From: Georgenia yuyongxinii
GTDB taxonomy: Bacteria > Actinomycetota > Actinomycetes > Actinomycetales > Actinomycetaceae
Reading direction: 5' to 3'
NCBI RefSeq assembly: GCF_006352065.1
Contig: NZ_CP040915.1
Coordinates: 930,001-994,000, forward strand
Length of the DNA: 64,000 nt
The position numbers and the translations under genes are program-made. The notes beneath the pieces were generated by a model, which saw nothing but the letters and a program-made list of their open reading frames with translations, did not search any database and was not told the DNA's origin. How positions within the stretch are numbered: position 1 is the stretch's first letter; the number at the start of each line of letters is the position of its first letter. Of the stretch, positions 1-64,000 are shown piece by piece.

Positions 1-2
1 CC

Positions 3-902
3 AACATCGGTGGCTCGCTGACCCCGATCGGCGACCCGCCGCTGTTCCTCGGCTTCCTGCGCGGCGTGCCGTTCTTCTGGACGATGAAGCTGCTGCCGAT
101 GATGCTGCTCAACGTCGCGGTGCTGATCGTGGTGTTCTACCTCCTCGACTCCTACTTCATGCGCAAGGAGGGCCCGCACCCGGAGAGCACAGGGGAGAAG
201 GTCCGCGTCGAGGGCCTGCACAACATCGTCTTCCTGCTCGCCATCGTCGGTGCGGTCATCCTCTCCGGCGTCCTGCCGGGCACCGCCGCCTTCACCGATC
301 CCGCCACCGGGGACCCGCGCGGCCTGACCCTCATGGACTCCGCCGTGGCCCACGTGGCAATCCCGTACGTCAACCTTCTCCGTGACGCGATCATCCTCGC
401 GGCCGCCTTCCTGGCCTACCGCACCACCAACGCGCGGCTGCGCACCGCCAACGGGTTCGGCTGGGGGCCGATCCAGGAGGTGGCCATCCTCTTCGCGGGC
501 ATCTTCGTGACGATGATCCCGGCGCTGGCGATCCTGCAGGCGCGCGGCAGCGAGCTGGGCCTGACGAGCCCGGCGGAGTTCTTCTGGGCGACCGGTGGGC
601 TGTCCAGCTTCCTCGACAACGCCCCCACCTACCTCGTCTTCATGACCACCGCGGCGTCCCTCGGCGCGACGGCGGGGGTCGAGACCACGCTGGGCATCAT
701 CGACGAGCAGCTGCTGATGGCGGTCTCGGCCGGCGCGGTGTTCATGGGGGCGAACACCTACATCGGGAACGCGCCGAACTTCATGGTGCGCTCCATCGCG
801 GTGGAGTCCGAGGTACGGATGCCCAGCTTCCTGGGCTACATGAAGTGGTCGATCAGCATCCTCATCCCGCTGTTCGTCGTCGACACCCTCATCTTCTTCT
901 GA
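3..902 (+). CDS. Sodium:proton antiporter, NhaD/citrate-transporter-like (5' truncated by window edge)
   Basis: The reading frame is open from the first bases and enters mid-protein with the residues NIGGSLTPIGDPPLFLGFLR. That Gly/Pro-rich loop is typical of the NhaD/UIT6 branch of the ion-transporter superfamily. About 300 residues are visible. They hold several hydrophobic helices, a second half-repeat motif around FLDNAPTYLVF, and NAPNFMVRSIA near the C-terminus. These Asn/Asp-containing unwound helices are the expected ion-binding segments. It probably exchanges Na+ for H+ at the cytoplasmic membrane. A GTG at 66 lies inside the conserved loop and is not the true start. The family is clear; the substrate is inferred. 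Confidence 0.8.
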   Translation, partial: NIGGSLTPIGDPPLFLGFLRGVPFFWTMKLLPMMLLNVAVLIVVFYLLDSYFMRKEGPHPESTGEKVRVEGLHNIVFLLAIVGAVILSGVLPGTAAFTDPATGDPRGLTLMDSAVAHVAIPYVNLLRDAIILAAAFLAYRTTNARLRTANGFGWGPIQEVAILFAGIFVTMIPALAILQARGSELGLTSPAEFFWATGGLSSFLDNAPTYLVFMTTAASLGATAGVETTLGIIDEQLLMAVSAGAVFMGANTYIGNAPNFMVRSIAVESEVRMPSFLGYMKWSISILIPLFVVDTLIFF

Positions 903-1049
903 TGCCCGACGGCGGGCCTCGTCTCGCGCGGTCGACCCGGCCGTCGGACCCACCGGTGTCGGTCCGCCGCCCGGCAGCCCCTACCATGGGGGGTGGTTTT
1001 AGCCAGCATCCCGGGGCACACGCTCCGGGAGATCTTCGGAGGTTCACGG

Positions 1050-1583
1050 GTGGCCATCGCGCACCGGAAGTTCGTCAGCGCCGTCGTCCTGCTCACCGCG
1101 GCCGCTCTCGCCGGCTGCTCAGCCCAGCCGGGCACCGCGGCGGTCATCAACGGCACGAAGATCACCGAGGGGGAGCTCGACGACGCGACCCTGGAGTTCG
1201 GTGACCTCACCGGCCAGCCGCCCCAGCCGTCCGTCGTGCTCAACACGCTGCTCGCGGCGGAGGTCTTCCCCAGCATCGCCGCCGAGCACGGCCTCGCCCT
1301 GAGCGACCAGCAGGTCACCCAGCGCCTGGAGGAGCAGGCCGTGCTCCAGGGGGCCGAGGTCCCGGTGGACGGGTACTCCCCGGCGTTCATCGACCTGGGC
1401 CACTACCTCTTCAGTGCCACCGACGCCCAGGCCCACCCGGAGGCGGCGGCGATCTTCCAGGAGTTCACGACGGCGATGGGCGAGGCGGACATCGAGGTCA
1501 ACCCCCGTTACGGGCAGGTGGAGGACAGCGGCGAGATCGTGCCGTCCCAGCACGACTGGCTCGTCACCCCCGACGCGGGCTGA
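1050..1583 (+). CDS. Lipoprotein with SurA-N-like (foldase) domain
   Basis: This is a 177-aa predicted lipoprotein. The GTG at 1050 is preferred over one at 993 because it follows a GGAGG-type ribosome site and places a signal peptide at the N-terminus ending in the lipobox LAGC (Cys about residue 23). After the Cys, the segment with VINGTKITEGEL is characteristic of the N-terminal domain of SurA/PrsA-type foldases. No parvulin catalytic domain follows, so it is a short chaperone-like or orphan form. It would sit on the outer face of the membrane. In related actinobacteria such a gene often lies near eno, as here. The chaperone role is inferred. Confidence 0.7.
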   Translation: MAIAHRKFVSAVVLLTAAALAGCSAQPGTAAVINGTKITEGELDDATLEFGDLTGQPPQPSVVLNTLLAAEVFPSIAAEHGLALSDQQVTQRLEEQAVLQGAEVPVDGYSPAFIDLGHYLFSATDAQAHPEAAAIFQEFTTAMGEADIEVNPRYGQVEDSGEIVPSQHDWLVTPDAG

Positions 1584-3113
<1,530 letters not shown>

Positions 3114-3167
3114 CGACGCGAGGCGGGTCTTCGGCTGAGCCGCAGAACCGCCATCCGCGGGATCTCC

Positions 3168-3208
3168 GGGAGCCGCGGGGCGTGCGCAACTCACGCCCCG
3201 CGGCTCCC
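3168..3208 (+). terminator. Hairpin terminator after eno
   Basis: Two 17-bp arms (3168-3184 and 3192-3208) are perfectly complementary, with a 7-nt loop CGCAACT. The hairpin lies between the eno stop and the next start, 27 bp upstream of that start. It lacks a long T-run, as is usual for GC-rich actinobacterial terminators. It could also stabilise the eno mRNA 3' end. Confidence 0.6.
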
Positions 3209-3234
3209 GCCGTCCGTGCCCGCCATGGGAGACG

Positions 3235-4101
3235 ATGGGGCCCATGAGCGCCCGCCGACCCGCCGCACCCCGCCCGGGGAGCGCCGGAGCGCGGCCGGCC
3301 CACGGCGGAGGCAAGCCGGTTCAGGGCGGTGGCGGCAGGCCCAGGACGACGGCGACCGGCGGCCAGTCCCGCACGTCCGGGGGCCAGCCCAAGACGGCCC
3401 CCGGCCAGCCCAAGACCGCCCCCGGCCCGAGCAAGACACCCGCCTCGCGCCCGGCTGCCAGCGGCGGCAGGCCCGGTGCGAGCCCCCGACCGGCCACCAA
3501 CGGGCGGACGACGGCTCCCCGCACCTCGGGGCGACGCCCGGCCGGTCAGCCGGCACGCTCGACCGCGCCGCGCGCCGGCACGCGCGGCCCGGCAGGCACC
3601 GGCCCGGCGCGGTCACGCCGCGTGGTGAGCTTCGGCGGTGACGACGGCGCCCCGAGCCCGACCATCACGCTGCGCGCGCTCGGGATCTTCCTGGTGGCGC
3701 TGGTCGCGTTCGCGGTCCTCGCGCCGACGCTGCGTTTCTCGGTGGCTCAGCAGGAGCAGCTGCGCCAGCTGAACGCCCGCGTCGCCGCGGCCAGCGAGCG
3801 CAACGCCGACCTCGAGGCGCAGCTGGCGTTGTGGCAGGACCCGCAGTACGTCCAGGCCCAGGCGCGGGACCGGCTGGGCTTCGTGATGCCGGGCGAGACG
3901 CCCTACGTGGTCATCGACCCCGAGACCGTCACCGGCGGGCTCAGCGAGGCCGAGATCGAGGCCGAGGAGCGTGAGGAGGCGCGGATCGCGGCGACTCCGT
4001 GGTACCTCCACGTGTGGGACTCGGTGCAGGTGGCGGGGGAGTCCGCCACCGGCGAGGAAGACCCCTCCGGCCTCACCGTGCCGGCGCCCGCCTCCGGCTG
4101 A
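3235..4101 (+). CDS. Septum formation initiator (FtsB/DivIC) family protein
   Basis: This 288-aa single-pass membrane protein has the position after eno that is typical of actinobacterial FtsB/DivIC genes. Residues 1-140 are disordered and rich in Pro, Gly, Lys and Arg, with near-repeats of GQPKTAP. A transmembrane helix at about 145-168 is followed by a coiled coil (QEQLRQLNARVAAASERN). The family signature RDRLGFVMPGETPYVV follows. It is expected to act in the divisome with FtsL/FtsQ. Two in-frame ATGs (3235, 3244) are possible; neither has a clear ribosome site. Confidence 0.88.
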   Translation: MGPMSARRPAAPRPGSAGARPAHGGGKPVQGGGGRPRTTATGGQSRTSGGQPKTAPGQPKTAPGPSKTPASRPAASGGRPGASPRPATNGRTTAPRTSGRRPAGQPARSTAPRAGTRGPAGTGPARSRRVVSFGGDDGAPSPTITLRALGIFLVALVAFAVLAPTLRFSVAQQEQLRQLNARVAAASERNADLEAQLALWQDPQYVQAQARDRLGFVMPGETPYVVIDPETVTGGLSEAEIEAEEREEARIAATPWYLHVWDSVQVAGESATGEEDPSGLTVPAPASG

Positions 4102-4123
4102 CCCACGCCACCCCCTTCCCGCC

Positions 4124-4430
4124 CGCGAGATGTCAACTTCTCCGCGAGATGTCATACATGGGCTGGGGCCGGACGCCCCCGCATCCAGCCGGGGAACCGG
4201 CGGACAGCTCCGCCGAACCGCGGGCTGCGTCTTGGCCGACATGGCATATCGTTCCGAGAGGATTCTGAGGCGGGGCAGACGCGCCGGCGATGACATCTGG
4301 TCCGAAAGTGCTCGCGACATCGGACCGCACAAAAGACGCGCGAGCATTTTCAGCCCTGGTCAGCCGCCCTGTAGGGACGGCTGTGACTCGCGGAGAAGAT
4401 GACATCTCGCGCGGGGGAACTGACATCGGA
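4124..4430. repeat. MITE-like or dispersed palindromic repeat locus
   Basis: The intergenic gap holds two oppositely oriented copies of one motif. The left copy (4124-4154) reads CGCGAGATGTCAACTTCTCC and is followed directly by another CGCGAGATGTCA. The right copy (about 4384-4410) is the reverse complement, CGGAGAAGATGACATCTCGC, with a degenerate TGACATCGG after it. The spacer of about 230 bp has its own hairpin (GGTCCGA ... TCGGACC, about 4294-4324) and no convincing gene. The same motif forms a compact hairpin at 28852-28905. The layout suggests a miniature inverted-repeat element or a REP-type family. No transposase is present. Confidence 0.65.
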
Positions 4431-4435
4431 GAGCC

Positions 4436-4927
4436 GTGGACACGACCGTGACCGACCGCGACCTGGAGGTGCTCGAGGAGCAGCTCGGCCGGGTGCCGCG
4501 CGGCGTCGTCGCCGTCGCCGCGCGCTGCGTGTGCGGCCGGCCCACCGTGGTGCGCACCGCGCCGCGCCTGGACGACGGCACCCCCTTCCCGACGTCGTAC
4601 TACCTCACCTGCCCGCCGGCGGTGAAGGCGGCCAGCACCCTCGAGGCGCAGCAGGTCATGCAGGGCATGAACGAGCGCCTGGCCACCGACCCGGACCTGG
4701 CGGCCGCCTACCGACGCGCGCACGAGGACTACCTGACCCGCCGCGCCGAGCTCGGCGAGGTGCCGGAGATCGCCGGCGTCTCCGCCGGCGGCATGCCCAC
4801 CCGCGTGAAGTGCCTGCACGCGCTGCTCGGCCATACCCTGGCCGTGGGCGAGGGCGTCAACCCGTTCGGCGACGAGACGCTGCGCCTCCTCGAGGGCGTC
4901 TGGAGCCCGCTGCGCTGCTCCTGCTGA
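4436..4927 (+). CDS. DUF501 domain-containing protein
   Basis: This 163-aa protein of the actinobacterial DUF501 family is regularly found between the ftsB-like gene and ppx. The start is a GTG just after the dispersed repeat. Visible features are CVCGRP (about residue 28), TSYYLTCP, GMPTRVKCLHALLGH and the tail VNPFGDETLRLLEGVW. Conserved Cys and His residues hint at metal binding, but no function is established. It ends 3 bp before the stop of the convergent hydrolase gene, so the two transcripts must meet here. Confidence 0.88.
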   Translation: MDTTVTDRDLEVLEEQLGRVPRGVVAVAARCVCGRPTVVRTAPRLDDGTPFPTSYYLTCPPAVKAASTLEAQQVMQGMNERLATDPDLAAAYRRAHEDYLTRRAELGEVPEIAGVSAGGMPTRVKCLHALLGHTLAVGEGVNPFGDETLRLLEGVWSPLRCSC

Positions 4928-4930
4928 GCG

Positions 4931-6403
4931 TCAGTCACAGACCTCCCGCTCCGGGACGGTGAGGTCGACGAGGAACGCGTCGACCGCTTCCCGCGCGCAC
5001 GCCGAGGTGTAGTACGAGGTGTGGCCGTCGCCCTCGCGGGTGAGCAGGTGGCTGCCCGAGATCTGCGCGGCGAGGCTGTGTGCCCACTTGTACGGCACCG
5101 AGGGGTCGTACGTGGCGTGGACGATGAGCGTCGGGACCCCTGTCACGTCGAGCAGCCGGGGCGGGTTGGCGGCCTCGAGCGGCCAGCCGATGCACAGGTT
5201 GACCTGCCACGTCTCCGAGGCGCCCTGCAGGTGCGGCGCCGTCTGCTTGCCCAGCTGGATGCGTTGGCGCATCTCCTCGTAGGTCCCGACCTGCGGGACG
5301 TACTCCATGCAGCCGATGCCCGCCTGCGCGAACAGGCCGGTCTGCGGCTCCCCACCAGGCACCGCGAACGCGGAGGCGTCGCCGGCCAGCGTCGCCGCGA
5401 GCGCGCGGGACAGCCCGGCCCAGGACACGTCAGGACCGTAGATCGACGGCTCCTTGAACGTCAGCCGACCGATGGTCCCCGTGCGGATGTCCTCCCCCCG
5501 CACGGCGTGCAGCGCACCCTCGACCGGGATGGGGGCGGCGTCCGCCGCCGCGACGAGCTCGTCGTAGACGGCGGCCACGTCCTGGCCACGCAGGGCACAG
5601 GTGTCGGACGTGCCGCACCACTCGGCGAACCGGTTGAACGAGTCCTCGGCAGCGCGCATCTCGTCGGCCACCTGGACCACCTCGGGCAGGCTGTGCTCGA
5701 GCGCGGCGTCGAGCGCCAGCGCGCGGGTGCGGTCGGGGAAGAGCTGCGCGTAGTTCGCACCGACCTGGGTGCCGTAGGAGATGCCCAGCCAGCTGACCTC
5801 TTCGACGTCGAGGGCCCGGCGAAGGGCCTCGTGGTCCCGGGCGACGCTGACCGTGTCGAGGTGCCCGAGGAGGGCGCCGGTCTCCTCCAGGCAGCTCTCC
5901 CCGACGGCCCGGTTGTGGGCGACCAGAGCGTCGAACTGCTCTTCCGTGCGCGGCCACAGCGTCGTCTCCGGCGTCAGCACGGGCAGCCCGCACCGCACCG
6001 GCGTGCTGGCGCCGACGCCGCGCGGGTCCATGGCCACGATGTCGAACCTGGCCCGCAGGGCCGGGGAGAAGATCTCCTCGGCGGCTATCACGTAGCCGAC
6101 GCCCCCGTCGCCCGGTCCACCCGGGTTGTAGAACAAGGTGCCCACCCGGTGGTCCGGGTCGTCGGCGGGACGGCGGGCGACCGCGAGGTCGATCTGCTCG
6201 CCGTGCCGGTCGTGCCAGTCCACCGGGACGTGCAAGGTGGCGCACTCGGCCACCGCGGCGTCGGGGCACGGCGCCCAGTCCAGGGCGCTCGGCGCGACGC
6301 CGCCGGCCGCGCTGGCCGCGCCGCCGAGGGGGAGGGCGACCAGGGCGACCGTGGCCGCCAGGAACGCTCCGCGTACGGGCCGTGAGAGCGGGCGCATGCG
6401 CAT
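4931..6403 (-). CDS. Secreted alpha/beta hydrolase, tripeptidyl aminopeptidase (TAP/SlpE) type
   Basis: This is a 490-aa exported serine hydrolase. The ATG at 6403 is chosen because GAGGAGG lies 6 bp upstream; longer forms have none. A signal peptide (about 1-35) is followed by an alpha/beta-hydrolase core with oxyanion loop YNPGGPGDGG, nucleophile elbow GISYGTQVG, and a C-terminal TAP-like domain supplying Asp (HATYDPSVPY) and His (EGDGHTSYY). Family members remove N-terminal tripeptides or hydrolyse esters outside the cell. The precise substrate cannot be told from sequence. It is convergent with DUF501. Confidence 0.87.
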   Translation of the reverse strand: MRMRPLSRPVRGAFLAATVALVALPLGGAASAAGGVAPSALDWAPCPDAAVAECATLHVPVDWHDRHGEQIDLAVARRPADDPDHRVGTLFYNPGGPGDGGVGYVIAAEEIFSPALRARFDIVAMDPRGVGASTPVRCGLPVLTPETTLWPRTEEQFDALVAHNRAVGESCLEETGALLGHLDTVSVARDHEALRRALDVEEVSWLGISYGTQVGANYAQLFPDRTRALALDAALEHSLPEVVQVADEMRAAEDSFNRFAEWCGTSDTCALRGQDVAAVYDELVAAADAAPIPVEGALHAVRGEDIRTGTIGRLTFKEPSIYGPDVSWAGLSRALAATLAGDASAFAVPGGEPQTGLFAQAGIGCMEYVPQVGTYEEMRQRIQLGKQTAPHLQGASETWQVNLCIGWPLEAANPPRLLDVTGVPTLIVHATYDPSVPYKWAHSLAAQISGSHLLTREGDGHTSYYTSACAREAVDAFLVDLTVPEREVCD

Positions 6404-6631
6404 GGTCTTCCTCCTCGACGGAGTGAGACAGGCGCGGGGACGAGGCTCGGACCGAGCCGGAGAGGCGCATCGCGCCGTCGCATCGACTATCCGCGCCACC
6501 GGTGGCGCGGGTCAAGACGGCGCGCACCCCCGGGTGGCCGGCCGTCGTCCCCACCGAATCCCCCTGCGGGCACCCTCTTGCCCCCGGCCCGGGGGGTGAT
6601 GTCCCCCTCGTGGAGTCGGTGTCTCGGAGCG

Positions 6632-7096
6632 TCAGTCCTCCGGCTCGGTCACGTCGGCGACCTGGGCACCCAGGGCGTCGATCAGCTGGTCGGCCCGCAC
6701 GGTGGCCGCCACACCGTGCGCGCCGGCCCCGATGGAGACGGTGCCGGTCACCGTGGCGTCGGCGATCACGGGCCACTCCGTCGTCGCCCCGAAGGGGGTG
6801 ATCGTGCCGCGCTCGTACCCGGTCACGTCCTTCGCGGTGGCCGCGTCCGGCATGGAGATCCGGTTGACGCCCAGCAGGGCACGGAGCTTCGGCCAGGAGA
6901 TGGTGCGGCCGCCCGGTACCAGCACGAACAGATAGTCGTCCTCGCTGCGGCGCACCACGATCGACTTGACGATGGCCGACGGCGGCACCCCGCGGGCGGC
7001 GGCAGCCTCCTCCAACGACCCCACACGGCCATGGCGGGTCACGGTGAAGTCGATCCCCGAGTGCTCCAGCGCGTGGAGGGCGCTCTGCTCGCTCAT
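6632..7096 (-). CDS. YbaK/EbsC family aminoacyl-tRNA deacylase
   Basis: This 154-aa protein is the full length of the family. It shows the YbaK core: FTVTRHGRVGSLEEAAAARG, then PSAIVKSIVVR with the key Lys, a VLVPGGRTISWPKL segment, and GYERGTITPFGA. Such proteins hydrolyse mischarged tRNAs such as Cys-tRNA(Pro). It starts at an ATG 87 bp from, and divergent to, the ppx/gppA gene, so both promoters lie within 7097-7183. Which tRNA it edits is not visible. Confidence 0.85.
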   Translation of the reverse strand: MSEQSALHALEHSGIDFTVTRHGRVGSLEEAAAARGVPPSAIVKSIVVRRSEDDYLFVLVPGGRTISWPKLRALLGVNRISMPDAATAKDVTGYERGTITPFGATTEWPVIADATVTGTVSIGAGAHGVAATVRADQLIDALGAQVADVTEPED

Positions 7097-7183
7097 GCGG
7101 CTCAGCCTAGAAGGCCGGTGCCGGCGCGGAGTCCACCGCCCTCCGCGCTGACCGTGTCAGTGGGCCGTGGCAGGGTTGTCCCC

Positions 7184-8164
7184 GTGACTCGGGTAGCTGC
7201 CATCGACTGTGGGACCAACTCCATCCGCCTGCTCATCGCCGACGTCGGCGCCGGCGCGGGCGGTGCCCCGCGGCTGACCGACGTCGTGCGCCGCATGGAG
7301 ATCGTCCGGCTGGGCCAGGGCGTGGACCGGAGCGGCCGGCTGGACCCGGTGGCACTGGCCCGCACGCTCGACGCCGCGCGGGAGTACGCGCGGGTCTGCG
7401 AACAGCACGGCGTCGAGCGCATCCGCTTCGTCGCCACCTCCGCCACGCGGGACGCCGAGAACCGCCAGGACTTCGTCGACGGCGTCCGCGCCGCCCTCGG
7501 CGTCGAGCCCGAGGTGGTGTCCGGTGCGGAGGAGGCGGCCCTGAGCTTCGCCGGTGCGGCGAGCGTTCTCGACCCGAGTGCCCATCCGGGCCCGTACCTG
7601 GTGGTCGACATCGGAGGGGGCTCCACCGAGCTCGTGCTGGGCCAGCGCCAGCCGCACGCCGCGTGGTCGATGGACGTCGGGTGCGTGCGCCTGACCGAGC
7701 GGCACCTTCACGGCGACCCGCCCACCGCGGCCGAGGAGGAGGCCGCGCGCGCCGACGTGCGCACCATGCTCGACGCCGCCGGCGCGCAGGTCCCGCTCGG
7801 CGCCGCTCGCACCCTGATCGGGCTGGCCGGCTCGGTCACCACCGTCACCGCGCACGCGCTCGACCTGCCGGCCTACGACCCCGCTGCCATCGACGGCGCC
7901 ACCCTCTCCGTGGCCGATGCGCTGGCCTCGTGCCGGGCGTTGCTGCACGCCACCCGCGCCGAGCGGGCCGCCATGGGGTTCATGCACCCCGGGCGGGTCG
8001 ACGTCATCGGCGCGGGCGCGCTCGTGTGGTCCGAGGTGGTCACCCGGGTGCGTGAAGAGGTCGCCGCCCAGGGCGGTGCCCTGACCACCGTCGTGACCAG
8101 CGAGCACGACATCCTCGACGGCATCGCCCTGTCGATCGGCGCCGGGGCGCCCACAGGCGACTGA
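7184..8164 (+). CDS. Ppx/GppA phosphatase family protein (exopolyphosphatase)
   Basis: This 326-aa protein is the short, two-domain actinobacterial form lacking the C-terminal HD-like domain of E. coli Ppx. The GTG at 7184 begins VTRVAAIDCGTNSIRLLIAD, the conserved phosphate-1 loop. YLVVDIGGGSTELVLG forms the second phosphate-binding loop and GLAGSVTTVTA the adenosine-type motif. The family hydrolyses polyphosphate or (p)ppGpp. With a PPK2 gene later in the window, polyphosphate turnover is a reasonable role. Upstream in-frame extensions run through the divergent gene and were rejected. Confidence 0.88.
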   Translation: MTRVAAIDCGTNSIRLLIADVGAGAGGAPRLTDVVRRMEIVRLGQGVDRSGRLDPVALARTLDAAREYARVCEQHGVERIRFVATSATRDAENRQDFVDGVRAALGVEPEVVSGAEEAALSFAGAASVLDPSAHPGPYLVVDIGGGSTELVLGQRQPHAAWSMDVGCVRLTERHLHGDPPTAAEEEAARADVRTMLDAAGAQVPLGAARTLIGLAGSVTTVTAHALDLPAYDPAAIDGATLSVADALASCRALLHATRAERAAMGFMHPGRVDVIGAGALVWSEVVTRVREEVAAQGGALTTVVTSEHDILDGIALSIGAGAPTGD

Positions 8165-8311
8165 CGCCACACGTTCCGCGGTCATATCGGGGCCCACGCC
8201 GGCTGGCTGTCTCTCCGGCGCACACGCCAGGTGCGCCGCCCCCATGCCGCCGTGCGGCAGGATGGCGACGTGCGGAGGGGCCGGGCCTCGTCGTCGTGCC
8301 CAGGTGCCGCC

Positions 8312-8388
8312 GCCCCCATAGCCCAACTGGCAGAGGCAGCCGGCTTAAACCCGGCCGAGTACGGGTTCGAATCCCGTTGGGGGCACCA
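8312..8388 (+). tRNA. tRNA with anticodon UAA (Leu by anticodon), short variable loop, CCA encoded
   Basis: All four arms pair perfectly. Acceptor: 8312-8318 with 8378-8384. D stem: GCC/GGC. Anticodon stem: GCCGG/CCGGC (8339-8343, 8351-8355) around the loop CTTAAAC. T arm: ACGGG-TTCGAAT-CCCGT. The discriminator is A8385 and CCA is encoded at 8386-8388. Anticodon position 34-36 is TAA, so it reads UUA (Leu). Leucine tRNAs normally have a long class II variable arm, but here the variable loop is only five bases (CGAGT). The gene call is secure; the amino-acid identity rests on the anticodon and A73. Confidence 0.93.
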
Positions 8389-8494
8389 GGAAATCGTGAG
8401 CACGCCGCCGATCTGACGGAACGTCATCACGTGGTGCTTATCACTGGGCATTTCGCCCCATCTCGCCTAGATCGGTCGGAGCTGCGTACCTACG

Positions 8495-10021
8495 ATGGGC
8501 CGCATGGCTTCCATCCTCCGCTCCCTCGCCGTGACCACGACCGCGGCCGCCCTGGCCGGTGCCGGCGCCTACGCGGCGAAGACCCTCGCGGCCCGATCGG
8601 AGGAGAACCTGCGGCCGGTGCAGTCCACCCGCACCCCGCGCATCCTCGTCGCCGGTGGCGGGTACATCGGCCTCTACACCGCCACCACGCTGCGCAAGCA
8701 GCTGGGCCGGGCCGACGCGGAGATCGCCGTCGTGGACCCGCGGCCGTACATGACCTACCAGCCGTTCCTGCCCGAGGCCGCCGCCGGGTCCATCGAGCCG
8801 CGCCACGTGGTGACCTCGCTGCGCCGGGAGCTGCGCGGCGCCACCGTCATCACCGGCAACATCACCGAGATCCGGCACGCAGAGCGCAAGGCCGTCATCA
8901 AGCCCCTCACCGACGACCCGGCCTACGAGGTCACCTACGACCACCTCGTCGTCGGTCTGGGCTCCATCGCCCGCACCCTGCCGATCCCGGGTCTGAAAGA
9001 GAACGCCATCGGCTTCAAGCACATCGAGGAAGCCACGGTGCTGCGCAACCGGGTCCTCAACAAGCTGGCGACGGCGGCCTCCACCTGGGACGCCGACGAG
9101 CGCAAACGGATGCTCACCTTCGTCTTCGTGGGCGGGGGCTTCGCGGGCATCGAGGCGATCGGCGAGGTCGAGGACATGGCTCGCGCCGCCACCAAGGAGT
9201 ACGACTCCATCGAGCCCGAGGACCTGCGCTTCGTCATCGTCGAGGGCGCCGGGCGTATCCTGCCCGAGCTCGGCGAGGAGCTGGGCGGGTATGCCATCGA
9301 GCAGCTGCGCGAGCGCGGCGTGGAGATCCACCTGAACACGTTCCTCAACTCGTGCGTGGACGGCAAGATCGAGCTCTCCGACGGCACGTCCTTCGACGCG
9401 GACACGATCGTGTGGACCGCCGGCGTCAAGCCCAACCCGGTCCTGGCCAACACGGACCTGCCGCTCGACGAGCGCGGGCGCGTACGCACGGACGCCACCC
9501 TGCGCGTGGTCAACGAGGACGGTTCCGTGGTCGACGGGGCCTGGGCCGCCGGGGACAACGCCGGAGTGCCCGACCTGACCAAGGGCCCAGGTGCCACCAC
9601 CGCCCCCACCGCCCAGCACGCCGTCCGCCAGGGCAAGCACCTTGGCAAGAACCTCGCGCTCGTGCTGCGAGGCGAGGAGCCGGCGGAGTACCGGCACGAG
9701 GACATCGGCACGGTCGCCTCGCTCGGCCTGTACAAGGGCGTCGCGCAGATCAAGGGCATCAAGTTCCGCGGCCCGCTCGCATGGTTCATGCACCGCAGCT
9801 ACCACGTGCTGGCCATGCCCTCGATGGAGCGCAAGGTCCGCATCCTCGTCGACTGGACAGAGGCGCTGTTCTTCCGCCGCGAGCTGGTCTCCCTCTCCGC
9901 GCTGCAGAACCCGCGCGCGGCCTGGGAGGCTGCCGCCGCGTCGGGCAAGAAGCCCGCGCCCGGCCCGGGGGACGCGGCCCCGGCCCTCGCCGGCGGCAAG
10001 CAGCCTTCCGGCAAGCAGTAA
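8495..10021 (+). CDS. Type II NADH dehydrogenase-like FAD/NAD(P) oxidoreductase
   Basis: This 508-aa protein is close to the length of actinobacterial Ndh. Residues 1-30 form a hydrophobic helix. The first dinucleotide fold is ILVAGGGYIGLYTATTL (FAD), followed by YMTYQPFLPEAAAGSIEP. The NAD fold is FVFVGGGFAGIEAIGE, and the FAD/quinone segment GAWAAGDNAGVPDL is present. A C-terminal hydrophobic region would anchor it to the membrane. It would pass electrons from NADH to menaquinone without pumping protons. ATGs at 8495 and 8504 are both possible; no clear ribosome site precedes either, so a leaderless transcript is possible. Confidence 0.87.
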   Translation: MGRMASILRSLAVTTTAAALAGAGAYAAKTLAARSEENLRPVQSTRTPRILVAGGGYIGLYTATTLRKQLGRADAEIAVVDPRPYMTYQPFLPEAAAGSIEPRHVVTSLRRELRGATVITGNITEIRHAERKAVIKPLTDDPAYEVTYDHLVVGLGSIARTLPIPGLKENAIGFKHIEEATVLRNRVLNKLATAASTWDADERKRMLTFVFVGGGFAGIEAIGEVEDMARAATKEYDSIEPEDLRFVIVEGAGRILPELGEELGGYAIEQLRERGVEIHLNTFLNSCVDGKIELSDGTSFDADTIVWTAGVKPNPVLANTDLPLDERGRVRTDATLRVVNEDGSVVDGAWAAGDNAGVPDLTKGPGATTAPTAQHAVRQGKHLGKNLALVLRGEEPAEYRHEDIGTVASLGLYKGVAQIKGIKFRGPLAWFMHRSYHVLAMPSMERKVRILVDWTEALFFRRELVSLSALQNPRAAWEAAAASGKKPAPGPGDAAPALAGGKQPSGKQ

Positions 10022-10041
10022 CAGGCTCCTCTCACACGCGA

Positions 10042-10072
10042 ACGGCGCCGGACCAGTGCGGTCCGGCGCCGT
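10042..10072. terminator. Bidirectional hairpin terminator between ndh-like gene and response regulator
   Basis: Perfect 12-bp arms ACGGCGCCGGAC / GTCCGGCGCCGT with a 7-nt loop lie between two convergent genes, 20 bp after one stop and 50 bp before the other. The hairpin can serve both strands. Confidence 0.65.
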
Positions 10073-10122
10073 CCGCGTCACGGAGCGGCGGGCCCGGCGC
10101 CGTCAGTCTCCCGGCGGGGCGT

Positions 10123-10848
10123 TCAGCCCGGCCGAACCAACCCGGTCTCGTAGGCGAGCACGACGGCCTGGACCCGGTCGCGCAGGTCGAGCTTGCCGAG
10201 CACGTTGCCCACGTGCGTCTTGACGGTGGTCTCCGAGACGAACAGCCGGCCGGCGATCTCGGCGTTGGACAGTCCCTCGGCCACCAGCGTGAGGACCTCC
10301 AGCTCCCGGGCGGTCAGTCGCGCCAGCCTGGGGTCCGGTCCACCTGGTGCGCCCTCGCCGCCGGCTCCGGTGGGCAGGTGCGAGCCGAAGAGCTCGAGCA
10401 TGCGGCGAGTGACGCGGGGAGAGACGACGGCGTCGCCGCTCGCCACGGTCCGGATCGCCTGCACCAGGTCGGCCGGCCGGGTGTCCTTGAGCAGGAACCC
10501 GCTCGCCCCGGCCCGCAGGCCGTCGAAGGCGTACTCGTCGACGTCGAACGTGGTGAGGATGAGGACGCGGCTGTCCGGGTGGGCCTTGACGATCTGCTCG
10601 GTGGCCTCGAGCCCGTTCATGCCGGGCATGCGCACGTCCATGAGCACCACGTCGGGGCGCAGCGCGCCCGCCATCTGGACCGCGCTCGCGCCGTCGGCCG
10701 CCTCGCCGACCACCTCGAGGCCGTCCTCGGCCTCGAGCACCATGCGGAAGCCCATGCGCAGCAGCGCCTGGTCGTCCGCGAGCAGCACCCGGATGGCGGT
10801 GGTCGCTCCACTACTGGTGCCGGCTCCCACCACGGTGCTCTCGGTCAT
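10123..10848 (-). CDS. NarL/LuxR-family response regulator
   Basis: This is a 241-aa DNA-binding response regulator. The receiver domain (about 20-140) has the acidic pocket LLADDQ, the phospho-acceptor Asp in VVLMDVRMPGMNG, the Thr in ILTTFD, and the Lys in FLLKDTRP. A LuxR-type helix-turn-helix follows (LTARELEVLTLVAEGLSNAE, then VSETTVKTHVGNVLGKL). The ATG at 10848 overlaps the kinase stop as ATGA and has GAGGAG upstream, so translation is coupled to the kinase. It probably controls the ABC exporter at the head of its own operon, which is inference from context. Confidence 0.93.
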   Translation of the reverse strand: MTESTVVGAGTSSGATTAIRVLLADDQALLRMGFRMVLEAEDGLEVVGEAADGASAVQMAGALRPDVVLMDVRMPGMNGLEATEQIVKAHPDSRVLILTTFDVDEYAFDGLRAGASGFLLKDTRPADLVQAIRTVASGDAVVSPRVTRRMLELFGSHLPTGAGGEGAPGGPDPRLARLTARELEVLTLVAEGLSNAEIAGRLFVSETTVKTHVGNVLGKLDLRDRVQAVVLAYETGLVRPG

Positions 10849-12251
10849 CTCGTCTCCTCGTCCCATCGCAGCTGCGCGCGCACCCGCCAGCCGGTCTCCG
10901 TCGGCCCGGCCTCAACGGTGCCGCCGTACACGGCCGCGCGTTCACGCATCCCGATCAGCCCCTTCCCGCCGCCCTGGACGGCGGTGCCGGCGCTTCCGGC
11001 GTCATTGTCCACCACGATGCCCACGGATCGGGGCGTCCTGGCGATGGTGACGTCGATGCGCGGCGACAGCCGGGCGTAGCGCAGCACATTCGTCAGGCAC
11101 TCCTGCACGATGCGGTACACCGCAAGCTGCAGCCCGGTGTCGCCGGGCAGCGGCGGGCCGGACTCGGCCAGCCGGACCGGCAGGCCCGTCACCCGGAACC
11201 GCTGCACCAGGTCGGCGACGTCGTGCGCGCCTGGCTGGGGTGCCAGGGGGTCGGCGGTCGCGGCGGTCGAGGGGACGGCGGGGGGGTGGTCCTCGCGGAG
11301 CACCCCGACCATGCGGCGGGTGTCGGCGAGGGCGCGGCGGCCGGTGTCGGCGAGCTCGTCCAGGGCCAGGCGGGCCTGCTCGGGTCGGCGTTCCATGGCC
11401 GCGGAGGCACCTTCGGCAAGGGTGATCATCACCGCGATGGAGTGCGCGACGACATCGTGCATCTCGCGGGCGATGCGGGTGCGCTCGGTGCTCACCGCGA
11501 TCTGCTCACGCTGGTCGCGCTCCAGGGCGAGCTGGCGGGCGCGTTCTTCGAGCTCGAACAGCCGGGTGCGCCGTGAGCGGACCTGCAGCCCGATCAGGGT
11601 GGCGACCAGGAGCACACCGGTGCAGCCCAAGAGCTCACCCAGCCACGAGCGCTGGTCGGCGAACACGAAGATCGCCGCGGCCACCGCGGCGCCGACGCCG
11701 CTGAACGTGAGCCAGGTGACGGTCCGGTTCCGGTAGGCGGCGACGGCGTAGAGCAGCAGCGCCAGGGTCAGCAGGTCGTAACCGGCGACCGAGGTCGTGC
11801 CGACCTCGAGCTGGACGTTGCCGGAGAAGATGTCCCCCGGTGCCGGGTCGCGCGCGGTGCCCAGGACGAGGAGCCGGTGCAGCGGCACGGCGAGGCCCAC
11901 CACCGTGATCCCGATGACCGGGATGTGCCGACGCAGCAGCACGAGGACGGTGAACGCGGCGGTGAGGATCAGGCCGCTCGGCGGCCGGACCATCCCCAGG
12001 TGCCGCTCGACGAGGAAGTCCCCGACGGACAACAGGACGTAGACGGCGGCGATCAGGCCGTCCAGCCACCACGGGTGGCGGCGCAGCAGCCGGGTGATCG
12101 GCCCGGTGCGCAGGACGACCGGGTCGGGGACGACCGCGCCGTCGGGCACGACGACGCCGCCAGGGATGAGCGGACCGTCGGGCACGACGACGCCGTCGTG
12201 CGCCGCAGGGAGAACCTGGGACGCACGACGGCGGGACCGGCCGGTGAGCAT
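10845..12251 (-). CDS. Membrane sensor histidine kinase (HisKA_3 type)
   Basis: This 468-aa kinase starts with a cytoplasmic tail containing a 12-residue repeat (VVVPDGPLIPGG, VVVPDGAVVPDP). Four to five transmembrane helices follow (about 60-200), then a coiled coil (LFELEERARQLALERDQREQ). The dimerisation/phosphoacceptor box is RTRIAREMHDVVAHSIAVM with the active His. The ATPase domain has N-, G-type boxes ending in GGGKGLIGMRERAAVYGG. The stimulus is unknown; no extracellular sensor domain is evident. It starts 19 bp after the permease stop and is coupled to the response regulator. Confidence 0.92.
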   Translation of the reverse strand: MLTGRSRRRASQVLPAAHDGVVVPDGPLIPGGVVVPDGAVVPDPVVLRTGPITRLLRRHPWWLDGLIAAVYVLLSVGDFLVERHLGMVRPPSGLILTAAFTVLVLLRRHIPVIGITVVGLAVPLHRLLVLGTARDPAPGDIFSGNVQLEVGTTSVAGYDLLTLALLLYAVAAYRNRTVTWLTFSGVGAAVAAAIFVFADQRSWLGELLGCTGVLLVATLIGLQVRSRRTRLFELEERARQLALERDQREQIAVSTERTRIAREMHDVVAHSIAVMITLAEGASAAMERRPEQARLALDELADTGRRALADTRRMVGVLREDHPPAVPSTAATADPLAPQPGAHDVADLVQRFRVTGLPVRLAESGPPLPGDTGLQLAVYRIVQECLTNVLRYARLSPRIDVTIARTPRSVGIVVDNDAGSAGTAVQGGGKGLIGMRERAAVYGGTVEAGPTETGWRVRAQLRWDEETR

Positions 12252-12270
12252 TCGGGTGATCCTTCGGGGC

Positions 12271-13125
12271 TCAGGCGTCCCGACGGCGCAGCGTCACCGC
12301 GGCGGCGATCATCGGCACGACGGCCCAGGCGGTCACCACGGCGAAGCCGGTCCAGGGGGAGAGGCCGCCCTCGCCGCTGAACGCCTCGCTCACGGTGGTG
12401 AACGCCATGGCTGCGGGCAGGGGGAGGTAGGTGACGATGTCCTGGACCCAGTCCAGGGTGATGAACTGCAGGATGCCGGGCAGCAGGAGCAGGACGGTCA
12501 GGGAGACGGTCACCGCCCCGGCGGTCGAGCGCAGCAGGGTGCCCATGGCGAGCGCGAAGAGACCGGCCGCGATGAGGAAGTAGGCGATGCCGCCGACGAC
12601 CTGCCAGGTCTGGGTGTCGTCCAGGGCAGGGACGAGGTCGAAGTCGCTCAGGAACGGCATGGTGACCAGGTAGGACAGCGCCAGGCCGACCGCGGTGACG
12701 ACGAGAGTGAGCACGACCAGGGCGATGGCCTTCGCGGCCAGCACCGGCAGGCGGGTGGGCACGGCGGCCAAGGTCGAGCGGATCATGCCGGTGGAGTACT
12801 CCCCGGTGATCAGCAGGGCCCCAAGGACGGCGATGGTGACCATGCCGAACTGGTACCCGGCGGTGGCGACCTCGGCGCCATGCATGCCGCCGACGAAGGC
12901 CGCGCCCTCCGGCTCCTCCATCATGAACTGGATGGAGGCGGCCTGGCCCAGCGAGACGAGCGTCATGAGGACGACCGTGATGCCCAGGGTCCACCAGGTG
13001 GAGCGCAGGGAGAGCAGCTTGATCCACTCCCCGCGCATGACGCCGGGGAAGGACAGACGGGCGCGCACCGGGCTGTGCGCGGGCCGCTCGCGGGTGACGG
13101 ACGGGGTGGCGGTGACGGTACTCAT
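12271..13125 (-). CDS. ABC-2 type transporter permease
   Basis: This 284-aa integral membrane protein has six predicted helices. It begins MSTVTATPSVTRERPAHSPV, with a cytoplasmic N-terminus before MRGEWIKLLSLRSTWWTLG, a common start of ABC-2 permeases. The motif GEYSTGMIRSTLAAVPTR is the coupling segment. The ATG at 13125 overlaps the ATPase stop (ATGA). It pairs with the preceding ATPase to form an exporter, probably of a drug, peptide or lipid. The substrate is not readable. The downstream two-component genes suggest an envelope-stress or antibiotic-detoxification module. Confidence 0.9.
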   Translation of the reverse strand: MSTVTATPSVTRERPAHSPVRARLSFPGVMRGEWIKLLSLRSTWWTLGITVVLMTLVSLGQAASIQFMMEEPEGAAFVGGMHGAEVATAGYQFGMVTIAVLGALLITGEYSTGMIRSTLAAVPTRLPVLAAKAIALVVLTLVVTAVGLALSYLVTMPFLSDFDLVPALDDTQTWQVVGGIAYFLIAAGLFALAMGTLLRSTAGAVTVSLTVLLLLPGILQFITLDWVQDIVTYLPLPAAMAFTTVSEAFSGEGGLSPWTGFAVVTAWAVVPMIAAAVTLRRRDA

Positions 13126-14054
13126 CGGGTCTCGGCCTCCAGGGCGACGGAGTTCTCGGACCGGTACTCGACCGCGTCCTGGGTCAGGGTCATGTAGGCC
13201 TCTTCGAGGCTGGCGCGCTGGGGGCTGAGCTCGTGCAGGACGATGCCGTTCGCGGCGGCCGTCTCGCCGACCTGCTCGGCGGTGACGCCGCGCAGATCGA
13301 GGACGCCGGCCTCGGCGGAGCTCACCGAGGCGCCGGCACGCTGGAGCATGTCGGCCAGGTCGGCCGCCCGCGGGGAGCGCACCCGCACCGTGGTGCCGGC
13401 GACGCCGTCGATCACGTCCTGGACGGGGCCGGAGGTGATGATCCGGCCCTTGCCGATCACCAGGAGCAGGTCGGCGGTCTGGGCCATCTCGCTCATGAGG
13501 TGGGAGGAGAGGAAGACGGTGCGGCCCTCGCTCGCCAGGTAGCGGACGAGGTTGCGGACCCACTTCACGCCCTCGGGGTCTAGGCCGTTGACCGGCTCGT
13601 CGAGGATGAGTGTGCGGGGGTCGCCCAGCATGGCCGAGGCGATGCCGAGGCGCTGGCCCATGCCGAGGGAGAAGCCGCCCACCCGCTTGCTCGCGACGCC
13701 GGCCAGGCCGGTCATCTCGATGACCTCGTCGACTCGCTTGGGGGAGATGCCGTGGGTGGCTGCCATGGTGCGCAGGTGCGAGCGGGCGGAGCGGCCCGGG
13801 TGCGCGGCCTTGGCGTCGAGGAGGGCGCCGACCTCGCTGAGCGGGGAGCGGTGCTGGGCGTAGGGCTTGCCGTTGACGGTCACCCGGCCCGCCGTCGGGC
13901 GGTCCAGCCCCATGATCATGCGCATGGTGGTGGATTTTCCGGCGCCGTTCGGGCCGAGGAAGCCGGTGACGGTGCCGGGCTCGATGGTGAAGCTGATGCC
14001 GGCGACGGCGGTCTTGTCGCCGTACCGCTTGGTGAGGTTGTGGGCCTCGATCAT
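13122..14054 (-). CDS. ABC transporter ATP-binding protein (exporter, CcmA/drrA-like)
   Basis: This is a 310-aa ATPase. It has Walker A GPNGAGKSTTMRM, signature GGFSLGMGQRLGIA, Walker B RTLILDEPVNGLDPEG and the switch His in VFLSSHLMSE. A C-terminal extension of about 90 residues (ITSGPVQDVIDGVAGTTVRV onward) is typical of drug-resistance ABC ATPases. It heads the operon ATPase-permease-kinase-regulator. The 418 bp upstream (14055-14472) contain the divergent promoters for this operon and the Bax-inhibitor gene, with no further gene visible. Confidence 0.93.
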   Translation of the reverse strand: MIEAHNLTKRYGDKTAVAGISFTIEPGTVTGFLGPNGAGKSTTMRMIMGLDRPTAGRVTVNGKPYAQHRSPLSEVGALLDAKAAHPGRSARSHLRTMAATHGISPKRVDEVIEMTGLAGVASKRVGGFSLGMGQRLGIASAMLGDPRTLILDEPVNGLDPEGVKWVRNLVRYLASEGRTVFLSSHLMSEMAQTADLLLVIGKGRIITSGPVQDVIDGVAGTTVRVRSPRAADLADMLQRAGASVSSAEAGVLDLRGVTAEQVGETAAANGIVLHELSPQRASLEEAYMTLTQDAVEYRSENSVALEAETR

Positions 14055-14472
14055 GGGGGAGCCTTTCTCTGTGCCGGGGCCGGCTGGTCAGCGGGCCGGG
14101 CGGCGGGCCGTGCCGGCCGCTGCTGGAGGCAACGCTACGGAGCAGGGGCGGTGGACCGGATCGGCGGCTGGGCTGATTGTGGGCGGTCGCCCGCCTCCGC
14201 CGTCCAGGTGAGCCTCTCATCCTCAGGGAGGAGGTCTCCGCACCGACCCGACGGGCCCGGGCGAGGCAGGGCACGGCTTTCCGTGGCGTCTCGGAGGTGT
14301 GACGGCGCGAGGCGACCGTGCCGTCCGGAACACCGACCGATAGTGTCCCGTTAGTACCAATGAGGAAGTCTTCCTTGCCGGGACGCATGCGCCCGTACGA
14401 TGAGAATCGGCCAGCGACTTCGGCCTGGACCCGCTGCACGGGACCAGGAGCCGCGACCAGGAGGCACGTGAA

Positions 14473-15429
14473 GTGAGCAATCCCGTCTTCGAGAACAGCC
14501 CGGTCTTCGGCGAGCGCGCCAAGCGCACGCCGAAGGGCTACCCGACCTACCCGGGGTACACCCCCGGTCCGTCCGGCCCGACCGGGACCACCTACGCCCA
14601 GCCCGGGACCACCCCGCCCATGCAGCCCGGCCTCGGGCAGCAGGGCTACGCGCAGCCTGGCTATGGGCAGCAGGGTTACGGCCAGCCTGGCCGCATCGAC
14701 GACCTCGAGCAGGCCTACCGCGGCCCGGCCGCCGCCCCGGCCGACACCGGCCGCATGACGTACGACGACGTCATCATCAAGACCGGCCTCGTCATCGGGG
14801 TGATCGTCGCCGCGGCCTTCCTCAACGGCTTGGTGCTCGGCGCGAACACGCTGCTGACGTTCGGCGGCGCGATCGTCGGGCTCGTGCTCGGCCTGGTCAA
14901 CGCGTTCAAGCGGGAGCCCAGCCCGGCGCTGATCATGGCCTACGCCGTCGCCGAGGGGTTCTTCCTCGGTGGCATCTCCGCGGTCTTCGAGGCCACCTGG
15001 GAGGGCATCATCCTCCAGGCGGTGCTCGGCACCATGGCCACGTTCATCGCCGCGCTCCTCCTCTTCAAGTCCGGCACCGTCCGCGTGACGCCCAAGCTGA
15101 CCCGGTTCGTGCTGATCGCCCTCGTCGGCTACGCGCTGTTCTCGGTGATCAACGTGGTGCTCATGATCACCGGCGTCTCGGACGACCCCTGGGGCCTGCG
15201 CACCGGCGTGACCATCATGGGGATCCCGCTGGGCGTGCTGCTCGGCCTCTTCGCCGTCGGGCTCGCCGCGATCTGCCTGATCATGGACTTCGACGCCATC
15301 AAGCGCGGCGTGGAGCAGGGCGTGCCCGGCCGCTTCGCCTGGACGGCCGCCTTCGGCATCGCGGTCACGCTCGTCTGGCTCTATATCGAGTTCCTGCGCC
15401 TGCTCGCGATCCTGCGCGGCAGCGACTGA
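14473..15429 (+). CDS. Bax inhibitor-1/YccA family membrane protein
   Basis: This 318-aa protein has a long Gly/Gln/Tyr/Pro-rich N-terminus (about 20-75, repeats such as GYGQQGYGQPG) before seven hydrophobic segments. Family-typical pieces are RMTYDDVIIKTG, AYAVAEGFFLGGISA and the C-terminal ICLIMDFDAIKRGVEQGVP with acidic residues, ending in EFLRLLAILRG. Bacterial relatives are proposed pH-gated cation channels; here the role is unknown. The start is a GTG with AGGAGG nearby (about 14458). A strong terminator follows the stop. Confidence 0.9.
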   Translation: MSNPVFENSPVFGERAKRTPKGYPTYPGYTPGPSGPTGTTYAQPGTTPPMQPGLGQQGYAQPGYGQQGYGQPGRIDDLEQAYRGPAAAPADTGRMTYDDVIIKTGLVIGVIVAAAFLNGLVLGANTLLTFGGAIVGLVLGLVNAFKREPSPALIMAYAVAEGFFLGGISAVFEATWEGIILQAVLGTMATFIAALLLFKSGTVRVTPKLTRFVLIALVGYALFSVINVVLMITGVSDDPWGLRTGVTIMGIPLGVLLGLFAVGLAAICLIMDFDAIKRGVEQGVPGRFAWTAAFGIAVTLVWLYIEFLRLLAILRGSD

Positions 15430-15447
15430 CCCGCTTCATCGCACGAC

Positions 15448-15485
15448 GACGGCGGCCGTCCCTTGGCGGGGCGGCCGCCGTCTTC
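15448..15485 (+). terminator. Rho-independent-like terminator
   Basis: Perfect 11-bp arms GACGGCGGCCG and CGGCCGCCGTC enclose a 13-nt loop and are followed by TTCT. The hairpin begins 18 bp after the Bax-inhibitor-1 stop codon. Confidence 0.75.
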
Positions 15486-15565
15486 TGTCCTGGCCGGGGC
15501 CGGCGTCCTTCCGCGTGGAGCGTGCGGCTCGTATCGTCGCCCCTGACCGATCGTGGGGGTTGACC

Positions 15566-16279
15566 ATGTCGACGACGACTCCAGGACCTGCCGGCCGCGA
15601 CCCGGCAACCGGGCTCCGCGCCGGGCCGTTATCCCGGCGCCGCGCCGCCACCTGCGCGGACGCGGCGGCCGGCGTCGGCACGACGTCCGGTCTTGCGCTC
15701 GGGCTGATGTTCGCGATCGAGGTGCCCACCGACGGCCCGTTCGTCTTCGGCGCCACGAACGACGTGCTCGGTGCCGCCTTCAACCTGCTCGTGATCCCCG
15801 TCTACGCCGAGCTCGGGTCCGAGCTGCCTCCCGGACGCACCCGGGACGTCCTGCTCCCCGCGGCGATCGGCGCAGGCGCTGTCGGCGCCGCCTCCGGGAC
15901 CCTGCTCGTGGCCCGCGTGCTGCCCTTCGCCCCGTCGACGGCGCTGTCCACCGCGGCCATCGCCGTGCAGGCGGTGTGGATGCTCGTGAGCAACGACCGG
16001 CTGCTGCGCCGGCCGGACTTCCCGCGCCGGCTCGGGCGGCTGGGCCGGGTGATCGGCGCCGCGCAGCTGCTGGGCGGCGCCGTCGTCGGGGCGGGCCTGG
16101 CGCTGCCGCGGGGCAGCCTGGGCCGGCGGGCCGCGTTCGTCGTCGGCGGGCTGCCCGGCGTGGCCGCGTGGGCGCTGTGGCCGGCGTGGTTCTATCTCGC
16201 GGCCCGCTACCTCGACCAGCCCGCCCCCGCCGAGGTGCCGGCCGGCGGGGACCGCCCGGGCTCAGCGGGGGAGCGGTGA
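15566..16279 (+). CDS. Hypothetical multi-pass membrane protein
   Basis: This 237-aa protein has about five or six hydrophobic helices (for example around residues 32-55, 70-86, 92-118, 125-142, 160-180 and 192-215) and no catalytic motif that can be named. The ATG at 15566 follows GGGGGTTG weakly; an extended upstream start has no ribosome site. Residue 22 is encoded by TTA, a rare codon here. Its last 18 bp overlap the end of the convergent VOC gene. No function is assigned. Confidence 0.65.
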   Translation: MSTTTPGPAGRDPATGLRAGPLSRRRAATCADAAAGVGTTSGLALGLMFAIEVPTDGPFVFGATNDVLGAAFNLLVIPVYAELGSELPPGRTRDVLLPAAIGAGAVGAASGTLLVARVLPFAPSTALSTAAIAVQAVWMLVSNDRLLRRPDFPRRLGRLGRVIGAAQLLGGAVVGAGLALPRGSLGRRAAFVVGGLPGVAAWALWPAWFYLAARYLDQPAPAEVPAGGDRPGSAGER

Positions 16280-16637
16280 GCCGACCCGCATGAGGTTGCC
16301 GCTGGGATCGACGATGGCGAACTCCCGCATCCCGTAGTCGGTGTCCACCGGCGCCACGAGCCGGCTGCCGGTCGCGGGGTCCGTGGGGACACCGACTGCC
16401 GCCCACTCGGCGTGCAGCCGGTCGGCGTCGTCGACGTAGGTACCAGCTGGACGCCGTCGTCAGCGGGTCGACGTCCGGGCTGGCGTAGAGGTGGATCGTC
16501 GCGCTGCCCCGCCCGAGGACGAGATAGTCCCACTCCTCGGGCGGGGCACCACGGTTGACGAACCCGAGCCGCTCGTAGAACGCCAGCGACTCGCTCAGGT
16601 CCCTGCTCGGCAGGATCGGGACGGCGAGCTCGCCCAC
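16262..16637 (-). pseudogene. VOC (glyoxalase/bleomycin-resistance-like) gene with frameshift
   Basis: The N-terminal half reads VGELAVPILPSRDLSESLAF from a GTG at 16637, a normal VOC start, and continues to SSWY. At about 16440 the frame changes, and the rest (YVDDADRLHAEWAAVGVPTD to RVGSPLPR) is in another frame. One extra base or two missing bases explain it. Together the halves make a full VOC domain of about 125 aa, similar to bleomycin-binding family members. The gene starts 1 bp after the FKBP stop, so they would be co-transcribed. A sequencing error is an alternative to true decay. Confidence 0.75.
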
Positions 16638-16638
16638 G

Positions 16639-17040
16639 TCACTCCACGCCGACGACGTCCACCACGAAGACGAGGGTGTCGGAACCCTTGATGCCCGCCT
16701 GGGGCACGCCGCGGGGGCCGTAGCCGTGCTCGGGCGGGATGGAGAGCAGCACCCGCGAGCCGATCTGCTGGCCGACCAGGCCGTCGTCCCAGCCTCCGAT
16801 GACCACGCCCATCCCGATCGGGAAGGAGATCGTGGTGCCGCGATCGTAGGAGTTGTCGAAGACGTGCCCACCCCAGGCCTGGCCCAGATAGTTGACGACG
16901 ATCGTGTCGCCCGCCTCGATGGTGTCGCCGCTGCCCTGCTCGAGCACCTGCACCTGCAGGCCCTCGGGGGCGTCGGACGCGGGAAAGCTCAGCTCCGGCT
17001 TGTCGCCGAAGCCGCCGCTGGCGGTGGGGAGCTCAGTCAC
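16639..17040 (-). CDS. FKBP-type peptidyl-prolyl cis-trans isomerase
   Basis: This 133-aa protein is one complete FKBP domain. Motifs are LQVQVLEQGSGDTIEAGDTI, VNYLGQAWGGHVFDNSYDRG, FPIGMGVVIGGWDDGLVGQQ and SRVLLSIPPEHGYGPRG, ending DTLVFVVDVVGVE. The active-site aromatic and Asp residues are present. No signal peptide is visible, so it is cytosolic. The start is a GTG. It catalyses proline isomerisation in protein folding. Confidence 0.95.
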   Translation of the reverse strand: MTELPTASGGFGDKPELSFPASDAPEGLQVQVLEQGSGDTIEAGDTIVVNYLGQAWGGHVFDNSYDRGTTISFPIGMGVVIGGWDDGLVGQQIGSRVLLSIPPEHGYGPRGVPQAGIKGSDTLVFVVDVVGVE

Positions 17041-17401
17041 GGACGGTCCTCTCGGTCGGTGCCCGACGGCGCCGGGGCTGCGGACACCCTATGTTGCGGC
17101 TCGCCGGTGGTGCGATGCCGGCGACTACGGCCCGAGATGCGGGTGCTGCGCTTGGTCGCGAGCGGACATCACCGCCTCGGTCCGCCGGCGCTGGCCGACG
17201 AGATGGTCGAGATGGTTGCCGTGCCAGCCATTTTCGCCATTTCGTTTCAGTCGCTATCCGCGCGCACGCGCAAGGTGCGCCGACGACCCGGCGCGCGGTC
17301 GGTCTACCTCGGACTGCGGAACAACCCCGTCGTGGCAAGCATGAACATCAAGAATTCCGAGGGAAGCAGGTTCGGCGGAACTGGGCTCGACCTGGCTGCC
17401 G
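17041..17401. other. Non-coding interval, FKBP to msrA
   Basis: About 360 bp lie between the FKBP start and the msrA stop. No frame with coding character, tRNA or clear hairpin was seen. The part near 17225-17260 and 17335-17365 is more AT-rich than the surroundings and may hold the FKBP promoter. Confidence 0.4.
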
Positions 17402-18127
17402 TCAGACCTGCGGCGGCAGCACGTCCTGCTGGGCCGGGGCCTGATCCTGGGCCGGGACCAGCCCCACCGGGCAGGTCATGCCGTTGGGGCCGTGGTTGCA
17501 GTACCCGTTGGGGTTCTTGTGGAGGTACTGCTGGTGGTAGTCCTCTGCGTAGTAGAACGGGCCGGCACCCGGGCTGTCGGCGGTTCCGGCGAACGGCCGT
17601 ATCTCCGTGGAGATCGTGCCGTGCCCGTGCGCGGTGAGGACCTGCTGGAACGCGGCCTTCGTCGTCTGCGCCGCCTGCTCCTGTTCCGCGGTGGTGACGT
17701 AGATGCCCGAGCGGTACTGGGTGCCGATGTCGTTGCCCTGCCGGTTGGCGGTGGTGGAGTCGTGGTTCTCCCAGAACGCCTTGAGCAGCAGCTCGGTAGA
17801 GGTCTTGGTGGGGTCGTAGGCCACCTGGACACCCTCGGTGTGGCCCGTGCGTCCGGTGCACACCTCCTCATACGTCGGGTACGAGGTGTACCCGCCGAGG
17901 TAGCCGGCCGCGGTGGAGACCACCCCGGGCAGACGCCAGAAGATGCGTTCGGTGCCCCAGAAGCACCCCATCGCCACGTACAACACCTGCGTGCCGGCCG
18001 GCCAGGGGCCGGCCAGGGGAGTGCCGAGCACCTCGTGCGTCGCGGGCACCGCGAACGCCGGGGCCGGTCGTCCGGGCAGCGCCGCCTCGGGGCTCACCAT
18101 CTGGGTGGTCCGGCCAAGTCCGAACAT
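17402..18127 (-). CDS. msrA: Peptide-methionine (S)-S-oxide reductase MsrA
   Basis: This 241-aa MsrA repairs methionine-S-sulfoxide in proteins. The catalytic motif GCFWGTERIFWRLPGV (Cys about residue 55) is intact, followed by TAAGYLGGYTSYPTYEEVC, GHTEGVQVAYDP and QYRSGIYVTTAEQEQ. The resolving Cys lies in the tail YLHKNPNGYCNHG. About 40 extra residues precede the domain. The ATG at 18127 has AGGAGG 5 bp upstream. Upstream in-frame sequence is the 36-bp tandem repeat and is not translated in this model. Confidence 0.96.
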   Translation of the reverse strand: MFGLGRTTQMVSPEAALPGRPAPAFAVPATHEVLGTPLAGPWPAGTQVLYVAMGCFWGTERIFWRLPGVVSTAAGYLGGYTSYPTYEEVCTGRTGHTEGVQVAYDPTKTSTELLLKAFWENHDSTTANRQGNDIGTQYRSGIYVTTAEQEQAAQTTKAAFQQVLTAHGHGTISTEIRPFAGTADSPGAGPFYYAEDYHQQYLHKNPNGYCNHGPNGMTCPVGLVPAQDQAPAQQDVLPPQV

Positions 18128-18150
18128 GTGGTCCTCCTGTATCCGTGAAT

Positions 18151-18232
18151 GCACGCGGCGCCGTGGTGGGGGCACGCGTGCTGCGCGCACGCGGCGCCGT
18201 GGTGGGTGCTCGCGTGCCGCGCGCACGCGCCG
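18151..18232. repeat. 36-bp tandem repeat upstream of msrA
   Basis: Two nearly identical 36-bp units start at 18151 and 18187 with GCACGCGGCGCCGTGGTGGG, and a partial third starts at 18223. They lie 24-105 bp upstream of the msrA start, in the expected promoter/leader zone. Each unit holds the palindrome GGCGCC and a GCACGCGTGC-like palindrome, so they could be regulator sites or simple expansion. Confidence 0.7.
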
Positions 18233-18391
18233 TCGGGGCGACCGATCGTCGGGCATGCTGTACGGCACGCTGCGCGCACCTGGCTCAACGCCGGGTACCA
18301 CGGCGATCTTCCCACCGGCTCGGCGCGACGTGTACGGGACGCCGCCCCCTAGGCTGAGGGCGCCACCGTCTCACGCACCGAACGAGGGGCC

Positions 18392-19795
18392 ATGCCCGAC
18401 ACCTCCAAATGGTTGTCCCGTCTCACCAGCGCGCGCGAGAACGCGACCGTACCCGCGGCCGCCGCCCCGCGCCCGCGACCTGCTCCCGAGACCCGCACCG
18501 ACCCGGCGGGAGCCGTGCCGTGGGCGGTGCGCGCCACCGCCGCGTGGTCGTGGCGGCTGCTGGTCATCGCGGCCGGCGGGATCGTGATCGGGTACGCCGT
18601 CATCACCTTCCAGACCATCTTCGTCGCCGTGCTGGCCGCGATCCTGGTGGCGGTGCTCCTCGAACCGGTCGCGACGTGGCTGCGCCGAGTGCTGCACTTT
18701 CCCCGCGCGCTCGCGTCCCTGGCGGCGATCCTGGGGACGCTGGCGGTCATCGGAGGCCTGCTGGTGCTCGCCGGCCGGTCGATCGTGGACGGTTTCGGTG
18801 CGCTCGCGGACAGCGCGCAGGCCGGGTTCCAGGAGCTGCAGGTCTGGCTCACCGAGGGGCCGCTCGGCATCGACGACACCCAGATCGAGGGGTGGATCGC
18901 CCAAGCGACGGACCAGATCGAGGCGAACTCCGACGTGCTGGTCTCCGGCGTCGCGAACGTGACGGGCTCGGTCACCTCGGTGGTCACCGGTGCGGTCATC
19001 ACGGTCTTCGTGCTGTTCTTCTTCCTCAAAGAGGGCCGGAGCATCTGGCAGTGGTTCGTCCGCCTCGCGCCGCGGGGCGCCCGGGTGCGGATCAACGAGG
19101 CCGGCATCCGGGGGTGGGTCACCCTCGGTGGGTACACGCGCACGCAGATCCTGGTCGCGTTCGTCGACGCGGTCGGCATCGCGCTCGGGGCGCTGATCCT
19201 GGGCATCCCGCTCGCCCTGCCCATCGGCGTGCTGGTGTTCCTCTTCTCCTTCATCCCGATCGTCGGTGCATTCATCTCGGGCGCGGTCGCCGTGCTGGTG
19301 GCGCTGGTCGACCAGGGGCCGGGCACCGCGCTGATCATGCTCGGCATCGTGCTGTTGGTGCAGCAGATCGAGGGCAACGTGCTCCAGCCGTGGCTGCAGG
19401 GCAACGCGCTGTCGCTGCACCCCATCGCGATCCTGCTCGCCGTCACGGCCGGCACGGGCCTCGCCGGCATCCTGGGTGCCCTGTTCGCCGTCCCGATCGT
19501 GGCGGTGATCAACACGGTGATGCTCTACTTCACCGGCCACGACAAGTACCCCCACCTCGCCACCGACATCAACCGGCCCGGCGGTCCACCCGGTGCCCTC
19601 GAGGCGGCCATCTCCGCCTCGTGGAACAAGGAGACCGAGAACGACGGCGCCGTGGTCGACGACGACTCGCCCACGTCCGCGCCGGACGACGAGGACGACG
19701 ACCCCGCCGCGACTCGGCCGGACGCCACGGCCCGGCCCACCGCGTCTGCCCGCGCCGTCGGTGCCGCGGGCCCGGAGGACGGCGAGGGACGGTGA
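18392..19795 (+). CDS. AI-2E family transporter (PerM/YhhT-like)
   Basis: This 467-aa membrane protein has about eight helices. The paired N-terminal helices (VIAAGGIVIGYAVITFQTIF) and the C-terminal core LVFLFSFIPIVGAFISGAVA with IEGNVLQPWLQGNALSLHP are the family hallmarks. A Ser/Asp/Glu-rich cytoplasmic tail (about 395-467) is variable. Members export diverse solutes, including autoinducer-2 or act as Na+/H+ antiporters; the substrate here is unknown. Its stop overlaps the ilvA start (GTGA), so the two are translationally coupled. Confidence 0.9.
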   Translation: MPDTSKWLSRLTSARENATVPAAAAPRPRPAPETRTDPAGAVPWAVRATAAWSWRLLVIAAGGIVIGYAVITFQTIFVAVLAAILVAVLLEPVATWLRRVLHFPRALASLAAILGTLAVIGGLLVLAGRSIVDGFGALADSAQAGFQELQVWLTEGPLGIDDTQIEGWIAQATDQIEANSDVLVSGVANVTGSVTSVVTGAVITVFVLFFFLKEGRSIWQWFVRLAPRGARVRINEAGIRGWVTLGGYTRTQILVAFVDAVGIALGALILGIPLALPIGVLVFLFSFIPIVGAFISGAVAVLVALVDQGPGTALIMLGIVLLVQQIEGNVLQPWLQGNALSLHPIAILLAVTAGTGLAGILGALFAVPIVAVINTVMLYFTGHDKYPHLATDINRPGGPPGALEAAISASWNKETENDGAVVDDDSPTSAPDDEDDDPAATRPDATARPTASARAVGAAGPEDGEGR

Positions 19796-21006
19796 GCACC
19801 ACCGCCTTCGACCTGACCGAGTTTCGGCGGGCGGCGGCCGTGGTGGCCGCCGTCGCGCACCGCACGCCCGTGGAGGCCTCCACCACCCTCGGGCGGCTCG
19901 TCGGTGCGCCGGTGTGGCTCAAGGCCGAGAACCTCCAGCGCACCGGCTCGTTCAAGATCCGCGGCGCCTACCTGCGCATGTCCCGGCTCAGCGAGGCGGA
20001 GAAGGCCCGTGGCGTCGTCGCCGCCTCGGCCGGGAACCACGCGCAGGGGGTGGCGCTGGCCGCCCGCGAGCTGGGCATCGCCGCGACGATCTTCATGCCC
20101 GCCGACGCCGCCCTGCCGAAGGTGGCCGCCACCCGCCAGTACGGCGCCGAGGTGGTGCTGGTCGGGGAGAACCTCACCCACTGCCTCGACGCCGCGACCG
20201 AGGAGGTAGCGCGCTCCGGTCGGGTGCTCATCCACCCCTATGACCACCCGGACATCGTCGCCGGGCAGGGCACGATCGGCCTGGAGATCCTCGAGCAGGT
20301 GCCCGGCGTGCGCACCATCGTGGTCCCCACCGGCGGCGGCGGGCTGCTCGCGGGCGTCGCCGCGGCGGTGCACGCCGTGGACCCGGGCGTCGCCGTCGTC
20401 GGTGTCCAGGCCGCCGGGGCCGCGGCGTACCCGGAGTCCCTCGCGCAAGGGCATCCGGTACTGCGCGCGGACGTGCACACGATGGCCGACGGGATCGCCG
20501 TCCCGATGCCCGGCGAGGTGCCGTTCCGGCTCATCGCCGAGCACGTGAAAGAGATGCACACAGTCAGCGAGGAGCTGCTGTCCCGGGCGGTGCTGCACAT
20601 GGTGGAGCGGGCCAAGATGGTCGTCGAGCCGTCGGGGGCGGCGGGGGTCGCCGCACTGATCCAGGACCCGGGGGCCTTCGAGGGGCCGGTGGTGGTGGTG
20701 CTCTCCGGCGGCAACGTGGACCCGCTGGTGCTGCTGCGCATCATCCGGCACGGCCTGGCCGCCGCCGGGCGCTATCTCCAGATGCGGGTGATCGTGCAGG
20801 ACGCCCCGGGCAGCCTCGCCGCGCTGCTGCGCCGGCTGGCGGCCAGCGGTGGGAACGTGGTGAGCGTGGAGCACTCCCGCACGGCGACCGGCCTCGCCGT
20901 GGACGAGGTGGAGATCTCCGTCGAGCTCGAGACCAAGGGACCGGAGCACTGCGAGAGCGTGCTCGACACGCTGCGCCAGCACGGGTACACAGTCCGCCAC
21001 CCCTGA
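19792..21006 (+). CDS. ilvA: Threonine ammonia-lyase (threonine dehydratase)
   Basis: This 404-aa PLP enzyme deaminates threonine to 2-oxobutanoate for isoleucine synthesis or catabolism. The PLP Lys lies in RTGSFKIRGAYLRMS, the substrate loop is SAGNHAQGVALAA, and the phosphate-binding loop is PTGGGGLLAGVAAA. A single ACT domain (about 330-404, LQMRVIVQDAPGSLAALLRR) closes the protein. One ACT domain of this kind is typical of the catabolic or TdcB-like subgroup, so the symbol reflects reaction rather than proven pathway. The GTG start overlaps the previous stop. Confidence 0.94.
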   Translation: MSTTAFDLTEFRRAAAVVAAVAHRTPVEASTTLGRLVGAPVWLKAENLQRTGSFKIRGAYLRMSRLSEAEKARGVVAASAGNHAQGVALAARELGIAATIFMPADAALPKVAATRQYGAEVVLVGENLTHCLDAATEEVARSGRVLIHPYDHPDIVAGQGTIGLEILEQVPGVRTIVVPTGGGGLLAGVAAAVHAVDPGVAVVGVQAAGAAAYPESLAQGHPVLRADVHTMADGIAVPMPGEVPFRLIAEHVKEMHTVSEELLSRAVLHMVERAKMVVEPSGAAGVAALIQDPGAFEGPVVVVLSGGNVDPLVLLRIIRHGLAAAGRYLQMRVIVQDAPGSLAALLRRLAASGGNVVSVEHSRTATGLAVDEVEISVELETKGPEHCESVLDTLRQHGYTVRHP

Positions 21007-21035
21007 CCGGGCGACGGCGACGGCGGGTGCCCGGG

Positions 21036-21090
21036 CCGACGACGACGCGGCGGGCCACCCGCGTGGGGGTGACCCGCCGTCGTGGTCGGC
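21036..21090. terminator. Hairpin between convergent ilvA and greA
   Basis: A long imperfect stem (GCCGAC...GCGGCGGG with CCCGCC...GTCGGC), with an inner CCACCC/GGGGTG extension, lies 30 bp after ilvA and 37 bp before the greA stop. It likely terminates both. Confidence 0.55.
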
Positions 21091-21126
21091 TTGGAGCTGC
21101 GCGGGAGGAGAAGCCAGCCGAGCGGC

Positions 21127-21612
21127 TCAGCCCTTGAAGGGCTTGACCTCGCTGATCTCCACGCTGATCTGCGCGCCGTTGGGTGCCTGGTAGGACACCG
21201 TCTCGCCGGACTTGCGGCCGATGAGCGCCGCGCCGAGCGGCGAGCTCTCGGAGTACACCTCGACACCCAGGCCCGGGGCGGCCTCGCGGGAGCCGAGCAG
21301 GAACGTGCGCTGCTTGTCGGCGATCTTCGCGGTCACAACCATGCCGGACTCGATGATGCCGTCGTCCGCCGGGGCCTCGCCGACGCTGGCGTGCCGCAGC
21401 AGCTCGGTGAGCTGGACGATCCGCGCCTCCTGCTTGGCCTGCTCCTCACGGGCGGCGTGATACCCACCGTTCTCCTTGAGGTCCCCCTCCTGCCGGGCGG
21501 CGTCGATCTTCTCGACGATCTCGGCCCGGCCCTTGGTGGTCAGGTGATCGAGCTCGGCCTTCAGGCGGTTGTACGCGTCCTGGGTGAGCCAGGTGGTGCT
21601 CGTCTGTGTCAC
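21127..21612 (-). CDS. greA: Transcription elongation factor GreA
   Basis: This 161-aa protein is of standard length. The N-terminal coiled coil carries the acidic tip QEGDLKENGGYHAAREEQ, which enters the RNA polymerase secondary channel to stimulate transcript cleavage. The C-terminal FKBP-like domain is present (VYSESSPLGAALIGRKSGET). The GTG at 21612 is chosen because GGAGGAGG lies 5 bp upstream. An ATG 24 bp earlier lacks such a site. Confidence 0.96.
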   Translation of the reverse strand: MTQTSTTWLTQDAYNRLKAELDHLTTKGRAEIVEKIDAARQEGDLKENGGYHAAREEQAKQEARIVQLTELLRHASVGEAPADDGIIESGMVVTAKIADKQRTFLLGSREAAPGLGVEVYSESSPLGAALIGRKSGETVSYQAPNGAQISVEISEVKPFKG

Positions 21613-21854
21613 GGCTCCTCCTCCACATACGGTCATGCCCCGGACGCAAGCACGTGCGGCCGAGGCAAGGGGGGACTTGTCTCCCGCCCGGGCGCTCGCA
21701 CCACGTGCGCCGCTCCGGGGCGGCGTGTAAAGGACCAAGTGTACCAGCGGCCCTTGTACGGAAACCGGAAGACGGCGTTTCCGTGTGATATCGCTCTCGG
21801 AGAGTCCCGTGCTCGCACGCACCGGACGGCGCCCGGGACCTGATGCGCTGGGGG

Positions 21855-22301
21855 TCAGTCGCCGTCGACGACCGCGCAGGTGTCCACGCTGCCCGTGGTG
21901 GCCAGCTCCGTGGTGGTCACGTCCACCTGGTGCGAGGTGGTCCGGGCGCTCACCGGCCCGATGACCACCTCGCGGAAGCCGACCTCGGTGAAGGACGTGT
22001 TGAGCGCGCCGACCGTGCAGCGCACGGTGGTCCCGGGGTTGGTGATGACGTTGAACCGCACGCTGGTGCGCGTGGCGTCGTGCACGGTGAACCCCAGGTC
22101 CTCGGTCCGCACGCTCGGCCGCGTCAGCGTCGTGGCCTGAAGCACCACCGCGCCGATGAGGAGCAGCACCGCCACGACCCCGGCGACGACCAGACCGCGG
22201 CGCGGGGCCCCGGCTCCGTGGCGGTACCGGGCCGCCATGATCGCGGGGTCGACCGGTCCGGCGGGATGCGCGGGGCCGGGTGTGGTCGGGTTGGTGGGCA
22301 C
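21855..22301 (-). CDS. DUF4307 domain-containing membrane protein
   Basis: This 148-aa protein has a Pro-rich N-terminus, a single transmembrane helix (about 37-58, [18 protein letters not shown]) and an extracellular beta-rich domain with two cysteines ([17 protein letters not shown]). It belongs to DUF4307, regularly found divergent to mca in actinobacteria. The GTG at 22301 has GGAAGGA just upstream. Function is unknown; the conserved pairing suggests a link to mycothiol or envelope redox biology, which is speculative. Confidence 0.85.
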
Positions 22302-22445
22302 GTCAGTCCTTCCGTCGCGGCGCGCACGGGGATAACGGATCGCAATCGCCGCGCCGATGCGAGACCATTGTCCCTGCATTTTCGACCACCCATTCCACAC
22401 TCCCGCCGGGCCGACACGGCCGAGGGGAGGCCCGGAAGGAGCACC

Positions 22446-23468
22446 GTGACCGAAGACGCGCGCCGCCTCATGGCTGTGCACGCCCACCCCGACGACGAGT
22501 CCAGCAAGGGCGCGGCGACGATGGCCCGCTACGCCGGCGACGGCGCCCGCGTGCAGGTGGTGACGTGCACCGGGGGTGAGCGCGGGGACATCCTCAACCC
22601 CCGGCTCGCCGGCGACGCGGAGATCTTGCGCGACCTGCCTGGCCACCGGCGGCGGGAGATGGCCGCGGCCGCCGCGGCGCTGGGCGTGGACCAGGTGTGG
22701 CTGGGCTTCGTGGACTCCGGGCTGCCCGAGGGGGACCCGCTGCCCCCGTTACCCGAGGGCTGCTTCGCGCTCACGCCGCTCGAGGAGGCGGTCGAGGCCC
22801 TGGTGCGGCGCGTGCGCGAGTTCCGCCCGCATGTCATGACCTGCTACGACGAGAACGGTGGCTACCCCCACCCGGACCACATCATGAGCCACAAGGTCGC
22901 GGTGGCGGCCTTCGAGGCCGCCGCAGACCCGGCCGCCTACCCCGACGCGGGTGAGCCGTGGGCGGTGCAGAAGCTCTACTACGACGTCTCCTTCTCCATC
23001 GCGCGCATCGAGGCGGTCGACACGGCGATGCGCACCCGTGGGTTCGTCTCGCCGTTTGAGGGCTGGCTCACGTCCCGGTCGGACCGGCCGCGGCGGCGCG
23101 CTACCGCGCGGATCGAGTGCGCCGCGTACTTCCCTCAGCGCGACGCCGCGCTGCGCGCCCACGCCACCCAGATCGACCCCGACGGCTTCTTCTTCGCCGT
23201 CCCGCGCGACATCGAGGCAGAGGTGTGGCCGGTCGAGGAGTTCGAGCTCGCCCGTACCCGGGTGCCGGTCGGCGCGGATGTCGAGGACGACCTGTTCGCC
23301 GGCGTGCAACCGGAGGGGCTGGCCGTCGTCGGGGGGCCGCCCTCCGAGCTCCCGGTGCCCGCCGCCGGCGATGCCCGGCAGGCCGGCGCCCCGGGCCACG
23401 ACCGTGCCGCCGTCGAGCAGGCTGCGCGTGCGGACGAGGCGGCGGAAGGTGGCAGGGTAGAGGCATGA
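22446..23468 (+). CDS. mca: Mycothiol S-conjugate amidase
   Basis: This 340-aa LmbE-like zinc amidase cleaves mycothiol adducts to a mercapturic acid for export and GlcN-inositol for recycling. The zinc motif is [20 protein letters not shown], the body has [13 protein letters not shown], and the third ligand region is [13 protein letters not shown]. Length and the [11 protein letters not shown]-like segment favour Mca over MshB. The start is a GTG 5 bp after GGAAGGAG. The next gene overlaps as ATGA. One leucine (residue 102) uses TTA. Mycothiol use marks the host as an actinobacterium. Confidence 0.94.
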
Positions 23469-23830
23469 CCCCGCTGCTGGTCCTGATGGCCGAGACACCC
23501 AGCCCGACGCCGGCTCCCACCGAGCTCGAGCTCTGGGAAGTCTCGCCGGGCATCGAGGGCTTCGTCTGGGGATTCCTGCTGCTCGCCGTGCTCGTGATCC
23601 CGTTGTTCTTGTCGATGACCAAGCACATGCGGCGGGTGGACCACAACGAACGGCTGCGTGTGCAGGCCGAGGAGGCGGCCGCGCAGGCGGCGGCGTCCGA
23701 CGGTGCGGGCCACCCCGGCGGCGTGACCCTGGAGCACGGTGCCCCACCGGCCGGGGACCCGGTGAGGGGGATCGCGTCCACGCCCGACGCCGTGGGTGGC
23801 GTGGACGACGGCGGCCGGGTGCGGTCCTGA
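23465..23830 (+). CDS. Small single-pass membrane protein downstream of mca
   Basis: This 121-aa protein has one helix at about 34-54 ([19 protein letters not shown]) followed by a basic, Ala-rich tail. Its ATG overlaps the mca stop (ATGA), so it is translationally coupled. Similar short membrane proteins follow mca in relatives. No function is known, and no catalytic motif is seen. Confidence 0.72.
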
Positions 23831-23920
23831 GATAGCAGACGGAACTCAGGTTCTGGGCTCGCAGGTCTCCCGGGCTCTGCGCCCGCACATCTCGGGGTCC
23901 GGTGACGGCCCGGAGCGCGG

Positions 23921-25246
23921 TTACTTCTTCTTCGGCGTCTTCTTCTGGCCCTTCGGCGGGGCGGCGTTCTTGCCCTTCGGCGCGGCGGCGTTCTTGCCCT
24001 TCGGCGGGGCGGCGCCGGCCTGGGCGGGCTTCTTGTCCTTGTCCTTCTTGTCCTTGTGCTTCTTGTTCTTGTCGTCCTTCTTCTTGCCGTCCTTCTTCCG
24101 CCGCTTCGGGGGCGCGCCGGAGGCGCCGACCTCGTCGGTCGCCGCGCCGCCGTCGGTCCCGCTGCCCGCCTGAGCCGTCTTGTCGAGACCCACCACGAAC
24201 GGCACCTCCGCGGGGACCGCGGCCACGCCGTCGCGCGAGCTCCGCACGGCCTCGTCGATCGCCTCGAACGCGTCCGCGCCCACGCCGAGCGCATCTGCCC
24301 GGGCGACGGCGTCGGCGAAGTCCTTCTCGGCCTCGGCCGCCTTCGCCACGTTCTCCTCGGAACTCTCGGTCGCGGCGGCGAGGGCCTCCTCGCTCATCGT
24401 CTCGGCGAGCCGGCGCCTCTGGGTGTCCACGCGCCAACGCGGCTTCGGCCAGTCCAGGTCGAGGTCCACGAGGGTCTGGGTCAGCAGCTCGGTCACCGCC
24501 AGGCGTGCGTACCACTTCTTGTCCGCTGGGACCACGTACCAGGGCGCGGCGTCGGTGGAGGTCCGGGCGAAGACGTCGGTGTAGGCCTCCTGGAAGGCGT
24601 CCCACTGGCGGCGGGTGTCGACGTCACCGGGGTTCCACTTCCAGCGCTTGTCCGGCCGGTCGAGACGTTCCATCAGCCGCACACCCTGCTCGTCATGACC
24701 GACCATGAGCGCGACCTTGACCACGGTGGTGCCCGAGGCAACGATCTGCCGCTCGAAACGGTTGATCTCGGCGAACCGCTTGGACCACACCGACTCCTCC
24801 ACGAGCTCGTCGACCCGGACCACCAGCACGTCCTCGTAGTGCGAGCGGTCGAAGACGCCGATCAGCCCGGGGCTCGGGAGGGCCTTGCGCACCCGCCACA
24901 GGTAGTGGTGACGGTGCTCCTCGTTCGTCGGAACGCCGAACGCGCGCAGCGCGACGCCCTGCGGGTCCACCATGCCGAGGACGTGGCGGACCACGCCGCC
25001 CTTGCCGGCGGTGTCCAGGCCCTGGACGATGAGCAGCACGGCGTGGTCCCCGCCCGTGCGGCCGTGGGCGAACAGACGTTCCTGCAGCTCGGAGAGCAGC
25101 TCACCGCGTTCGGCCTGGAACGCCTCGGCGGCGCGTTTGCCATGCGCCCAGCCGGGCGTCGCCGCCCGGTCGAGGGCGGCGAGGTCAAAGTCCGCTCCCG
25201 CCCGCAGCAGCTCTCTCGGATCCGTGTCCCAGCCGTCGGTCGCCAT
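23921..25246 (-). CDS. Polyphosphate kinase 2 family protein with Lys-rich tail
   Basis: This 441-aa protein has a PPK2 core in residues 30-285: Walker A VQGLDTAGKGGVVRHVL, the Asp/Arg lid motif GVFDRSHYEDVLVVRV, and WKWNPGDVDTRRQWDAFQEA. PPK2 enzymes transfer phosphate between polyphosphate and nucleotides. After a helical linker (about 285-370), the last 70 residues are a Lys/Ala/Pro tail with near-tandem KGKNAA units. That tail is unusual and might bind nucleic acid or polyphosphate. No signal peptide is visible. Confidence 0.88.
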   Translation of the reverse strand: MATDGWDTDPRELLRAGADFDLAALDRAATPGWAHGKRAAEAFQAERGELLSELQERLFAHGRTGGDHAVLLIVQGLDTAGKGGVVRHVLGMVDPQGVALRAFGVPTNEEHRHHYLWRVRKALPSPGLIGVFDRSHYEDVLVVRVDELVEESVWSKRFAEINRFERQIVASGTTVVKVALMVGHDEQGVRLMERLDRPDKRWKWNPGDVDTRRQWDAFQEAYTDVFARTSTDAAPWYVVPADKKWYARLAVTELLTQTLVDLDLDWPKPRWRVDTQRRRLAETMSEEALAAATESSEENVAKAAEAEKDFADAVARADALGVGADAFEAIDEAVRSSRDGVAAVPAEVPFVVGLDKTAQAGSGTDGGAATDEVGASGAPPKRRKKDGKKKDDKNKKHKDKKDKDKKPAQAGAAPPKGKNAAAPKGKNAAPPKGQKKTPKKK

Positions 25247-25294
25247 CGGCCTGCCTTCCGTCCGTGTCCGGAAAGCGTAGCCAGGCGGCGGGCA

Positions 25295-26011
25295 TCACGC
25301 CTGGTGGGCCGCCAGGAGCACCGCGACGTAGTGGCAGGCGAAGCCGACGACCGTGCCGACGTGGAAGATCTCGTGGAAGCCGAACCACCGCGGGCTCGGG
25401 TTGGGCCGCTTCAGCGCGTAGACCAGCGCGCCGAGGGTGTAGGCCAGCCCGCCACCGGCCACGAGCCACACCACGGCGGGCCCGCCCGTGGTCCAGAACT
25501 GGGGGAGGAAGGCCAGCGCCACCCAGCCGAGCGCCACGTAGATCGGCACGTAGACCCACCTCGGCGCGTTCAGCCACACGAGCCGGGCGGCGATCCCGAG
25601 CGCGGCGCCCGTCCACACGACCACGAGCAGCACCGTCGCCGTCGACCTGTCCAGCAGGAGCACGGCGAGCGGAGTGTAGGTGCCCGCGATCAGCAGGAAG
25701 ATGTTCGAGTGGTCCAGGCGCCGCAGCACGGCCGCGGCGCGCGGGGACCAGGTGCCCCGGTGGTAGACCGCGGAGCAGCCGAAGAGCACCACCGCGCTCA
25801 GCGCGAACACCGCCGTGGAGACCTTGCCCGCCGTCGTCGGCGCCAGGACCACGAGCACGACCCCCGCGACCAGGGCGAGCGGGGCGGTGCCCGTGTGCAG
25901 CCAGCCGCGCAGGCGGGGCTTGACCGCGTCGGCGACCCGGCGCACGCCGTCGGCGGGCTCGGGCGGTGTGCCCACGTCCGTTGCCGCGTCGTGGTGGTGC
26001 CGGGCTGCCAT
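25295..26011 (-). CDS. Hemolysin III family (PAQR) membrane protein
   Basis: This 238-aa protein has seven predicted helices and the PAQR zinc-site residues: a Ser/His pair in CSAVYHRGTW, Asp in LRRLDHSNIFLLIAGTYTP, and the C-terminal His cluster FGFHEIFHVGTVVGFACHY. Bacterial members are membrane homeostasis proteins or possible hydrolases; true haemolysis is not implied. The ATG at 26011 follows GGAGGTCC. Upstream on the same strand is an array of AGGAGGTCC repeats (26105-26153). Confidence 0.88.
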   Translation of the reverse strand: MAARHHHDAATDVGTPPEPADGVRRVADAVKPRLRGWLHTGTAPLALVAGVVLVVLAPTTAGKVSTAVFALSAVVLFGCSAVYHRGTWSPRAAAVLRRLDHSNIFLLIAGTYTPLAVLLLDRSTATVLLVVVWTGAALGIAARLVWLNAPRWVYVPIYVALGWVALAFLPQFWTTGGPAVVWLVAGGGLAYTLGALVYALKRPNPSPRWFGFHEIFHVGTVVGFACHYVAVLLAAHQA

Positions 26012-26104
26012 GGGACCTCCAAGGTCCTCGGGGAAGGTGACGTCGCCGCGACGGCGGCGGTCGCACGCCCAGCGTAACTTACGCGACCGTAGGTTCGGGT
26101 CGGC

Positions 26105-26153
26105 GGACCTCCTGGACCTCCTGGACCTCCTGGACCTCCTGGACCTCCTGGAC
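26105..26153. repeat. 9-bp tandem array GGACCTCCT x5.4
   Basis: Five exact 9-bp units plus four bases lie in the gap between the divergent hemolysin III and uppS genes. Read on the minus strand each unit is AGGAGGTCC, a consensus Shine-Dalgarno sequence. The array begins 94 bp upstream of the hemolysin III start and resembles that gene's own ribosome site. Confidence 0.9.
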
Positions 26154-26261
26154 GCACCGGGCCCCGGCCCGGCGGTAATCTCACCGAGGGTCCGCGCGGA
26201 CGCGTCGCAGGCCCGGCGAGGCGCGGCGGCGCGCCAGGGCGAGGGGAGAGTCGAGCGGATC

Positions 26262-27023
26262 GTGGCTTCTGCGGGACTGCTGTATCAGCTCTACGAGCGT
26301 CGCCTCGTCCGGAGCCTGGACCGGGACGGCGTCCCGCGTCACGTGGGCGTCATCCTCGACGGCAACCGTCGCTGGGCCAAGGGCCTGGGGGCACCGGTCG
26401 CCCACGGACACCGCCGGGGCGCGGACAAGATCAGCGAGCTGCTGCACTGGTCCGAGGAGGCGGGGGTCGAGGTCGTCACGCTGTGGATGCTCTCCACCGA
26501 CAACCTCCAGCGGGACCCGGCGGAGGTCGCCGAGCTGCTCGGGATCATCGCCGCGGCGGTGGACAAGATCGCCGACACCGGCCGGCACGGGCTGCGCGTG
26601 GTCGGGTCGCTCGACCTGCTGCCCGACGACGTCGCCGCCCGCCTGCGCGACGCCGAGGCCCGCACCGCCGGCCGGCGCGGGCTGCAGGTCAATGTCGCCA
26701 TCGGCTACGGCGGCCGGCACGAGATCACCGACGCCGTGCGCGCCCTGCTGCGCGAGCGTGCGGCGGCGGGTCAGAGCATCGAAGACGTGGCCGCCGAGAT
26801 CGGCGTCGACGACATCACCGCCCACCTGTACACGAAGGGCCAGCCGGACCCCGACCTGGTCATCCGCACCTCCGGCGAGCAGCGACTGGGTGGGTTCCTG
26901 CTGTGGCAGTCCGTGCACAGCGAGTACTACTTCTGCGAGGTCTACTGGCCCGACTTCCGCCGGGTGGACTTCTTGCGTGCGCTGCGCGACTACGCCCAGC
27001 GCGAGCGGCGCCACGGGCGCTGA
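26262..27023 (+). CDS. uppS: Isoprenyl (undecaprenyl/decaprenyl or Z-FPP) diphosphate synthase
   Basis: This 253-aa cis-prenyltransferase has the catalytic Asp in [17 protein letters not shown], the motif [29 protein letters not shown] and the C-terminal [20 protein letters not shown]. It makes the lipid carrier for cell-wall synthesis from farnesyl or geranyl diphosphate and isopentenyl diphosphate. Actinobacteria often have two such enzymes, and product chain length cannot be told here. The GTG at 26262 is preceded by GAGGGGAGAG 11 bp away. Confidence 0.92.
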
Positions 27024-27370
27024 GGCGCCGGCGCGCACCTGACGGCGTCGCCGACGCACCTGACGGCGTCGCCTTCGCACGTGGCCGCGTGGTGACCTCA
27101 CGTGACGGGGCGGTGAACAATGGCGCACGAGTCGGTGTCCCGGTGTGTCCTCGCGGTGCGGAGTGTTCGACGGACGTAGCGTGCGTTGTGACGGACGGCA
27201 CACCAGCCGCCCTCCGGGAGGTCGCCCATGCAGCACCGCGCTGCGTACGGGAGGGGCCGCCGGCCCTTCCTGGGTCGGCCTGCCGCCCCCCACACCGCAC
27301 GGTCGATCGCGACGCACGCGAGCGACCAGCGCAGCTGATCACGGCGCCCCGGCGCCGGAGGGAGCCCGAC
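27024..27370. other. Leader region of phoH with 21-bp repeat
   Basis: This 347-bp gap holds two copies of CGCACCTGACGGCGTCGCC at 27034-27052 and 27055-27073, followed by a stretch (27095-27190) that may contain the phoH promoter. In-frame extensions of phoH through here lack coding character. No RNA gene was recognised. Confidence 0.45.
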
Positions 27371-28795
27371 GTGAGCCCTGACCCCACCACCCGCGTCCAG
27401 CACCACACCCCCGCAGCGCCCGGCGTCCCCGCCGGGCCCGGCGCCGCCGTTGCGGCGCAGCTCGGCGTCGCCGAACCCACCGGCACCGCGCTGCGCACCT
27501 ACGTCGTGGACACGTCCGTCCTCCTGTCGGACCCGCGAGCCTTCACCCGCTTCGTCGAGCACGACGTCGTCCTCCCGGTCGTCGTGATCACCGAGCTCGA
27601 GGCCAAGCGCCACCACCCCGAGCTCGGCTATTTCGCGCGCTCGGCCCTGCGGCTGCTCGACGACCTGCGCGTCAAGCACGGCCGCCTCGACGACGCCGTC
27701 CCGGTCGGTGACGACGGCGGCACCCTGCGCGTGGAGCTGAACCACTCCTCCGACCAGGTGCTGCCCTCCGGCCTGCGTCTGGGGGACAACGACACCCGCA
27801 TCCTCTCCGTGGCTGCGAACCTGGCCGCCGAGGGCCACGCCGTCACGGTCGTGTCGAAGGACCTGCCCATGCGGGTCAAGGCCTCGGCGGTCGGCTTGAA
27901 CGCCGAGGAGTACCGCGCCCAGCAGGTGGTCGACTCCGGGTACACCGGGATGACGACGGCGGAGCTCACCGAGTCCGAGATGGCCGGCTTGTGGGGCGAG
28001 GACGCCGTCGCCGTGGCCGACCTGGCCACCCCGGGCGAGCTGGAGAAGCAGCCGCTGCACACCGGCGTCGTCCTGCACTCCCCGCGCGGGTCCGCGCTGG
28101 GCCGGCTGGGCACCGAGGGGCGGCTGCACCTCGTGCGCGGGGACCGTGAGGTTTTCGGGGTGCGGGGCCGCAGTGCCGAGCAGCGGGTGGCCATCGACCA
28201 CCTCACCAACCCGGACATCGGCATCGTCTCCCTGGGTGGGCGCGCCGGCACCGGCAAGTCCGCGCTGGCGCTGTGCGCAGGCCTCGAGGCGGTGATGGAG
28301 CGGCACGAGCACCGCAAGGTCGTCGTCTTCCGACCGCTCTACGCCGTCGGCGGGCAGGAGCTGGGTTACCTGCCCGGTGACCAGGCGGAGAAGATGAACC
28401 CTTGGGCCGAGGCGGTCTTCGACACCCTGGGGGCGATCGTGGCGCCTGAGGTCGTCGACGAGGTGATGGCCCGCGGCATGCTCGAGGTGCTGCCGCTGAC
28501 CCACATCCGGGGCCGCTCCCTGCACGACGCGTACGTGATCGTCGACGAGGCCCAGTCCCTCGAGCGCAACGTGCTGCTCACCGTGCTCTCCCGCATCGGG
28601 CAGAACTCCAAGGTGGTCCTGACCCACGACGTCGCCCAGCGGGACAACCTGCGGGTCGGCCGGCACGACGGCATCGCCGCCGTGGTCGAGGCCCTCAAGG
28701 GCAAGGAGCTCTTCGCGCACGTGACGCTCACCCGCTCGGAGCGCTCCGCCGTCTCCGCGCTGGTCACCGACCTGCTGGAGGGCGCCGAGCTCTGA
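27371..28795 (+). CDS. PhoH-like ATPase with N-terminal PIN domain (PhoH2)
   Basis: This 474-aa protein fuses a PIN RNase domain (about 38-170: [36 protein letters not shown]) to a PhoH ATPase (about 270-474: [17 protein letters not shown], then [17 protein letters not shown] and [13 protein letters not shown]). PhoH2 proteins are described as ATP-dependent RNA helicase/ribonucleases. The start is a GTG with GGAGGGAG upstream. The acidic PIN residues and both Walker motifs are intact. It ends 56 bp before a palindromic repeat. Confidence 0.92.
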
Positions 28796-28851
28796 CCCGC
28801 CACCCACCCAGGCCGCCCCACCTAGGCGCTCCATCAGGCGCCCCACCTAGG

Positions 28852-28905
28852 CGCGAGATGTCATCTTCTCCGCGATATGTCACGGCTCGCGGAGAAGATG
28901 ACATC
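28852..28905. repeat. Palindromic dispersed repeat (compact hairpin form)
   Basis: Arms CGCGAGATGTCATCTTCTCC and GGAGAAGATGACATC are arranged as a large stem around the loop ATATGTCACGG. It lies between convergent phoH and the D-amino-acid dehydrogenase gene, so it may serve as a bidirectional terminator. The sequence matches the inverted ends of the locus at 4124-4430. A direct repeat CCCCACCTAGGCGC (about 28816 and 28841) precedes it. Confidence 0.8.
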
Positions 28906-28944
28906 CGCCCAACAGGCCAGCCGACGACGTCGAGGGAGGGGCGA

Positions 28945-30294
28945 TCAGCGCAGCGGGTCGAACGGCCACAGCTCGGGCGGCACGTCCCCGCTGGTGACAA
29001 GCTCGGCGACAAGCTGACCGGTGAGCGGGCCGAGCGTGATGCCCCACATGCCGTGCCCCCCGGCGGCGATCACGCGCGGCGCGCTGGTGGGGCCGATGAG
29101 GGGCAGGCCGTCGGTGGTGACAGGGCGCGAGCCCACCCACTCGTCGACGCGGTCGTCCAGGTCCCCGGCGAGCAGCGGCCGGGTCGCGTCCACGATCGCG
29201 CGGATCCGGCGAGGGTCGAGCGGGTCACCCGGGCGGCGGAACTCCATCATCCCCGCGACCCGGTAGCGGTAGCCGAGCGGGGTGCAGGCGACCCGCTGGA
29301 CCGGGAAGTACAGCGGCATCGTCGGCATGGGGTCCACGGGGATGGAGAAGGAGTACCCGCGCCCAGCCTGGACGACCATCCGCACCCCGAACGGCCGTGC
29401 GAGGTCCCCGAGCCAGGCCCCGGTGGCGAGGACGACGGCGTCGGCCCGGAGGATCTCCTCGCCCGCCGCCCGGGTGCCGCGGGCGGTTGCCGGACGCGCC
29501 GGACGCGCCGGCGGGGCCTCGTGCTCGCTCGGTCCGCCGACCGGGCGGGTGGGGCGGGTGCGCACGAGGGCCGGGCGGGTGGCAGAGCCACCGTCGACCG
29601 CCACCACCCGGGTGCCCTCGCGCAGCACGACGCCGGAGGCCAGCACCGCGTCGGCGAGGGCGAGCATGTATCGCGGGGGGTCGATGAACCGGGTGCCCGC
29701 CAGCCGGATCCCGGCGGTGACCTCGGCCGTGAGCGCCGGGGCGAGGGCCCGCAGCTCGGCGCCGTCGAGCAGGTCCGCGTCCACCGGCTGCCCAGCGGCC
29801 CGGATCGCCTCCAGCTCTGCCAGCAGGCCCCGGCGTTGCCCCGGGTGCCGGTAGCAGGCCAGGAAGTCCTCGGTGCGGACGGTGGGCTCGGTCACACCGC
29901 CGTCGGCGAGAAGGTCGAAAGCCGCCAGCGCGCGTCGGTTGAGGGGGATGTAGGCGGACATCGCGCGGCGCCAGGCGGTGTGCGTGCTGTGCCGGACAAA
30001 ACCGAGGAGGAAGCGCAGCAGCTCCAGGTCAGGGCGCAGCGGCACGTAGACCGGCGAGGCGGGCGAGACCAGGGCAGCGATGCCTGAGCGCAGGATTGTC
30101 GGCTCGGGCAGCGGTGTGGTGATCGGCGGGGTGAGCCAGCCGGCGTTGCCCCAGGAGGAGCCGGCGGCCACGTGGTCCTGCTCGAGGACCGTGACCTCTA
30201 GGCCGGCCCGCCGCAGGAACCATGCCGTGGACAGGCCCACCATGCCCGCGCCCACGACCACGACCGATCGCGGCGCTCCACCCGGGGTGCTCAT
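28945..30294 (-). CDS. D-amino-acid dehydrogenase / DAO-family FAD oxidoreductase
   Basis: This 449-aa flavoprotein is similar in length to DadA. The FAD fold is RSVVVVGAGMVGLSTAWFLR, followed by SSWGNAGWLTPPITTPLPEP, typical of the small subunit of D-amino-acid dehydrogenase. The C-terminal signature is SRPVTTDGLPLIGPTSAPRV, then AGGHGMWGITLGPLTG. A Gly/Ala/Arg-rich insertion sits near residues 250-280. It would oxidise D-amino acids to 2-oxo acids. The ATG at 30294 has an AGGA site; an ATG at 30303 is an alternative. Confidence 0.88.
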   Translation of the reverse strand: MSTPGGAPRSVVVVGAGMVGLSTAWFLRRAGLEVTVLEQDHVAAGSSWGNAGWLTPPITTPLPEPTILRSGIAALVSPASPVYVPLRPDLELLRFLLGFVRHSTHTAWRRAMSAYIPLNRRALAAFDLLADGGVTEPTVRTEDFLACYRHPGQRRGLLAELEAIRAAGQPVDADLLDGAELRALAPALTAEVTAGIRLAGTRFIDPPRYMLALADAVLASGVVLREGTRVVAVDGGSATRPALVRTRPTRPVGGPSEHEAPPARPARPATARGTRAAGEEILRADAVVLATGAWLGDLARPFGVRMVVQAGRGYSFSIPVDPMPTMPLYFPVQRVACTPLGYRYRVAGMMEFRRPGDPLDPRRIRAIVDATRPLLAGDLDDRVDEWVGSRPVTTDGLPLIGPTSAPRVIAAGGHGMWGITLGPLTGQLVAELVTSGDVPPELWPFDPLR

Positions 30295-30351
30295 GGCCGT
30301 CATCCTGGCCCACGAACGGGACGGGCGGAGGAGGATCAGGCGGCGGCCGAG

Positions 30352-31044
30352 TCAGCCGATGTCGCCGAGCCGGTCCACGACGTTCGCGGTCCCCTCCGCC
30401 AGCGTGTACTCGACGCCCACGATCGCGCAGCGCCCCTCGGCGACCGCGGTCGCCAATGACACGGAGTAGTCGCGGAGCATCTCCACCGTCGCCCGCACGT
30501 GCCGACGGCGCAGCTCGTCCTCGTCGGCCACGTGCACGTCCCGGGAGGGCGCCGACGTGGACGCCAGCTCCCCGGCCGCGGTCGGCGCCGCGGGCACGCC
30601 GTCGACATCGGCCCCGCCGTGCGCCAGCAGGGACGGGATGACCCGGTCGACCACCGCACGCACGAACCCGGTGGGCATGCGTCCGGTGAGCATGGCATCG
30701 GTGGCGGCCCCGACGGCCCCGCACCGGTCGTGCCCGAGGACGACGACGAGCGGCGCGCCCAGCACGTCCACGCCGTACTCGATCGACCCGATCACCGTGG
30801 TGTCCAGGACGTGCCCGGCGGTGCGGACCACGAACATGTCGCCCAGGCCCTGGTCGAAGATGATCTCCGCCGCCACCCGCGAGTCCGAGCACCCGAACAG
30901 CACCGCGTGCGGGTGCTGGTCCTCGGCGACGGCAGCGCGCCACTCGGCCCCCTGGGCCGGGTGCTCCATGCGGTCGGCGACGAAGCGGGCGTTGCCCTCC
31001 TGCAGGCGCTGCCACGCCTGGGCCGGGGTCAGGTTCGTGCTCAC
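30352..31044 (-). CDS. Beta-class carbonic anhydrase
   Basis: This 230-aa enzyme interconverts CO2 and bicarbonate. Zinc ligands are visible in FGCSDSRVAAEII (Cys, and the Asp-Arg dyad) and VLGHDRCGAVGAAT (His, Cys). The middle motif RTAGHVLDTTVIGSIEYGV is standard. The GTG start at 31044 has GGAAGGA upstream. No signal peptide is seen, so it is cytosolic. It stands alone, convergent with nothing and upstream of the divergent sugar importer. Confidence 0.94.
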   Translation of the reverse strand: MSTNLTPAQAWQRLQEGNARFVADRMEHPAQGAEWRAAVAEDQHPHAVLFGCSDSRVAAEIIFDQGLGDMFVVRTAGHVLDTTVIGSIEYGVDVLGAPLVVVLGHDRCGAVGAATDAMLTGRMPTGFVRAVVDRVIPSLLAHGGADVDGVPAAPTAAGELASTSAPSRDVHVADEDELRRRHVRATVEMLRDYSVSLATAVAEGRCAIVGVEYTLAEGTANVVDRLGDIG

Positions 31045-31224
31045 GGGTCCATCCTTCCAGGGCGGCCCGCTGGACGCCGAGCCCGTCCCATGCAGCGGTC
31101 GTGCTCGGTCGCCCCGGCCGGGGACAGGTCGCGCTCGGCAACCCCGTCCCGGAGCGGTCGCGCTCCGGTGGCGGCATGCCCGGATGCGCGGTTTGCTGAA
31201 GGCCTCACCGCTTCGGGAGGTCTC

Positions 31225-32508
31225 ATGCGACGACGCATGCTGGCGGCGGCCGCCGTGCTCACCATCGCCGCAGGGGTGTCCGCGTGCTCGGCGGAGGCCG
31301 GCACGCCCACCCTCAACTGGTACATCAACCCTGACGCCGGCGGGCAGGAGGCGCTGGCGCAGGCGTGCACGGAGGAGGCCGGCGGGGCCTACACGATCGA
31401 GACGGTGCTCCTGCCGCGCACTGCGGCGTCCCAGCGCGAGCAGCTGGCTCGCCGGCTGGCGGCGAAGGACTCCTCGATCGACATCATGAGCCTGGACCCG
31501 CCGTTCATCCCGGAGCTGGCCGAGCCCGGCTTCCTGGCTCCGTTGCCCGACGGCGTCGCTGAGCGGACCACCGAGGGTGTGGTGCAGGGCGCGATCGACG
31601 GCGCAACCTGGGCCGGGGAGCTGGTGACGGTCCCCTTCTGGGCCAACACCCAGCTGCTGTGGTACCGCAAGTCGGTCGCCGAGGCCGCCGGCCTGGACAT
31701 GACCCAGCCCGTGACGTGGCAGCAGCTCATCGACGCTGCCGAGAGTCAGGGGAAGCTGCTGGCCGTGCAGGGCCAGAAGGGCGAGTCCTTGACGGTGTGG
31801 ATCACGGCGCTCATCGCGTCGGCGGGCGGTGAGATCATCACCAATCCTGACGCGCCTGCCCGGGACCTCAAGCTCGGGCTCGACAGCGACGCCGGGCGGG
31901 CGGCCGCGGAGATCATCGGTGAGATCGGCAGGTCTGGCGTTGGCGGCCCGGGGCTGCCCACCGAGGACGAGCCGTCATCCCTCACCCTGTTCCAGGGCGA
32001 CGACGGCTCGTTCATGGTCAACTGGCCGTTCGTGTGGTCCTCCACCGCGACCGCCGTGCAGGACGGGTCCATCGACCAGGCCGTGCTGGACGACATCGGC
32101 TGGACGACCTACCCGCTCACCGAGGAGGGCGGCGAGGTGACGCCGCCGTACGGCGGGATCAACCTCGGCGTCGGCGCTTTCAGCGAGCACCCGGACCTGG
32201 CCTACAAGGCCGTCGAGTGCATCGTCACGCCGGAGCACCAGGCGGAGTACTTCGCCACCAACGGCAACCCGGCCGCCGCGACGGCCGCCTACGAGGACCC
32301 GGCCGTGCAAGAGGCGTACCCGATGTACGCGGAGATCCGCGACTCCCTCGAGCAGGCGGTGCCTCGGCCGCAATCGCCCTTCTACAACGAGGTCTCCACC
32401 GGCCTGCAATCGACCTGGTACCCGCCCAGCGACGTCGACCCCGACCGCACCCCCCCGGAGTCCTCCCAGTTCATCACCTCCGTGCTGCGAGGGGAGAGCC
32501 TGCTATGA
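31225..32508 (+). CDS. Carbohydrate ABC transporter substrate-binding lipoprotein
   Basis: This 427-aa family-1 extracellular binding protein opens a four-gene importer operon. The signal peptide ends in the lipobox VSAC (Cys about 23). The mature part has LNWYINPDAGGQEALAQACT, the LPRTAASQREQLARRLAAKD segment and WANTQLLWYRKS, as in trehalose/maltose-type binders such as LpqY. The ATG at 31225 follows GGGAGG. The stop overlaps the first permease start (ATGA). The sugar is not identifiable; the LpqY-like features favour an alpha-glucoside. Confidence 0.9.
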   Translation: MRRRMLAAAAVLTIAAGVSACSAEAGTPTLNWYINPDAGGQEALAQACTEEAGGAYTIETVLLPRTAASQREQLARRLAAKDSSIDIMSLDPPFIPELAEPGFLAPLPDGVAERTTEGVVQGAIDGATWAGELVTVPFWANTQLLWYRKSVAEAAGLDMTQPVTWQQLIDAAESQGKLLAVQGQKGESLTVWITALIASAGGEIITNPDAPARDLKLGLDSDAGRAAAEIIGEIGRSGVGGPGLPTEDEPSSLTLFQGDDGSFMVNWPFVWSSTATAVQDGSIDQAVLDDIGWTTYPLTEEGGEVTPPYGGINLGVGAFSEHPDLAYKAVECIVTPEHQAEYFATNGNPAAATAAYEDPAVQEAYPMYAEIRDSLEQAVPRPQSPFYNEVSTGLQSTWYPPSDVDPDRTPPESSQFITSVLRGESLL

Positions 32509-33476
32509 CCACCTCAGCGACGCCGCCGGTAGCCCCGAACCGGGCGCCGGCCAAGGGGGCGCCGCCCGGCCGGGCCCGGCGCAGCGACCGGGCCCGCGCC
32601 GAGGCACGCCTCGGGTGGTGGCTGGCCGGTCCGGCGTTCGTCGTGATGCTGGCCGTTACCTTGTACCCCATACTTCAGGCCGTCTACGACTCCCTGTTCC
32701 AGTACCGGCTCACGGCCCCGGACGAGCGGCGGTTCGTCGGCCTCGGCAACTACGGCGTCGTGCTCACCGACCCGGTGTGGTGGCGCGACCTTTGGGTGAC
32801 CGTCCTCATCACGGTGATCACGGTCGTCATCGAGCTGATCCTCGGCTTCGCGCTCGCCATGGTGATGCACCGCGCGATCCGGGGACTGCGCGGCCTCTTG
32901 CGCACCGCGATCCTCGTGCCCTACGGCATCATCACCGTCGTATCGGCGTTCGCATGGTTCTACGCCTTCGACATCACCTCCGGGTACGTCAACAGCTGGT
33001 TCGACTGGGTCCCGGGTATCAGCGAGGACCTCAACTGGTTCGCCAGCCAGGGCACGTCACTGTTCGTCATCATCGCCTCCGAGGTCTGGAAGACCACGCC
33101 GTTCATCTCCCTGCTGCTCCTGGCCGGCCTGGCTCAGGTACCCGGGGACATGGAGGAGGCGGCCAAGGTGGACGGCGCCTCCCCGTGGCAGGTGCTGTGG
33201 CGGGTCATCATCCCGAACATGAAGGCCGCGATCATGGTGGCCGTGCTCTTCCGGGCCCTGGACGCGTTCCGGATCTTCGACAATGTCTTCATCATGACGA
33301 ACGGGGCGAACAACACCGAGGTGCTGTCGCTGCTCGCCTACCGCACCTCCATCGGCAGGCTGGAGATCGGGCTCGGGTCAGCGGTGTCGGTGCTGCTGTT
33401 CCTGTGCGTGATCCTCATCTGCTGGGCCGCGATCAAGCTCTTCAAGGTCGATCTGGCCAGCGCGAGGGGGCAATGA
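32505..33476 (+). CDS. Sugar ABC transporter permease (MalF/SugA type)
   Basis: This 323-aa membrane protein has six main helices after a basic N-terminus. The ATPase-contact (EAA) loop is MEEAAKVDGASPWQVLWRVI near residue 225. The periplasmic insertion typical of enterobacterial MalF is absent. The start codon overlaps the binding-protein stop, and the second permease follows after 1 bp. It forms the channel with the next gene product. Confidence 0.93.
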   Translation: MTTSATPPVAPNRAPAKGAPPGRARRSDRARAEARLGWWLAGPAFVVMLAVTLYPILQAVYDSLFQYRLTAPDERRFVGLGNYGVVLTDPVWWRDLWVTVLITVITVVIELILGFALAMVMHRAIRGLRGLLRTAILVPYGIITVVSAFAWFYAFDITSGYVNSWFDWVPGISEDLNWFASQGTSLFVIIASEVWKTTPFISLLLLAGLAQVPGDMEEAAKVDGASPWQVLWRVIIPNMKAAIMVAVLFRALDAFRIFDNVFIMTNGANNTEVLSLLAYRTSIGRLEIGLGSAVSVLLFLCVILICWAAIKLFKVDLASARGQ

Positions 33477-33477
33477 C

Positions 33478-34326
33478 ATGGGCAGGCTGAGCACACGTCA
33501 GAAATGGGGGTGGGGGATCATCACGGTCCTCGTGATCGTGTACGCCCTCTTCCCGGTGCTGTCGATCTTCATGACGTCGCTGAAGTCGACCAGCGACATC
33601 CGGTCGGGCACGTTCCTGCCGCCGCAGGTGTCGGGGGAGAACTACCAGCAGATCCTCACCGCCGAGGGAGGCGCCCGTGACCTGTTCCTGCCCGCCCTGC
33701 GCAACTCGATCGGGATCTCGCTGATCGCCACCGCGATCGCCGTCGTGCTGGCAACGCTTGCCGCCTACGCGATCGCGCGCCTGAACTTCCGCGGCAAGCG
33801 GCTCATCCTCACCACGGCCCTGGGAGTGTCGATCTTCCCGGTCATCTCGATCGTCACGCCGCTGTTCAACCTGTGGCGCAACATCGGGCTGTACGACACC
33901 TGGCCCGGCCTCATCATCCCGTACCTGTCGCTGACGCTGCCGATCTCCATCTGGACGCTGGCCGCGTTCTTCCGGCAGATCCCGTGGGAGCTCGAGCAGG
34001 CGGCCCAGGTCGACGGGGCCACAGCGTGGCAGGCCTTCCGCAAGGCGATCGTGCCGCTCGCCGCGCCCGGGGTCTTCACTACTGCCCTGATCGCCTTCTT
34101 CATCGCGTGGAACGACTTCGTGTACGGCATCTCGCTGACCTCCACCAGCGCGGCCCGCCCGGTGCCCGCCGCGCTGGCGTTCTTCACCGGCGCGTCCTAC
34201 TTCGAGCTGCCCACCGGTGCGATCTCCGCGGCGTCGATCGTCGTGACCATCCCGGTGGTGATTCTCGTCGTGCTGTTCCAGCGCCAGATCGTGTCCGGAC
34301 TGACCCAGGGAGCGGTCAAGGGCTGA
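33478..34326 (+). CDS. Sugar ABC transporter permease (MalG/SugB type)
   Basis: This is a 282-aa inner-membrane permease with six helices. The EAA loop is [20 protein letters not shown] near residue 170, followed by the MalG-type segment [15 protein letters not shown]. The C-terminus is close-packed against the membrane ([17 protein letters not shown]). It starts 1 bp after the previous stop, and the ATPase gene follows after 28 bp with its own ribosome site. Confidence 0.94.
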
Positions 34327-34354
34327 GCGCCCGGACCGCAAGGAGGAGAACCCA

Positions 34355-35626
34355 ATGGCATCGATCACCATGGACCACCTCGTCAAGGAGTACGGCGACG
34401 GTTTCCCGGCCGTCAACGACGTCTCCCTTGACATCGACGACGGCGAGTTCGTCATCCTCGTCGGCCCCTCCGGCTGTGGGAAGTCCACCCTGCTGCGGAT
34501 GATCGTCGGGTTGGAGGACATCACCTCTGGAGAGCTGCGCATCGGTGACGAGGTGGTCAACGACAAGGCGCCGCGCGACCGGGACCTCGCGATGGTCTTC
34601 CAGAACTACGCGCTCTACCCCCACCTGACGGTGTACGAGAACATCGCCTTCCCGTTGCGGCTCCAGAAAGGGCAGTTCTCCGCGGAGGAGGTCGACAAGA
34701 AGGTGCGCCGGGCGTCGAGCCTGCTCGAGCTGGACGAGCACCTCGACCGCAAGCCCGCGAACCTCTCCGGCGGGCAGCGTCAGCGGGTGGCGATGGGCCG
34801 GGCGATCGTGCGTGAGGCTCAGGCGTTCCTCTTCGACGAGCCACTGTCCAACCTGGACGCGAAGCTGCGTGGGCAGATGCGCACCGAGATCGCCCGCCTG
34901 CAGCGCAATCTCGGCATCACGACCGTCTACGTCACCCACGACCAGACCGAGGCGATGACCCTCGGCGACCGCGTGGCGGTGCTGCGCCGTGGCATCCTCC
35001 AGCAGGTGGCCAGCCCGCGCGGGCTCTACGACCAGCCCGTCAACCTCTTCGTCGCCGGCTTCATCGGCTCCCCGCCGATGAACTTCCTCGCGGGGGAGGT
35101 CACCGGGGATGTCCTGCGCCTGCCGATCGTCGACGTGCCCCTGGACGACCGCCTCCGCGCCGCCATCGGCGACCGCGAGCTCGTGATCGTGGGCATCCGC
35201 CCGGACGACTTCGAGGACGCCGACATCCTCGCCGACGACAAGCGCGGCGTGGGCGTGACGTTCGAGGCGAACGTGGACGTCACCGAGTGGCTCGGCGAGG
35301 TGCTCTACGCCTACGTGCCCTACGAGATCCACGAGAGCGTCCGCGGCAAGCTGGACGAGCTCGACCGTGAGCTCGACGGGGAGGGCATGCGTGCGCAGCT
35401 CGTGGTCGCGCTGGACTCGATGAGCCCGATCCGCGACGGGGACACCGCCACGCTGTGGATCGACCCGGCCAAGATCCACCTCTTCGACCCCGAGTCTGGC
35501 GACAACCTCACCCGCGACGAGCAGCGGGCGGCCCAGCTCGAGGAGGACGCTAAGAACCAGCGGCAGCGTGCGCTCGAGCGGGCGCGGCTGCGGGCCGAGC
35601 GGGACGGCGCCCGCCAGCCGGCCTGA
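34355..35626 (+). CDS. Sugar ABC transporter ATP-binding protein (MsmK/UgpC/SugC type)
   Basis: This 423-aa ATPase energises the importer. It has Walker [18 protein letters not shown]-loop [12 protein letters not shown], signature [16 protein letters not shown], Walker [18 protein letters not shown] and switch His [20 protein letters not shown] regulatory domain follows to about residue 385. The last 35 residues are a charged helix ([20 protein letters not shown]) longer than in most homologues. Ribosome site AAGGAGGA lies 6 bp upstream. Such ATPases are often shared between importers. Confidence 0.94.
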
Positions 35627-35671
35627 CGAACGACGACTGCACCGGACGCTCGGCCCCGCAGGGCGCCCGCC

Positions 35672-36751
35672 CTACCGGGCGCTGAGCTCGGCCCGGGTGG
35701 GTGGGTTGGCGCCCTCGCGCGAGACCGTGATTGCCGCGATCCGCGCGGCCTGGTCGAGCACCCGTTGCAGAGTCCCGGCGTCGATCTGCGCCAGGGCCGC
35801 GCGGCGGTCCGCGCCCAGCAGCCCCGCGGCCCACAGCCCGTCGATGAGCCCGGCGCTGAAGGAGTCCCCGGCGCCGACGGAGTCGACCACCTCGGCCGGT
35901 ACGGCCGCGACGTCCAGCTCGAGTCCGCCGGCGGTGACCGCCCACGCCCCACCGGCGCCCTGGGTGACCACGACGATCGCCGGCCCCGAACGCGCCCACT
36001 GCCGGGCGACCGCCAGCGGGTCGGCGTCGGGCACGAGCCAGGCGAGGTCCTCGTCGGAGACCTTCACGACGTCGGCCTGCACGACGAGAGCCTCGACCAG
36101 GGTCCGCGTTGCGGTGGACTCACCCATGAGCGCCGGGCGGACGTTCGGGTCGAGGCTGATGGTGGCGGTGTCCCGGTACCGGGTGATCGTCTCGGCGACG
36201 GTGGCCGCCCCCGGCTCGAGCACGGCGGCGATCGACCCGGTGTGCACCACGAGGGGCTCGACAACCGGCTCGGGTACCGGCGGGGCCCACTCCAGATCGA
36301 AGACGTAGGTGGCGGCGCCCGTCTCGTCCAGGCGCGCGCGGGCGGTCGAGGTGTGGCTGGCCCGCGCGGAGGCGGCGGAGAGCCGGACGTTCTCCAGCTC
36401 CAGGTGCGAGCGCAGCACGCTGCCGTGGGCGTCGGCGCCGAACCAGCTGACCAGCTCGACGTCGCGGCCAAGACGGGCCAGGCCCACGGCCACGTTGGCC
36501 GGTGAACCGCCCGGGTGCTCGGCGGGCTGCTCGCCGGGGCGCTCGACGATGTCGATGAGTGCCTCGCCGATCACCAGCGCCGCGGCGTCGTCGTCGTGGT
36601 CGCCGGGCAGCGTCCCGGGCTCGGCCCCCCAGGCGCGCGACGTCGGCGGCGGGGGCGGGGCCTGCAGCTCGGGGTCCCCGCCCGGTGTATTGCCGGCAGA
36701 GGTGGGTGGCTCGGCGCCATCCGCGGGACGCCGGCCGCGGGCGTCGCTCAT
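35672..36751 (-). CDS. PfkB-family carbohydrate kinase (fructokinase-like)
   Basis: This 359-aa kinase has a disordered Pro-rich N-terminal extension (1-55) before [20 protein letters not shown]. The PfkB signatures are [20 protein letters not shown] near the start and [20 protein letters not shown] with the catalytic Asp near the end. Fructokinase is the best match among ribokinase-family members, given [14 protein letters not shown], but substrate is inferred. It is convergent to the sugar importer, suggesting it phosphorylates the imported sugar or its product. The start overlaps the xseB stop (ATGA). Confidence 0.87.
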
Positions 36752-37071
36752 GCGTCCTCCTCGCCCAAGCCGGCCGCGTCGCCCTCGAGGGCGACCTCGC
36801 GGGCGTTGTCACCGGCGGCGCCGGCTCCGCCGGGGGCGCCGACGGGCTGACCGTCGCCGGCCCGGGCCGCCTCGAGGCGCTCGCGGGCGCCGTCGAGCCA
36901 GGCCTGGCAGCGGGCGGCGAGGGCCTCGCCACGTTCCCACAGGGCTAGGGCGTCCTCCAGCGAGGTCGAGCCGGCCTCGAGGTGGTGGACCACCTCGATG
37001 AGCTCGTCGCGAGCCTGCTCGTAGGACAGTGTGGACACATCCGGCCGCTCGGCCGCGTCGATCTGGGGCAC
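36748..37071 (-). CDS. xseB: Exodeoxyribonuclease VII small subunit
   Basis: This 107-aa protein has the compact XseB helical hairpin [20 protein letters not shown], then [19 protein letters not shown] in residues 15-70. A Gly/Ala/Glu tail of about 35 residues follows. It binds XseA to form the enzyme that degrades single-stranded DNA. The start is a GTG 12 bp after the xseA stop. The overlap with the kinase gene downstream suggests a shared transcript. Confidence 0.92.
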
Positions 37072-37083
37072 GGCGTCAGTGTC

Positions 37084-38382
37084 CTACAGGGCGCCGACAT
37101 CCGCAGGCGGCAGCTGCTCTGCCGCGGCCGCGACCACCTCCACGTCGAGCCGGCCCGAGCCGAGCAGGGCCTCGAGCCGCTGGCCCGGCTCGACGCCGGC
37201 CGACGACTGGACGACGTGCCCGCGCTCGTCGCGCAGCACGGCGTAGCCCCGGGCGAGCGTGGCGGCGGGGGAGAGCGCCCGCAGCTGGGCGTGCGTGGCG
37301 CGCAGGTCGCCCGCCGCCCGCTCGGTGCGCCAGCGCACCGCCTGCAGCGCCGCCGTGCGTAGCCTGGCCACCTCCTCGGCGCGGACGGTGACGAGGGCGT
37401 GCGGGTTCGCGACCACGGGCCGGGACCGCAGGTGGTCCAGGCCACGCCGCTCGGCGGCGAGGCGTCCGGCGATCGCCTGGCGGATGCGCTGCCGGGACTG
37501 GGCGAGCCCGCGGCGCTGCTCGGCGACGTCCGGCACGATCCGCTTGGCCGCGTCCGTGGGGGTGGACGCGCGGTAGTCGGCCACCAGGTCGAGCAGCGGG
37601 CTGTCCGTCTCGTGCCCGATCGCCGAGACGATCGGCGTGCGGCAGGCTGCGGCGGCACGGACCAGGGCCTCGTTCGAGAAGGGCAGCAGGTCCTCGACGG
37701 CGCCACCACCCCGGGCGATGACGATGACCTCGACCGCGGGATCGGCGTCGAGCTCGCGCAGCGCGGCCAGGACCTCGGGCACGGCGCGCGCCCCCTGGAC
37801 CGCGACCTCACGGATCTCGAAGTGGAGGGCCGGCCACCGGGCGTGGGCATTGACGACGACGTCGTGCTCGGCCTTGGACTCGCGTCCGCAGATCAGCCCG
37901 ACTCGCCGGGGCAGGAAGGGCAGCGGCAGCTTGCGCCCGGCGTCGAAGAGTCCCTCCGCCGCCAGCACCCGCTTGAGGTGCTCGATGCGGGCCAGCAGCT
38001 CGCCGACGCCGACCGGGCGCAGCTCGTCCGCCTGCAGCTGCAGGGACCCTCGCTTGGGCCAGAACGTGGGCTTGGCGTGGACGACGACGTGGGCGCCTTC
38101 CTGCACCGGTGTGGGCATGGCGGCCAGCACCCGGGCCTGCACGGCCACGGGCAGCGACATGTCCGCGGCCGTGTCGCGCAGGGTCAGGAAGGCGAGCGAG
38201 GCGCCGGGGCGCCGGTTGAGCTGGACGATCTGGCCCTCGACCCACAACGGGGACATGCGGGCGATGTACTCGTCGATCTTCGACGACAGCAACCGCACCG
38301 GCCACGGGTTCTCGGCGGTGGTCTCACCGGCGCGGGCGGCCAGGCGTCGCGGGGCGGGGGTGGTCTGCTCGCCGATACTCAC
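37084..38382 (-). CDS. xseA: Exodeoxyribonuclease VII large subunit
   Basis: This 432-aa catalytic subunit has the full family length. The N-terminal OB-fold reads WVEGQIVQLNRRPGASLAFL. The nuclease domain has RRVGLICGRESKAEHDVVVN, VIVIARGGGAVEDLLPFSNE and SAIGHETDSPLLDLVADYRA with the expected Gly/His/Asp residues. A long coiled coil and C-terminal segment PAATLARGYAVLRDERGHVV follow. The GTG at 38382 has GAGAGGG upstream. It acts in recombination and repair. Confidence 0.96.
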   Translation of the reverse strand: MSIGEQTTPAPRRLAARAGETTAENPWPVRLLSSKIDEYIARMSPLWVEGQIVQLNRRPGASLAFLTLRDTAADMSLPVAVQARVLAAMPTPVQEGAHVVVHAKPTFWPKRGSLQLQADELRPVGVGELLARIEHLKRVLAAEGLFDAGRKLPLPFLPRRVGLICGRESKAEHDVVVNAHARWPALHFEIREVAVQGARAVPEVLAALRELDADPAVEVIVIARGGGAVEDLLPFSNEALVRAAAACRTPIVSAIGHETDSPLLDLVADYRASTPTDAAKRIVPDVAEQRRGLAQSRQRIRQAIAGRLAAERRGLDHLRSRPVVANPHALVTVRAEEVARLRTAALQAVRWRTERAAGDLRATHAQLRALSPAATLARGYAVLRDERGHVVQSSAGVEPGQRLEALLGSGRLDVEVVAAAAEQLPPADVGAL

Positions 38383-38419
38383 GGAGCCACCCTCTCACCG
38401 CCCTCCGACGGCTCGTCTG

Positions 38420-38842
38420 TCACAGCGCGTTGGTGAGCGCGTTCCGCCACGCTGGGTCGGAGTCGTCCAGCAGGCGGTGGCACCGCGCCGTCTCGTCGTC
38501 CTCCCCGATGGCGGCCGCGGCGTCGGCCAGCGCCCAGACGGAGCGCAGGAAACCCTGGTTGGGCAGGTGGCTCGCCGGGACGGGGCCCTGACCGCGCCAG
38601 CCGGCCTTGCGCAGGGCGTCGAGGCCCCGGTGGTAGCCGGTGCGGGCGAAGGCGTACGCGGCGACCGGGTCGCCGCTGTCGAGCGCCGTACGGGCCAGGG
38701 CAGCCCAGGCCGCGCTGGCGGCCGGGAACCGGGCGGCGACGGCGCGGGCATCCTCGCCGTCGGCGAGGGCCGTGCGGGCGGGTGCGTCAAGGTGGTCCGG
38801 CAGCAGGGTGGGCGCGGGGTCGCCGAGCAGGTTCGTGGGCAT
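38420..38842 (-). CDS. DUF3151 domain-containing protein
   Basis: This 140-aa helical protein belongs to the actinobacterial DUF3151 family. It opens MPTNLLGDPAPTLLPDHL and has TPR-like helices (VAAYAFARTGYHRGLDALRK) and SHLPNQGFLRSVWALADAAA, a family signature. The ATG at 38842 is favoured over upstream extensions that cross the ispH promoter. No function is known. It sits between xseA and the divergent ispH. Confidence 0.88.
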   Translation of the reverse strand: MPTNLLGDPAPTLLPDHLDAPARTALADGEDARAVAARFPAASAAWAALARTALDSGDPVAAYAFARTGYHRGLDALRKAGWRGQGPVPASHLPNQGFLRSVWALADAAAAIGEDDETARCHRLLDDSDPAWRNALTNAL

Positions 38843-38917
38843 GGGGCCATCGTGCCACCGGTGTGCAGTGCGCCACGGAAGATGGCCGCCGCTGCAGGCC
38901 CCACGTAACCTGGCCAG

Positions 38918-40078
38918 GTGACCGCTGCTTTCGCCCCCGCCCCCCGTCCCGCCGTAGGCCCGACGGCCGGTTCCTCGCTCGCGGGGGCCTCGGCCTTCCC
39001 CGCCCCCGTCGAGTCGACCCCTGCGCTCGACGGCAAGCGGATCCTGCTGGCCGCCCCGCGCGGGTACTGCGCGGGGGTGGACCGTGCCGTCGACGCGGTG
39101 GAGAAGGCACTCGAGCTCTACGGCGCACCGGTGTACGTGCGCAAGGAGATCGTCCACAACAAGTTCGTGGTCGAGTCCCTCAGCGCTCGCGGGGCGGTAT
39201 TCGTCGACGAGACGGACGAGGTGCCCGAAGGGGCCCGCGTGGTCTTCTCCGCGCACGGGGTCTCACCGGCCGTGCACGCCCAGGCCGCTGCCCGGAACCT
39301 GGCCACCATCGACGCCACCTGCCCGCTGGTGACCAAGGTGCACAAGGAGGCCGTCCGCTTCGCCAACGACGACTACGACATCCTCCTCATCGGGCACACG
39401 GGCCACGAGGAGGTCGAGGGCACCCAGGGGGAGGCCCCCGAGCACATCCAAGTGGTCAACGGCGCCGAGGACGTCGACGCCGTACAGGTGCGCGACCCGG
39501 AGAAGGTCATCTGGCTGTCGCAGACCACCCTGTCCGTGGACGAGACGATGCAGACGGTCCGGCTTCTCCGCGAGCGGTTCCCGCACCTGCAGGACCCGCC
39601 CAGCGACGACATCTGCTACGCCACGCAGAACCGACAGGTGGCGGTGAAAAAGCTAGCCCCTCATGCCGACGTCGTCATCGTGGTGGGCTCCGCGAACTCC
39701 TCGAACTCCGTGCGCCTGGTCGAGGTGGCCCTGGAGGCCGGCGCCGGGGCCGCGTACCGGGTGGACACGGCCGACGAGGTGGACCCCGCCTGGCTCGCCG
39801 GCGCGACCTCTGTGGGCCTGACCTCCGGCGCATCGGTGCCCGAGATCCTGGTGCGTGACGTCGTCGACCGGCTCAAGGCCCTGGGTTACACCGGGGTTGA
39901 GGAGATCCGCACCACGACCGAGGACATCATGTTCTCGCTGCCGAAGAACCTGCGCGCCGACCTGAAGGCGGCCGGCGAGCAGCCGGACCGCCCGCACCGG
40001 GCGCGCCGCGACCGTGCTGCCACGGCGCGACGTACCGCAGTCGCGTCGGGGAGCACCGCAGTCGCGCCGAAGGGCTAA
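38918..40078 (+). CDS. ispH: 4-hydroxy-3-methylbut-2-enyl diphosphate reductase
   Basis: This 386-aa [4Fe-4S] enzyme performs the last step of the MEP isoprenoid pathway, making IPP and DMAPP. The three cluster cysteines lie in [31 protein letters not shown] and [14 protein letters not shown]. The catalytic Glu region [15 protein letters not shown] and Ser/Asn loop [15 protein letters not shown] are intact. The N-terminus has about 35 extra residues and the C-terminus a 50-residue basic Ala/Arg tail. The start is a GTG. It supplies uppS in this window. Confidence 0.97.
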
Positions 40079-40141
40079 GGCCGCCCGCATGCTGAGGCCG
40101 CGGGTGGGCTGAGGGCCGCCGACCCGTGCCGCCGCCGGTGG

Positions 40142-41380
40142 CTAGGCCGACCGCCCGTCCAGTTCCGCCACCGCGAGCTCGGGTGCGGTGAACGTGCGGA
40201 CCTGGGCGTCGTCGGTGTCGATCGGGTCCACCGCGAGGTCCTTCGTGGCCAAGGACTCGAAGTCCCGGGCTGTGACGAGGAGTCGTTGCTCCATCGAGGC
40301 GACCGTCTTGTTGTAGTGCTGCACGCTCGAGCGCAGCGACCGGCCGAGGGCAGTGACGTGCCCGGCGACCACTCCGAGCCGCTCGTAGAGGGTGCGGCCC
40401 AGCTCCAGCAGCTCGCGAGCCTCGGTGCTGACTTGCTCGGCCGACCAGATAGAGGCCGTCGTGCGCAGCAGCGCCAGGAGTGACGCCGGCGCCGTGGGGG
40501 CCACGCCCTGCCGCAGGGCGTGCTCCAAAAGCGTGGGATCGGCCTCCAGGGCGCTGGCGAGCAGACCCTCGGACGGCACGAACATGATCACCAGCTCCGG
40601 TGAGCCCGGCAGCTGCTCGTGGTAGCGCCGCTTGGCGAGGGCGTCCACATGCGCGCGCAGCGCCCGGGCATGCGCGGCAAGCAGACGCTCACGGCGTTCG
40701 GCCTCCTCGCCGGTGGTCCGGTCGCCGATCGCACTGGCCTCCAGATACGCGTCCATCGGCACCTTGGCATCCACGGCCAGGTACTTCTTGCCCGGCAGGC
40801 GCACCACCACATCCGGACGTCCGGCGGCGGCGTCACGGCGTGAGCCGGGGCCCCCTACCGCGCCGAGCGAGCGCTGCTCGGTGAAGTCGACATGGCGCAG
40901 CATCCCCGAGGCCTCCAGGATGCGACGCAGCTCGACCTCGCCCCACTGGCCCCGCGCGGATGTCGAACGCAGCGCGGACTCGAGCTGCGACGTCGTCCGC
41001 TGCAGCTCGACGCCGGAGCGGCGGGCGTGGTGGAGCTGCTCGGTGAGCACGGTGTACTGCTCGGTGCGCTCGCGCTCGAGGAGGGCGACGTGCTCGCCGA
41101 CCTGGGTAAGCATCGTCTGCACGGGAGCCAGCGCACGCAGGACGTCGTGATCGTGGCGGGCGCGCTCCTGCAGGGCGTCCACCTCCTCCGCCAGCCGCTC
41201 CGCCCGCGCCTGGGCAGCGGCGGCCCTCGCCCGCAGCTCGGCCACCTCCGCCGCGGAGCCGGCGCCGACACCGCCGCGCGTGGCCGCCCGGGCAGTGGCC
41301 ACCGCGAAGCCCAGCGCCACACCGACCACCAGCCCGAGGACCACCAGCACCACCGTCGTCATCTCCATGTCCAGCACCAT
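40142..41380 (-). CDS. rmuC: DNA recombination protein RmuC
   Basis: This 412-aa protein has an N-terminal membrane helix (about 7-28, VVLVVLGLVVGVALGFAV), a long coiled coil (about 45-130) and the RmuC nuclease-like domain: ARGQWGEVELRRILEASGML, VRLPGKKYLAVDAKVPMDAY, then LVIMFVPSEGLLASALEADP. RmuC limits inversions between short repeats in E. coli. Several in-frame ATGs (41398, 41380, 41368) precede the membrane helix; none has a strong ribosome site, so the start is uncertain. It is divergent from ychF. Confidence 0.9.
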   Translation of the reverse strand: MVLDMEMTTVVLVVLGLVVGVALGFAVATARAATRGGVGAGSAAEVAELRARAAAAQARAERLAEEVDALQERARHDHDVLRALAPVQTMLTQVGEHVALLERERTEQYTVLTEQLHHARRSGVELQRTTSQLESALRSTSARGQWGEVELRRILEASGMLRHVDFTEQRSLGAVGGPGSRRDAAAGRPDVVVRLPGKKYLAVDAKVPMDAYLEASAIGDRTTGEEAERRERLLAAHARALRAHVDALAKRRYHEQLPGSPELVIMFVPSEGLLASALEADPTLLEHALRQGVAPTAPASLLALLRTTASIWSAEQVSTEARELLELGRTLYERLGVVAGHVTALGRSLRSSVQHYNKTVASMEQRLLVTARDFESLATKDLAVDPIDTDDAQVRTFTAPELAVAELDGRSA

Positions 41381-41559
41381 GCCAGCGACCACTGACATCG
41401 ACCGGTACCCGACACGGAGTTCCGCGGCGCGCCGACGTGCCGGCACGGGAGAGGGCGTCCGTGGCGGGCGTGCGCGGCCACGTTCGGCGGCGGGCGCCGT
41501 GCCGCGGGCGGTGAACGTCACAACGAGCTGCGGTCTTCCGGCACGTAGACTCGGCCCAC

Positions 41560-42645
41560 GTGGCCCTCACCATCGGAATCGCCGGACTGCCCAACGTCGG
41601 TAAGTCGACCCTGTTCAACGCCCTGACCCGGGCGACCGTGCTCGCGGCGAACTACCCGTTCGCGACGATCGAGCCCAACATTGGCGTCGTCCCGCTGCCG
41701 GACCCCCGGCTGGGGAAGCTCGCCGAGGTCTTCGGCTCCGAGCGTCTCGTGCCCGCGACCGTCTCCTTCGTGGACATCGCGGGCATCGTCAAGGGCGCGT
41801 CGGAGGGAGAGGGCCTGGGCAACCAGTTCCTCGCGAACATCCGTGAGGCCGACGCGATCTGCCAGGTCACACGAGTGTTCAACGATCCCGATGTGGTCCA
41901 CGTCGAGGGCAAGGTGGACCCCAAGGACGACATCGAGACGATCTCGACCGAGCTGATCCTCGCCGACATGCAGACCCTGGAGAAGGCCCTGCCGCGGCTG
42001 GAGAAGGAGGTGCGCGGCAAGAAGGTCGACCCGGAGGTGCTCGAGACCGCCAAGGGCGCGATGAAGCTGCTCGAGGAGGGCACGCTGCTCTCCGCCGGCG
42101 CCGCGCAGGCCGGGCTCGATCCGGAGGCGCTCGCCGGCTTTCAACTCATGACGACCAAGCCGTTCATCTACGTCTTCAACACCGACGACGCCGGCCTCGC
42201 CGACGAGGCCATGCAGGCGGAGCTGCGCGAGATGGTCGCCCCCGCAGACGCGATCTTCCTCGACGCCAAGTTCGAGTCCGAGCTCGTCGAGCTCGAGCCC
42301 GACGAGGCCGCCGAGATGTTGACCGAGAGCGGGCAGGACGAGGCCGGCCTCGACAAGCTCGCTCGCGTCGGGTTCCACACCCTGGGCCTGCAGACCTACC
42401 TCACCGCCGGCCCCAAGGAGGCCCGGGCGTGGACGATCCACAAGGGCTGGACCGCCCCGCAGGCCGCCGGCGTCATCCACACCGACTTCGAGCGTGGCTT
42501 CATCAAGGCCGAGGTCATCTCCTTCGAGCACCTCGTCGAGCTCGGCTCCGTGGCGGAGGCCCGGGCGCACGGCAAGATGCGCATGGAAGGCAAGGACTAC
42601 ATCATGCAGGACGGCGACGTGGTGGAGTTCCGCTTCAACGTGTGA
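41560..42645 (+). CDS. ychF: Redox-regulated ATPase YchF
   Basis: This 361-aa OBG-family protein has standard length. It opens IGIAGLPNVGKSTLFNALT (G1), with Switch II DIAGIVKGASEGEGLGNQFL and a coiled-coil insertion. A C-terminal TGS domain ends EGKDYIMQDGDVVEFRFNV. YchF prefers ATP and binds ribosomes. The start is a GTG. The last 19 bases of the gene form part of a 21-bp sequence repeated at 58972, which marks the attachment site of an integrated element. The coding sequence is not disrupted. Confidence 0.97.
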   Translation: MALTIGIAGLPNVGKSTLFNALTRATVLAANYPFATIEPNIGVVPLPDPRLGKLAEVFGSERLVPATVSFVDIAGIVKGASEGEGLGNQFLANIREADAICQVTRVFNDPDVVHVEGKVDPKDDIETISTELILADMQTLEKALPRLEKEVRGKKVDPEVLETAKGAMKLLEEGTLLSAGAAQAGLDPEALAGFQLMTTKPFIYVFNTDDAGLADEAMQAELREMVAPADAIFLDAKFESELVELEPDEAAEMLTESGQDEAGLDKLARVGFHTLGLQTYLTAGPKEARAWTIHKGWTAPQAAGVIHTDFERGFIKAEVISFEHLVELGSVAEARAHGKMRMEGKDYIMQDGDVVEFRFNV

Positions 42646-42647
42646 AT
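42627..42647 (+). repeat. attL core (end of ychF)
   Basis: This 21-bp core contains CGCTTCAACGTGTGAAT and includes the ychF stop codon. It matches 58972-58992 exactly; the next base differs (T versus C) before a shared GG. The paired arm motifs follow at 42687-42706. Confidence 0.88.
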
Positions 42648-43055
42648 TGGCGTGTTTGTGCAGGTCAGGGCGGTGTTGGACTCTTCCAGTCCGCACACAG
42701 TCCGCAGGAGTCTTAGCCCGACGGCTCGAGCGGGCTACTACGTAGGCAAGATCTCTGGAGCCGGTGCCTACGACTGGCACGGCTAGGCATGACCTCGGCG
42801 GCCGTGTGACGGATCCCCTCGACGTGCTGATCGCGGCAGATCCGGACGCTGTATCGCGGTCAGGCCCAACTGTGCATTGAATAGACCTCGTCACCAAGAG
42901 ACGCTTCACGCATCCGCTCATCAGCACGGCCGCGAGATGGCGAGGCGCGAGCCGGCGGCCAGTGCGCGGCAGATCCACGCCTCGTTGCCGCCCTCAGTGC
43001 GGCAGGATCGTGCGACGGCACGCCGCCTGCTAGCCCACGACGGCACCGGCGCTTG
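42648..43055. other. Left end of the element: arm sites, otherwise non-coding
   Basis: This 408-bp interval has the shared motif GTTTGTGCAGGTCAG (42654-42668) and two CAGTCCGCA copies (42687-42695, 42698-42706), probably integrase or excisionase binding arms. The remainder (42720-43055) shows no convincing gene. Confidence 0.6.
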
Positions 43056-43916
43056 CTACGCCCGGGTCGTGTCCGGGGGTTTGTCCTCCTGCGAGGGGCT
43101 GCTCACTTGGTTCGCCACGCCCGACGCGTCATCCTTCCGCCACTGGAGGCGCGGCAGCCGGTCTTCGGCGTCGTAGCGAGTGATCACCGTGTCTAGGGCC
43201 TCCCTGGCATGGGGCTGCCACGCGCGCATCTCCTCCGAGCCGCGACCGAACACGTCGACAAGTGCGCTGAGCATCTGAAGCGTGCCGCCGACCACGGCGA
43301 CCGCGTTATCGGCGCTGAACGCCACGTAGTGCCAGTCGACCCCGCGGTTGAGGTCGGGCCGCTCAACCGCGGGGCGGAAGTTGGCGTCCGCGTGGACGGC
43401 CCAGCCTCGGAAGCGGAACAGGTCGCTGATCCGTCGGCGATACTCGGGCACCGCGGCCGGGCGGACCTTCAGGTGATACCGCAGTGTCTCAAAGACGATG
43501 GTGTGGCGGGAAGTGCGGCGGCCGTTCGCCCGGGGCGTGCGCCACGTTTCGCGGTGTGGATGGTCCGGCGAGCGCGCCTGCACGGAGGCGTAGAAGGCGT
43601 CGACCGCGAAGGCCGCGGCGGAGATCGTTCGCATCGACGCGCGAAGCTCTGCATCTAGGAGATCTTGGAGGCCCTGCTCGTCGGTCGGCGGAGTCGGCCC
43701 AGCCAGTGCGCCCAACTCGGCCGCGATCGCCGCCCGCACGTCGAGCACGGCGATGGCGCCATCCACGGACTCGTGCAGCCAGTGCGGCCACATCTCGACG
43801 CGCAACTCCGGCGACACGGGGTCGACCTCGACCTGCCCGTCGTCGGTCATCCGGAACCCGAGCGACCCAGGAGCAAGACGCAACTGGGCGCCGCGCGGCA
43901 ACATGATGCCTGGCAT
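43056..43916 (-). CDS. Hypothetical cargo protein
   Basis: This 286-aa protein was not recognised. The ATG at 43916 starts MPGIMLPRGAQLRLAPG. The sequence is predominantly helical without membrane segments. Notable parts are VEMWPHWLHESVDGAIAVLD, a YRRRISDLFRFRGWAVHADA region with conserved-looking aromatic and charged residues, and a Lys/Ser/Thr-rich tail. It is the first gene inside the left end and is transcribed toward attL. Its place beside a defence pair suggests accessory function, which is inference only. Confidence 0.6.
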   Translation of the reverse strand: MPGIMLPRGAQLRLAPGSLGFRMTDDGQVEVDPVSPELRVEMWPHWLHESVDGAIAVLDVRAAIAAELGALAGPTPPTDEQGLQDLLDAELRASMRTISAAAFAVDAFYASVQARSPDHPHRETWRTPRANGRRTSRHTIVFETLRYHLKVRPAAVPEYRRRISDLFRFRGWAVHADANFRPAVERPDLNRGVDWHYVAFSADNAVAVVGGTLQMLSALVDVFGRGSEEMRAWQPHAREALDTVITRYDAEDRLPRLQWRKDDASGVANQVSSPSQEDKPPDTTRA

Positions 43917-44308
43917 GACGCCGAGACTAGGGCCACGCCGCCACGTGCACCGCGTTGCAGCAATCTTCCCGCACGGCGGTGAGCCGCACCGACGAGTGCC
44001 CTCAGCCGACGGTTGAAGCGGGCAGCGACAGCCCTCGCCTACGGCTCGGTGTGGCGGCAGGATGAGTACTGATACTCGTACCGGCCCAAGGTGACGATCA
44101 CCAACGGCAAGATGCTGGCGACGGGCATGGCGAAGGCGATCCGGGTCCGGCGCCCGCCCTAGCTGGGAGTTGCGCCGCAAGGTTTAAGGGCGAGCCTGTT
44201 CCTGTGTGTGCCACGACTCCATTCGTATCCGTGTGCCCGTCCGGCGGACGTTCCAAGAGCCGATAGAGTCAGGCTAGAGGCTGATCCGGAGTCGAGAGGG
44301 GGCGCACC
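43917..44308. other. Non-coding interval with a gene remnant
   Basis: These 392 bp lie upstream of the divergent unknown gene and the ATPase gene. A frame ending at 44162 reads YRPKVTITNGKMLATGMAKA but is broken by a stop upstream, so it looks like a short fragment. Promoters for both flanking genes should lie here. No RNA gene was seen. Confidence 0.4.
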
Positions 44309-45310
44309 GTGGCGACCAACGACCAGCTAAAAGCACTGGTCAAGAGCCATGCAGACGGTGATGATCCCCAGTTCTACTCCGTCGCGATGCAGGTTGCTGC
44401 GAAGGCTGCCCGGGCGGGGCAGTCAAAGTTCGCGCAGGAGCTGCGGGACCTCGTTGACGAACTGCGCCGGCGCGGGGCTGACAAGTCCCGCATTGCGTCT
44501 GTCGTCCCGGTCGCACAGCCGCGCGGTGAGCTTGCTTCCCTGCTGTCGGTTTCCTACCCCGACGCCCATCTGGGTGACCTGGTGCTGGCCGGCGACGTTG
44601 ACGACCGGCTCCGTCACGTCCTGCTTGAGCAGCGCCAGCGAGACAAGTTGGCGCGGCACGGACTCAGGCCCGCCCGGAGACTCCTCCTGATCGGGCCGCC
44701 GGGGACTGGGAAGACCTCCACGGCCCGCGTCGTCGCGGGAGAGCTCGGGCTACCGCTATTTGCGATCCGGCTCGACACGATCATCACGAAGTACATGGGT
44801 GAGACGGCAGCGAAACTGCGGCTCATCTTCGATGCGCTCGCCGAGACGCGGGGCGTGTACCTCTTCGATGAGGTCGACGCGCTCGCGGGGGACAGGGCGG
44901 CATCGAACGACGTGGGCGAGATCCGCCGTGTCCTCAACTCGTTTCTTCAGTTCCTCGAAGAGGATACGTCGCAGAGCATCATCATCGCTGCGACTAACCA
45001 CCCTGCCCTCCTGGACAACGCGCTGTTCCGGCGGTTCGACACCGTCATGGAGTTCGCGCTGCCGGACGCTGACAGTGCACGGGCCGTAATCGCCAACAGT
45101 CTTGCCGGGTTCCAGATCAGCAACCTGACGTGGAAGCGTGTCTTGGCGGCCGCCGAGGGCCTGAGCCATGCGGAGATCGTCACTGCGTCGGAGAACGCCG
45201 CCAAGCGCACCGTCCTTTCGGGCCGCTCTCGGATCCTGACCGATGACCTCGTTGGAGCGCTCCGAGAGCGCCCGCGGCGGCGTAGCAAGCAAGAGTCGTT
45301 GGGTGCATAG
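44309..45310 (+). CDS. AAA+ ATPase, IetA-like partner of subtilase
   Basis: This 333-aa protein has a helical N-terminal region (1-90) and one AAA+ module: Walker A IGPPGTGKTSTARVV (Lys135), Walker B VYLFDEVDALAGDRA, sensor 1 IIIAATNHPALLD and Arg finger NALFRRFDTVMEF. It resembles ATPases paired with subtilisin-like proteases in IetAS loci, described first in plasmid incompatibility and later as anti-phage defence. The protease gene starts 5 bp after its stop, so they form one operon. The GTG start follows GAGAGGGGG. The call rests on pairing and domain order. Confidence 0.85.
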   Translation: MATNDQLKALVKSHADGDDPQFYSVAMQVAAKAARAGQSKFAQELRDLVDELRRRGADKSRIASVVPVAQPRGELASLLSVSYPDAHLGDLVLAGDVDDRLRHVLLEQRQRDKLARHGLRPARRLLLIGPPGTGKTSTARVVAGELGLPLFAIRLDTIITKYMGETAAKLRLIFDALAETRGVYLFDEVDALAGDRAASNDVGEIRRVLNSFLQFLEEDTSQSIIIAATNHPALLDNALFRRFDTVMEFALPDADSARAVIANSLAGFQISNLTWKRVLAAAEGLSHAEIVTASENAAKRTVLSGRSRILTDDLVGALRERPRRRSKQESLGA

Positions 45311-45315
45311 GCGGT

Positions 45316-47862
45316 ATGGCCGAACGCGACCGCCCACACATCGTCATCTCCGCACCGCCAGACACCGAGGGCTTCACGTTCCCCAACAGGGGAGGCGCGC
45401 AGCGGCCGGAGTTCCCCGGTAGCCGGATCCGGCATGGCCGGCGGCTGAAGCGCGAGTTCGAGGACTCTTGGAAGGAAGCGGACGAGGATGAGGGCACCTA
45501 CATCACCTTCGAGTCGTTCCCGGGAATCGAGCTCGCGCTGGAGAGCCTCGACCCCCAGGCCTCCGGTGAGCAACCGGAACTGGTCGCAGTCCGCACGCGC
45601 ACCGTGGACGACCAGGTCGTGCAGGAGGCCACGGTCTACATCCCGTTTGGCAAGAAGGAGTATTTCCTCAAGCGGCTCACCAAGTACTTAGAGACTGCGC
45701 AGAACGATTCGGTCAAGAACGCCAAGCTCGTGGAAGCGATCAGCTCCATCCGGCGGGCGACCATCCGAGAGCTGTGGACCGACCCGGACGAGCAGTTCCC
45801 CAGCGACCCCACCCAGCCGCACTGGTGGGAGGTATGGCTGCGCAAGCGTGACGGCCGGGAGCAGGAGCGGTTCACTGTCTTCGCCGGGAGCCACCAACTT
45901 CGGACGAGCGCGCACTTCCTCGGGTTCAACGACCGGACGGTCATCCTCCTGAACGCGACAGTTAAGCAGCTGGCACAGACGTTTGAGGCACTCGACGATA
46001 TCGCCGAGCTGCGCCGCCCGCACGACGTCTCGAGCTTCGTCACTGAGCTACCCGCGGCCGAGCAGAGAGAGTGGGTCGACGACCTGCTCTCACGGCTTCA
46101 GACCGCGGGCCCGGGCTCACCGGTGGTGTGCGTCCTGGATACGGGAGTCCAGGACGGTCACCCGCTGCTTGCCGGCTCGCTGGATCCCGCTGACATTCAC
46201 GTCGCGGACCCCAACTGGTCGCTGCGGCCCACGAACCCGCACGGGACGGAGATGTCCGCGCTCGCCCTGTACGGCGACCTGGCCGCCGCGGTCACGAGCC
46301 AACACCCGGTCCGGCTGGAACACCGTCTCGAGTCGGTCAAGATCTTGCCCGACCGCGGCGACAACGAGAGGGATCTGCTGGGAGCCATCACGGCTCGCGC
46401 TGTGGACCGGCCGGAGATCGAGGCGGCCGGTCGGCCGCGTGTCTTCATGCTCGCGGTGACCGCCACGCAGGGCCCGGTGACCAGCGACGTCAACGGCCGG
46501 GACGGAGCGCGCGGTGAAGCAGGCAAGCCGACCTCGTGGTCTGCCGCTCTGGACGCGCTGGCGTTTGGCCGTGCCATCGACGACAGCGACGCTCAGCTGA
46601 CCTACCTGGATCGCGACGAGCCGCGCCGACCTCGCCTCTTCGTCGTGTCGGCTGGGAACATCCGCGACCTGCAGCCAGGTGATGATCACCTGGCCCGCAG
46701 CGACCTCGAGCTGGTCGAGGATCCAGCGCAGGCGTGGAATGCCCTCAGCGTCGGTGCGTATTCGCCCAGAGACGACATGGCGGGTGCGCCGTCCGAGTTT
46801 GCCGGTTGGGTGCCGGTCGCACCTCGGGGCGAGCTGGCGCCCAGCAGCCGGACTTCGGTGTCCTTCGACCGGAAGAGCTGGCCGTTCAAGCCCGAGGTCG
46901 TCGCCGACGGCGGGAACACCGCGGTCTCACCGGATCGCACGGAAGTCGACACACCACCGAACCTCGCGCTGCTGACCACCAGGATGCAGCGCATCGGGGA
47001 GGGCTACTTCACCACAACGCGCGATACGTCTGCTGCGACCGCCCAGGTCGCCGCGATAGCTGCGGACATCGCCGCGGCGTATCCGGACCTGCGTCCGGAG
47101 ACCGTCCGCGCCTTGGTCGTTCACTCCGCGGAGTGGACCGAGGCGATGAGAGGGCACTTTTCCGGCGCGGCAACGAGGGCTGCCGTCGTGACGCTGTTGA
47201 GGCGATACGGCATGGGCGTCGCGGACCGGGAGCGCGCACTCCGTTCCGCTGTCGACGCGCTGACGCTGGTGGCTGAGTCCCAGTTGCGCCCCTTCGAGCA
47301 CGAAGGCAGCGGCGACGGCAGGACACGGGAGATGAACCTGCACCGGCTACCGTGGCCGTCGGAGGTTCTCGAGCAACTCGGCGCCGAGGACGTGCGCCTG
47401 CGCGTCACGTTGTCCTACTTCATCGAGCCGAACCCGTCGAGCCGCGGCTGGAACGGCCGGTACGCCTACCCCTCCTTCGGGCTCCGGTTCGCAACCAAGC
47501 GTGCGGAGGAGAGCGTCGACGCATTCCGGCGCCGGATCAACGCTAGGGCGCGCGACGAGGGACACAACACCACATCGCGCGGGACAGAGAGCGGGTGGCT
47601 CCTCGGTGCGGAGCAACAGCAGGCGGCTGGGTCCATCCACACCGATATCTGGACCGGCAGCGCTGCCGACCTGGCAAGCAAGGGTGTGATCGCGGTGTAC
47701 CCGGTCGCGGGATGGTGGAGGCGGCGGCCCCGGCTCGACCAGAGCGACCGTGGTGTCGACTACTCCCTCGTGCTCAGTATCGAGTCGCCCAACGTCGAGG
47801 TCGACCTGTGGACGCCGGTGATGCAACAGATCGCGACGCCGATCGAGATCGAGACCAGGTAG
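45316..47862 (+). CDS. Subtilisin-like S8 serine protease, IetS-like
   Basis: This 848-aa cytosolic protease has no signal peptide. About 260 N-terminal residues without a known domain precede the S8 fold. The catalytic triad is visible: Asp275 in VVCVLDTGVQDGHP, His309 in PTNPHGTEMSALAL, Ser572 in TTRDTSAATAQVAAIAA. The oxyanion Asn448 lies in FVVSAGNIRDL. A C-terminal region of about 250 residues (LRVTLSYFIEPNPSSRGWNG onward) may recognise substrate. Coupling to an AAA+ ATPase matches IetAS. Residue 125 uses the rare TTA codon. Confidence 0.88.
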   Translation: MAERDRPHIVISAPPDTEGFTFPNRGGAQRPEFPGSRIRHGRRLKREFEDSWKEADEDEGTYITFESFPGIELALESLDPQASGEQPELVAVRTRTVDDQVVQEATVYIPFGKKEYFLKRLTKYLETAQNDSVKNAKLVEAISSIRRATIRELWTDPDEQFPSDPTQPHWWEVWLRKRDGREQERFTVFAGSHQLRTSAHFLGFNDRTVILLNATVKQLAQTFEALDDIAELRRPHDVSSFVTELPAAEQREWVDDLLSRLQTAGPGSPVVCVLDTGVQDGHPLLAGSLDPADIHVADPNWSLRPTNPHGTEMSALALYGDLAAAVTSQHPVRLEHRLESVKILPDRGDNERDLLGAITARAVDRPEIEAAGRPRVFMLAVTATQGPVTSDVNGRDGARGEAGKPTSWSAALDALAFGRAIDDSDAQLTYLDRDEPRRPRLFVVSAGNIRDLQPGDDHLARSDLELVEDPAQAWNALSVGAYSPRDDMAGAPSEFAGWVPVAPRGELAPSSRTSVSFDRKSWPFKPEVVADGGNTAVSPDRTEVDTPPNLALLTTRMQRIGEGYFTTTRDTSAATAQVAAIAADIAAAYPDLRPETVRALVVHSAEWTEAMRGHFSGAATRAAVVTLLRRYGMGVADRERALRSAVDALTLVAESQLRPFEHEGSGDGRTREMNLHRLPWPSEVLEQLGAEDVRLRVTLSYFIEPNPSSRGWNGRYAYPSFGLRFATKRAEESVDAFRRRINARARDEGHNTTSRGTESGWLLGAEQQQAAGSIHTDIWTGSAADLASKGVIAVYPVAGWWRRRPRLDQSDRGVDYSLVLSIESPNVEVDLWTPVMQQIATPIEIETR

Positions 47863-48310
47863 CACGAGCCGACGTGCCCGACCCAGCGCGCTGCACGTGC
47901 TTCGGCGCGTGGGTGGCCTCCTGATGGACAGCGCAAAGCGGAGCGCCCAGTAACTGGGCCTAGAACCGTTGGACAACGGTTGAAACCTGTTCGAGGGATG
48001 CGCCGAAAACCGTCCGGCTAAGTCGAGAATCGTTGAGATTCTGCTAATCCTGCTGGTCGGGGATGCTCGCCGACGAACCAGAAACCACTGCGCTATGGGA
48101 CGGCAGACAACTCGGATCTTGGAGAGAAGGTGAGAGCTTCAAGTCCCTCAGCCTGCAGTGACTCCCGGTGAACCGGTCAACCGGTTCCGGCGCTGGGCCG
48201 CCGGCCGCCGGTCATCGGCAGATCCGCGCGTCCAGCACCCCGCGCTGGACGCGCACAGGCGGCGAACGAGGCGACGCCCGGGGCGGTACATCTGCGATCG
48301 AAGCCACTGC
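47863..48310. other. Non-coding interval with four small palindromes, beside the integrase 3' end
   Basis: These 448 bp lie between the protease and integrase genes. Perfect small hairpins are GCCCAG-TAA-CTGGGC (47944-47958), AACCGTT-GGAC-AACGGTT (about 47963-47980), GAATC-GTTGA-GATTC (48027-48041) and GAACCGG-TCAA-CCGGTTC (48170-48187). They may be terminators or recombination sites. The stretch around 48130-48160 faintly resembles a tRNA T-arm, but no tRNA can be built. Confidence 0.5.
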
Positions 48311-49432
48311 TCACCCGCCCGTGCTCGCCGCCAACTCGGCTGGGGGCGTGGCAGGCTCGCCGAGCGACACGGACATGATCGACTCCGCTGCCTTCCTCGT
48401 GCGGTCCTCGGCCGTGGGCCAGAGGTGGGCGTAGGTGTTGAGGGTCGTTGTCGCCTTCGAATGGCCGAGCGAGCGCTGGACGGTCACGACGTCGCATCCG
48501 GCCGCGATGAGCCCAGAGGCGTAGAAGTGCCGGAGGTCGTGGAGCTTGATCCCGAACAATCCGGCGTCGCGCAGCGTCTTGCGCCACCAGTAGGCGACAG
48601 TGTTCTGGTGTGGCGGGCCCTTCTCCTCGCCGGCGAAGAGCCAGCGATTTTTGCCTGTGGTGCCGTACTTGGCGACGTGCTTGGCGAGCACGTTGACCAG
48701 GCCGTCGGCGACGTAGACCACGCGCTCGGAGCCGTACTTCGGTGCTCGGACGTCGATCTCTCCGCCGTTGAGGCGCTGGACCTGGCGGGACACCTTGAGT
48801 GTCTTGCGTAGGACGTCCACGTCGCCGAGTTGGACTCCAGCGGCTTCGCCGAGCCGCAGGCCGGCGAACGCGCAGAGGGCGATGAATGGCTGGAACCGTT
48901 CGTCGGCCGCGGTCATGAGTCGGCCCACCTCCTCCGGGGTGGGGATCGACATGGCGACGTCCGCGCGACGTCGACGGGGGAGGCGTACGCCGTCGGTCGG
49001 GTCGGAGCCGATCACCCTGTCCTTGACGGCGGCGCGGAACACCGACCTGACGTTCACGTACCGCGTCTTGATCGTGCCGGGGGCGAGGCCGCCGGCGTTC
49101 ATCTGCTTGATCCAGGCCTCGACGTCGGATCGGCGGACCTGCCTAATCGGCTTCCCCGCGAAGGGCGTCGACCCGGCCTCCAGCGACATCGCGAGCACGG
49201 TGTTGTGTGCCCAGACCTGGCGGGCCGACCACTCGCCGAAGTAGGCGGCGAACGTGATCCGTCCGGCCTGGGGATCGGCGTACGTGCCGGTGACCACGGC
49301 GGAGGTGACCTGATCCAGCCACTGCTGGGCATCGATCTTGCGATCGAAGTGCCGTGAGTGTTCCTTGCCGGCCTCGTCGCGGTACCGCGCCCGCCACTTG
49401 CCGTTCGCCCGTTTGGCGATGTTCCCCGCCAT
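48311..49432 (-). CDS. Tyrosine-type site-specific integrase
   Basis: This 373-aa phage-type integrase has an AP2-like N-terminal arm-binding domain (KWRARYRDEAGKEHSRHFDR), a SAM-like core-binding domain (about 60-150) and the catalytic domain: Arg in CAFAGLRLGEAAGVQL, His-x-x-Arg in KLHDLRHFYASGL, RSLGHSKATTTLNTYAHLWP with the nucleophile Tyr. All key residues are present, so it should be active. It is the only integrase in the element. The excisionase-like gene lies 57 bp upstream on the same strand. Confidence 0.95.
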   Translation of the reverse strand: MAGNIAKRANGKWRARYRDEAGKEHSRHFDRKIDAQQWLDQVTSAVVTGTYADPQAGRITFAAYFGEWSARQVWAHNTVLAMSLEAGSTPFAGKPIRQVRRSDVEAWIKQMNAGGLAPGTIKTRYVNVRSVFRAAVKDRVIGSDPTDGVRLPRRRRADVAMSIPTPEEVGRLMTAADERFQPFIALCAFAGLRLGEAAGVQLGDVDVLRKTLKVSRQVQRLNGGEIDVRAPKYGSERVVYVADGLVNVLAKHVAKYGTTGKNRWLFAGEEKGPPHQNTVAYWWRKTLRDAGLFGIKLHDLRHFYASGLIAAGCDVVTVQRSLGHSKATTTLNTYAHLWPTAEDRTRKAAESIMSVSLGEPATPPAELAASTGG

Positions 49433-49489
49433 GACGATGCTCCTTCCGGGATGACTCCATGGTTCTCCGAGATCGGAGGACGAGGGGTG

Positions 49490-49729
49490 TCAGCGGTGGT
49501 TCTGTGGACGGCTGGCTTGCTCGGTGAGCCAGCGGATGAGGTCGGCGCGCCAGTAGCGGACGTGGCGGCCGATCTTGAAGCTGTGCGGTCCGGCGCCGAG
49601 GTGGCGCCAGTAGCGCAGGGTGCCTTCGGGGATGCGGAGGAAGGCGCAGGCCTCCTGGAGCGTGAGCATCTCGTCGCCGGGGTTCTTCATGGGGCGGTTC
49701 TCGATGGGGTTGGTCGGTGATGCGGTCAT
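49490..49729 (-). CDS. Excisionase-like MerR/HTH-17 DNA-binding protein
   Basis: This 79-aa protein has a winged-helix HTH typical of Xis/AlpA-like factors: LTLQEACAFLRIPEGTLRYW, then GPHSFKIGRHVRYWRADLIR. The ATG at 49729 has GAGGAG upstream. It precedes the integrase on the same strand, as excisionases often do. It probably directs excision by bending DNA at the ends. A regulatory role is also possible. Confidence 0.85.
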   Translation of the reverse strand: MTASPTNPIENRPMKNPGDEMLTLQEACAFLRIPEGTLRYWRHLGAGPHSFKIGRHVRYWRADLIRWLTEQASRPQNHR

Positions 49730-49815
49730 GGTCGTTGCTCCTCGGGGCTCGACCCGCCTGGGCCGCTGGCCGGTGCCTCCGGCTTCACTAGGAGGTGTGT
49801 ATGGCGCACCGATCG

Positions 49816-49830
49816 ATGATCGGGGATCAT
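49816..49830. promoter_or_regulatory. Candidate operator between xis-like and XRE genes
   Basis: ATGATC-GGG-GATCAT is a perfect palindrome lying 6 bp before the XRE gene start and 87 bp upstream of the divergent xis-like gene. Its place fits an autoregulatory site of the XRE repressor. Confidence 0.5.
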
Positions 49831-49836
49831 TGAGCC

Positions 49837-50466
49837 GTGCTGCAGGTGACGGTGATCGTGTCCGCCCGGAAGGCGGCGGGCTTGTCGCAGCGTCGTTTCG
49901 CGGAGCTGGCGAGGACCCAGCAGTCGTCGGTGTCGGAGTACGAGAAGCGCCGGAAGTCACCGACGCTCGAGGTCGTCGAGAGGTTGCTCGACGCTGCGGA
50001 CGCCGAGCTCGCCGTGAAGCGGCGGGTCGACTTCGTCTACCTCAAGGACCCGGTGCTCGGGTCGTTTGCGGTGCCGAACCGGCTGTGGCAGGTCCCGGTG
50101 CCCCGGTGCTTCTCCCGCGTCCAGGTCTTCCCGTTCATGGGATACGCGGACGGCAAGGAGATCTGGGACCTTTCGGATCCCGCCGAGCGGATCGAGTATT
50201 ACGAGCTGGTGCTGTGCCGAGGCCTCGACGACATGATGCTCGAGACGGTCGACGCCGCGCTCTTGGTCGAAGCTTGGCGCCACATGCACCTTCCTGATGC
50301 GGTCCGCGCGGCGTGGCAGCCGTTGATCGACGAGGCCAAGGGTGGGGCCTCCCGTGAGGATCCGCCGCTCGACCCCGCCGGGATCAACGCGCGGATGGCG
50401 GCGGAGATCGGCATCACCTGGCAACCGGGGGTCTTGGTGGGGCGGGGCCGTCCGGTCAGAGGCTGA
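49837..50466 (+). CDS. XRE-family helix-turn-helix protein
   Basis: This 209-aa protein has an XRE HTH in residues 5-62 (ARKAAGLSQRRFAELARTQQ, then SSVSEYEKRRKSPTLEVVER). A C-terminal domain of unknown fold follows, with LWQVPVPRCFSRVQVFPFMG and WDLSDPAERIEYYELVL. It may regulate integrase, excision or mobilization, or act as an antitoxin-like factor; no toxin is adjacent. The start is a GTG. Its 3' end overlaps the relaxase 3' end by 11 bp (convergent). Confidence 0.82.
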   Translation: MLQVTVIVSARKAAGLSQRRFAELARTQQSSVSEYEKRRKSPTLEVVERLLDAADAELAVKRRVDFVYLKDPVLGSFAVPNRLWQVPVPRCFSRVQVFPFMGYADGKEIWDLSDPAERIEYYELVLCRGLDDMMLETVDAALLVEAWRHMHLPDAVRAAWQPLIDEAKGGASREDPPLDPAGINARMAAEIGITWQPGVLVGRGRPVRG

Positions 50467-53041
50467 GGCTGCGGTCGCAGGCGGCCGTGGCTGGTCGACG
50501 GCGTTGGGGGCCGTAGCGGTCGATCGCCTCGCGTGCCTGGCGGCGCGCCATCGCTGGGCCGAGGTCGGCGCGGTCGCGGCTGAAGATCTCGATCCACTGA
50601 CCGCGGGCGACGTCGACATTCTCGGCGACGAGGTGAGCGACGTTGGTCTGCCGACCGCGGGTCATGGCGACGTACGCCGATGCGGCGCCGGTGTGTTCGC
50701 CGATGGCGACGTGGGCGTTCGTGACGGTGCTGCCCTGGGCGCCGTGGACGGTGGTGGCGTAGGCGAGCTCGACGAACCGTGCCGCGTAGGCCGCCGGGAT
50801 CTCCCGGTCCCGCCCCCGACCGTGGAGATGCAGGCTGCCATCCTTGCCGACCCGGGTGACGGTCCACGTCTGGCGGTTCGCGACCTGCAGGGCGGGATCG
50901 TTGCGTCGGGTCGCGACGCGGTCTCCGATCCCGATCCGGTCGCCGCCGGCGGTGGTGATCTCCGTGTGCGCGCGCTCGTGGCGCCGGTGGTGCCGGATGG
51001 CCGCGTTGAGGTCGGCGACCTGTTCGCGCGTGTCGGCGATGACGAGATCGCCGCTAGCGCCGGCGTCGGCGAGGACGGCGGTGCGTTCGACGTCGGAGGC
51101 GTGAATCGCGATGTGTCCGCCGCGGCGGAGGGCGTCGAACACCCGACCGGCGTCGTCGCCCATGCGCATGCGCAGACTCAACGCTGCGTACTCGGGATCG
51201 GCGAACCGGTGCACCTTCTCCAGGGTGACGGCGGCGGTCGGGTGCGCCCACGCCGCCGCGTGGTCCAGCACCCCGCCGCGCCCGACGGCGGGGAGCTGGT
51301 GCCGGTCTCCGACGAACGCAACGCGTGCCTCGGTCTCGTCGGCGATGGTGAGCAGCGCCCCGGCGGTGTCTTGGTCGAGCATCCCGGCCTCGTCGATGAG
51401 CAGCAGGTCACCGGCCTGGAGCTGGGCGCTCGGATCGAGCGCTGGGTTCGGCTGGCGGCCCCATTGGCCGTCGGCGTCCCAGCGCCATCCGTGCTGGTGG
51501 ATCAGCCAGGCGGCGGAGTGACCGTCAGCGCCGGTCTCTGCGGCTGCGACCTCGGCGGCCTTCAACGTCGGCGTCACGACCATGAGCCGATGGCCCCTGA
51601 GGGACAGCAGCCCCCGAGTGAACCGAAGCGTGGTGGTCTTTCTAGCACCCGCAGCGCCTTCGACCACCACGAGTGGTCCGTCCCCTGCCAGGGCACCGGC
51701 CACGGCGGCTTGGGTGGGGTCGATCCGGACCAGGCCGCGTCCGCCCACGCGGACCCTGCGGGCCGGCTGAGCCGCCCGGCGTGCGATCCGGGCGACGATG
51801 TCGGCCTCGACCTCGAGCACGTGCGGTGAGCTGAATGATCGGATGTGCTCGGGCACATCGGCCCGGTTGAGCAACGTGACGCACCGGCTGGCGGCCCGGG
51901 CGGTGATGTCCTCGGCGAGCTCGGCTCGCGCGGCCGGGTCGGCGAAAAGACAGGTCTGTGCGAGGAGGACCTCGGTCTTCCCGCGGATGTCCGCGGTGTT
52001 CCAGGCCGACCTCCTCGCCCCGAGGATGGTGACGACGAGGTCTGCAGCGACATCGCGGTCGATCCAACCCGGGCGTGGACCTGCCAGCGGAACGGATCTC
52101 GTGGGGTCGCGGTAGCCCAGCTCGCGCAGCTCGCCGTTCCAGCGGGCCACGAGCTCCTCACCGTCCTTCGGGACGACCTTGTCGGGGCGGGCTTCTGCCC
52201 ACGCCCTCCGGTCCCACACCTCCCGCAGCCCGGGACCCGGCTCATCGCCGGGGTGCTTGCTGCGCCAGTCGGCTTCGTAGCGGTCCACGTTCCGCCGGAT
52301 CTGTGCGGTGCGCGCGCTGAACGCCCCGACGTACGAGACCAGCTGGCGAATCTCGCTCGTCTCCGGATCGAGCGTCATCCCGCGCGCCGCGAGCACCGAC
52401 CGGAATCGCGGGTCGGTCGCGACCGCGGCATGGCCGATGCCGTTGAGCGCCTCGATACTGTCGCGGACTCCTACGGAGTGGATACCGCGCCAGGCGCCGG
52501 CCGCGTCGACGCGGGCGTTGATCTGGAGATGAAGATGCCGGTGCGGATCACCAGCACGCGAGGTGTAGTGCCGGATGACCGCGGCCTCGATCCGCTCGAC
52601 CGGTACCTGCACCTGCCGCCCACGCGGCCCGACTCGCGTCGTTGCGTGCTGGGCGACCCAGCTGACAATCTCGGCGGCGGCTTTGTCCTGGGCGGCGTCC
52701 AGCGCGGCAGAAATTTCTGGATGAAGCGCGGCGGCCAGCGACCAGGTCTTGGGTCCGTTGACGGTAACCTCGACGAACCGCAGCGCGCTCGCGTCCTTGC
52801 GGACCCAGCCCTGCGGGCGGCCGGTGTCGACGTCGATGCCGGCGACCCACTGCTCGTAGGTTTCGCCGTCCATCGAACCCGCGTGTTCGACGCTCTCCGG
52901 CGTCGCGGTGAGTCGCTCGGCGACGCCGGTTCCTTCACCGAGGTAGTAGTCGTCAGCCCGGGATCGATCGCGCTCGACGTAGGCCCGGGCGGCTTTCGCC
53001 GCGCCGCGGTAGAACTTCACCCCACCGTGCACCCGGACCAC
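50456..53041 (-). CDS. MobF-family relaxase/helicase (TrwC/TraA-like), Walker A altered
   Basis: This protein is about 861 aa. Start GTGs at 53041 or 53032 follow GGAGG and open the usual VHGGVKFYRGAAKAARAYVE. Candidate nucleophile tyrosines are in RADDYYLGEGTGV. The metal His cluster is RAGDPHRHLHLQINARVDA (about 163-180). A RecD-like helicase follows, with Walker B LLLIDEAGMLD and motif TTVHGAQGSTVTNAHVA. Walker A reads VEGAAGARKTTTL, with Arg467 where Gly is expected. It would nick oriT and pilot the strand. It lacks long C-terminal regions of larger TraI proteins. Confidence 0.92.
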   Translation of the reverse strand: MVRVHGGVKFYRGAAKAARAYVERDRSRADDYYLGEGTGVAERLTATPESVEHAGSMDGETYEQWVAGIDVDTGRPQGWVRKDASALRFVEVTVNGPKTWSLAAALHPEISAALDAAQDKAAAEIVSWVAQHATTRVGPRGRQVQVPVERIEAAVIRHYTSRAGDPHRHLHLQINARVDAAGAWRGIHSVGVRDSIEALNGIGHAAVATDPRFRSVLAARGMTLDPETSEIRQLVSYVGAFSARTAQIRRNVDRYEADWRSKHPGDEPGPGLREVWDRRAWAEARPDKVVPKDGEELVARWNGELRELGYRDPTRSVPLAGPRPGWIDRDVAADLVVTILGARRSAWNTADIRGKTEVLLAQTCLFADPAARAELAEDITARAASRCVTLLNRADVPEHIRSFSSPHVLEVEADIVARIARRAAQPARRVRVGGRGLVRIDPTQAAVAGALAGDGPLVVVEGAAGARKTTTLRFTRGLLSLRGHRLMVVTPTLKAAEVAAAETGADGHSAAWLIHQHGWRWDADGQWGRQPNPALDPSAQLQAGDLLLIDEAGMLDQDTAGALLTIADETEARVAFVGDRHQLPAVGRGGVLDHAAAWAHPTAAVTLEKVHRFADPEYAALSLRMRMGDDAGRVFDALRRGGHIAIHASDVERTAVLADAGASGDLVIADTREQVADLNAAIRHHRRHERAHTEITTAGGDRIGIGDRVATRRNDPALQVANRQTWTVTRVGKDGSLHLHGRGRDREIPAAYAARFVELAYATTVHGAQGSTVTNAHVAIGEHTGAASAYVAMTRGRQTNVAHLVAENVDVARGQWIEIFSRDRADLGPAMARRQAREAIDRYGPQRRRPATAACDRSLSL

Positions 53042-53599
53042 CGCCTCCGCGAACGTCCGTCGACAACCAACGGACCCCCAGAAATGCCATGTGGGCCGCC
53101 CGATCACGGGCGACCCATCTACGTCCTTCGTAGCATGCGTGCCGCTCGATGGGGAGTGCCGCTCGATGGGGAGTGCCTGAACTTGGTTGCGAAGCAATCG
53201 GTGGGAGCAGCTTTTTGGGGCCGTGGAGAGCCAACGATTTCCAGTGAGAACTAGAGATCGGGCACTGCCGCCACGCGAGAGTGGTTCCTTCACGAGCGGA
53301 TCAAGGAGCATTGGACGCAGACAGGCCCCATACGTGGCTCCAATGCGGGACGCGCCGCCGGTCGGGTCTTACGGGACGCTCGACGTGTGACGGCACCTCC
53401 TGGTGGGGCGAGCCTCCGCTGGTGATTCGGCCATCGGGACAGCGGAGATGGGCGAGCATTGCCAGCGCTAGGATCGCGGCATGACCGGACGCCGCATTCT
53501 GTTTGGCGGCACGCTCGCCGGCGCTAGGCAACTGCCCTGGTCGGGCGGGCCGATCGAGCGGACAAGCTGTTGACACTTGACGGGGCGTAGGAACCGGAG
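53042..53599. other. Relaxase upstream region, candidate oriT
   Basis: These 558 bp lie upstream of the relaxase and of the right cargo. A tandem pair of GCCGCTCGATGGGGAGT (53141 and 53158) sits 100 bp before the relaxase start, where oriT is often found. No gene is convincing, and the rest shows no clear feature. Confidence 0.4.
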
Positions 53600-54922
53600 A
53601 TGTACGCGTGGTCGATTCGGTTCGTGCATCCTGAGCCAGTGACGACTCCGCGTGCAGGTCGGTTGGTGACCTCGCTAGATGTTCTCGATGACTTCTTCGG
53701 CGGTCTACCGGGTGCGGGCGCAGCCAAGAGCCTGACCCTTTCTCAGATCGACGAGTTGGGCGAGATGGTGAACACGACGGCCGCAAGACTGTCGAGGATG
53801 CAGCCCAGCACGGAATTGATCGGCGACTTGGTCTACCCGGGAGGCTGGCTAGGCAACGGCTGGCAGGACGAAATATTCCGGAACGAACTCAACTGCGCCC
53901 TCCTTTACGAGCCACGCTTGCTCGTGCACGACCCACTTGCTGAGTACTTCTTCTCGGACTTCAACCTGCTACCAGAGGTGGCCTTGGAAGGGCGGGGAGG
54001 GACGCAGGTCGTGGCTGGCGCCCGAATGTGGGCGAACCACGGGCGGCGAGTGCATCGAGGTGACGACGTCGAAGGGATCCGCGCCGACCTCGACTCCATT
54101 CTTGGAGTCCTGAACCTGTTTGAACCACTCATCCGAAGCGGCGTGATCGTAATGCGCAGCCAGTTCCCGATCCTCGAGAGGGAGCGGCATGCGTTGGCCG
54201 CCTCCGTACGTGCCGACCTCCGTTCCGCACCCACGGTTGCCACCGTGGCCCGTACCGAAGGGCTGCCACTCCCTCGCTGGGACAACCTGCGTGGCCTGCA
54301 AGTTACGCCGCCCGGAGGGCTCCTGGACCCTAACGACCGTGCGCAGTGGGAACCCGAGTTCTACTACCTCGCAAAGACCTTGATGTTCAGCCGCTCCGCC
54401 GCAGCTCTCTACGCCCCGGCCAGCGACAATGAGTTGGCGCTCCTGCAGACGAAGAGCGCCGAGTATCTCAAGGGGAAACGCTCGTTCGCCCCGAGCCAGC
54501 CGCTAATCCAGGAGGCGCTTCGTACGATGGCGCCGGACATGCGACTGGATCCCGTTACAGCCGTCAAGGTGCGCAGTTCGGAAGAGGCGTTCAACGCATG
54601 GCGCCAAGAATTGCGCACGTTGCAGCGCGCCAGCGTGGGCGTCGCCGACGCCGACGTCCCGCAACTCGTCAAGGACATGATGCAGCCGAAGGTCGACGAG
54701 GTGTGGAAGGCGGTCTCGAAGTCCGCCGTGTTGAGCCGGCGTGCACCCAAGAACCTCGGTCTGGCGCTCATCACGGGCATCGGTGCCCTGCCCGGTGGAC
54801 TGGCCGCGGCGGCGGCTGCCGCCGCAGCGACCGGTGTCGGCGGATACTTAATGGACACGTTCGTTCGCCGCCAACTCGACGGCAGTAAGCCCGTGATCGC
54901 AGCGCTCCTGCACCAAAACTAA
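53600..54922 (+). CDS. Hypothetical cargo protein with C-terminal glycine/alanine hydrophobic hairpin
   Basis: This 440-aa protein matches no family I recognise. Residues 1-380 look soluble and mixed helical, with LSRMQPSTELIGDLVYPGGW and WEPEFYYLAKTLMFSRSAAA. Near 393-425 there is a small hydrophobic hairpin (LALITGIGALPGGLAAAAAA, then TGVGGYLMD), which could insert into a membrane. The start ATG at 53600 has a weak ribosome site. Residue 417 uses TTA. It opens the right cargo block, whose base composition is less GC-rich than the core chromosome. Confidence 0.65.
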   Translation: MYAWSIRFVHPEPVTTPRAGRLVTSLDVLDDFFGGLPGAGAAKSLTLSQIDELGEMVNTTAARLSRMQPSTELIGDLVYPGGWLGNGWQDEIFRNELNCALLYEPRLLVHDPLAEYFFSDFNLLPEVALEGRGGTQVVAGARMWANHGRRVHRGDDVEGIRADLDSILGVLNLFEPLIRSGVIVMRSQFPILERERHALAASVRADLRSAPTVATVARTEGLPLPRWDNLRGLQVTPPGGLLDPNDRAQWEPEFYYLAKTLMFSRSAAALYAPASDNELALLQTKSAEYLKGKRSFAPSQPLIQEALRTMAPDMRLDPVTAVKVRSSEEAFNAWRQELRTLQRASVGVADADVPQLVKDMMQPKVDEVWKAVSKSAVLSRRAPKNLGLALITGIGALPGGLAAAAAAAAATGVGGYLMDTFVRRQLDGSKPVIAALLHQN

Positions 54923-55194
54923 GCGCCAAGGTACAGGCAGGCAATTGCTTCATTGGCCCCGCGCTGGGCTCACGCACACCGGCTCACCCCGGCTGCCGTA
55001 CCAAGACCGCGCGACCGCGTCGAGGATGTGGGCCTTTCAAGTGGGAGGCTCGACGCCACCGAGTTATCCGAACGGTATGGTGCAGCTCACCCTCATTTGC
55101 TGCTCCTGGCCTTTGCTTGCCTTGTCAGGTAAGACCCGCGATCGGAAAGCAAGACGAGCCCAATCGAGACCCCGAAAGACGTAAGGATTCAGAA

Positions 55195-57333
55195 GTGACA
55201 GACGCAGTAATCAATGATGACTACGTTCAGTCGTCCGATGCGCTTCTTGATGGTGGCTATGCGCTCATCGGTGCAGTTTATAGCCTCGTCAAGTTGCAGG
55301 GAGCGGCAACAAAGCGCGACCTCATACTCGCGGCCGCATCCCACGCACTACGCGGTGGTGATAAGACCGCAACAGAGGTCGGATCCGTCGTCAGTCAGGT
55401 TTGGCCAGGAGCGCGCACCGACCAATCGTCCGTCGACGAAGCACTCGCTGTCGGGCGGGAACTAAACCTTATGGCCCCAGTGGAGGGTCTGGACGGCGCT
55501 GTGCTTTGGCGGCTGACCGCCCTAGGCTCCGACGATGTCGACCGTCAGAGCGACTGGGTACACTTGATCAAGGACGCAGCGATCAAAGAGCTTCAGAGTC
55601 GCGCACAATCCGACAGTGGTCGGAGTGTCGATTATGAGACGGCGGAGCTGTGGCTAGAGCGAATCGTGGGCGGTCTTATCGTCGGGATCACTGCCTCGCA
55701 AGATGCATATCTGGGCCGTGTTGAGCATCTCATCACGCAACGACTCTCGCCTCGTGGTATCGATCAGAGTGTTGTGCTCGCAAAGATCGCCGCGTCAACT
55801 TCTGATCCTGACGTCGTGGCATTTCTCCAGGCTTGCGCGATAGCAGCTCTTGATCCGCTGGATCCCTTTGGTGCCGAGTTGGTCAGCCACATCACGACTG
55901 GATGTGTCTTGCATTCGTACATTGCGGGGCGGGACTCCGCAGTGGTGCTTGACAATCTGGGAACCCCGCGCGGTCAACGCGCTCTTCTTGACACACCCGT
56001 CCTCGTCGAGCTCATCGGCCCGGTTCGCGTCAACGAACCTGCTAGAACCTCCATCCGTGCGGCTGTCGCGGCTGGGTGGGAAGTAGTGGCATGCGATCAC
56101 ACGCTTGAGGAATTGATAGCGCTGACTGAGCGCGAGGTGCCACGCATCAGGGAGAGCCTCAGGAGAGCTCATAATCAAGGCGTGCGCGCCGAATGGTATG
56201 CATCACTGGTAGCCGACCAACTGCCGAGCTACTGCATTGAGGCGCTTCAAGACGGCACGTACTCGTTGATCGAGCAAATGATCGAGGCCGCCAAGGCGAT
56301 GGTGGATACTCTCGCAGAATTGGGAGTCACAGTTCGGCCGCACTTCAACGACCAAGACGCACACTACGTCAGCCGATGCAAGGACGCACTCGAGAAAGTC
56401 CTCGAAGGCGTTGGTGTTGGCCGATCGGCTGCGGTCATTCAGCGAGACGCGGATTCCATGGCGATGGTGTGGCGCCGGCGACGTAGAGAAACACCGAAGC
56501 GCGCATGGCCTGGTGGCTGGATCATCACTCCTGACAGGCACATGGCCACAGCATTTCGCTCATTGGATCGGGCGGATTCAGTGCCACTGACGCTATCGCT
56601 ACCCCAGTGGATGATGATCCTGTCGGTCACGGTGCCACCCGCCGAGGTCGTTGATCTCGCATCGGCAGCTGCACTGCAACTTGTCGAAGAAGCGATGTGG
56701 TTGCTGCCATCTCGCTTTCCGAGCGACGTCGCGATGGACCTTGCCAAGCAGATCTCTCCCGATCATGGCGGGTCGGCAACAGATCTTCGCTACGCCCAAC
56801 TGACACTAGACGCGGCACTGAACGGTGACGGTGGACCGCGCTCCGCTACCTCGATGGCCGCGGAAGTGCTCGAATCCCGTAACAGCCGGCGCGATCGGCA
56901 GAATGCGCTCGCGCTAGCGCGAGCCAAACGAGCGGAGACTGACGCGGGTCGTGAGGCGGACGCGGCTCGACGGATGGCCTCTGAGCAGAAGCGCATCGCG
57001 GATGAGGCGACGAAGGAGTCCCAAACATCTATCCAGAGGATGGAGGCGCTGAGGCAGCAATTAGCATGGGCGGGCATTCGGACCAAAAGAATTGTAATCA
57101 CGCTCATCTGTGTCTTCGTGGGCGTAGTGCTAGGCGTCGGAGCGTGGCTGCTCGGAGTTGGGTACGTCGCCATCCTTGGGGCGCTCGGCGGGCTCGTCGT
57201 TGTAGGCGTCGGCGGGTACAGGTGGTGCAAGTCGGCTGAGGCAAAGCTGCTTCCGCTTCTGGTTGGCGCGGGTGTGGAGGTGATCTCGCTGGCGAGTGCT
57301 CTGGTCGGACTGTTTGTTGCGAACGGAGGTTAG
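55195..57333 (+). CDS. Large hypothetical protein: PIN-like domain, coiled coil, C-terminal membrane helices
   Basis: This 712-aa protein was not recognised as a whole. Residues 1-250 are helical. A PIN-like region begins at QRALLDTPVLVELIG (Asp266), continues with VVACDHTLEELIALTEREVP and ends near GGWIITPDRHMATAFRSLD, the pattern of acidic residues expected of a PIN nuclease. Residues 570-630 form a coiled coil (ALARAKRAETDAGREADAAR). Helices from about 633 to 712 cross the membrane two or three times. The GTG start follows TAAGGA. Codon use is AT-richer than core genes and residue 623 is TTA. A membrane-tethered nuclease effector is a plausible inference. Confidence 0.65.
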   Translation: MTDAVINDDYVQSSDALLDGGYALIGAVYSLVKLQGAATKRDLILAAASHALRGGDKTATEVGSVVSQVWPGARTDQSSVDEALAVGRELNLMAPVEGLDGAVLWRLTALGSDDVDRQSDWVHLIKDAAIKELQSRAQSDSGRSVDYETAELWLERIVGGLIVGITASQDAYLGRVEHLITQRLSPRGIDQSVVLAKIAASTSDPDVVAFLQACAIAALDPLDPFGAELVSHITTGCVLHSYIAGRDSAVVLDNLGTPRGQRALLDTPVLVELIGPVRVNEPARTSIRAAVAAGWEVVACDHTLEELIALTEREVPRIRESLRRAHNQGVRAEWYASLVADQLPSYCIEALQDGTYSLIEQMIEAAKAMVDTLAELGVTVRPHFNDQDAHYVSRCKDALEKVLEGVGVGRSAAVIQRDADSMAMVWRRRRRETPKRAWPGGWIITPDRHMATAFRSLDRADSVPLTLSLPQWMMILSVTVPPAEVVDLASAAALQLVEEAMWLLPSRFPSDVAMDLAKQISPDHGGSATDLRYAQLTLDAALNGDGGPRSATSMAAEVLESRNSRRDRQNALALARAKRAETDAGREADAARRMASEQKRIADEATKESQTSIQRMEALRQQLAWAGIRTKRIVITLICVFVGVVLGVGAWLLGVGYVAILGALGGLVVVGVGGYRWCKSAEAKLLPLLVGAGVEVISLASALVGLFVANGG

Positions 57334-57955
57334 AAATCGGGTCGTCGCTCGTCGGATGAGGGGAGGTGTCTATTCCGACCGGGGCCTCCAAGGGCGCAAC
57401 TACAGACGGCCCCCTCGGCATTCGGCTATCCGGACCTTGAATGAGACCGTGTGGGCTATGAGGGAATTACTGTTCCAGATCCTTCCCCTCCGAGTTGTGC
57501 GCTGCTCCTGAGCGGGCGGTCCCGCAATACGCACCTGTTCTTTTGGGTCCGGTGGTGCCGCGACTCTGGTTTAGGTGGCTCTCCGCTCGTCGGGGCTGTA
57601 GCTGTTGCGTTAAGTGCATCCAGCGTGGAAAGCCGAAGCTTAGTCGGGCTAATAGTTGAATCTTGCGGACCCGGGTCGCCGGGGTTGAAAGTATCGAGCC
57701 AACGCCTGAGTGGAAGTGGAGCGTATTCCCTCTCTCCATTCGAGCCGTGGTATCTGTGCGGGGTGAGTATGAGTGGTCGCCGGGTTTGCCGGCCGCGTAG
57801 GCAAGGCCTCGCGGGTGCGGCGGCGCGTTCGCGCACAAGGTCGCACTCTTACGGTTCGTCGCCCTCGTACAGAAGTAGCACCTTGTGTTGGTCGCGCTCG
57901 TGGTAGGCGCGTCTCTCCTCCATGCTCGCCGCCGCCCCCGTGGAACTCTTGCGGG
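57334..57955. other. Non-coding interval in right cargo
   Basis: This 622-bp gap lies between the PIN-like gene and the nuclease gene. No frame has a ribosome site or recognisable protein, and no tRNA is present. The length and lower GC content leave room for a promoter, a small RNA or a decayed gene. Confidence 0.4.
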
Positions 57956-58768
57956 GTGAGCGACAGAGATGCGATGACGGTTTGGGAACTGCTCCGGGAG
58001 TACGCCGCGACACAGTCCGGGTCCTTCACCTCGCAAGAGGCGCTCTCATGGTTCCGTCGCCACGCGCCTGACAAGGCCAACGAACGGAACATCCGCACTC
58101 ACATCCGCGGAGCCTCCTGGAACGTGGGTAACCGCCCGCAGTTCTCGACCAAGGAGCCGTTCCTTACCAAGCTCGACCGAGGTCTGTTTTGGCGAGCGCG
58201 TCTCGACGAGATCGAAGGCTGGCGGGCAGATGTACCCACTCCAACAGTTGAGCCGATGCCGGCTGCCCCGGCGGAGGGGCACTTAGTGTCAGAATGGCAC
58301 ACGGAGGACAATACCCAGCGCCTTCTCGTCGAATGGCTCGCTGGCGAGGGGTGGACTATCGCCCGAACGGCGAATACGGCCACACGAGAGCACGGCGTGG
58401 ATGTGGTTGCCGAGCGAGAGGGGCAGCGCCTCGGGGTTGAGGTGAAGGGCTACCCGTCTCGCTTCTATGTCACCGGCCGGAAGAAGGGCCAGGTGAAGAC
58501 CAGCACGCCCAAGGAGCAAGCGAAGAAGTGGTACGCGCATGCGCTCGTCCCGGCAATTCGCCTTCGGACCCACGAGCCTGACTCCGTGTCGGTGATGTGC
58601 TTCCCCGACTCCCGTGTGTACCGGCCGCTGTACGCGGACACCGCTTTGTCGTTGCGCGCAGCAGGCATCGACGTCTGGTTGGTCTCGCAGGATGGTGCCG
58701 TTGAGATTCTCGGCCAGTCCTCGCTGCCGGGGGAACGGCTCGACGCGAGGGTGCAGTTCGGACTCTGA
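57956..58768 (+). CDS. Winged-helix plus PD-(D/E)XK nuclease-like protein
   Basis: This is a 270-aa protein. Residues 1-80 form a winged-helix-like domain common in restriction-related proteins (TVWELLREYAATQSGSFTSQ to LTKLDRGLFWR). Residues 115-265 hold a PD-(D/E)XK core: TQRLLVEWLAGEGWTIARTA, Asp149 in EHGVDVVAE, Glu162-x-Lys164 in GVEVKGYPSRF. This resembles restriction or repair endonucleases of the Mrr/NERD type. The GTG at 57956 or ATG at 57974 may be used. It is the last gene before attR. Residue 110 uses TTA. A cognate methyltransferase is absent. Confidence 0.75.
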   Translation: MSDRDAMTVWELLREYAATQSGSFTSQEALSWFRRHAPDKANERNIRTHIRGASWNVGNRPQFSTKEPFLTKLDRGLFWRARLDEIEGWRADVPTPTVEPMPAAPAEGHLVSEWHTEDNTQRLLVEWLAGEGWTIARTANTATREHGVDVVAEREGQRLGVEVKGYPSRFYVTGRKKGQVKTSTPKEQAKKWYAHALVPAIRLRTHEPDSVSVMCFPDSRVYRPLYADTALSLRAAGIDVWLVSQDGAVEILGQSSLPGERLDARVQFGL

Positions 58769-58824
58769 GGTCGACGCGATCGCCGCCGAGTTCGACCAGA
58801 TGCGAAGGGGCTCCCCGCCTCCCG

Positions 58825-58914
58825 CAGTCCGCAAACAGTCCGCAAGAAGTCCGGCGGAGCCCGATGAGCACCAACGAGACTCAACGGTCCGATAGTGACG
58901 TTCGTGCAGGTCAG
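58825..58914. repeat. Right arm motifs of the element
   Basis: CAGTCCGCA occurs at 58825-58833 and 58836-58844, the same 11-bp spacing as the pair at 42687. GTTCGTGCAGGTCAG at 58900-58914 matches the left-end motif at 42654. All are in the same orientation as the left copies. Confidence 0.8.
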
Positions 58915-58971
58915 AGCATGTTTTCGGTGTTTTCCGACGATGGCCGAAAACTACCAGATACCTCCGGAATC

Positions 58972-58992
58972 GTTCCGCTTCAACGTGTGAAT
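58972..58992 (+). repeat. attR core (copy of ychF 3' end)
   Basis: This exact 21-bp copy of the ychF terminal sequence contains CGCTTCAACGTGTGAAT. The sequence to its right is an IS21-family transposase fragment rather than an obvious chromosomal gene. Confidence 0.88.
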
Positions 58993-58993
58993 C

Positions 58994-59806
58994 GGGAGCG
59001 TTTGCCGGTGTTGGTGATGGTCTCGGGGTACTCGCGGATGACGTTCGCGCTGATGATCCCTTCCCGCCAGGGACCGGACCTGATCGCCGGGCACTGGGCG
59101 CTGCTGTCCCGGATGGGCGCGGTCCCGCGTGAGCTGGTCTGGGACAACGAGGCCGCGGTCGGTTCCTGGCGCGCCGGGAAACCGAGGCTGACCGAGGAGT
59201 TCGAGGCCTCACGGCACGCTGGGCATCGGGGTCCACCAGTGCCGGCCCCGCGACCCGGAGGCCAAGGGGCTGGTCGAGTGGGCCAACGGGTATCTGGAGA
59301 CCTCGTTCCTGCCGGGCCGTAGCTTCACCGGGCCCGCGGACTTCAACGCCCAGCTGACCGACTGGCTGGTCAGGGCCAACGCCCGCCACCACCGGCGGAT
59401 CGGCTGCGCCCCGCAGGCGCGGTGGGAGCCGGACCGGGCCGCGATGCTGACCCTGCTGCCGGTCGCGCCCCTGATCGGTTGGCACACCCAGGTCCGCCTG
59501 CCGCGGGACCACTACGTCCGCCTGGATTCCAACGACTACTCCGTCGACCCGGTCGCGGTCGGGCGCACGGTCACCCGTGGCGGCCGACCTGGACACCGTC
59601 ACCGTCCGCCTCGGCGACCGGGTCGTCGCCCGGCACGAGCGGTGCTGGGCACGCCACCAGAGCCTGACCGACCCCGCCAACCGGGCCGCCGCCCTCGCAC
59701 TGGCCGCGGCCGCCCGACGCCTCGCGGTCCCGGCCGCCGACGGTGAGGTCGAGCAGCGCGACCTGACCACCTACGACCGCCACTTCGGCCTCACCGAGGT
59801 GGCCTG
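58994..59806 (+). pseudogene. IstA (IS21-family transposase) remnant, 5'-truncated and frameshifted
   Basis: The fragment begins RLPVLVMVSGYSRMTFALMI, well inside the DDE domain, and runs to RELVWDNEAAVGSWRAGK and LTEEFEA. At about 59208 the frame shifts; the next part reads GIGVHQCRPRDPEAKGLVEW to DYSVDPVAVGRTVT. A second shift near 59577 leads to ADLDTVTVRLGDRVVARHER and the normal IstA end FGLTEVA. The N-terminal HTH and first catalytic Asp are missing. The truncation point coincides with attR. It cannot make active transposase. Confidence 0.88.
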
Positions 59807-60585
59807 ATGACTACCACGAGAGACATCACCGCCGAGCTGGCCTACCTGACCCGGGTGCTGAAGGCCCCGACCCTGCGCGAAGCCGTACCCCGGCTCGCCG
59901 AACGGGCCCGGACCGAGTCCTGGACCCACGAGGAGTTCCTCGCCGCCTGCCTGCAACGCGAGGTCGCCGCCCGCGAGACCCACGGCGGCGAGGGCCGCAT
60001 CCGCGCCGCCCGGTTCCCCGCCCGCAAGTCCCTCGAGGACTTCGATTTCGACCACGCCCGCGGCCTCAAACGCGACCTCATCGCCCACCTGGGCACCCTG
60101 GACTTCGTCGCCAGCAAGGACAACGTCGTCTTCCTCGGCCCGCCTGGCACCGGCAAGACCCACCTAGCCACCGGCCTGGCGATCCGCGCCTGCCAGGCCG
60201 GCCACCGCGTCCTGTTCGCCACGACTCCCAGTGGGTCGACCGCCTCGCCACCGCCCACCACGATGGCCGGCTGCAAGACGAGCTGCGTCGTCTGGGCCGC
60301 TACCCCCTCCTCGTCATCGACGAGGTCGGCTACATCCCCTTCGAGCCCGAGGCCGCGAACCTGTTCTTCCAGCTCGTCTTCAACCGCTACGAACGCGCCT
60401 CCCTGATCGTCACCTCCAACAAGCCCTTCGGTCGCTGGGGCGAGGTCTTCGGCGACGACACCGTCGCCGCCGCCATGATCGACCGCCTCGTCCACCACGC
60501 CGAGGTCGTCGCCCTCAAGGGCGACTCCTACCGGCTCAAGAACATCGACCTCGGCCGCACCCACACCGGCGCGACCGACGACTAA
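59807..60585 (+). pseudogene. IstB-like ATPase of IS21-family element, frameshifted
   Basis: The ATG follows the istA stop by one base (TGATGA), as in IS21. The N-terminal part is intact through Walker A VVFLGPPGTGKTHLATGLAI to RVLFAT. At about 60225 the frame shifts; the remainder, WVDRLATAHHDGRLQDELRR, then LLVIDEVGYIPFEPEAANLF and LIVTSNKPFGRWGEVFGDD, is in another frame and ends at TAA 60583. The full gene would be about 259 aa. It assists IstA in target selection in intact elements. Confidence 0.9.
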
Positions 60586-60625
60586 CCAACCAAGGAGAGG
60601 GGTCCATTTTCAGCCGTCGTTGACA
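59807..60625 (+). mobile_element. Right part of IS21-family element with terminal inverted repeat
   Basis: After istB, the sequence at 60599-60625 (GGTCCATTTTCAGCCGTCGT then TGACA) matches the terminal repeat of IS21-type elements; its reverse complement begins TGTCAACGACGG. The left terminus is missing, so the element is immobile by itself. istA and istB remnants both belong to it. Confidence 0.75.
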
Positions 60626-60890
60626 GTCGTCATCGGTCATCATCCGACTTGCGAAGGTCGGGCGTGAGCGCACCATGGAGGCTTGCGTGCCGGCCAGCAA
60701 GAACCCGGACCGACCACGAGGTCGGGCTGAGTCAAGGGGTCGCTCCGATGAGTTCTGTCCAGGGCATGGGTATGCACCCGCGTTGGTCGAGAGTGAGCGA
60801 TTCGAGCCGCGGGCGATCCGAGCGGAGGCGGTCCCACGGGAGCTGCTGACCGCACGGTGACGGGCGCAATATCCAACATGAGAGGAAGTC
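60626..60890. other. Interval after IS remnant
   Basis: These 265 bp carry short open frames, the longest ending at 60860 (RFEPRAIRAEAVPRELLTAR), without a recognisable domain. It looks like the tail of a lost gene. The last bases form the leader of the next gene. Confidence 0.35.
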
Positions 60891-61445
60891 ATGCGAGACG
60901 TTATTCTGTACATGTCGATGTCCCTGGACGGGTTCGTCGACAGCGACCGTGAGCACCCGGGGACGGCGATCCCCGAGGGCGCGGAGTTGAAGCGGTGGAA
61001 GCTGGACCAGATCAGCGATGCCGGAGCGCATCTGATGGGCCGAGTCACCTACGAGCAAATGTCGTCCTACTGGCCGGAGTCGGAGGACCCGTACGCCGCG
61101 TCGATGAACGACATCCCGAAGGTGGTCTTCTCCACCACGCTCGGCGACGCCGAGGCGACCTGGCCGGTCACCCGGGTCGCGCGGGGTGACCTCGCGGACG
61201 AGATTGCCGCCATCAAGGCGGAACCCGGCCCGGACGTGATTGTGTGGGGTGGCGGCCGGCTGGCCGGCGCGCTCGCTGCCGCGGACCTGATCGACGAGTA
61301 TCGGCTCTTCGTCCAGCCGCTGGTGCTGGGCCAAGGGCAGGCCCTGTTCGACCGGCTCCCGAACTCCCGGCACCTCGCGCTGGTCGGCGCCACGCCGTTT
61401 ACTTGCGGTGTCGTCGTTCAGGTCTACCGACCGCAGCGCGGCTAA
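60891..61445 (+). CDS. Dihydrofolate reductase family protein (RibD C-terminal domain)
   Basis: This 184-aa single-domain protein has the RibD-C/DHFR-like fold: DVILYMSMSLDGFVDSDREH at the start, DAGAHLMGRVTYEQMSSYWP, KVVFSTTLGDAEAT and VIVWGGGRLAGALAAADLID. It ends LALVGATPFTCGVVVQVYRP. Such proteins are NAD(P)H-dependent reductases of unknown substrate, common next to other accessory enzymes. The ATG follows GAGAGGAAG. It appears intact. Confidence 0.9.
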   Translation: MRDVILYMSMSLDGFVDSDREHPGTAIPEGAELKRWKLDQISDAGAHLMGRVTYEQMSSYWPESEDPYAASMNDIPKVVFSTTLGDAEATWPVTRVARGDLADEIAAIKAEPGPDVIVWGGGRLAGALAAADLIDEYRLFVQPLVLGQGQALFDRLPNSRHLALVGATPFTCGVVVQVYRPQRG

Positions 61446-61458
61446 AGGGGGCAGGACC

Positions 61459-61605
61459 GTGGGCACGGTGCAGGCACAGGCGATCATGTCTTTGGATGGC
61501 GTGTTCCTTCCTCCGGCGCGCGGAACCGCCCACAGATGGGTCAGGAGAGCCGAAAATTCTCGAGGGGGAGGGCGGGAACAAGCTTGCTACCGCCTCGCCG
61601 GCTGA
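61459..61605 (+). pseudogene. Truncated second RibD-C/DHFR-like gene
   Basis: From a GTG at 61459 the frame reads MGTVQAQAIMSLDGVFLPPA, a typical RibD-C start, then becomes unrelated (RWVRRAENSRGGGREQACYR) and stops after 48 residues. Only the first beta-strand and loop of the domain are kept. It is a fragment left after deletion or recombination. Confidence 0.6.
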
Positions 61606-61714
61606 GCGCGCAATCGCAATGTCCCGATGGTAGGCCCGGAACCGAATAGGCCCGGCGGATTTTGAACTGGGCGGCACCGTTCTCGCGGTCCGCGACATGA
61701 CGTGAGGAAGAACT

Positions 61715-62128
61715 TTGCACCTTGGCGTTCACGTCGAGGACCTGGACAGGTCGAGAGCCTTCTACGCGGCTCTGGGATACGAGGTGGTCGGCGAGGTGCC
61801 CGCCGCGCCGCTCGGGAGCCTGACGATGCTAAAGCTGCCCGGCGATGAGTTCGTGCGTATCGAGCTAGTTCAGAATCCCACCCTCGGCAGTATAGGTCCC
61901 CGTGGGCTCAGCCATCTCGTGATTCAGGTCGATGATCTGCACGCCAAGGTCGCTGACCTCGGTGCCAAGGGGGTGCAGGTAGAGGAGCCGACCTCGCCGG
62001 ACGGCTCTGATGACTTCTGGACCGCCTGGCTTGACGACCCGGACGGACACCGCATCGAACTGGTGCAGTGGCCCGCCCACCATCCGGTGGGCATGACCGA
62101 GGCCGATCTGACGAGTCCGACCTCATGA
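61715..62128 (+). CDS. VOC family (glyoxalase-like) protein
   Basis: This 137-aa protein is a complete VOC domain with two beta-alpha-beta units: LHLGVHVEDLDRSRAFYAAL, then FVRIELVQNP; and GLSHLVIQVDDLHAKVADLG ending in WTAWLDDPDGHRIELVQWP. Metal-ligand-type His, Glu residues are present. The start is a TTG at 61715 behind GAGGAAG; no better start exists. The substrate is unknown. Its stop overlaps the next ATG (ATGA), so the two were an operon. Confidence 0.85.
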   Translation: MHLGVHVEDLDRSRAFYAALGYEVVGEVPAAPLGSLTMLKLPGDEFVRIELVQNPTLGSIGPRGLSHLVIQVDDLHAKVADLGAKGVQVEEPTSPDGSDDFWTAWLDDPDGHRIELVQWPAHHPVGMTEADLTSPTS

Positions 62129-62313
62129 ATGCGCGCAGCGCCAGAGGCGTGGTCGAAGAGCTGTTGCGGCGCCGGCAGGACCGCGGCCACCCGGTCTTGG
62201 ACGACCTCGTCGCCGCGGACCTGGTCAACCACGCCGCCGCGGATTTGCTCAGGGCACGGTCCAATGTCCGGTCCTCGTCACCTACCCGGCCCTGCGAGGG
62301 CGTCGCCGTCTGA
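62125..62313 (+). pseudogene. Truncated SnoaL-like ester cyclase/nuclear transport factor 2-fold gene
   Basis: The 62-residue frame begins NARSARGVVEELLRRRQDRG, then HPVLDDLVAADLVNHAA, the N-terminus of SnoaL-like polyketide cyclases. It diverges at RARSNVRSSSPTRPCEGVAV and stops; a complete protein would be about 130 aa. The ATG overlaps the VOC stop. It is probably nonfunctional. Confidence 0.6.
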
Positions 62314-62399
62314 CCGGAGTGGCGTGCTCATCACGCACTACCCGCTGGAGCGTCCCCAGACCTTGTCGTTGGAAGCCAGTCAGATGAGCTGGAACGAGT

Positions 62400-62747
62400 T
62401 CACTCGGGTGGTGAGACCGCCCCGCCGACGCCGATCTCGTTCCCGTTGGCGTCACGGGAGACGTACTTCCAGACTTGACCATGCTTCTCGACATCGACCG
62501 GTTCCACACCCCGACCCGCGATCCTCGCGACTTCGGACACGGGGTCATCGACCCAGATCATGCTGACGGCGCCACCAGCGCGCTCGGCGTCTTCGATGAC
62601 GTACACGTAGCGGTCCTCAGCCAACTGCCACACGGCCTCGACGTCGTTCGGGTCGAACGTCGCTTCCGCTCCGAGCAGTCGCTGGTATCACTCGACCGCG
62701 GCCCCATAGTTCGTGACTGGGAAGCCGGCGAAGATGCCCACCGCCAT
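62400..62747 (-). pseudogene. VOC family gene with internal stop codon
   Basis: Reading from the ATG at 62747 (AAAGGAG 6 bp upstream), the frame gives MAVGIFAGFPVTNYGAAVE, then TGA at 62690-62688, then YQRLLGAEATFDPNDVEAVW and WQLAEDRYVYVIEDAERAGG to the normal end. One base change of TGG to TGA (Trp20) explains it; VOC domains usually have an aromatic there. The full length would be 115 aa. A sequencing error or reinitiation at the inner ATG 62633 is possible. Confidence 0.8.
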
Positions 62748-62923
62748 GACCCGCTCCTTTCGTCCATGAGACCTCGGACACACGTTGTCACATCGGCCCT
62801 CGTGGCGAGCAGGTAAACCATCGGAGAATCAAAAGCTCATCGAACGCCGACTTCTGCCACCAGGTGTGGGCCACCAACTTGTTCTCGACGTCCTCTTAGC
62901 CGCAGACAGCGGACGCCGAGCGG

Positions 62924-63523
62924 TCAGCGTGCGCGACGTGCTCCGCTGACGGCGTACCGCAGGGTGACCAGCTGTGATTCCTCCATCCGGTGCGCGTCGA
63001 GCAGCGTGAGTACCTGCTCCACCGGCTCGCTGAACGTCGGAACGCCCGAGCCGATGACGCCCGGCCCGATCAAGATGTGCAACTCGTCGACCAAGCCCTG
63101 CGCGAGGAGGTCGTTCCAAGTGCTCAAGCTGCCGAAGCAGACGATGTCGCGGCCGTTGCCGGCCTTCAGTTCGACGACTCGGGCGTGCGCCTCACCGCGG
63201 CGAACGACCTCGGTGGTCGAGGTCCAAGGGGCGGTGTCCGTAGCTGCGGTGCTATCGGAGACGACCACCTTGGCCAATGTGTTGTGGAGTCGCGCGATCT
63301 CGCGCTCGACATCCGGGGCGGAGGCGTCGTCGGCGAGCGGTGGCCAGTAGTTTCGTGCTTCGTGGAAGGTGGTGGCACCGAACAGCATGGTGTCGGCGGC
63401 GCGCATCCGCACCAGGTTGTAGCGGTCGAATCCCAGGTCGATGGGCATCACGAAGACGTTGCCGCCCTTGCCGGCCGCATACCCGTCGAGCGTCGAGATC
63501 ACGGTAATGATCAGCTTCCTCAT
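62924..63523 (-). CDS. Dihydrofolate reductase family protein (RibD C-terminal domain)
   Basis: This 199-aa protein is an intact RibD-C/DHFR-like reductase: KLIITVISTLDGYAAGKGGN, RAADTMLFGATTFHEARNYW, KVVVSDSTAATDTAPWTSTT, GRDIVCFGSLSTWNDLLAQG and DELHILIGPGVIGSGVPTFS. The ATG at 63523 has GGAG nearby. It is the second full copy of this family within 3 kb, but the two are clearly different in sequence. The substrate is unknown. Confidence 0.9.
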   Translation of the reverse strand: MRKLIITVISTLDGYAAGKGGNVFVMPIDLGFDRYNLVRMRAADTMLFGATTFHEARNYWPPLADDASAPDVEREIARLHNTLAKVVVSDSTAATDTAPWTSTTEVVRRGEAHARVVELKAGNGRDIVCFGSLSTWNDLLAQGLVDELHILIGPGVIGSGVPTFSEPVEQVLTLLDAHRMEESQLVTLRYAVSGARRAR

Positions 63524-64000
63524 GGTGTGCTCCTCGGTCGGGCCGGTTGGCGGCGGACCACCGCTCGGTCAGGCGCTGTACGTGAGGATCATGCCGAGCG
63601 GCGTCTAGGTAGGCCACGTGGCGCGCGCAGATGGCGGCGATGCACGCGGATCTGCCGACGAGCCGATGGCCATGCGGCCAACGGCACGCTCCGCGTGGCC
63701 ATCCCTCTGTGCGCGTCCCGCGTGACGATCCTTAGCGGGACAGCGGCTAACGGGTCACCATGCAGTCCTTCGGTGCGCCGGGAGCCGTTCGCCTTGCGGG
63801 ACGGTTCTACGCGGACGACAGGGGGACCTGCGTTATTCCGCCTAGAAAGGACTACTTGCGGTTCTATCTGCGAGCCTCGCGCAGGCCCTCCGATCTCCGA
63901 ACCGGTCCCGCAACTCAGTAGCCGCGAAGTGGCAGGGTCCGCAATCGCCGGTGGGTGGTCCGCTCACGGGTCAGGACAGGATGGCTGTCATGCGGATCGA
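63524..64000. other. Right end of window, no gene recognised
   Basis: These 477 bp have no frame with recognisable coding content. An ATG at 63981 (and another at 63990) close to the edge might begin a new gene, but too little is visible. The stretch 63720-63870 shows only weak composition change. Confidence 0.35.

Follow-up and report, generated by a model that had tools for sequence, protein, structure and literature searches.

A putative MobF integrative mobilizable element with a defence slot at the 3' end of ychF in Georgenia yuyongxinii

The window analysed here comprises 64 kb (positions 930001-994000) of the 4.17-Mb single contig of Georgenia yuyongxinii (genome G000). It contains, in the 3' end of the universal gene ychF, a 16.3-kb element, termed E1, that encodes an IetAS pair, a tyrosine integrase, an excisionase-like protein and a MobF relaxase (Table 1). 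A preliminary description of this DNA had delimited the element by an exact 21-bp repeat of the ychF end, by a pair of arm motifs with an 11-bp period inside each end and by a further motif accompanying each pair, and all three features withstood closer scrutiny. The core GTTCCGCTTCAACGTGTGAAT occurs exactly at both boundaries; allowing three mismatches reveals no further copy in the window, and 100 shuffles yielded none; extended to 24 nt, the repeat acquires one mismatch. The arm pair AGTCCGCANNNAGTCCGCA is found in the window only at 42688 and 58826 with up to one mismatch (0 expected), its half-motif CAGTCCGCA having one additional unpaired copy at 45587, and the two tabulated copies of the inner motif GTGCAGGTCAG are the only ones in the window. 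A chance origin of the repeats was rejected, as the core and arm pair exceed what shuffling and expectation allow.

Table 1. Features of E1, its target gene and the adjoining insert, in window coordinates
Feature	Position	Strand	Match or remark
ychF, target gene; last codons contain the core	41560..42645	+	YchF-GTPase_C 3.1e-39
attL core of E1, 21 bp	42627..42647	+	exact repeat
GTGCAGGTCAG, inner motif, left end of E1	42658..42668	+	
Left arm pair of E1, 11-bp period, 60 bp from core	42687..42706	+	
ORF without family match (cargo)	43056..44180	-	
IetA-like AAA ATPase (defence cargo)	44309..45310	+	PADLOC IetA 1.5e-76; under NCBIfam cut-off
IetS-like subtilase (defence cargo)	45316..47862	+	PADLOC IetS 5.7e-32; Peptidase_S8 1.3e-48
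Tyrosine integrase	48311..49432	-	Phage_integrase 3e-21
Excisionase-like HTH_17 ORF	49490..49960	-	HTH_17 5.2e-12; TIGR01764 6.6e-4, under cut-off
HTH regulator	49837..50466	+	HTH_31 2.8e-9
MobF relaxase-helicase	50456..53311	-	TrwC 3.3e-53; NCBIfam MobF 117.4 bits, cut-off 100
ORF without family match (cargo)	53600..54922	+	
ORF without family match (cargo)	55117..57333	+	
DUF7669 with weak Hjc-like nuclease match (cargo)	57773..58768	+	1.8e-20 and 1.8e-4
Right arm pair of E1, 147 bp ahead of attR core	58825..58844	+	
GTGCAGGTCAG, inner motif, right end of E1	58904..58914	+	
attR core of E1, 21 bp	58972..58992	+	exact repeat
Rest of 37.4-kb array within the window: broken IS21-type istB, RibD_C, glyoxalase, others	58993..64000		continues to genome position ~1009999

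Profile matches back the integrase, excisionase-like and relaxase assignments proposed for the DNA between the repeats, the excisionase match being weak. The HTH_17 domain lies at residues 98-148 of the excisionase-like ORF, so its true start may be further in. The integrase, relaxase and HTH reading frames are all open and, judged by eye, presumably encode the expected catalytic motifs. The IetA- and IetS-type genes, each with a PADLOC match, are adjacent and in the order IetA-IetS. In this order, and in pairing an AAA ATPase with an S8 peptidase, they resemble the IetAS anti-phage system, but the pair is divergent, reaching only 217.8 of 510 bits and 40.6 of 900 bits against the NCBIfam cut-offs. 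Among the E1 ORFs scanned, two of which have no match of any kind, none matched a coupling protein, a mating pore component or Rep. A search of 119 genomes of the order gave no relative of the cargo ORF at 55117 in any of the other 118, and a search for solved-structure relatives of the ORFs at 53600 and 55117 found none.

Comparison of nine Georgenia genomes (G000-G008) provides an empty site. As the preliminary description had predicted for a relative without the element, ychF of G001 carries a single core; an arm pair is absent there at the stringency applied, and homology to G000 DNA from position 1010007 on begins ~19 bp past the ychF stop. Repeats, genes and this empty congener site together support the proposed ~16.3-kb integrative element in the ychF 3' end. 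Inserts in G002 (Georgenia thermotolerans; locus L088 below) and G005 (G. subflava; locus L102) have one attL and one attR each, in the same geometry as E1, which supports the boundary at 58992. G002 and G007 have the integrase-excisionase-HTH-relaxase backbone at 87% DNA identity over 4.9 kb, with differing cargo, and the right ends of G002, G005, G006 and G007 place the arm pair 147 or 148 bp from the core. In the G005 insert, the integrase match covers 283 of 373 residues and a relaxase match is lacking. G006 has 38 kb between attL and attR, containing six other tyrosine-recombinase matches and no cognate integrase. G008 has a left end and, 5.5 kb further, repeats 64 bp of the ychF end, on a contig with no recombinase match; G004 has a left end only, and G003 has 1.9 kb of extra DNA with no arms.

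The arms and core recur past the right end of the window. Position 58992 therefore closes the first unit on its right side, whereas the inserted DNA continues beyond it. The insert as a whole spans 37.4 kb, with E1 as the unit next to ychF, and holds seven core-like copies, four right-arm ends and one integrase gene. The cores lie at genome positions 972628 (ychF), 988973 (attR of E1), 996448, 999489, 1000050, 1007619 and 1009981, those at 996448, 1000050, 1007619 and 1009981 being altered. Right arm pairs precede the cores at 988973, 996448, 999489 and 1007619 by 147, 147, 147 and 148 bp, respectively; left arm pairs occur only at 972628 and 1000050. The final core, GTTCCGCCCAACGTCTGAG at 1009981, is degenerate and not preceded by a right arm pair, and its flank AACGTCTGAGCC is common to the empty site of G001, from which we conclude that ~37.4 kb were inserted, E1 making up the first 16.3 kb. 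The last core beside that chromosomal DNA was not found in congeners G002, G003, G004, G007 and G008. Between 972.6 and 1010 kb, the only tyrosine recombinase match is that of E1, and serine recombinase matches are absent.

Taken as a whole, E1 (42627-58992) is quite probably an integrative mobilizable element (IME) with an exchangeable defence slot, the latest arrival among decayed elements. What the DNA itself displays of this reading is the repeated core, the fixed arm geometry, the integrase, excisionase-like gene, MobF relaxase and IetAS genes, the empty congener site and the distribution described below. With a direct-repeat insertion and an empty site, its own integrase and relaxase, and no coupling protein or mating-pore match, E1 fits the use of the term IME in PMC5704250, from whose relevant sections we also adopt the term CIME. 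In the proposed mechanism, the integrase would bind the arm pairs and recombine attP with the last ychF codons, crossing over at or near TTCAACG, which would leave the YchF protein unchanged. The excisionase-like protein may assist the reversal of integration, and the relaxase would nick a putative oriT for transfer through the mating machine of another element; this sequence analysis revealed neither an excised circle nor transfer nor an oriT. The stretch from attL to the integrase could serve as a slot for exchangeable anti-phage systems, and E1 probably arrived last, at a site whose earlier occupants, sharing its att type, have presumably decayed to integrase-less remnants.

The inner units look like such decayed earlier elements. 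The four right ends in G000 share 81-92% mutual identity, and all nine right ends compared share 78-93%; these values led us to reject recent copying among the inner ends, which therefore represent separate or old events. The unit 1000050-1007619 keeps one end of the left type and one of the right type, both with an altered core, and contains no recombinase, in line with the loss of integration genes that characterizes CIMEs, whereas the units ending at 996448 and 999489 retain right arms only and lack the attL and attR of a CIME. Like the CIMEs and accretion islands treated in sections of PMC5704250, the array stacks att-flanked stretches without integration genes beside an intact element, but most inner units in G000 have also lost the left end. 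Because left arms are absent at three internal right ends and the inner cores are altered, we offer the stack of earlier elements as a reconstruction. A rather unlikely alternative is that the integrase-less units are working passengers, moved by the E1 integrase in trans or along with E1. The conservation of the right arms at a spacing of 147-148 bp, the two-ended unit 1000050-1007619 and the att-flanked inserts without a cognate integrase in G006 and, with a left end and a ychF-tail copy, in G008 would suit this idea, but the missing left arms at three internal junctions and the four altered cores speak against it.

For E1 itself, we prefer a mobile element to an immobile remnant that arrived mobile and has since lost excision or transfer. 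E1 does sit among decayed units, and in relatives such as G005 the relaxase is gone, along with part of the integrase match; however, both E1 cores are identical over 21 bp and its integrase, relaxase and HTH frames are open, with what we take to be their catalytic motifs, making loss of mobility unlikely. A prophage or phage satellite at ychF is highly improbable and was rejected: PHROGs integrase and excisionase-type matches exist and, according to portions of PMC10383233 and PMC8637289, satellite prophages lie just upstream of ychF in pneumococci, but none of the seven E1 proteins scanned against PHROGs matched a structural or packaging gene, only eight viral contigs match (one at 50%, the others at 30% or less), and the 1843 phage records matching the integrase all do so below 60% identity, those listed at ~30%.

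The mobilizable reading also places E1 among known systems. As far as the pertinent sections of PMC5704250 go, E1 resembles canonical IMEs in carrying its own integrase and relaxase without a mating pore and, we infer, in leaving the target gene product unaltered; it differs in its fixed defence slot, its ychF target and its MobF relaxase, no canonical IME with a MobF relaxase being known at the time of that 2017 review. With AICEs, as portrayed in parts of PMC3218068, E1 shares an actinobacterial host, a tyrosine integrase and insertion at the 3' end of a conserved gene. AICEs, however, carry an FtsK-like Tra and Rep, and their tyrosine integrases nearly always use the 3' ends of tRNA genes (the pSLS subfamily excepted), whereas E1 has a MobF relaxase and a protein-gene target. 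We rejected the AICE assignment, as no E1 ORF matched an FtsK/TraB translocase or a Rep protein. The pneumococcal prophages (PMC8637289, PMC10383233, PMC6375853) are likewise tyrosine-integrase elements adjoining ychF but, in the portions concerned, are described as phage-type elements of Firmicutes with another core at an upstream intergenic site. Passages of PMC13046425, PMC5726852 and PMC6951406 name ychF merely as a marker or core gene. In the open-access papers searched, we found no report of the ychF 3' end as an integration target. On this comparison, E1 is best read as a member of a new family of MobF integrative mobilizable elements.

Related integrases recur beside ychF elsewhere, as had been anticipated. 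One scan of species genomes yielded 76 related integrase loci (L130 and L131 being identical in sequence). At 42 of them, a ychF gene matching at E 1e-30 or better follows the 3' end of the integrase in convergent orientation, within 250 bp in 23 cases and farther in 19; overlapping stretches add L082, L084 and L129, giving 45 of 76. Among the other 31 loci, L093, L097, L130, L131 and L133 have a ychF-type core near the integrase without a full ychF, and further loci point to other targets: glnA (L139-L142, L152, L157), yajQ (L121, L124, L126-L128), an enoyl-CoA hydratase family gene (L106, L143) that we take, from its C-terminus, to be menB, RNase P RNA (L134, L138) and a DUF4870 gene (L110). 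In L136, the full RNase P gene lies at the far end and a 20-nt copy of its 3' part adjoins the integrase. Nine loci have no assigned target (L083, L087, L098, L117, L137, L149, L151, L153, L154). Pfam or Rfam confirmed the targets at L139, L152, L157, L127, L128, L106, L143, L110 and the three RNase P loci; the remaining glnA and yajQ loci were named by having the same 3' ends. The glnA end is copied over 27 nt exactly at 9.0 kb in L139 and 9.6 kb in L140, over 29 nt with one mismatch at 10.1 kb in L142 and more poorly at 2.6 kb in L152, with no copy in L141 and L157. For yajQ, L127 and L128 have runs of 17-18 nt with one mismatch, and L121 and L124 no convincing copy (L126 lay outside this test); L106, L143 and L110 showed no copy of the target end.

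The integrase tree (63 rows: 62 loci with a segment of at least 195 residues plus the window; rooted for drawing only) places all 34 ychF and five ychF-core rows in one 46-row group (95/83), together with seven unlabelled rows, L110 among them. The yajQ (five) and glnA (four) rows form one group each, and neither the RNase P rows nor the menB-like one belong to the ychF group. An arm pair with 11-bp period is present no more than 110 bp from the gene end at 35 of 42 ychF sites and at 47 of 59 sites over all targets (score of 8 or 9 of 9 bases; 0.9% in mononucleotide shuffles). Pairs of the AGTCCGCA type occur at ychF, glnA, yajQ, menB-like, RNase P and DUF4870 sites, and some ychF users have other arm motifs: TTCGTCAG in Pseudonocardiaceae, CGTCCGCAG in Mycolicibacterium and GGGCCGTC in L108 and L111. 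Ten loci (L088, L102, L105, L107, L112, L116, L118, L145, L146, L156) contain an attR-like core accompanied by an arm pair of matching kind, and L113, L123, L125 and L150 contain one without a scored pair; none was found within the locus DNA examined in the remaining loci. L133 reads as an accretion junction with two arm codes, a AGTCCGCA-like right arm and core being followed by a different left arm adjoining the integrase.

A relaxase match is present in 18 of the 76 loci, including L106, L117 and L149, which are not ychF-linked. At 15 loci where ychF and the integrase lie apart, the 49 intervening ORFs of at least 120 aa matched 293 PADLOC families at 1e-5, compared with 21 families for 49 ORFs upstream of ychF (drawn from 79, at 15 partly different loci; most commonly an RmuC-type model, six ORFs); as redundant models inflate such numbers, the counts are a rough guide only. 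When 19 large slot proteins from 11 loci were scanned singly, five loci gave strong defence matches: Gabija GajA and GajB (L089), a CBASS cyclase and SAVED-HNH effector (L092), NsnA and NsnB (L096), SIR2 and HerA (L100) and the candidate PDC-S39 (L105). The match in L086 was weak, and the proteins of L085 (two), L088, L090, L094 and L122 had no defence match at 1e-10. In addition, L085 has a Multiubiquitin match, and L091 carries IetAS-like genes by similarity to those of E1. The branch with the integrase-excisionase-relaxase backbone carries different defence systems (IetAS, Gabija, CBASS, SIR2-HerA, NsnAB) between attL and integrase.

These patterns may reflect an actinobacterial MobF-type mobilizable family in which one integrase lineage lets arm code and target evolve apart: the AGTCCGCA code would stay constant while the target varies (ychF, glnA, yajQ, menB-like, RNase P RNA), and the ychF users would keep their target but differ in arm code. 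The slot of the ychF branch would be a socket for interchangeable anti-phage systems, and the integrase may also move integrase-less passengers. We regard this broader proposal as evenly balanced. The findings point to universal-gene 3' ends as a class of actinobacterial landing sites besides tRNA genes, and an integrase family that changed target while keeping its arm sites would offer a natural series on how tyrosine integrases gain new targets. The attL-integrase slot would be a fixed place to seek known and new defence systems, and a ychF-specific integrase could become a genetic tool for Georgenia, Nocardioides and relatives.

The family is broad but thin in distribution. A strict attL pattern, which misses other arm codes, matched one of 396 genomes across the phylum (the present one) and eight of 396 genomes of the order, from six of 110 genera, with no match for reversed-pattern controls. 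One MAG harbours both a ychF-associated (L104) and an RNase P-associated (L136) integrase.

The core copies at four loci in other genomes (L173 in the Georgenia genome G008, L093, L129 and L130) include a piece of the ychF tail that is longer than the 21 bp found in E1, the 16.3-kb element at the 3' end of ychF; in G008, this piece measures 64 bp. Beyond E1, the inner left-type core that opens an integrase-less unit (genome 1000044-1000060; L002:1500-1520) is preceded by GGTGGAG, as is the core at ychF itself, and this ychF-like upstream motif distinguishes it from an ordinary tandem junction.

Two adjacent cargo ORFs of E1 (window 53600-57333) matched no family. The second (55117..57333), for which none of the 118 other genomes of the order searched contained a relative, shows C-terminal hydrophobic stretches by eye. 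Among the 49 ORFs from the defence slot, the stretch between attL and the integrase, one matched ThiF; two slot proteins are listed in the table together with an insertion sequence remnant.

Features in relatives' defence slots and beyond E1
Feature	Coordinates	Location
Multiubiquitin-domain protein	L085:6606-7157	Defence slot, Nocardioides MAG
PDC-S39 (candidate defence family), very strong match (6.5e-205)	L105:10990-13071	Slot of Agrococcus element
istB (IS21) remnant, split into two pieces	Window 59855-60543 (genome 989855-990543)	Directly past attR of E1

In one Mycobacteriales MAG the family is represented twice, by an integrase at ychF (L104) and a second at RNase P RNA (L136). The Georgenia genome G006 contains six tyrosine-recombinase matches (G006:C1:480792-500365) within a 38-kb att-flanked stretch. 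Some of these recombinases have further copies outside the stretch, clustered three at a time in the manner of recombinase-trio elements. Finally, an istA-like stretch, recognized by eye, precedes the istB remnant.
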